In this document: in pieces, positions 1 to 26,932 of the stretch
How the letters are laid out: each line of letters opens with the position of its first letter
Numbering within the stretch: position 1 is the stretch's first letter
NCBI GenBank assembly: GCA_030747075.1
Contig: JASLLL010000033.1
Coordinates: 1 to 26,932 of the forward strand
DNA length: 26,932 nt
Direction of reading: 5' to 3'
Source: Gemmatimonadota bacterium
GTDB taxonomy: Bacteria; ARS69
The notes under the pieces: model-generated
What the model saw: the letters and a program-made list of their open reading frames with translations, nothing else
Database searches by the model: none
What the model was told of the DNA's origin: nothing
Translations under genes and position numbers: made by a program

Positions 1-380
1 GGCTGGCACTTCTGGCGTTGCTCCGGACGCGGGAGCGGACCGTCGGGGAAATGGTGGAGGCGTTGGGAGCCCCCCAGCCCCGGGTTTCGCGCCATCTGAA
101 GGTGCTTCGCAATGCGGGGCTTGTGGCGGACCGCCGGGAGGGCCGCTTCATCCGATACGGGCTTACCCCTTCCTCAAGCTGGAGTGTCGAGATTCGCGAC
201 TGCCTGCGCGGTCTGCTGAACGAACGAGAGGCACCCCGCCGCCCGCGCGGGAGGAAGGCTCTCTCCCGTCGCGAGGAGCGCCCCCTTCCCGAAGCCGCCC
301 CGGCTCCGGAGCCCCGGCAGGAAGTCCCCGCTCCGGGCGAGCGACTGCGCTCGCAGGACATCGAAACACATCTGCTGTAG
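1..380 (+). CDS. ArsR-type winged-helix transcriptional regulator, 5' end outside the window
   Basis: The frame is open from the first base, and the start codon lies upstream of the window. A TTG at 18 is inside the likely first helix, because the preceding in-frame residues (LALLA) continue it. The visible part has the ArsR/SmtB pattern: TVGEMVEALG, then the recognition helix PRVSRHLKVLRNAGLV, then a wing-like RREGRFIRYGL. Such proteins are small dimeric repressors, often metal- or stress-responsive. No Cys metal-binding motif is seen in the surviving part, so the ligand is unknown. The last 45 or so residues are a Pro/Arg/Glu-rich tail, probably disordered and unusual for the family. It converges on the protease gene on the other strand. 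The fold is clear; the target is unknown. Confidence 0.8.
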   Translation, partial: LALLALLRTRERTVGEMVEALGAPQPRVSRHLKVLRNAGLVADRREGRFIRYGLTPSSSWSVEIRDCLRGLLNEREAPRRPRGRKALSRREERPLPEAAPAPEPRQEVPAPGERLRSQDIETHLL

Positions 381-395
381 GGGTGGATTGAGGAG

Positions 396-430
396 ACGGG
401 GAGCGGCCCGAAGACCGCGCCCCGCTCCGT
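396..430. terminator. possible bidirectional hairpin between convergent genes
   Basis: Arms at 396-406 and 422-430 pair over nine bases with a two-G bulge, and the loop is about 15 bases. It lies in the 59-base gap between the convergent regulator and protease genes. There is no T-tract on either side, so it would be a weak or Rho-assisted terminator at best. Confidence 0.3.
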
Positions 431-439
431 CCCGGGTGC

Positions 440-2731
440 TTATCGCAGGAGTACCATCCGACGCGTCTCTACTCCGAGCGGAGTCGTGAGCCGGTAGAAG
501 TAGCTGCCTGCGGCAAGACGGTGGCCTGACTCGTCTGTGCCGTCCCAGGAAAGACTGTGCGTGCCGGAGGAGAAGACCCCCCGGTGAAGCGTCCGGACGC
601 GGCGCCCGGAAATGTCGAGGATCTCCAGAGAAGCCACGCCCTCCGCAGCCATCGCGAAGGAGATGACCGTCTCCGGCCCGAACGGGTTCGGCAGGTTCTG
701 GGCGAGCATGGCGCCGCGCGGGAACTCCGATACGCCGGTCAGCGGCGATCCCACATCCACCGTACTCACATTGGGAACCTTGTTGAACCCGGTCACGACC
801 AGTTCCACACTGGCGAGTGTCCCGATGACGGAAGAGTCGTACGGGATGGAAGCCAATCCGGCGCCGTCCGCGTACGCGGAGCCGAGGAGCGTCGCGTTGT
901 CGTTGATGGCGGCCAGCGCGCCCGGTTCCGTGGTGACCTCGAAGGTGGCCAGACCCGCATCCACATAGCCCGCGTGAGAGACTGCGAGCGCGGTCGGCGC
1001 GCCCGTTCTCATGTGCAGTGCCGGGTCGCCGAAGATGTGCCAGTTCTTGAACTCGCTGATCCCGTTGGATCCATAGCTGTCGATCATGTCGCAGGAACCG
1101 TTGAAGCAGAGCCCGCCCCAGGTGCGCTTGGCACCCGCGACCAGTAGATCCACCAGTTCATCCTGCGCACGCATCGGGGTGGCCCACTGCTGGTTGACCG
1201 TGGACGCGTACATGGCGACGCCGCCGGTCGGGACTCCGGAATCCGTCGCGCGCAGCCATACCTCCGCAAAGCAGGTCATGCTCATGAAGGCGCCGTTCAC
1301 GCACCCGACATTGATGATGCAAGGCAGCATGTCGTGGTTGGTCAGCGCATTCACATTCGATGAAGAGAAGCCCGATGTGACCCACTGGGTTTCCGTGCCG
1401 TGGCCCGCATAGTTGATGAAGCTGCGGCCCTCATTGAACGCGGAAGAGAGCATGGCCCTGGACGGAGAACCCGAAGCGTCTCCGCCTCCGCGGCTTCCAT
1501 CATAGAACTCGTCCACATGGGTGTAGGTGAAGCCGAGCAGGTCCGTGCGGATGTTCCGAATGTGCCTCCAGTCCGCCTCGCCGTTGTCCCCGTAGCCCTG
1601 GCCCTCGCTTGAGGCGATTCCAGTGGCCTTTTCGTACCAGGTTCCGGCCGGGTCCGGCTGGCTTTCGTACTCCACGGTCTTCTGCACCTGAAGGTCCACC
1701 TGCGCCGCGTTCTGCGCGGAGATCCGGCCCACGAAGGCGTCGGGGTAGTTGTCGCCGCCAGCCAGCAGGGTCAGTCGAGGATCCGCCGCCGCTCCGCCGT
1801 TCGTGAGATAGGGCATCTGCGGTCCGTCACCGACCAAAAGGAGGTAGGCCATTCCATCCGTGTTGTAGAAGTTCTGCACATACGACTGCACGCCGCTTGC
1901 GCTCCCGCCCGCGGCGGAAAGCGTGACGAGCGTCGTCGGAATGCCCATTCGGTTCCGCCAGTCCACGAGCGGTTGCATCGAGCTGGCAAAGGCGTCGTAG
2001 GTGATGATGAGCATGCTGCCCGTTTCGCCGACCGGCGTGTACCGAAGGAACTCCTCGTAGTTGAGGAAGTGACGGCGGTAGATCTTCTCGAACTCCTCCA
2101 CCCGCTTGTCAGGGCGGTCCGCAAGGACATTCACATGCCCGGGGCCGGTCGCCTTCACTTCCACCGTGATCGACGAGTAGACGCGCAGCGTCCCGGTAAC
2201 CGGGTTCCACTGGAACGGATCCACCTCAATGACCACACCGCGGACATCTCTCATGATGTAGGGATCCCGGAGTCGTGCCAGGTCTCCCGGGAAGAAGGCG
2301 TCTTCCTCGTAGGAGGCCCCAAACTCCCAGGGCACATCCGAAGGCATCACATCTCGGGTGATGGGTCCCTTCGAAGGCGCGATCCGCACTCCTGGAAAGT
2401 CCACAAACTCCGACGCCACGATCGTCGCGGTGACGGCGGCGTCGTCCGGGATCACCAGAGACTCGCGGAATCCCGGCACTGCCGGCAGTCCGGTCTCCTG
2501 AAGGCGAACGCCCCCGTCCCAGTGAATGATGCCGTAGGTCTCCCCGTGGACCTGGATGTCCTGAATCTGGAAGCTCCCCGTCCGGAAGGTCACGACTGTG
2601 GACAGAACCCCGGAGGACTCCAGCTGAATCGCATGGGATTCCGGCAGCATCTCGGTGGTGTAGTCACGCCCCGCTGCGGGTCCGGCCACCATGGCCGACA
2701 GCAACAGGCAGATAGGGATCGAACGGAACAT
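440..2731 (-). CDS. secreted gingipain-like cysteine protease (peptidase family C25) with FlgD-like C-terminal domain
   Basis: 763 residues from the ATG at 2731, chosen because it is preceded by GAGGAGA and opens a clean signal peptide (MFRSIPICLLLSAMVAGPAAG); the frame is open further upstream but without such a signal. Residues 40-235 resemble the C25 propeptide region. Residues 238-580 are the caspase-like protease core, with the pattern FINYAGHGTE placing the catalytic His at 444 and NVGCVNG placing the catalytic Cys at 477, followed by the family's FGDPALHM motif near 567-574. About the last 95 residues form a FlgD-type Ig-like domain (NPFGPETVISF, ILDISGRRVRTL, WDGTDESGHRLAAGSYFYRL) like those ending many secreted proteins of FCB-related phyla, where it may act as a sorting or anchoring domain. 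Expected role: exported Arg- or Lys-type endopeptidase. Cleavage specificity cannot be read from sequence. Confidence 0.88.
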   Translation of the reverse strand: MFRSIPICLLLSAMVAGPAAGRDYTTEMLPESHAIQLESSGVLSTVVTFRTGSFQIQDIQVHGETYGIIHWDGGVRLQETGLPAVPGFRESLVIPDDAAVTATIVASEFVDFPGVRIAPSKGPITRDVMPSDVPWEFGASYEEDAFFPGDLARLRDPYIMRDVRGVVIEVDPFQWNPVTGTLRVYSSITVEVKATGPGHVNVLADRPDKRVEEFEKIYRRHFLNYEEFLRYTPVGETGSMLIITYDAFASSMQPLVDWRNRMGIPTTLVTLSAAGGSASGVQSYVQNFYNTDGMAYLLLVGDGPQMPYLTNGGAAADPRLTLLAGGDNYPDAFVGRISAQNAAQVDLQVQKTVEYESQPDPAGTWYEKATGIASSEGQGYGDNGEADWRHIRNIRTDLLGFTYTHVDEFYDGSRGGGDASGSPSRAMLSSAFNEGRSFINYAGHGTETQWVTSGFSSSNVNALTNHDMLPCIINVGCVNGAFMSMTCFAEVWLRATDSGVPTGGVAMYASTVNQQWATPMRAQDELVDLLVAGAKRTWGGLCFNGSCDMIDSYGSNGISEFKNWHIFGDPALHMRTGAPTALAVSHAGYVDAGLATFEVTTEPGALAAINDNATLLGSAYADGAGLASIPYDSSVIGTLASVELVVTGFNKVPNVSTVDVGSPLTGVSEFPRGAMLAQNLPNPFGPETVISFAMAAEGVASLEILDISGRRVRTLHRGVFSSGTHSLSWDGTDESGHRLAAGSYFYRLTTPLGVETRRMVLLR

Positions 2732-2853
2732 GGTCTCTCCTCGGTCCGCTACGGAAGTCGCAGCGAATGGAAATGGACCGGGGGATGCCCCGGCGGATGA
2801 TCGGGGACACGCGCACCCTGCCTCGATCCGGGGGGAATCGATAGAACCCACGG

Positions 2854-2859
2854 AGTATA
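2854..2859 (-). promoter_or_regulatory. possible -10 box for the C25 protease gene
   Basis: The minus strand reads TATACT here, five of six matches to the sigma-70 -10 consensus, in the divergent region about 120 bases upstream of the protease start. No good -35 hexamer lies at 16-18 bases, so support is weak. Confidence 0.25.
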
Positions 2860-2906
2860 GCGCACTCGGACCGGGAACTCCAGAATCCGGTGAGGTGAGG
2901 ATTCCC

Positions 2907-4007
2907 GTGGCGGGTCATTCCGATCCGCGATACCGTTCCGACATGGATGCGGACCGCTTCCGGACAGGATTCCTTCTTCTTCTCGTCACGGCCATCTCGG
3001 CTTTGTTCGCCGTGATGATCCGCGACTTCCTCATGACGCTTCTCCTGGCGGGAGTGTTCGCCGGGCTGGCCGCTCCCTTGTTCCGGCGAATCGTCGGCCT
3101 CCTTCGCGGGAAGCGCTCGGCGGCGTCGATGGTGACGGTCCTGGCGCTTCTCGTCTGTGTGGCGGGTCCGCTTTTCGCCATCCTGGGTGTGGTGGCGGCG
3201 CAAGCGCTGCGCATTACCGACTCCGTGCGCCCCTGGATCGACGAGCAGCTCGCCAACCCCGGCGCGCTGCCCGTCTTGCTGGAGCGTCTTCCCGGCCTGG
3301 ACCGGCTGGTTCCCTACCGCGAGCAGATTCTCCTCCGGCTGGGGGACCTGGTCGGCAGCGCGGGCGGCTTCCTTCTCGACAGCGCCTCCGCCGCCACGCG
3401 AGGCACCGTCGCGTTTCTCTTCCAGTCGTTCGTGTTCGTCTACGCGCTCTTTCACTTCCTTCTCCACGGGGACGCGCTCCTTCGCCGAATCCTCTACTAC
3501 ATCCCGCTGGATGAACCCGCCGAGTCCCGCCTCGTGGAGCGGTTCACCTCCGTCACGAGAGCGACCGTGCGCGGCACGCTCGTGATCGGGCTTCTGCAAG
3601 GCGGGCTGGCCGGGGTCGCCTTTGCCGTGGTCGGAATCCCGGGCGCGGTATTCTGGGGCACCATGATGACGCTTCTATCCGTCATCCCCGGGGTGGGGAC
3701 GGCCCTCGTCTGGGTGCCCGCCGCGCTGATTCTCCTGGCGACCGGGGAGACGGTGCCGGGTGTGGGCCTTGCGGTCTTCTGCGGGCTCATCGTCGGGAGC
3801 CTGGACAATCTCCTGCGACCTCGGCTTGTGGGTCGGGACACTCAGATGCCCGACCTCCTGATCTTCCTCGGGACCGCCGGCGGAATCCTCCTGTTCGGCA
3901 TTCCGGGGTTTCTCGTGGGACCGATCCTCGCCGCGCTCTTCGTGACGGTCTGGGAGATCTACGGGCATGTCTTCCGCGACATCCTGCCCGGCCCTCGCTC
4001 GTCTTGA
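2907..4007 (+). CDS. AI-2E family transporter (multipass inner-membrane permease)
   Basis: 366 residues from the GTG at 2907, chosen because AGGTGA at 2893-2898 matches the anti-Shine-Dalgarno sequence with 8-base spacing. The ATG at 2943 (MDADRFRTGF...) has no such site but gives the more typical N-terminus, so it remains possible. The protein has about seven to eight hydrophobic segments: two near the N-terminus, one near the middle (VAFLFQSFVFVYALFHFLL), and a cluster in the C-terminal half. The C-terminal signature DNLLRPRLVGRDTQMPDLLIF followed by GIPGFLVGPILAALFV is characteristic of the family (formerly UPF0118, including TqsA and PerM). Members export or import diverse small solutes or Na+/H+; the substrate here is unknown. 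It is divergent from the protease gene and stands alone. Confidence 0.85.
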   Translation: MAGHSDPRYRSDMDADRFRTGFLLLLVTAISALFAVMIRDFLMTLLLAGVFAGLAAPLFRRIVGLLRGKRSAASMVTVLALLVCVAGPLFAILGVVAAQALRITDSVRPWIDEQLANPGALPVLLERLPGLDRLVPYREQILLRLGDLVGSAGGFLLDSASAATRGTVAFLFQSFVFVYALFHFLLHGDALLRRILYYIPLDEPAESRLVERFTSVTRATVRGTLVIGLLQGGLAGVAFAVVGIPGAVFWGTMMTLLSVIPGVGTALVWVPAALILLATGETVPGVGLAVFCGLIVGSLDNLLRPRLVGRDTQMPDLLIFLGTAGGILLFGIPGFLVGPILAALFVTVWEIYGHVFRDILPGPRSS

Positions 4008-4032
4008 CACAGTCCCGGGGGCTTTCTACCCT
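4004..4032 (+). promoter_or_regulatory. sigma-70-type promoter for the regulator-moxR operon
   Basis: A perfect TTGACA (4004-4009, overlapping the stop codon of the transporter gene) is followed after 17 bases by TACCCT (4027-4032). The -10 keeps only the TA...T frame of the consensus, which is common in G+C-rich genomes. The start codon at 4071 would follow a leader of about 30 bases. Confidence 0.5.
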
Positions 4033-4070
4033 CGCTCGCGCACTGTACCTGCCCTGCACCGGAGGCACTG

Positions 4071-5483
4071 ATGGCTTGCGCCCGGATCCTCATCGTCGAT
4101 GATGACGAGTCCATCCGCTCTTCGATGGAGCGGGTTCTTTCGTATGAAGGATACGATGTCCGGTGCGCCGCCTCCGGTCCGGAAGCGCTGGACGCGCTGG
4201 CGGACCGGCGCATGGATCTCGCGCTCTTCGATATCAAGATGCCCGGAATGGATGGGCTGGAGCTTCTGGAACGCGTCGGGAAGGCGCACCCGGATCTCGT
4301 GTGCATCATGGTCTCGGGCCACGGGACGGTGCAGACCGCCGTGGAAGCCGCCAAGCTGGGTGCGTTCGACTTTCTCGAGAAGCCTCCCGACCGCGACCGG
4401 GTTCTTCTCACCATTCGCAACGGGCTGGCTCAGTCGCGGCAGGCTTCGGAGATTGCCAACGCAAGGCGGAGGCTGGCGCGTGACGACCGCATCGTGGGGG
4501 AGAGCGACGCCATCCGTCAGGTGCTGGAGCGCATCGCGAAGGTCGCACCGACGCAGGCCACCATTCTCATCACCGGAGAGAATGGTACCGGGAAGGAGCT
4601 CGTGGCTCGCGCCATTCACCGGGAGAGCACACGCCGGGACGGAGCCTACATTCAGCTCAACTGTGCGGCCATTCCGGAAGACCTGATCGAGTCCGAACTC
4701 TTCGGGCACGAAAAGGGCGCGTTCACGGGCGCCACCTCCCGCCGCGAAGGGAAGTTTGAGCTGGCCGACGGCGGGACCATTCTGCTGGACGAAATCGGCG
4801 ACATGAGTCCGACCGTCCAGGCGAAAGTGCTTCGCGTGCTGGAAGAAGGGCAGTTCGAGCGCGTGGGGGGATCGCGGGCGATCTCCGTGGATGTTCGCAT
4901 TCTCGCGGCGACGAACCGGGATCTCCCGGCCGCCGTGGAGGACCGGTCATTCCGCGAGGATCTCTTCTTCCGGCTCAATGTGGTGCCGATCCGCGTTCCC
5001 GCGCTTCGCGAGCGACCGGGAGACATCGCCGGACTGGTGGAGCACTTTCTGACGCGGTATTGCGAGCGCGAGAAGTGCCCGGGCGTGACCGTGGACCCGG
5101 AGGTGGTGGAGCGCCTCATGGTACGCGCGTGGCCGGGGAATGTTCGCGAACTGAGAAACACGGTGGAGCGGATGGCCATCCTTGCGTCCGGAAGTCGGCT
5201 GAGCGTGGCGGATCTTCCGGCACCGGGGGCGGGCGGGGCGAGCACCCGGGACGACCCCGCGGCGGATGCAAGCACCTATGACGAGTTCCGCGAACGGTCG
5301 GAACAGGCGTTCTTCCGCCAGAGGCTGGAGCGCCACGGGTGGAATGTGAAAGACACGGCGGAGGCGCTGGCCATGCAGCGCAGCAACCTCTACCGGAAGA
5401 TCGAGAAGTACGGACTCACCCGAGAGGGGGGGGAACGCAAGCGCACACCGGACGGGGGAGATCTCCCGGGAGGAACGGCTTGA
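4071..5483 (+). CDS. NtrC-family sigma-54-dependent response regulator
   Basis: 470 residues; ATG at 4071 follows GGAGG with proper spacing. Residues 5-118 are a receiver domain with acidic residues D10-D12, phospho-acceptor D54 (LFDIKMPGMDG), S82 and K104. Residues 140-370 are the sigma-54-interacting AAA+ domain: Walker A GENGTGKE (169-176), the GAFTGA loop (216-221) that contacts sigma-54, Walker B LLDE (238-241), and AATNRDL. A Fis-type helix-turn-helix follows near 435-455 (DTAEALAMQRSNLYRKI). All key residues are present, so it should be a functional phosphorylation-controlled enhancer-binding activator. No histidine kinase gene is in the window, so its partner is elsewhere. It overlaps moxR by four bases, which suggests regulator and module are made together. 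Confidence 0.95.
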   Translation: MACARILIVDDDESIRSSMERVLSYEGYDVRCAASGPEALDALADRRMDLALFDIKMPGMDGLELLERVGKAHPDLVCIMVSGHGTVQTAVEAAKLGAFDFLEKPPDRDRVLLTIRNGLAQSRQASEIANARRRLARDDRIVGESDAIRQVLERIAKVAPTQATILITGENGTGKELVARAIHRESTRRDGAYIQLNCAAIPEDLIESELFGHEKGAFTGATSRREGKFELADGGTILLDEIGDMSPTVQAKVLRVLEEGQFERVGGSRAISVDVRILAATNRDLPAAVEDRSFREDLFFRLNVVPIRVPALRERPGDIAGLVEHFLTRYCEREKCPGVTVDPEVVERLMVRAWPGNVRELRNTVERMAILASGSRLSVADLPAPGAGGASTRDDPAADASTYDEFRERSEQAFFRQRLERHGWNVKDTAEALAMQRSNLYRKIEKYGLTREGGERKRTPDGGDLPGGTA

Positions 5484-6499
5484 ACGCATCGAACGAACCG
5501 CACGACATCCAGGCCGTCGAAAGGCTGAAGGACGCGCACGGGAGGATTCTCACAGAGGTTCACAAGGTCGTGATCGGGCAGGATCGCGTGATCGACGATC
5601 TCCTGACCGCCATCCTTTCCAATGGCCACTGTCTGCTCGTCGGGGTGCCCGGGCTTGCGAAGACGCTGCTTGTGTCCACGCTGGCGCGCGTTCTGGATCT
5701 GGAGTTCAGCCGAATCCAGTTCACGCCGGACCTCATGCCGTCGGACATTACCGGGACGGATGTTCTGGAAACGGAAGAGGGGACCACTCATCGGCATTTT
5801 CGGTTCATCCGGGGACCGGTCTTCGCGAACATTGTTCTTGCGGACGAGATCAACCGTACGCCCCCGAAGACGCAGGCCGCGCTTCTTCAGGCCATGCAGG
5901 AACGCGAAGTGACCGCCGGCGGCAACACCTACGACCTGCCGCTGCCGTTCTTCGTGCTGGCGACGCAGAACCCCATCGAGCAGGAAGGAACCTATCCGCT
6001 TCCCGAGGCGCAACTCGACCGCTTCATGTTCCACATCCATGTGGACTACCCGACCGGGGCGGAAGAGTGCCGGATCGTGGAGGAGACCACCTCCGCCTAC
6101 CACGCGGATCTGGAGCGGGTTCTGGGCGCCGAGGAGATTCTCTCACTTCAGACGCTCGTGCGGCGCGTACCTGTGGCGGAGGATGTGCTGCAATACGCCG
6201 TCGGACTGGTGCGGGCGACGCGGCCGAAGTCGGATACGGCTCCTGCGTTCGTGCGCGACTGGGTGAGCTGGGGTGCGGGTCCCCGCGCGAGCCAGTATCT
6301 GGTGCTCGGCGCGAAGACGCGCGCCATTCTCGACGGCAGGCACACCCCCGCCCGGGAGGATGTGCAGGCGGTGGCGCGGGCGGTTCTTCGCCACCGGATC
6401 CTCACCAACTTCAACGCCGAGGCCGAAGGCGTGGATCCCGTCGATATCGTGGACCGGCTCGTTGAAAGTGTGGAGGCGACCGGGGCCGTGTCGTCGTGA
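5480..6499 (+). CDS. MoxR-type AAA+ ATPase
   Basis: 339 residues from a TTG at 5480 that overlaps the regulator's stop codon (TTGA) and is preceded by GGGAGGA six bases away. The frame is open upstream, but that stretch overlaps the regulator and looks non-coding. Walker A is GVPGLAKT (55-62), Walker B VLADE (119-123), sensor 1 ATQNP (161-165), with the MoxR hallmark GTYPLPEAQLDRF near 170-182. MoxR proteins are chaperone-like AAA+ ATPases that act with vWA proteins to assemble or activate complexes such as metal-cofactor enzymes or envelope machinery. The next two genes, DUF58 and vWA, are the standard partners and are joined by four-base overlaps. The client complex is not identifiable here. 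Confidence 0.93.
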   Translation: MNASNEPHDIQAVERLKDAHGRILTEVHKVVIGQDRVIDDLLTAILSNGHCLLVGVPGLAKTLLVSTLARVLDLEFSRIQFTPDLMPSDITGTDVLETEEGTTHRHFRFIRGPVFANIVLADEINRTPPKTQAALLQAMQEREVTAGGNTYDLPLPFFVLATQNPIEQEGTYPLPEAQLDRFMFHIHVDYPTGAEECRIVEETTSAYHADLERVLGAEEILSLQTLVRRVPVAEDVLQYAVGLVRATRPKSDTAPAFVRDWVSWGAGPRASQYLVLGAKTRAILDGRHTPAREDVQAVARAVLRHRILTNFNAEAEGVDPVDIVDRLVESVEATGAVSS

Positions 6500-7404
6500 G
6501 CCGGGTGCGCCAGAGCTCCCGTTCGCCCCTCCTGGACGCGGCCACGGTCGCCCGCCTCGCCGGGCTGGAGATTCGTGCGCGTGCCGTGGTGGAGGGGTTC
6601 GTTGCGGGGCTTCACAAGAGTCCGTACAAGGGGTTCAGCGTGGAGTTCGCGGAGCATCGGCAGTACATGCCGGGAGACCCCGTGCGGAACATCGACTGGA
6701 AGGTCTTTGCGAAGTCCGACCGCTACTTCGTGAAGGAGTTCGAGGAGGAAACGAACCTCCGCGCATACCTGGTGCTCGACGCATCCGCATCGATGGGTTT
6801 CGCCTCGGGCGAGGTCGGCAAGTTCGAGTATGCGCGTACGCTCGCGGCGTCCCTCTCCTGGCTGATGCTCCGGCAGCAGGACTCTGTCGGCCTGCTTCTT
6901 TTCGATCAGGGGATTCGGCGCTTTATTCCCCCAAGGTCCGCCGGGCATCACCTTCGCGTGCTCCTGACCGAACTGGAGGCGGCGCGCCCGTCTTCGGGGA
7001 CGGGGATTGCGAAAACGCTCCACGAGCTGGCCCTGCGAATCCGTCGGCGTGGTCTGGTGTTTCTGATGAGTGATCTCTTCGACGACCCCGACGAAGTGCT
7101 GCGCGGGTTGCGGCACTTTCGGCACCGGCGGCACGAGGTTGTCGTGTTTCACCTGCTGGATCAGGCGGAGCGCGAGTTCGGGTTCGACCGGGAGGCCATC
7201 TTCCGCGACATGGAGTCCGGCCGCGAGATGCTGGTGCGCCCCTGGGAGCTGCGCGCGGAGTATCGCGGGGCGGTGGATGCGTGGATCGCCAGGCTGCGTG
7301 ACGGGTGCCGGGAGGCGGGCGTCGACTATGTCCCGATCGACACCTCCACGCCGTTCGACACCGCGCTCCACGCCTACCTGCGCAAGCGGAGCCGTCTGGG
7401 ATGA
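6496..7404 (+). CDS. DUF58 domain protein (MoxR partner)
   Basis: 302 residues, starting at a GTG that overlaps the moxR stop (GTGA). The DUF58 core lies near residues 40-85 (KGFSVEFAEHRQYMPGDPVRNIDWKV is broken by no gaps; key residues are the PGD and the IDW). It is followed by a von Willebrand A-like fold whose metal site is DASAS (95-99). There is no signal peptide or membrane segment, so it is cytosolic or peripheral. DUF58 proteins accompany MoxR ATPases and vWA membrane proteins in many bacteria; their exact biochemical function is not established. It overlaps the downstream vWA gene by four bases (ATGA). Confidence 0.9.
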   Translation: MSRVRQSSRSPLLDAATVARLAGLEIRARAVVEGFVAGLHKSPYKGFSVEFAEHRQYMPGDPVRNIDWKVFAKSDRYFVKEFEEETNLRAYLVLDASASMGFASGEVGKFEYARTLAASLSWLMLRQQDSVGLLLFDQGIRRFIPPRSAGHHLRVLLTELEAARPSSGTGIAKTLHELALRIRRRGLVFLMSDLFDDPDEVLRGLRHFRHRRHEVVVFHLLDQAEREFGFDREAIFRDMESGREMLVRPWELRAEYRGAVDAWIARLRDGCREAGVDYVPIDTSTPFDTALHAYLRKRSRLG

Positions 7405-9503
7405 CCTTCCTGAACCCGTGGTTCCTTCTGGGACTGGCCGCGACGGCGGTCCCGGTGGTGATTCACCTGCTCAGTCGGCGGACGGCGCGCCGTCAGGACT
7501 TCTCCACGCTCGATTTTCTGCTGGAACTGGAGAAGCGAAGCCTCCGGCGCCTGCGCATTCGACGGCTGCTCCTGCTGCTGCTGCGCGTTCTGGCTGTCGC
7601 TGCCGTGGCGCTGGCCATGGCGCGCCCGACGCTGACGAGCCATGTGGTCGGCGCATCCGCATCCACCTCCGCCGTGATCGTCCTGGACGCGACCTTCTCC
7701 ATGAGAGCCCCATCGTCGAGAGGCACGCGGATGGACGCCGCGCGGGAGATCGTCGGGGAGGTGCTGGATTCGCTTTCCCCGGGCGATGAGATCACTCTCC
7801 TTGCGCCGGGCGCGGCAGGCGGGGAGAGGGGGACGCTGGTTGCGGTTCGAGGCCCGGACGCATTGCGGGACCGGCTCACCCGGGTGCGCGCGGGAGCGGG
7901 CGGCGGTTCCGTGGAGAGCGCGCTTCGCGAGGCGGTGGCGGTGCTCTCCGCCGCGCGGAATCCGAATCGTGAAGTTCACATCGTGAGTGACTTTCCGACA
8001 GGCACGGACTTCTCGGGCATGCTGGAGGCGCTGCCGGAGGGCGTGCGCGTGCACGCGTACTCCGTCGCTCTGGAAGAAGATCCCTCGTCCAACGCGTGGG
8101 TGGAATCGGTCGGTCCGTCCGGGCAGATCCTGTCCGCGGGGACCCCGGTGGAGTTCCGGGCGGTGGTGGCCGCCGCTGCCGGGCGTCCTTCCGGCGAGGC
8201 CGAAGTGGAGTTTGAAGTGGACGGTCAGTTGGTGGACCGTCGAAGGGTGGATCTCGGGCCGTCGTCGCGCGTGGGAGTGGTCTTCCGCACGACCTTCCGG
8301 GCGGGAGGCCTCCACACGGGCAGCGTGTTTCTCCATGACGAAGACGGGATGGCCGGAGACGATCGCAGGCACTTCACCGTTCGTGTCGAAGAGGGGATCC
8401 CCGTTCTGCTCGTGGCGGAGGATCCGGATGCCGGGCAGTATCTGGGACGCGCGCTGGCGCCGGGTGCGGACACGCCCGGGGGGTTCGCCGTCATCACGGG
8501 TGGGCCGCGGGCGATCGAGGGTCTGTCGACTTCCCCGGCCGCCGTGGCCGTGCTGGCCGATCCGGGTCGCTTCACCGCGGCCCGCCTGGAGGGGATCAAG
8601 GCGTTTCTCTCGCGAGGCGGTGGCCTCCTCCTGTTCCCCGGACCGCTGACGGATGCCCCCGACTGGGACCGGACCTTTCTGAAGCGGTTTCTTCCCGGCC
8701 GCCTGACGGGCCTGCGCAGGGCATCATCGGGCGGTTCCTTCCGGATTGTGTCCACGGACGGGTCGCACCCGCTCTTCCGGCTCTTCGGCGAAGACTCCGG
8801 CGCCCTCGGGGAGGTGCGCTTCACACGCGCTCTGGGCTTTCGCGCGGAACCGGGTACGCGCGTTCTCGCGGAGTACGGGAACGGCGACGCCGCCATCCTG
8901 GAGAGTGCGCTCCTTCCGGGTCGGGTGCTCCTGTTCACTTCGTCGCTGCATCCGGAGTGGAGCGACTTCCCGCTGACCGGCGCCTTCCTTCCACTTCTGC
9001 ACGAGGCGGTCCGGTATCTCGCCGAGTCCGCGTCTCCCGCCACCCGGGAAGTGTCCGTGGGGGAGGGCGCATTGGTGCACCTCGTGGCCGCTCCCGCCGG
9101 GGGCGCCGTGACGGTGACCGGCCCGGGCGGGAAGACGCGAACGGTCGTGCCGGAACCGGAGGCGGGCGGGTATGCGCTTTCGCTCGACCGGGCGGGCGCT
9201 CCGGGGATCTGGACATTCACGGGAGCCGACGGAGATACGCTGGCCGCGGTGGCCGCCACCGTCCCCGCCGCCGAATCCGATCCGGCGGCTCTCCGTGCGG
9301 CGGAACTCCACTCGCGTCTCCAGGGCCGCGGGGAACTCCATGCGAACGGATCAGGCATCGTCCGGCAACTCACGGAGATTCGTACGGGCCGGGAGATCGC
9401 GGGGATCTTCCTGTGGTTCGCCGCGGTCTTCCTGGCGCTGGAGATGCTGCTGGCGGGCCGCCTTCGCATTCCCGAGCATCGAACAACGCGGGTGGCGTCG
9501 TGA
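7401..9503 (+). CDS. BatA-like membrane protein with von Willebrand A domain
   Basis: 700 residues from the ATG at 7401, which overlaps the DUF58 gene stop. The N-terminus has the BatA/aerotolerance-type membrane segment (FLNPWFLLGLAATAVPVVIHLL), then a basic stretch and a second membrane segment near 55-75. A vWA domain begins at about 92 with metal site D96-A-T-F-S100, a permitted variant of DxSxS. A long extracytoplasmic region follows, including an Ig-like part and a glutamine-amidotransferase-like fold (VAVLADPGRF, GIKAFLSRGGGLLLF). A last membrane helix (IFLWFAAVFLALEMLLAG) sits close to the C-terminus. It is the membrane-bound partner of the MoxR and DUF58 proteins encoded just upstream, probably transmitting ATPase-driven remodelling to the envelope. 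Its specific client is unknown. Confidence 0.87.
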   Translation: MTFLNPWFLLGLAATAVPVVIHLLSRRTARRQDFSTLDFLLELEKRSLRRLRIRRLLLLLLRVLAVAAVALAMARPTLTSHVVGASASTSAVIVLDATFSMRAPSSRGTRMDAAREIVGEVLDSLSPGDEITLLAPGAAGGERGTLVAVRGPDALRDRLTRVRAGAGGGSVESALREAVAVLSAARNPNREVHIVSDFPTGTDFSGMLEALPEGVRVHAYSVALEEDPSSNAWVESVGPSGQILSAGTPVEFRAVVAAAAGRPSGEAEVEFEVDGQLVDRRRVDLGPSSRVGVVFRTTFRAGGLHTGSVFLHDEDGMAGDDRRHFTVRVEEGIPVLLVAEDPDAGQYLGRALAPGADTPGGFAVITGGPRAIEGLSTSPAAVAVLADPGRFTAARLEGIKAFLSRGGGLLLFPGPLTDAPDWDRTFLKRFLPGRLTGLRRASSGGSFRIVSTDGSHPLFRLFGEDSGALGEVRFTRALGFRAEPGTRVLAEYGNGDAAILESALLPGRVLLFTSSLHPEWSDFPLTGAFLPLLHEAVRYLAESASPATREVSVGEGALVHLVAAPAGGAVTVTGPGGKTRTVVPEPEAGGYALSLDRAGAPGIWTFTGADGDTLAAVAATVPAAESDPAALRAAELHSRLQGRGELHANGSGIVRQLTEIRTGREIAGIFLWFAAVFLALEMLLAGRLRIPEHRTTRVAS

Positions 9504-12500
9504 ACTCGGTCGCGGAGGTTGTCGACGCGCTTGCGGGGGCCGCGCCGATCCGGGAGACACGGGACGCCCTTCAGGAAAGCCGGAACACCACGCTTCTCGG
9601 GCTGGCCTGCTCCGCGAGAGGCGTGGCACTTGCGCACCTGCAGTGTGCGTCGGGTCGCCCGCTTCTCGTCGTCGTGCCGTCCCGGGAGGAGGCGGAGGCG
9701 CTCGTCGGGGATCTGGAAGCGTGCCTTGGCGAAGACGCCGTCTTCTACTTTCCGGATACGGAGGTGCTTCCCTACGACTCCCGATCCCCGCATGTCGGGC
9801 TCACGGCGGAGCGGGTCGAATCGCTGGCCGCGCTGGCCGCCGCCGGTGCTCCCGTCACCGTGACGACGGCGTCGGCACTGGCCGGGCGGACGCTGCCGCG
9901 TGCGCTCTTCGACTCTTCGGTACTCCGCCTGCGCACCGGGGGGGAGATCGCCCTCGACGATCTGACCACCGCACTGGCCGTGCGGGGGTTCCGCCGGGAG
10001 CGACTGGTGGAGGAGATCGGCACCTTTGCGGTGCGGGGCGGGTTGATTGACCTCTATCCCTTCGGCGAACGCAATCCGATCCGCGTGGAACTCTTCGGCG
10101 ACGAGATCGAGTCCATTCGCTCCTTCGATGCGGCCACTCAGCTCACCGTCAGCGAGTCGCGCAAGGTGACGATTCTCCCGCAGCGGGAACTGATCCTGAC
10201 GGACGAAGTGGTGAAGTCCGCATCTGCGCGCGGAGATCTGCCCTTCGATCGCGGGGCGGACCCCTTCGTCGAAGGCGTGGAGTCTTACCTGCCGCGCTTC
10301 CATCCCGATGCTTCCACGCTGCTCGATTACCTTCCCGACGATGCCGCGATCGTGCTCGACGAACCGGGTCGTGTCCGGGACGAGATCGCGAGCGCCATGG
10401 CCGCCGCCGAAGAAGCGCACGCGGAGCTCACTTCCCGCGGGCGTTCTCTCCCCGCGCCATCGGAACTGCGTGCGGCCGCCGGGGAGATCGCCGAGGGGAT
10501 GGCCCGGCGAACCGTGCTGCGGCTGGCGCTCTTCGAGGGCGAATCGGTGAACACAGCGCTGGCAGCCGGGGAGGGCGCGCGCCCTGAGACGCGACGCCTT
10601 CGGGTGCACTCTCAGGAAGCCCATCGCGGCAACTTCGCCGTCTTCCGGGAGCGCCTGACCGGGATTCTCGACGAGGGACATACCGTCCACATCCTCTGCG
10701 ACAACCGCGGTCAGGCCGATCGATTGAGCGGCATGCTCGATGAGCTGGCGGAGCGCGTGCATCTGCGTGTCGCGTCGCTTCGAAACGGTTTCTCGATTCC
10801 CGACATCGGCCTCGTGGTGTTGACCGACCACGAACTCTTCGCACGGACGGGACGCCGGTACCGGGCCTTTCGCCACGGCGGCGGCGCACCCATCCACGAC
10901 TATGCCGCGCTTCGCAAGGGGGACTTTGTCGTTCATGTGGAACACGGCCTCGCGCGCTACGCGGGCATTCATCTCCTGCGTGCGGGAGGCGTGGAGTCCG
11001 AGTGTCTCCTCCTGCGGTATTCCGGAGGGGACACGCTCTATGTTCCGGTCGATCAGCTCAACCTCGTGCAGAAGTATGTCGGCGGGGAGTCGGGCGAGTC
11101 GCCGCCGGTGCATCGACTCGGGAGTGGCCAGTGGGAGAAGGTGCGCGCGCGCGCCCGCAAGTCCGTGGAGAAGATGGCTGCGGAACTGCTGGAGATTCAC
11201 GCGGCCCGGACCGAGCGCCGCCGTGACCCCTACCCGCCGGACGGAGAGTGGCAGACGGAGATGGAGGCGTCCTTCATCTACGAGGAAACGCGTGATCAGC
11301 GCCGCGCCACCGACGATGTCAAACGCGACATGACCTCCCCCCGGCCGATGGACCGTCTGGTATGCGGAGATGTCGGTTACGGGAAGACGGAAGTGGCCAT
11401 TCGCGCCGCATTCAAGGCCGCGACGGAGGGTCGCCAGGTGGCGGTTCTCGTGCCGACGACGATTCTCGCGCAGCAGCACCTCAACACCTTTCGTGAACGA
11501 CTGGCCGCGTACCCGGTGGTTGTGGAGATGCTGTCGCGCTTCGTCGCCCCGAAGGACATTCGGCAGACCGTGGCCCGAATCGGCCGTGGCGAGGTCGATA
11601 TCGTCATTGGAACGCACCGGATTCTTTCGAAGGATGTGATGTTTCCGAAACTCGGCCTGGTGATCGTCGACGAGGAGCAGCGATTCGGTGTGGCGCACAA
11701 GGAAAAGCTGAAGCGTTTCCGCAGGCTTGTGGATGTCCTGACGCTCACGGCCACTCCGATCCCGCGAACATTGAGCATGGCCATCAGCGGTCTGCGCGAC
11801 ATCTCGGTCATCAACACGCCGCCGCCGAACAAGCTGCCCATCGAGACTGAGGTGCTGGAGTCGTCCGACGAGGTGGTGTGCAAGGCGATTCTCCGGGAGA
11901 TCAAGCGCGGGGGGCAGGTCTTCTTCGTACACAATCGGGTGCGCTCGATCGGCGCCATGGCCGAGCGGTTGCGGGAGCTTCTTCCCGAGCTGCGGTTTGA
12001 TGTGGCGCACGGGCAGATGGCGGAGCGGGAACTCGAAAAAGTGATGATGGAGTTTCTGGACCGGCGGAGCGATGTGCTGGTCTCCACCATGATCATCGAG
12101 TCGGGACTGGATCTGCCGAATGTGAACACCATTCTTGTGAGCCGTGCGGATACGCTGGGGCTGGCGCAGCTGTACCAGCTTCGGGGCCGTGTGGGGCGTT
12201 CGAATCATCGGGCCTTCGCGTACCTTCTGCTGCCTCCCGGAGGGGAACTCTCCGATGTGGCCCGCAAGCGACTTCGCGCCATCGAGGAGTTCTCCGACCT
12301 CGGTTCGGGATTCCGTCTGGCCACGCGCGACATGGAGATCCGCGGCGTCGGCAACTTCCTCGGCCCGGAGCAGACCGGCCATGTCCATGCGATCGGCTAC
12401 GACCTCTACTGTCGCCTCCTGCGTGAGGAGATCGCGCGGCTTCGCGGAGAGGCACCGCCCGAAGAGCGCTCCGTGGTGAAGATGACCGCGGAGGTCGATG

Positions 12501-12946
12501 CTTTCCTCCCGCCGGACTACATCGACGACCCGGATCAGCGGATCCTGTTCTACAAGCGACTGGCGGATCTGTCCGACCGGCGGGAACTCCCGCGTGTGGA
12601 GGAGGAACTTCGCGATCGGTACGGTCGGCTTCCGGACCCGGCTCGCCACCTTCTACTCCTCAAGGAGATGCGCCTTCTGGCCGAGTCGGGAGGCGTGGAG
12701 GAACTGTTTGTCGGAAAAGAAGCCGCAACGCTGCGGCTCGCGGACGGCTGCTCCCCGTCTCCCGCCACCATGAAGGAACTGCTTCGTGTGGTCCCCGGGG
12801 ATCTGTCCTTCCGGGCGGACGGGCGGGAGGGGCTTCGCCTGCGCCTGGAGGCTCTCACTCCCGAGGAGGTTCGGGAGTCCATTCGGGCGCTCTTGCGGGT
12901 CTTGGGAGACTCTGATACCGTCCCGCGCTCCGGAGTAGTGGAATGA
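9500..12946 (+). CDS. mfd: transcription-repair coupling factor Mfd
   Basis: 1148 residues, the same size as E. coli Mfd. The GTG at 9500 overlaps the preceding stop (GTGA). The N-terminal UvrB-homology region is followed by the RNA-polymerase interaction domain (KGDFVVHVEHGLARYAGIHL, about 473-492), and then RecG-like superfamily 2 motor domains with Walker A GDVGYGKT (623-630), DEEQ box (724-727) and TATPIPRTL. The C-terminal domain (TRCF) continues to the stop. Mfd displaces stalled RNA polymerase at lesions and recruits UvrA. The gene is complete with all motifs intact. It sits between the MoxR module and periplasmic foldase genes and overlaps the next start by four bases. Confidence 0.97.
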   Translation: MNSVAEVVDALAGAAPIRETRDALQESRNTTLLGLACSARGVALAHLQCASGRPLLVVVPSREEAEALVGDLEACLGEDAVFYFPDTEVLPYDSRSPHVGLTAERVESLAALAAAGAPVTVTTASALAGRTLPRALFDSSVLRLRTGGEIALDDLTTALAVRGFRRERLVEEIGTFAVRGGLIDLYPFGERNPIRVELFGDEIESIRSFDAATQLTVSESRKVTILPQRELILTDEVVKSASARGDLPFDRGADPFVEGVESYLPRFHPDASTLLDYLPDDAAIVLDEPGRVRDEIASAMAAAEEAHAELTSRGRSLPAPSELRAAAGEIAEGMARRTVLRLALFEGESVNTALAAGEGARPETRRLRVHSQEAHRGNFAVFRERLTGILDEGHTVHILCDNRGQADRLSGMLDELAERVHLRVASLRNGFSIPDIGLVVLTDHELFARTGRRYRAFRHGGGAPIHDYAALRKGDFVVHVEHGLARYAGIHLLRAGGVESECLLLRYSGGDTLYVPVDQLNLVQKYVGGESGESPPVHRLGSGQWEKVRARARKSVEKMAAELLEIHAARTERRRDPYPPDGEWQTEMEASFIYEETRDQRRATDDVKRDMTSPRPMDRLVCGDVGYGKTEVAIRAAFKAATEGRQVAVLVPTTILAQQHLNTFRERLAAYPVVVEMLSRFVAPKDIRQTVARIGRGEVDIVIGTHRILSKDVMFPKLGLVIVDEEQRFGVAHKEKLKRFRRLVDVLTLTATPIPRTLSMAISGLRDISVINTPPPNKLPIETEVLESSDEVVCKAILREIKRGGQVFFVHNRVRSIGAMAERLRELLPELRFDVAHGQMAERELEKVMMEFLDRRSDVLVSTMIIESGLDLPNVNTILVSRADTLGLAQLYQLRGRVGRSNHRAFAYLLLPPGGELSDVARKRLRAIEEFSDLGSGFRLATRDMEIRGVGNFLGPEQTGHVHAIGYDLYCRLLREEIARLRGEAPPEERSVVKMTAEVDAFLPPDYIDDPDQRILFYKRLADLSDRRELPRVEEELRDRYGRLPDPARHLLLLKEMRLLAESGGVEELFVGKEAATLRLADGCSPSPATMKELLRVVPGDLSFRADGREGLRLRLEALTPEEVRESIRALLRVLGDSDTVPRSGVVE
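12893..12921 (+). promoter_or_regulatory. possible internal promoter for the foldase genes
   Basis: TTGCGG (12893-12898), a 17-base spacer and TACCGT (12916-12921) lie inside the 3' end of mfd, 22 bases before the next start codon. The -10 has the same TACC-T shape as the proposed promoter at 4027. Both hexamers are imperfect. Confidence 0.3.
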
Positions 12947-14703
12947 CACCAAAGGAAGGGGCAGGAACCTTGCGAATCGCCGTGAGAACCGTGATTGGAC
13001 TGCTGGCGGTCATGGCCCTCGTGGCCGGCTGTGGAGGAAACGGAAGAGACAAGGATGTTGTGGCATCCGCCGGGGACATTCAGGTGACCCTTGCGGACTT
13101 CCATGCGGCGCTGGAGAGCATTACGCCGGCCTACCGCCCTGAGGTGGCCACGATGGAAGGTCGTCGCAGCTTCGCGAACGATGTGCTGAACCACCGGATC
13201 ATTCTGCAGGCGGCCGAGGAAAGCGGACCGCCGATGGATCCGAGAGTCACCGCGGCACTGGAGGAGAATGCCCGCAGCATGATGGCGGGCGTTCTCTACC
13301 GGGAAGTTGTGGAGGGCACAGTGGAGGTGACCGGGAAGGATGTGGCCGATCTCTACGAGCGCCGTTCCGAGAATGTGGATATGTCCCACATTCTTGTCGG
13401 GAGCCGGGAAGAGGCGGACCGGATTCTGGGAAACATCCGCTCCGGCTCCACTTCGTTCGAGGCCGCCGCGCAGGAACACTCGCTGGACCCCTCCACCGCG
13501 CGGGAGGGCGGGCACTCGGGAGAGGTTTCGTGGACGAGCAAGGCGGCGCCGCACCAGATGGCCGCATTTGACGCGGAAGTCGGCGTGCTGACCGGCCCGA
13601 TCGAGACCGAGTACGGCTACCACATCCTGCTGGTGCACGAGAGGGTTCCCGCGGAGCAACTTCCGCTGGAAGAACTGCGCCACACGCTGCGTACCGAAGT
13701 GCGACAGATGAAGGAGTTCGAGGCGATGAGGGACTTCTACGCCTCGCTTTGCGATCAGCACAGCCTGACCTGGAACGACTCCGGACTGAGTGCTCTGCAG
13801 GATGTTCTCGCCCGGGATCTGGCGCAGGACATCGACACGATTCCGCCCGCCGATCGGTTTGTCCCCAGCCCCACCCGGGACGAGGCCGCGCAGGTTCTCG
13901 CGACCTTCGCGGGACGGGACTGGACGATCGGTGACTACGCAGCGGGGATTGCGAAGGCTCCGCAGACGAACCGACCCACCCGGACCATGAATGCACGGGC
14001 GCTGGTTGCGTTCATCAAGAGAATCCAGCTGCACCCGGAACTTCTGCATGTGGAGTGCCTGGCGCGAGGGCTGGATACGCACCCCGAAGTGGCGGGAAAG
14101 AACGACCGCATTCTCGAACAAGTCAATCTGGAGGCATTCCACACTCGGTTCACTCAGGAGATCGACCTTCCGGCCGGGGAGGTGCGTGCCTTCTTCGATT
14201 CGACGATGGCCACCAATCCGAGCGTGTTCGATGTGCCGGAACGCGTGAATGTCCTCATGATGATTCACACGGAAGAAGACGCCGTTCGGGCCGGGCTGGG
14301 TCGGATTCGTGCGGGAGAGGACGAACGGATCGTGGCGTGCGAGGTAACCCTGGACTTCAAGACGAAGTACAAGGACGCCGAGACCGGGTTGCTGGCACGC
14401 GGAAACTACGCGCCACAGGTCGAGGATGTCATGTTCTCGCGCAAACCGGGGTCCGGGTGGTCTTCGCCGATCGTCACCGAGACGGGCACGGCTGCCGTCC
14501 GGGTGCTGGAGCACGAAGACGCGCGCGTTGCGGAGTTTGAGGAAGTCGAACAGATGCTTACTCAGCAGATGGCGCAGGCGCGGGGTGAGAGTGCCTTCGA
14601 GGAGTGGCTGAGTGCTCGCCGGGAGAGTCTGGGCGTGGAGATTCACGACGACGCTCTCCAGCTGATCGGCAAGAGCGTCACGGGAGAGGAACATGACGGT
14701 TAG
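12943..14703 (+). CDS. parvulin-type peptidyl-prolyl isomerase lipoprotein with two rotamase-like regions
   Basis: 586 residues; ATG at 12943 overlaps the mfd stop (ATGA). The signal peptide ends in a lipobox LVAGC with Cys at 30, so the mature protein should be a lipoprotein. A SurA/PpiD-like N-terminal chaperone region (GDIQVTLADF..., LNHRIILQAAEESG) runs to about 140. A first parvulin rotamase domain lies at about 147-236 (MSHILVGSREEADRIL, GYHILLVHERVP). After a helical spacer, residues 428-533 follow the same order of elements (VPERVNVLMMIHTEEDA, GSGWSSPIVTETGTAAVRVLE) and look like a second, diverged rotamase domain. Expected role: periplasmic folding of exported or outer-membrane proteins, working alongside SurA encoded next. 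Confidence 0.87.
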   Translation: MTPKEGAGTLRIAVRTVIGLLAVMALVAGCGGNGRDKDVVASAGDIQVTLADFHAALESITPAYRPEVATMEGRRSFANDVLNHRIILQAAEESGPPMDPRVTAALEENARSMMAGVLYREVVEGTVEVTGKDVADLYERRSENVDMSHILVGSREEADRILGNIRSGSTSFEAAAQEHSLDPSTAREGGHSGEVSWTSKAAPHQMAAFDAEVGVLTGPIETEYGYHILLVHERVPAEQLPLEELRHTLRTEVRQMKEFEAMRDFYASLCDQHSLTWNDSGLSALQDVLARDLAQDIDTIPPADRFVPSPTRDEAAQVLATFAGRDWTIGDYAAGIAKAPQTNRPTRTMNARALVAFIKRIQLHPELLHVECLARGLDTHPEVAGKNDRILEQVNLEAFHTRFTQEIDLPAGEVRAFFDSTMATNPSVFDVPERVNVLMMIHTEEDAVRAGLGRIRAGEDERIVACEVTLDFKTKYKDAETGLLARGNYAPQVEDVMFSRKPGSGWSSPIVTETGTAAVRVLEHEDARVAEFEEVEQMLTQQMAQARGESAFEEWLSARRESLGVEIHDDALQLIGKSVTGEEHDG

Positions 14704-16045
14704 CCCGCACACGCTTTCGCGGTCTTTCCGGAGGGCGGGGGGATTCCCTGCCCTCCTCCTTTTGCTGTGCGTGGCGGCTGCTTCGGCGGGGACGAGTGTT
14801 CTCGACCGGATTCTGGCGGTGGTCGGCGACGAGATCATCCTCCTGTCCGAGGTGGAGGAGGAGCTGGCGCTGGCCAGCGTGCAGGGGGCGCTGGACCTCT
14901 CCGATGGCCGGGCCGTCGCCGCGGCACGGAGCCAGCTGCTCAACCAGATGGTCGACGAGAGGATTCTCCTGGTACAGGCGAGGCGCGAGGGGATTCGTGT
15001 CTCGCGGTCGGAAATCGACGAGGCCGTGGACCGGGCGTTCGGGGATCTTCGCAGCCGGTTCCCGTCGGAGAGTGCCTTCGACGAGCAGCTCCGGAGCGAG
15101 GGGCTGACGCGGGACACGCTGCTGGCCCGATACCGTGACAAGATCGAGGATCAGCTTCTGGTTCGGCAGCTGGTCGAGCGGGAAGTGCGGTCGGATGTGG
15201 AGATCCCGGAAGGCGAGGTCGTTGCGTACTGGAACGAGAATCGCGAGGACCTTCCCCCGATTCCCGCAAGTCTGGACCTCAGTCGCATTGTACTTCGTAC
15301 GGACCCTGGCGGGGGCGACAGCACGGCCGTGCTGCGAGCGGAGAGAGTGCTTCAGCGCCTGCAAGACGGCGAGGACTTCGCTGCCCTGGCCACGGTCTTC
15401 TCCGAAGGACCGGCGGCTTCGCGCGGAGGAGAACTCGGCAGGTTCCTTCTTGCGGACCTGGCGCCGCCCATCGCCTCTGCCGTGGCGGATCTGTCAGCGG
15501 ACGCCGTGTCCGGGGTGGTCGTCACCTCCCGGGGGGCGCACATTCTCCGCGTGGACGCCCGCGAAGGAGACATGCTCAGCCTGCGGCAGATCGTGTTCCT
15601 GTTGGACGAAGACGCGTCGCGCGCCTCGCTTCGTGCGCGTGCGGAGGCGCTCCTCGTCAGACTCCACGCGGGAGAGGACTTCGCGGAACTGGCGCGGACG
15701 GAGTCCGCGGAGGCTCACACGGCGGCTTCCGGGGGGGAACTGGGCGTCGTGTCGGTGGACGCGCTTCCGCCCGCATACCGAACGCTGTTTCAGGAACTGG
15801 CCCCCGGGGGAATCACGGATCCGCTGGAAGAAGAGGGCGATCTGGTGATCTATCGCCTGAATGCGGTCCAGGGGGAGCGCCCGGCGACGCTGGAGGAAAT
15901 GCATCCGAGGATCGAGGAGTACCTCCGCCAGGGCCGCGTTCAGGAAGTGCTTGCGGCGTATGTTGCCGAGGTCCGCGAGGAGATCCACATCGAACTGCGG
16001 CTGACCGACGATCCCTCCGCCGGAGCCGCCCCGGACACGCCGTGA
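14693..16045 (+). CDS. surA: periplasmic chaperone/peptidyl-prolyl isomerase SurA
   Basis: 450 residues; ATG at 14693 overlaps the previous gene by 11 bases and follows GGGAGAGGA. A signal peptide ends around residue 32 (LLLLLCVAAASAG). The SurA N-terminal chaperone domain follows (VLDRILAVVGDEIILLSEVEEEL..., LLNQMVDERILL, LLARYRDKIEDQLLVRQLV). Two parvulin domains lie at about 195-290 (LDLSRIVLRTD, GGELGRFLL, GAHILRVDAREG) and 294-390 (MLSLRQIVFLLDED, GGELGVVSV, DLVIYRLNAVQG). This is the standard SurA layout: binding unfolded outer-membrane proteins in the periplasm. The following pdxA is the same neighbour as in enterobacteria, which supports orthology. The gene is complete. Confidence 0.92.
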   Translation: MTVSPHTLSRSFRRAGGFPALLLLLCVAAASAGTSVLDRILAVVGDEIILLSEVEEELALASVQGALDLSDGRAVAAARSQLLNQMVDERILLVQARREGIRVSRSEIDEAVDRAFGDLRSRFPSESAFDEQLRSEGLTRDTLLARYRDKIEDQLLVRQLVEREVRSDVEIPEGEVVAYWNENREDLPPIPASLDLSRIVLRTDPGGGDSTAVLRAERVLQRLQDGEDFAALATVFSEGPAASRGGELGRFLLADLAPPIASAVADLSADAVSGVVVTSRGAHILRVDAREGDMLSLRQIVFLLDEDASRASLRARAEALLVRLHAGEDFAELARTESAEAHTAASGGELGVVSVDALPPAYRTLFQELAPGGITDPLEEEGDLVIYRLNAVQGERPATLEEMHPRIEEYLRQGRVQEVLAAYVAEVREEIHIELRLTDDPSAGAAPDTP

Positions 16046-17034
16046 AACCCCCGCGCCGTCCCCTTCTGGCCGTCACGGCGGGAGATCCGGCGGGGATCGG
16101 GCCGGAGATTGTCGCGCGCTCGCTTGCTGACGGCTCGCTTGCCGCGCACGGGCGGGTTCTGGTGTATGCGCACCCCGGGCTCTTCGACGCGGAATGCGCA
16201 CGGGCCGGGGTCGATCCGCTGCCGCGCGGGATGGAGTCTTCGCAAGTCGCGGCCCTTTCCCCCGCAAGTGAAGCGCCCGTGCCGACGGGTTTTGCCTTCG
16301 GGCAGCCCACGGCCTTCACCGGGCGTGTGGCCGCGGACTGCGTGGCCGCCGCCGCGCGGGATGCCATGGCGGGGCGCGTGGATGCCGTGGTGACGGCACC
16401 CGTTTCCAAGGCAGCCCTCCGGAGCGCGGGAGTGCCGCACGCGGGGCACACCGGGTTTCTGGCGGAACTCTGCGGGGCGCCGTCGGTCGCGATGATGTTC
16501 GTGGCGGGCGACCTTCGCGTGAGCCTCGCGACGGTTCACATCCCGCTGGCCGAAGTTCCCTCCGCGCTGACTGTTTCCGGTGTGCTGGAGACTCTTCGTC
16601 TGACTCGCGAGAAGGTCCACGCGGTTCTCGGCGGGCGGGAACCGAGGATCGCGCTCCTCGGAGTCAACCCGCACGCCGGGGAGGACGGGCTTCTCGGGCC
16701 GGAGGAGACAGAAGTGCTGGAACCGGTTCGCGCCGCCGCCGCCCGCAAGGGGTGGCGGGTAGAGGGGCCCTACCCGGCAGATTCGTACTTCCGGAGCGGA
16801 GTGACCCGGCATGACGCGGTGCTGGCCATGTACCACGACCAGGGACTCCTCCCGGTAAAGCTGCTCTCCGGGGGCCGCGCCGTGAATGTGACGCTGGGGC
16901 TTCCGTTTCTGCGGACAAGCGTGGACCACGGAACCGCCTTCGACATCGCGGGCCGGGGCACCGCTCGCACGGACAGTCTTCTTGCCGCGTCGGAACTGGC
17001 GGCGGAGTGGACGACGCTCCCCGTTCCGGGATAG
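16042..17034 (+). CDS. pdxA: 4-hydroxythreonine-4-phosphate dehydrogenase PdxA
   Basis: 330 residues, GTG start overlapping the surA stop (GTGA). Motifs in order: LAVTAGDPAGIGPEIVARSL (9-28), VDAVVTAPVSKAAL (113-126), HAGHTGFLAE (133-142), HIPL with metal-binding His166, NPHAGEDG with His211, MYHDQGLLPVK with His265, and VNVTLGLPFLRTSVDHGTAFD (281-301). The three histidines match the E. coli PdxA metal site. The enzyme oxidises 4-phosphohydroxy-L-threonine in the DXP-independent route to pyridoxal phosphate, with PdxJ, which is not in the window. It is cytosolic and of normal length. Confidence 0.96.
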   Translation: MKPPRRPLLAVTAGDPAGIGPEIVARSLADGSLAAHGRVLVYAHPGLFDAECARAGVDPLPRGMESSQVAALSPASEAPVPTGFAFGQPTAFTGRVAADCVAAAARDAMAGRVDAVVTAPVSKAALRSAGVPHAGHTGFLAELCGAPSVAMMFVAGDLRVSLATVHIPLAEVPSALTVSGVLETLRLTREKVHAVLGGREPRIALLGVNPHAGEDGLLGPEETEVLEPVRAAAARKGWRVEGPYPADSYFRSGVTRHDAVLAMYHDQGLLPVKLLSGGRAVNVTLGLPFLRTSVDHGTAFDIAGRGTARTDSLLAASELAAEWTTLPVPG

Positions 17035-17060
17035 CCTCTCCACGGAGGGAGGGGTGGCGA

Positions 17061-17798
17061 ATGCTCAGGATCACCCAGGCCGGAAAGCAGTTTCCCGGAG
17101 GGCGGTGGGGACTCCGCGGAGTGAGCTTTGCGATGAAGCCGGGTGAGTTCGTGTTTCTCACCGGTCCCAGCGGTGCGGGCAAGACCACACTTCTCCGCCT
17201 TCTTTCGATGGAAGAGCCGCCGACGGTCGGCGAAGCCCGTATCGGCGAGTTCTCCACCCGGACCATCCGGCGTCGAGAAGTCCCACGACTCCGGCGGAAG
17301 ATAGGGCTGGTCTTCCAGGACTTCCGGCTTCTGCCGGACCGGTCCGCTTTCGAGAACATTGCGCTGGTGCTGCGCGTCATCGGTTCGCCGCGCGCGCAGA
17401 TTCACCGGCGGGTCATGCGATCGCTCGCGGCAGTCGGACTCTCCGGAAGGGGCGACGCGCTGCCTGGTGAACTCTCCGCCGGAGAGCGACAGCGCGTGGG
17501 GATTGCGCGAGCGATCGTGAACGATCCGCTGGTTGTGCTGGCGGATGAGCCCACCGGCAATGTGGATCGCGACACGACGCGGGAGATCTTCGCGCTGCTT
17601 CAGAAAGTGTCCGATGCCGGAACCAGCGTTCTTGTGGCGACTCACGACGCAGCCATGGTCGCGGCCATCGACGCACGGACTCTTGCGCTTGATTCGGGGC
17701 GGCTCGTTTCGGATACGCCCCCCGGTTCCGCCGTCGCCGCCATCGCCCGCCCGGTGGCGACTCCCGGCCCCGGACACTCCCCCAGGTCGTTCGCATGA
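17061..17798 (+). CDS. ftsE: cell-division ATP-binding protein FtsE
   Basis: 245 residues; ATG at 17061 is preceded by GGAGGGAGGGG. An in-frame ATG at 17007 lies inside pdxA and is less likely. ABC ATPase motifs: Walker A GPSGAGKT (35-42), Q-loop Q86, signature LSAGERQR (138-145), Walker B VVLADEP (158-164), and switch His196. The family signature is normally LSGGEQQR; here the second position is Ala, a tolerated but uncommon variant. A short proline-rich C-terminal tail follows. FtsE pairs with FtsX, whose gene overlaps by four bases. Together they drive EnvC-type activation of cell-wall amidases at the division site. The 26-base gap before it is the only real spacing between 4071 and 19872. 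Confidence 0.93.
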   Translation: MLRITQAGKQFPGGRWGLRGVSFAMKPGEFVFLTGPSGAGKTTLLRLLSMEEPPTVGEARIGEFSTRTIRRREVPRLRRKIGLVFQDFRLLPDRSAFENIALVLRVIGSPRAQIHRRVMRSLAAVGLSGRGDALPGELSAGERQRVGIARAIVNDPLVVLADEPTGNVDRDTTREIFALLQKVSDAGTSVLVATHDAAMVAAIDARTLALDSGRLVSDTPPGSAVAAIARPVATPGPGHSPRSFA

Positions 17799-18664
17799 GC
17801 CGGGCGTTGGGGTTCACGATTCGCGAAGGACTGTTGAACCTGCGGCGCGCTCCGCTCCTCGCGCTGTCCTCGGTATCGGTGATGACGCTTTCCCTGTTCG
17901 TCCTGGGGATCTTCCTTCTGCTGACCGTCAACCTGCGCGCCGTGATTCTGGCAGCCCAGCGGGAGGTGGAGATCGTCGTCTTCGTCGAAGAGGGCGCGCC
18001 GCAGGAGGAACTTCTCGCGGTGGACGCCGCGCTGCGTGCGCACCCCGCGGTTTCCGGCCTCGTGTTTCTCGCCCGCGAAGAGGCGCTCGTGCGGTTCCGG
18101 GGAGAACTGGGCGAGCGGGAGTACCTGCTCGACGCGCTGGAGTCCAACCCGCTGCCGGACACATTTGAGGTCGCACTGTTCGATGACTGGAAGTCCACGG
18201 CTCGCCTGCGAAGCGTCGCCGAGGACATTGGCGGACTGGCGGGCGTCGCGGAAGTGAAGTACGGGCGCGAATGGGTGGGGCGTCTCAACCGGATCATCGT
18301 TGCGCTGGTGCTGGTGGATCTGTTTCTCGGAATCGTGGTGGCGCTGTCTTCGCTGGTTGTGGTGGCGAACACGATTCGCCTGACGCTGATCGCTCGGCGC
18401 GAAATGATCGAGATCATGAAGCTCGTCGGCGCGACGGCAGGTGTCATTCGTCGGCCGTTTGTGGTGGAGGGCGTGGTTCAGGGGGCGGTCGCGGCGGCTC
18501 TGGCCATGGCGCTCCTTCTGGGGCTCGCCGCCTTCCTCGATGGCCGCGCGGGCGGCGTGGTGTTTCCGCCCACGGAAGCGATCGTGGGGTTCCTGCTGTT
18601 CGGCGCGTTCCTGGGCGGCCTTGGCGGGGTGATCTCGCTTCAGGGGCTTCTGCGGCGATGGTAA
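17795..18664 (+). CDS. ftsX: cell-division membrane protein FtsX
   Basis: 289 residues, ATG overlapping the ftsE stop. Topology fits FtsX: one membrane helix near 24-45 (LSSVSVMTLSLFVLGIFLLL), an extracytoplasmic domain of about 115 residues, then three helices near 168-192, 220-245 and 262-285. The conserved cytoplasmic stretch ANTIRLTLIARREMIEIMKLVGAT lies after the second helix; key residues are the IRL and the MKLVGA. FtsX carries the ATPase signal across the membrane to a periplasmic coiled-coil hydrolase activator, here the next gene. It overlaps that gene by seven bases. Confidence 0.92.
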   Translation: MSRALGFTIREGLLNLRRAPLLALSSVSVMTLSLFVLGIFLLLTVNLRAVILAAQREVEIVVFVEEGAPQEELLAVDAALRAHPAVSGLVFLAREEALVRFRGELGEREYLLDALESNPLPDTFEVALFDDWKSTARLRSVAEDIGGLAGVAEVKYGREWVGRLNRIIVALVLVDLFLGIVVALSSLVVVANTIRLTLIARREMIEIMKLVGATAGVIRRPFVVEGVVQGAVAAALAMALLLGLAAFLDGRAGGVVFPPTEAIVGFLLFGAFLGGLGGVISLQGLLRRW

Positions 18665-19872
18665 CCGCCCGGCTTCCCGGTCCGGCGGTCGTCTTCCTGA
18701 CGGCGATGCTTGTGGCGCTCCCTCCCGTTTCCCGGGGTGCCGCGGATGAAACGCAGGTGCGCGAGGAGATTCAGCGCGAGGAGACGGAGCTTCAGCGGAT
18801 TGAATCCGACCTCGACCGCACGCGGGATCGAACGCGTGCTCTTTCGGACAAGGAGACGCGGGTTCTTACGGAACTGAACCGGATCGACTCGGATCTTACA
18901 CGAGGAGAGGCGGCCGTATCCAGAATGCGTGCCCGCGAGGAGAGTCTGGCGAAGGAGGCGGCGCGGGCCGGGGAACTGCTGGTGCAGGAAGAGGCGCGGC
19001 TGGACGAGAGGCGCGAGATTCTTCGGCGCAGGCTCCGGAACATCTACATGTACGGAGAGCGAGCCGGGCTTCAGGTGCTCTTGAGCGCGACTTCCGCCGT
19101 GGACCTCGTGCGGCGCTTCGACTGGCTGCTTCTGGTGGCGGCGCAGGATCGCCGACTGGAGCGGGATGTGCGCGTCGCCGTGGAGGCGGTGGCCGACGCG
19201 AGCACCGAACTGGAATCGCGGCACGCGGAGTCGGAGGCGGTCCGCCGGGATGCCGAACAGGAGCAGGCCGGGCTGCGTCGCAGTCAGGGTGACCGCCGGA
19301 AGCTGCTCGAATCGGTCCGTGGAGAGCGGGAAGGCCACGAGCGCATTGCCCGGGAACTGGAGTCGGCGCGCGCCAGCGTGCAGGAACTTCTGGCGGAGCT
19401 GGAGGAACAGGCGCGTCGCGCGCGTCGTGCAGGAGAACTCCCGGCGGGCGGAACCGGGTTCGCCGGGGCGAAGGGCGGGCTTCCGTGGCCGGTGGAAGGG
19501 CGTCTGTCGAGGAGGTTCGGCGTGAAGCGGGACCCCCGGTTCGGCACCTCGACCTTCAGCGGCGGACTGGACATCCAGGCGCCTGCGGGAACGGAGGTCA
19601 TCGCGGTTCACCGGGGTCGCGTGGACTATGTGGACTGGCTCCCCGGGTACGGCCAGTGCATCATCCTGAATCACGGGAACGGTTACTACACGCTGTACGC
19701 CCACACGGAGCGTGTGTTTGTGGCGGCGGGAGATGGGGTCTTTGCCGGGGAGCGCGTCGCGACCGTGGGGGATACGGGATCGCTGACGGGAGACGCGCTG
19801 CACTTTGAGATCCGCAAGGACGCCGAACCCGTGGACCCGTTGCCGTGGCTCGGCCCGGCGCGCCTCCGGTAG
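18658..19872 (+). CDS. envC: EnvC-like murein hydrolase activator (degenerate LytM/M23 domain)
   Basis: 404 residues from the ATG at 18658, overlapping ftsX. A signal peptide ends near residue 28 (PPVSRGAA). Two long coiled-coil stretches follow (about 30-105 and 165-270), as in EnvC and other FtsX partners. Residues 285-403 are a LytM fold with the EnvC-like sequence VDWLPGYGQCIILNHGNG. The active-site pattern is broken: the first zinc-binding His of HxxxD is Ser301 (Asp305 kept), and the first His of HxH is Ala380 (His382 kept); His349 remains. Loss of a zinc ligand and a catalytic His predicts an activator rather than an enzyme, as in E. coli EnvC. It is placed directly behind ftsEX, as expected of its partner. 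Confidence 0.88.
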   Translation: MVTARLPGPAVVFLTAMLVALPPVSRGAADETQVREEIQREETELQRIESDLDRTRDRTRALSDKETRVLTELNRIDSDLTRGEAAVSRMRAREESLAKEAARAGELLVQEEARLDERREILRRRLRNIYMYGERAGLQVLLSATSAVDLVRRFDWLLLVAAQDRRLERDVRVAVEAVADASTELESRHAESEAVRRDAEQEQAGLRRSQGDRRKLLESVRGEREGHERIARELESARASVQELLAELEEQARRARRAGELPAGGTGFAGAKGGLPWPVEGRLSRRFGVKRDPRFGTSTFSGGLDIQAPAGTEVIAVHRGRVDYVDWLPGYGQCIILNHGNGYYTLYAHTERVFVAAGDGVFAGERVATVGDTGSLTGDALHFEIRKDAEPVDPLPWLGPARLR

Positions 19873-19901
19873 CGTTGCTTGACCGGGCGGTCCCTCCCGT
19901 T

Positions 19902-19935
19902 GGACACTCCCGAACCCCACAGCCCGGGAGAGTCC
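19902..19935 (+). promoter_or_regulatory. leader hairpin that covers the metG ribosome-binding site
   Basis: GGAC-A-CTCCCG (19902-19912) pairs with CGGGAG-A-GTCC (19925-19935): ten base pairs with one A-A mismatch and a 12-base loop. The right arm contains GGGAG, the Shine-Dalgarno site for the GTG at 19938. It could mask the metG start, and could also serve as a terminator-like structure for the ftsEX-envC run, although no T-tract follows. Confidence 0.45.
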
Positions 19936-19937
19936 GC

Positions 19938-21482
19938 GTGAAGCGCAAGTTCTACCTCACGACCGCCATTGACTATGTGAACTCAAAACCGCATCTGGGC
20001 ACGGCCTACGAGAAGATCGCCGCCGACTGCCTCGTTCGTGCACGCCGACTTGCGGGCGATGAGGTTCTCTTCGTCATGGGCAACGACGAGCACTCCATCA
20101 ATGTCGCGCGTCGGGCGGAGGAAGAGGGCTTGGCCCCGCTTGCGTATTGCGATCGCATGGGAGACGAGTTCCGCGCCGCATGGAAACGCCTGAACATCTC
20201 CTTCGACGATTTTATCCGGACGACCGAACCCCGGCACCGGTCCGCTGTCGAGGAGATCATCCGCCGCGTTCGTGATCGCGATCACATCACGACCTCCCGG
20301 TACAAGGGCTGGTACTGCGAAGGGTGCGAGGCGTTCTTCACCGGGAAGGATCTGGAGGATGGCGTCTGCCCGACCCACCGGAAGAAAGCTCGCTGGGTGG
20401 AGGAGGAAAACTACTTCTTCCGGCTCTCGCACTTCCGGGACCGGCTGCTGGAGCACATTCGGGAGCATCCGGAGTTCATTCTTCCCGCGACGCGCCGCAA
20501 CGAGGTGGTCTCATTTCTGGAGGCGGGGCTGGACGACATCTCGATCTCGCGCGCAGGAGAGTCGTGGGGCATTCCCTTCCCGGACGACCCCGGACACACG
20601 GTCTATGTCTGGTTCGATGCACTGACGAACTACCTGTCGGCCGTCGGGTTCGGATCGGATGAGGAGCGCTGCGAAAAGTGGTGGCCCGCGGATGTCCACC
20701 TGATCGGAAAGGACATCACGCGGTTTCACTGCATCATCTGGCCCGCCATGCTGATGGCCGCAGAGGTGCCGCTCCCGCGCACGGTCTATGCGCACGGCTT
20801 CATCACCCACTCCGGCGAGAAGATGTCGAAGTCGCTCGGGAACATCGTGAACCCGCTGGATGTCGTGGACATCACCGGTGCGGATCCGCTGCGCTACTTC
20901 CTTCTGCGGGAGATTACTTTCGGAAAGGACGGGGACTTCGACTGGGAGCGTTTTGTTTCTCGGTACAATGCGGACCTTGCCAACGATCTCGGCAACCTCG
21001 TGAAGCGCACGGTGGACATGACGGCGAAGTTCCTCAACGGGAAGATCCCCCGGGGCGCCGGCGGAGGGACTTCGCTGGCTGAAGTCGCAACCGGGGCGAC
21101 GGCGAAGGCACTGGCGTGCTACGAGTCGTTCGACCTTTCGGGAGCGCTGAGCGCGGCATGGGAACTGGTGCGGGAGTCGAACCGGACGGTGCAGGAACTT
21201 CGGCCGTGGGAAATCGCGAAAGACCCCGCGCGCGGCGATGAACTGAACGCGGTGCTGTCGGACCTTCTGGAGGCGGTGCGGGTGGTGTCTGTACTGGCGA
21301 GTCCGGCGATGCCGGAGCGGACGGGATTGATCCGGGAGCGCCTGGGGCTTGCCGGCGACGCCGCGCCCGGCCTTGTGGACACAGACTGGCGTGCGGGATC
21401 CGGATGGAGCGTGAACCCGGGCGACCCGGTCTTCCCGCGCATCAAGAAGGACGAATCCCCCGCGCCGCCGGCTTCCCCATGA
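19938..21482 (+). CDS. metG: methionyl-tRNA synthetase
   Basis: 514 residues from the GTG at 19938, seven bases after GGGAG. The class I motifs are PHLGTAYEK (HIGH-type, His19-Thr22) and KMSKS (295-299). A single zinc-knuckle-like insertion has C127-E-G-C130 and C144-P-T-H147, the arrangement seen in Thermus-type enzymes, rather than the double knuckle of E. coli. The anticodon-binding helical domain follows. The C-terminal EMAP/Trbp111 tRNA-binding domain of longer forms is absent, and that is a normal variant. It charges tRNA-Met. It overlaps tatD by four bases (ATGA). The hairpin at 19902-19935 may tune its translation. Confidence 0.95.
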   Translation: MKRKFYLTTAIDYVNSKPHLGTAYEKIAADCLVRARRLAGDEVLFVMGNDEHSINVARRAEEEGLAPLAYCDRMGDEFRAAWKRLNISFDDFIRTTEPRHRSAVEEIIRRVRDRDHITTSRYKGWYCEGCEAFFTGKDLEDGVCPTHRKKARWVEEENYFFRLSHFRDRLLEHIREHPEFILPATRRNEVVSFLEAGLDDISISRAGESWGIPFPDDPGHTVYVWFDALTNYLSAVGFGSDEERCEKWWPADVHLIGKDITRFHCIIWPAMLMAAEVPLPRTVYAHGFITHSGEKMSKSLGNIVNPLDVVDITGADPLRYFLLREITFGKDGDFDWERFVSRYNADLANDLGNLVKRTVDMTAKFLNGKIPRGAGGGTSLAEVATGATAKALACYESFDLSGALSAAWELVRESNRTVQELRPWEIAKDPARGDELNAVLSDLLEAVRVVSVLASPAMPERTGLIRERLGLAGDAAPGLVDTDWRAGSGWSVNPGDPVFPRIKKDESPAPPASP

Positions 21483-22261
21483 TCGACTCGCACTGCCACC
21501 TGAACTTGCCCGACTTCGCGGAAGATCTGGAGGCGGTGCTTGCGCGTGCGCGGGACGCGGGCGTCCATGGCATGCTGGTGCCGGGGATCGGGCTGGAAGA
21601 GTCGCGCCGCGCGGTGTCTATCGCCCGGGAACACGCGGAGGTTCGCGCGGCGGTCGGCATTCACCCGCACGAGTCGCTGCAGTGGGGGGACGCCGCGCGG
21701 AGGGAACTGAGCGAACTGGCGCGTGAAGAGAAAGTGGTGGCGGTGGGGGAGATCGGGCTGGACTTCTTTCGCGACTGGTCTCCGCGCGCAGCGCAGCGCA
21801 CCGCCTTTCGCGAGCAACTGCTTCTGGCAAAGGAGCTGGATCTGCCCGTGGTGATCCATGATCGGGACGCGCACGACGAGGTTCTGGAGGCGCTGGAGAG
21901 CCCGGACCTGGCCGGGCTTCGCGGCGTGCTCCACTGCTTCTCGGGGAGCCCCGCTCTCGCGGAGCGTGCGGTGGCTCTCGGGTTCCACATTTCGTTCACG
22001 GGATCGCTGACCTACGGCAAGGGCAAGGCGGATCGCGTGCTGCGTCGTGTCCCGGCGGAGCGTCTTCTGCTGGAGACGGATTCGCCGTACATGACGCCGG
22101 TGCCGCACCGGGGGAAGCGGAACGAACCCTCGTTCGTGCCGTTCGTGGCGGACACGCTGGCGGAGAAGCTGGCGATTCCCCGGGCTGAGGTCTGCCGCCT
22201 GACGGACGCGGCAGCGGCGCGGCTCTTCGGGTTTCCAGCGGATGCGGCCCATGACGCGTGA
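21479..22261 (+). CDS. tatD: TatD family metal-dependent DNase
   Basis: 260 residues, ATG overlapping the metG stop. TIM-barrel hydrolase with metal ligands visible: His5 and His7 (DSHCHL), the Glu of VAVGEIGLDFF, the His of VIHDRDA, the His of LHCFSG, and the Asp of LLLETDSPY. The GIHPHE motif of the family is near residue 60. TatD proteins are 3'-5' DNases linked to DNA repair and quality control; a few act on D-aminoacyl-tRNA. The metG-tatD-rsmA order is the one found in many Gram-positive genomes. The gene is complete. Confidence 0.94.
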   Translation: MIDSHCHLNLPDFAEDLEAVLARARDAGVHGMLVPGIGLEESRRAVSIAREHAEVRAAVGIHPHESLQWGDAARRELSELAREEKVVAVGEIGLDFFRDWSPRAAQRTAFREQLLLAKELDLPVVIHDRDAHDEVLEALESPDLAGLRGVLHCFSGSPALAERAVALGFHISFTGSLTYGKGKADRVLRRVPAERLLLETDSPYMTPVPHRGKRNEPSFVPFVADTLAEKLAIPRAEVCRLTDAAAARLFGFPADAAHDA

Positions 22262-23081
22262 CGAAGAGGGCCCGGCGGCGATTCTGGAGCGTCACGGCCT
22301 TGTCCCCCGGAAGCGATGGGGGCAAAACTTTCTCCACGACCGCGCCGTGGCGCAGCGAATCGTGGACGCGGCGGGGATCTCACCCGGGGACCGCGTGCTG
22401 GAGATCGGGCCGGGGCTTGGAGCGCTCACCGGGCCGCTTCTGGATGCGGGAGCGGTTGTCACGGCGGTGGAGCTGGACCGGGGGATTGCGGCCTGCCTCA
22501 CGGATCGACTCGGCGGACACGAAGGCCTGGAGATCATCGTGGCGGATGTGCTTCGCGTGGACCCGGCCAGACTCCCGAACGATCCGGTTCGGCTGGTGGC
22601 CAATCTGCCCTACTCCATCACCGGCCCGATTCTGTCGATGATTCTCACCAGTCCGGATCGTTTCCATTCCGCCGTTCTGATGGTACAGAGAGAGGTCGCG
22701 CGACGACTGGTCGCCGGATCCGGAGGGCGGGAGATCGGCGCGCCCGCGGTGCTCCTGCGATTGCTGTATCGCGTGAAGAAGCAGTTCGATGTCGGAACAG
22801 GCGCGTTCTTCCCGGCGCCGGGGGTGGTCTCAACCGTTCTGTCGCTGGAGCGGATCGCGGGCAGTCGCCTGTCCCCGGCGGTGGCCGATGCCGTCAATCG
22901 CGCTTATCGTCAGCGGAGGAAGATGATCCGCAAGACGCTGAAGGACACGGTCGCCGCCGAAGGCGAGCTGGTGCGGCGGCTCCGAGGGCTGGGTCGCTCC
23001 GAAGAGGCGCGCCCCGAAGAGCTGGAACCGGAGGATTGGCCGGAACTCGTGGATTCCGGGCCGAAGGAGGAACGCGCGTGA
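22242..23081 (+). CDS. rsmA: 16S rRNA dimethyladenosine transferase RsmA (KsgA)
   Basis: 279 residues from the ATG at 22242; an in-frame ATG at 22251 is equally possible, and neither has a strong ribosome-binding site. Both overlap the end of tatD, which suggests coupled translation. Motifs: GQNFLHD (27-33), SAM-binding VLEIGPGLGALT (52-63), ELDRG, and the catalytic NLPYSIT (121-127). A C-terminal helical domain follows (RQRRKMIRKTLK). The enzyme dimethylates two adjacent adenines near the 3' end of 16S rRNA during 30S maturation. The last 25 residues are acidic and probably disordered. It overlaps the next gene by four bases (GTGA). Confidence 0.95.
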   Translation: MRPMTRDEEGPAAILERHGLVPRKRWGQNFLHDRAVAQRIVDAAGISPGDRVLEIGPGLGALTGPLLDAGAVVTAVELDRGIAACLTDRLGGHEGLEIIVADVLRVDPARLPNDPVRLVANLPYSITGPILSMILTSPDRFHSAVLMVQREVARRLVAGSGGREIGAPAVLLRLLYRVKKQFDVGTGAFFPAPGVVSTVLSLERIAGSRLSPAVADAVNRAYRQRRKMIRKTLKDTVAAEGELVRRLRGLGRSEEARPEELEPEDWPELVDSGPKEERA

Positions 23082-25279
23082 CTCGCGCCGGGTGGGTTCT
23101 GTTGGCGGTGGTGTGTGCGCTTCCGGCGTGCCCGGCCGCACCGGCCCACGCGGACTCCGCGGAGGGTTCGTCCGCGTCGGACACGACGAGCGCGGCTTCC
23201 GCAACGCCGGACTCCGCCGCGACCGCATCGAGGAAAATGGTCAGCGAGAGCGGTGCCGTCTCCGTGTTCGAGGAGTTGCAGCCCGGCGAAGGAATCGACG
23301 GATTCTGGTGGGAGTTCGACACCGAAGCGGAACTGGCGCGGCTCCTGAACGATGAACTAAAGGATGAGCGTCCGGATCCGCTCGTGGACGCCTTCGGATT
23401 TGAGCTGACGATCCCGGACACCATCCGCGCGCTCCGGGATTCGGTCACCGCGGTCGCGGACTCGATCCTTGCGGAGCGGATCCAGCTGGAGACACGGTTC
23501 ATCCCCAAGTACTCGTCCCGGTACCGGGAGCGAAAGGACGACTTCACGCTGGAGCACGAGTTCGATGTCAACTACCCGCTCTCCGATCATGCCACGGTCA
23601 GCACTCGCCTGAAGAGCCAGAACAGCTTCAACGAGTCCACCGGGAAACTTCGCGATGATCGGTCCATCTCGTCCACATTCAGTTTTGTCTTCTCGGATGA
23701 TCTGACCTCGTCGCTCAGCGTTCAGCGTTCCGACAACCGGCAGGAGAGAAACGCGGAACTGGAATCCGAAGGAAGCAACACCAGCGTCAACGGCCGCGGT
23801 CGCTTGTCGAGGGAGGTGCCGGTTCTCGGCAGCGTGGAAACTTCGGCGGGTTTGTCTGCGAGCGTGCGGGATTATGTCTCCCGGGGGACATCCGGATCGA
23901 ACAGCGGAGTGTCTCCCAGTTGGGGAGCAAAGGTCACGCGGACATTCGAAGGCGGGCAACTGGCCGCCAACTACACCGGAGACATTGAGCGCGCGCGTTC
24001 CGAGCAGACGCGTATCGGTGAGACGGAACCGGAGACCACCGACGACGCCAACAGCGGGCACACCATGAATCTGGCGTTGAACTACACCCTCCGGCCCGGC
24101 TGGGCGTTGCGCATCATCAGCGACAACTCAACCCGGGAGCTTCAGTACCTGAGTGCCGTGGACTCTCTCGCCGGGTTGCAGGAGACGCGCCGACAGAATC
24201 GGTCGGCGGTCCGGGGAGGTCTGGACGCGGAAGTGTTCGAGGGACTGACGGTCAAGTCCAAAGTGGAGATGACCCGGAACGAACAGACCTACTCGCTGCA
24301 GACGGGGCGGTATTCGGACATCGGTCGCCGGTCCGCCAATGTGGATATGGACTACGCGGGATGGGAGGGAGGCCGACTGCGCTTCGGCCTGGATCGATCC
24401 CGGGAGGATCGTGATTACAACAACACGCAGGCGGGGTCGATCGACAGGCAACAGGCTTCTGTTGATTACAACCAGGCGATCACGGCGAATGTGGATTTCG
24501 TCGGTGTGTTCTTCATGACGCTGGACCGCTACGCCTACGATGACTTCGACGGGAACCGGGGGGACCGGGATCTCAAGACGACGCGCGGGACATTCACGGT
24601 GCGGTACCGCCCCTTCTCGTCGCTCAATACGGACCTGCGTATAGAGGTTCGCCAGGCGGAGTCGATCAACATTCACCCGTCCAAGTCCCCGGACAACAAG
24701 ACGGACCATGTCTACCGGATCACGCCGTCGTACACATGGAAGCTGGGAGGCACGACGATTCGTGGTGAGTTCACCGCTGACGCGCGGTACGCGGTCTACG
24801 GCTTTCGGGAAGAGGACAACTTCCTGAACCGGACATTCTCGACGCGCCAGAAGGTACAGCACTCCTTTACGCCGCGTGTGTCGTCGGAGTTCACGGTGAC
24901 GGCGGATTTCCAGGACGAGGGGAGCTACTCCCGGACCGGACTGGACAACCGCCGACTCTTCTCACGCTCCCGGGAGATCCATCGATTCAGGACGCTGACG
25001 CAGGTGCGCTACACACCCGTCAAAGGAGTCCGACTGAACTTCCGGTATGCTCGCGACGGAGACGACCGCTACAGTCTGGGGCCGGGGAAAAGGACTCTGT
25101 CCACGCGGAGGCGCACGCAGGAACTTTCGCTCGGGCTCGACATGAGAAAGAGAATCACGAAGCATGTCTCGCTGGATCTCAAAGCGACCCGCACGCACAA
25201 GAGCGGGTTGACGATCTCCAATGTGGAGCGCGATTTCTTCAACATCACCGCGTCGGTGGACTACAAGCCGGGAGAGTGA
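23078..25279 (+). CDS. exported beta-strand-rich protein, probable outer-membrane barrel, unrecognised family
   Basis: 733 residues from a GTG at 23078 that overlaps the rsmA stop and follows AAGGAGGAAC. The signal region ends either at AHA-D (residue 26) or, if LPAC is a lipobox, at Cys18. A Ser/Ala/Thr-rich linker follows (27-52), then a mixed segment with Trp78-Trp79 and a helix near 115-138. From about 155 to the end the sequence is a long series of amphipathic strands alternating polar and hydrophobic residues, rich in Arg, Asp, Ser and Thr and almost without Cys, for example ANVDMDYAGW, GTFTVRYRPF, TLTQVRYTP and VRLNFRYARD. That is the pattern of an outer-membrane beta-barrel with perhaps 30 or more strands. 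The last strand lacks the usual terminal Phe. I cannot assign a family. Parts recall the repeated strands of large FCB barrel proteins such as SprA, but this is an impression only. Confidence 0.7.
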   Translation: MTRAGWVLLAVVCALPACPAAPAHADSAEGSSASDTTSAASATPDSAATASRKMVSESGAVSVFEELQPGEGIDGFWWEFDTEAELARLLNDELKDERPDPLVDAFGFELTIPDTIRALRDSVTAVADSILAERIQLETRFIPKYSSRYRERKDDFTLEHEFDVNYPLSDHATVSTRLKSQNSFNESTGKLRDDRSISSTFSFVFSDDLTSSLSVQRSDNRQERNAELESEGSNTSVNGRGRLSREVPVLGSVETSAGLSASVRDYVSRGTSGSNSGVSPSWGAKVTRTFEGGQLAANYTGDIERARSEQTRIGETEPETTDDANSGHTMNLALNYTLRPGWALRIISDNSTRELQYLSAVDSLAGLQETRRQNRSAVRGGLDAEVFEGLTVKSKVEMTRNEQTYSLQTGRYSDIGRRSANVDMDYAGWEGGRLRFGLDRSREDRDYNNTQAGSIDRQQASVDYNQAITANVDFVGVFFMTLDRYAYDDFDGNRGDRDLKTTRGTFTVRYRPFSSLNTDLRIEVRQAESINIHPSKSPDNKTDHVYRITPSYTWKLGGTTIRGEFTADARYAVYGFREEDNFLNRTFSTRQKVQHSFTPRVSSEFTVTADFQDEGSYSRTGLDNRRLFSRSREIHRFRTLTQVRYTPVKGVRLNFRYARDGDDRYSLGPGKRTLSTRRRTQELSLGLDMRKRITKHVSLDLKATRTHKSGLTISNVERDFFNITASVDYKPGE

Positions 25280-25286
25280 GGACACC

Positions 25287-25877
25287 GTGGGAAACGGGGA
25301 TTCGCCATTTCGAGGTGCGCTGACGGTTGCGCTGCTCGCAATGCTTGCGGGAGCGGGGTGCGATCTCTTCCAGACTCGCCCGCCGATGGAAGGCGGGGAC
25401 GAGGCCTCCGTCTGGGAGCCGCCGACTTCGCCGGAGTTGATTCTCCTCAACCTGGAGACCGCCTTTGAGCAGGGGATCTTCAACGACTATCGTCGCGCGC
25501 TGACAGAGGACTTCGCCTTCCATCCGGACGAGACCGACTCCTTTGCGGTGGAGGTGGAGCGTCCCGGAGAAAACACCTGGGCGGACTGGGATCGGGATGT
25601 GGAGACGGAAACCGCCGAGAGCATCCGTGGCGGAGTCGACTCGGTGGATGTGGCCTTCACGCTGCTTGCGGAAGAAGGGGATGCCGACGATCGCCTTCGC
25701 AAGGAGGACTACTCGCTCGTCCTTTACCTGCCCGGAGAGACGAAGACCTACGCGGGCGAGGCCTGGATCCGCGTGCGGCAGGTCTCCGGCGAGTGGTTCA
25801 TTTACGAGTGGACGGACATCGCCAGCTCACCGAGCCACGAATCATGGGGGCTCCTGCGCGGGAGAAACCGCCTGTAG
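25287..25877 (+). CDS. small lipoprotein, NTF2-like family suspected
   Basis: 196 residues from a GTG at 25287, preceded by TGAGGA; the frame is open upstream but enters the previous gene. The hydrophobic N-terminus ends at AGAGC with Cys25, an imperfect lipobox. The mature part starts SPELILLNLETAFEQGIFNDYRRALTEDF in sequence order; key features are the Asn-Leu and Asp-Tyr helix and then DFAFHP. A conserved-looking W (TWADWDRDVETE) follows, then four predicted strands, ending in GEWFIYEWTDI. This helix-then-curved-sheet pattern with a terminal W-x-D fits the NTF2-like/SnoaL fold. It resembles the lipoprotein at 26173 in plan. No function can be assigned. The gene lies seven bases after the barrel-protein gene and probably shares its transcript. 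Confidence 0.72.
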   Translation: MGNGDSPFRGALTVALLAMLAGAGCDLFQTRPPMEGGDEASVWEPPTSPELILLNLETAFEQGIFNDYRRALTEDFAFHPDETDSFAVEVERPGENTWADWDRDVETETAESIRGGVDSVDVAFTLLAEEGDADDRLRKEDYSLVLYLPGETKTYAGEAWIRVRQVSGEWFIYEWTDIASSPSHESWGLLRGRNRL

Positions 25878-25907
25878 GGAGGAGCGCCGGGGCCGATCTG
25901 CTCCTCC
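25878..25907 (+). terminator. hairpin immediately after the lipoprotein stop codon
   Basis: GGAGGAGC (25878-25885) pairs perfectly with GCTCCTCC (25900-25907) around a 14-base loop. It begins at the base after the stop codon, where an operon terminator is expected. There is no T-tract, so it may work with Rho or mainly protect the 3' end. The following 77 bases up to the next promoter show nothing else. Confidence 0.5.
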
Positions 25908-25984
25908 GGACAGTCCGCGAATGGCGAAGGCTTGCGGATTCTGGCTGATTCCAACTGCTCTGTGGCACAGATTTCTCCGCCGGA

Positions 25985-26013
25985 TTGACACGCGGGTGCG
26001 GTTTCCCTAGAAT
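25985..26013 (+). promoter_or_regulatory. strong sigma-70 promoter for the terminal lipoprotein gene
   Basis: A perfect TTGACA (25985-25990), a 17-base spacer and TAGAAT (26008-26013, five of six). This is the best promoter match in the window. Transcription should begin near 26020, giving a leader of about 150 bases before the GTG at 26173. Confidence 0.7.
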
Positions 26014-26025
26014 GGCCGCGTTCCG

Positions 26026-26115
26026 ATGTCCCCTCTGCCGGGGGACGCCCCTTGAGAGGACCTTTTTCGGGAGAGTTGCGCGCAAGTTGCTACGGTTGGC
26101 CCCCCATTGGGCCGA
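26026..26115 (+). promoter_or_regulatory. structured leader with alternative hairpins
   Basis: Hairpin A is GTCCCC (26028-26033) with GGGGAC (26041-26046). Hairpin B pairs CCTCT (26032-26036) with AGAGG (26055-26059) outside GGGG/CCCC (26040-26043 with 26048-26051), and is followed two to three bases later by five T (26063-26067), a terminator-like form. A and B share bases and cannot coexist. A nine-codon reading frame (26026-26055, MSPLPGDAP) ends inside B. A third hairpin pairs TTGGCCC (26096-26102) with GGGCCGA (26109-26115). A perfect ten-base palindrome TTGCGCGCAA is at 26076-26085. The layout suggests attenuation or another leader control, unproven. Confidence 0.4.
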
Positions 26116-26172
26116 TGAAGTTCCTAGCCCCGCAGTCGACCTGAACCCGCCATCTCTGGAAGGGGAAAGCCC

Positions 26173-26757
26173 GTGGTGTCCATGACTCATCGCCTCCGGA
26201 ACCTCGCAGTTCTCTCCGGACTGTGTGCTCTGCTGTTGTTCCTGCCGGGTTGTCCCTTGAGTCCGGATTCGGATGACGGTGGTGGCGGCGGCGGCGACAC
26301 GCGGATTCCTGAGCGAGACAGCATTTCCAATGTGGTGGTGTATCTTCAGGAAGTCTGGAACCAGCGCCTCTATACACACTACGAACAACTGCTGCACGAC
26401 AGCTTCGAGTTCTTCCCGCTCAGCGGTGACCCTGACCTTGAATGGGTGGAGGGCGACTCCTGGGGCCGGTCGATGGAACTCGGCATGGTCAACCATATGT
26501 TCGATCCGAACTATTCCGGAGACGAGCCTCCGGTAGAGGACATCAGCCTCGATCTGGACATTCTGTCCCAGCGCGAAGTGAACGATTACCCGGGCGCGGT
26601 GGAGGTTACCTGTAATGTGAACATGGAGATCCTCAAGGACGCGTCGAATGGTTGGCGGGTGAACCAGAAGACGCGCCTTCTGATATTGCCGGATCCGGAC
26701 GAGGCCGGTCTTCTTCAGGTCATCAAGCAGTGGGATCTGGACGACGCCGACGGTTAA
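26173..26757 (+). CDS. small lipoprotein, NTF2-like family suspected
   Basis: 194 residues from the GTG at 26173, the start best spaced from GGAAGGGGAA. GTG 26176 and ATG 26182 are alternatives that leave the signal peptide intact. The lipobox is LPGC with Cys27, followed by an acidic and Gly-rich linker (DSDDGGGGGGDT, 34-43). The mature part begins with a helix (SNVVVYLQEVWNQRLYTHYEQLL), then DSFEFFP, SWGRSMELGMVNHMF, several strands and a final IKQWDLDD. The same order of elements occurs in the lipoprotein at 25287, so the two look like distant paralogues on the NTF2-like plan, exported to the periplasmic face. It has its own strong promoter and a long leader, so it is regulated separately. 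No function is recognised. Confidence 0.75.
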   Translation: MVSMTHRLRNLAVLSGLCALLLFLPGCPLSPDSDDGGGGGGDTRIPERDSISNVVVYLQEVWNQRLYTHYEQLLHDSFEFFPLSGDPDLEWVEGDSWGRSMELGMVNHMFDPNYSGDEPPVEDISLDLDILSQREVNDYPGAVEVTCNVNMEILKDASNGWRVNQKTRLLILPDPDEAGLLQVIKQWDLDDADG

Positions 26758-26762
26758 TTCTC

Positions 26763-26920
26763 AGCCCGGGTTCCTCGCCGCGCTCTGCTGCGGCTTTGTC
26801 CGGCGGCGCCTGACCTGCGTCGCTGGAACGGAATCGATCCTCTAGCCCGGGTTCCTCGCCGCGCTCTGCGGCGGCGTTGTGCCGCGCCGCCAGTCCAGCG
26901 GCGGGGGACCGGAAACGATC
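26763..26920. repeat. two tandem copies of an 81-base intergenic repeat
   Basis: Copies begin at 26763 and 26844. The first 26 bases (starting AGCCCGGGTTCC) are identical, and the remaining 51 or so align without gaps at clearly lower identity, both ending in CGATC. Each copy contains a GC-rich hairpin; in copy 2 it is CGCCGC (26857-26862) with GCGGCG (26868-26873). No reading frame is convincing here. It begins a few bases after the lipoprotein stop, so it may also act as a terminator. Confidence 0.7.
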
Positions 26921-26932
26921 CGCGACGGGGCG

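Follow-up and report, generated by a model that had tools for sequence, protein, structure and literature searches.

Near-absence of ACGT from a Gemmatimonadota genome, the probable footprint of a restriction system that was recently lost or is missing from the assembly

The window analyzed here is a whole contig of 26,932 bases (C33, positions 1..26932) from the assembly of a Gemmatimonadota bacterium. Its G+C content is 65.8%. A preliminary description, made by reading the letters, held that the palindrome ACGT never occurs in it. This raises the question of what could remove a four-base word from a stretch of bacterial DNA. The observation itself is sound. A script count and a search agree that both strands are free of ACGT, in coding and intergenic DNA, where 71.9 sites are expected from a second-order Markov model built on trinucleotides, 84.7 from composition, and 90.5 +/- 9.6 from dinucleotide shuffles. 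With 71.9 sites expected, the Poisson probability of finding none is 6e-32. Most other palindromic tetramers are near expectation, in keeping with those that had been listed as present. Two palindromes not named then are scarce in the window, CTAG (3 versus 12 expected) and AATT (1 versus 17). The sole AATT lies at 26756..26759 and stands against expectations of 30.2 (shuffles) and 17.1 (Markov).

The absence is not peculiar to the window. The assembly comprises 2,669,199 bases in 61 contigs and is rated 100% complete and 0.96% contaminated. Somewhat over half of it, 1.53 Mb, was read base by base; the remainder was covered by pattern and family searches, apart from contigs C59–C61 (2,634 bases), which are given as N. 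When all tetramers were ranked in 1.35 Mb, ACGT fell at the bottom, with 121 occurrences versus 3,811 expected. Leaving out six loci in which the sites are clustered gives the main sample of 1.24 Mb, in which 48 ACGT are left, an observed/expected ratio (O/E) of 0.014 and a density of 39 per Mb. These 48 are scattered singletons with varied flanks. The under-representation thus holds against expectations corrected for composition and subwords, in the sample as in the window. For the whole 2.67 Mb, the pattern SSACGTSS was used as a proxy for ACGT and the reversed pattern as its control; the counts are 36 and 1,104, respectively.

In four relatives from the same family, SSACGTSS occurs 3,947–5,730 times per genome, above each relative's own control. 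The comparison within the phylum rests on five genomes of one family, the relatives representing four other genera. Since ACGT is plentiful in all four, the loss arose in this genus; that is, it is confined to the lineage of one genus within its family. A wider comparison comes from 75 Mfd-scan loci, each with 10 or more ACGT expected, among which neither the organism nor its congeners are represented: the lowest ACGT O/E there is 0.62.

Outside the window, ACGT is also found in clusters, in the rRNA contigs and in acquired islands. Three islands contain 18, 16, and 12 ACGT in approximately 3.5, 3.1, and 2.5 kb, and AATT is present in them as well. One island, on L019 (C46, 78–4280), has a gene for a secreted protein and is flanked by 267-bp direct repeats that are 97% identical, one copy of which lies at the end of contig C17. 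Contig C53 contains 7,425 bp identical to the DNA beyond this island, without the island. By its sequence, then, C53 appears to be a second allele lacking the insertion, and the island is apparently polymorphic. Another, on L020 (C41, 705–4648), encodes a C25 peptidase with a FlgD-type C-terminus, which the secreted protein of the L019 island resembles by inspection; it lies between direct repeats of ~270 bp (~272 bp, 96% identical). The remaining one, on L023 (C19, 16192–18498), encodes a reprolysin-like secreted protein, also with a FlgD-type C-terminus, and adjoins a tRNA-Glu gene at 18806–18883. ACGT-rich islands set in ACGT-free surroundings indicate that the word is tolerated now. As for the rRNA contigs, the 5′ parts of the 23S rRNA in L053 (C35, 1–2900) and L046 (C27, 75–3092) share only 76% identity across 621 nt, which means that one or both of these contig ends are foreign or chimeric.

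How the word was lost can be read from codon choice. Genes were called with a simple third-position G+C rule, and ACGT was compared with the number expected from synonymous codon use in each of the three frame offsets, ACG-T, AC-GT, and A-CGT (the hyphen marks the codon boundary). The ratios are 0.011, 0.013, and 0.018, respectively, whereas a 0.2 Mb control sample of the relatives gives 1.00, 1.08, and 1.31. The preliminary description had remarked on codon choice before Val, and the larger sample bears this out: NAY codons end in C in just 0.9% of cases before GT versus 66–80% before GA, GC, or GG, and in the relatives 81% end in C before GT. The Arg codon CGT drops from 11–15% to 0.2% when it follows A, with CGC and CGA used instead. 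Before T, Thr is encoded by ACC (67%), ACT (17%), ACA (16%), and rarely ACG (0.5%). Every escape route from ACGT is taken.

Two causes had been put forward at the outset, long-standing restriction at ACGT and cytosine methylation followed by deamination. Under the latter, a cytosine methyltransferase acting on ACGT would cause mutation to ATGT and ACAT, with no selection involved, and the loss should proceed only by these two words and spare the positions where they change the protein. Some of the data lean that way. ATGT is at 1.74 times its Markov expectation in the window, and ACAT and ATGT are at 1.29 times in the genome sample, although part of such excess in neighboring words is arithmetic, since ACG needs some next base. 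Thr ACA is used more before T, at 16%, than before other bases, at 5–10%. This is also the route inferred for ACGT loss in H. pylori (PMC10423294).

The frame test largely refutes deamination as the sole cause. In the A-CGT frame the deamination products, TGT and CAT, both replace Arg. A-CGT is nonetheless as depleted, at 1.8% of expectation, as the frames in which deamination is silent, and therefore the loss reflects selection and not deamination alone. Moreover, the CGC and CGA that take the place of CGT cannot be produced by deamination, ACG-T has mostly become ACC, and the genome has no match to the C5 methyltransferase family PF00145. Of the two original proposals, it is thus restriction that gains support; a purely mutational origin is very improbable, although, given the modest ACA excess, some deamination may have contributed as well. 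ACGT is removed through selection on DNA. In a simple mutation–selection–drift view, the codon ratios would correspond to a scaled selection of approximately 4 to 6 per site.

That the target is DNA, and not only mRNA, follows from the intergenic sequence. Strict intergenic stretches of the 1.24 Mb sample contain 5 ACGT versus 162 expected (O/E 0.031), so that the loss described for the intergenic DNA of the window extends through the sample, and coding frames and intergenic DNA are depleted alike. Selection at the level of RNA, such as by a ribonuclease cutting ACGU in mRNA, could in principle mimic the loss from the coding strand, as ACGT is palindromic; it would escape the intergenic result only if all of these stretches were transcribed and targeted, and we regard it as exceedingly improbable. 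An artefact of the library or assembly, such as cutting of the DNA at ACGT before sequencing, comes to mind with a draft in 61 contigs. Cutting could not produce tens of kb free of sites together with a matching shift in synonymous codons, and the ACGT-bearing islands and rRNA were assembled normally, which makes this reading close to negligible.

Other words point to the class of agent. In the 1.35 Mb, AATT is the second-lowest tetramer (126 versus 838 expected). Its O/E is 0.12 in the genome sample and 0.82 in the relatives, and relative to synonymous-codon expectation the values are 0.063 and 0.52. Six-base palindromes have a median O/E of 0.83 (0.79 in a size-matched subsample) versus 0.93 in the relatives; among them, GCCGGC stands at 0.35 versus 1.09 and CTCGAG at 0.36 versus 0.90. 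That is, palindromes are singled out: the two lowest tetramers are palindromic, and palindromic hexamers are below non-palindromic ones. The depletion of AATT and of six-base palindromes suggests that several Type II systems have acted in the past. Orthodox Type II restriction is known to select against palindromic tetramers on DNA (PMC4687349, PMC6286503).

The genes of such a system were sought next to this footprint. The five main methyltransferase families (PF00145, PF01555, PF02384, PF02086, and PF07669) are without a match in the whole assembly, so the genome-wide search for an ACGT methyltransferase was negative for these families; with endonucleases sought in part of the genome, the cognate pair of endonuclease and methyltransferase expected of a resident system was found neither in the genome nor in a close relative. 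As a positive control, 14 other genomes were searched, and each of the five families was matched in 9 to 14 of them; MT-A70 (PF05063) had no working positive control and is not counted among them. One relative, G001, has genes matched by PF01555 and PF00145; an ACGT-specific gene was seen neither in the genome nor in the relatives. No match to dndC (TIGR03183) was found in the genome, which gives no indication of Dnd phosphorothioation. The almost half of the genome outside the base-by-base reading was covered with the methyltransferase families and dndC only. In the part read base by base, a scan for methyltransferase motifs yielded no credible methyltransferase; a VVWNPPF match at L040:4242–7025 was set aside because the protein, on inspection, looks like a DEAD/DEAH helicase. 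PADLOC identified no restriction–modification gene among the 104 most codon-atypical proteins (~170–620 aa) of this part.

The same 104 proteins include AbiEi/AbiEii-type, RtcR-like, and sigma-factor-like matches. Separately, two codon-atypical genes at a contig end, L030 (C10) 2–862 and 951–2060, have no Pfam or PADLOC match; the former shows, by eye, a possible PD-(D/E)xK nuclease-like pattern, GHFDLAVL...LYAIEVKY.

A lost system would leave the genome without cognate enzymes too, and for this reason we file the case as a footprint rather than as an identified system. Rather than a resident system open to identification, the cause probably lies in the past or on DNA that was not assembled. 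We propose, as the probable explanation, a footprint left by an ACGT-cutting Type II restriction system that was lost recently or is not part of the assembly. The agent would be an orthodox Type II restriction–modification system with an endonuclease cutting ACGT. Imperfect methylation would make each remaining ACGT slightly costly, and over a long period synonymous and intergenic variants lacking the word would be fixed in this one genus lineage. The system would then have been lost very recently, or would lie on DNA missing from the assembly. We infer which enzyme acted, that it was lost, and when; the data themselves show the depletion, its uniformity over codon frames and intergenic DNA, its absence in relatives, and the lack of matches to the five methyltransferase families. 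The timing is tight: sites have come back at only ~1% of eligible positions, so that any loss must have been recent. Cases in which a site is avoided although its restriction–modification system is absent are documented and read as traces left by systems since lost (PMC4687349).

A narrower form of this proposal is that the ACGT system is still active and merely absent from the assembly, for instance on a plasmid or island that assembly left out on account of composition or coverage. The ~1% of eligible sites left is what continuing selection would give, and the assembly is imperfect, being in 61 contigs with at least one foreign or chimeric rRNA contig. Set against this are the rating of 100% completeness and the ACGT-rich islands, one of them apparently polymorphic, which would need prompt methylation. 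We consider a still-active system possible yet rather unlikely. More doubtful still is a genome without any resident DNA methyltransferase that is exposed to restriction encoded elsewhere, or to a resident cutter of an unfamiliar kind that would need no methylation, its sites being gone; against a resident cutter acting freely stand the leftover sites and the islands rich in ACGT.

As a restriction footprint in a bacterial chromosome the case is very strong, and it comes from a phylum that has been sampled sparsely; the frame test cleanly separates selection from deamination. If the enzymes are truly gone, sequence alone could be enough to date and name lost defence systems by such footprints, and islands bearing ACGT would be self-labelled recent imports.

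The kind of phenomenon is already known; its strength is unusual. As here, Rusinov et al. 2015 (PMC4687349) describe short palindromes that are selectively rare, also in genomes that lack the cognate system. O/E values under 0.1 are rarer among prokaryotes than among phages (PMC6286503), and compared with known cases of site avoidance, 0.01–0.03 across a whole bacterial chromosome is extreme. The confinement of the effect to one genus within its family is shown here. The same site is recognized by MaeII of Methanococcus aeolicus, a Type II enzyme cutting A^CGT with an m5C partner (PMC10113651); the MaeII methyltransferase is of the m5C kind, whereas the present genome has no PF00145 match. A parallel in word and density is H. 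pylori with M.Hpy99XI (m5C), where East Asian strains contain ~53 ACGT per Mb, compared with 39 here outside the islands, and the loss is attributed largely to deamination (PMC10423294). There, ACGT has gone chiefly to ATGT and ACAT and many strains have the methyltransferase; here, all routes have been taken, in a genome with no C5 methyltransferase match.
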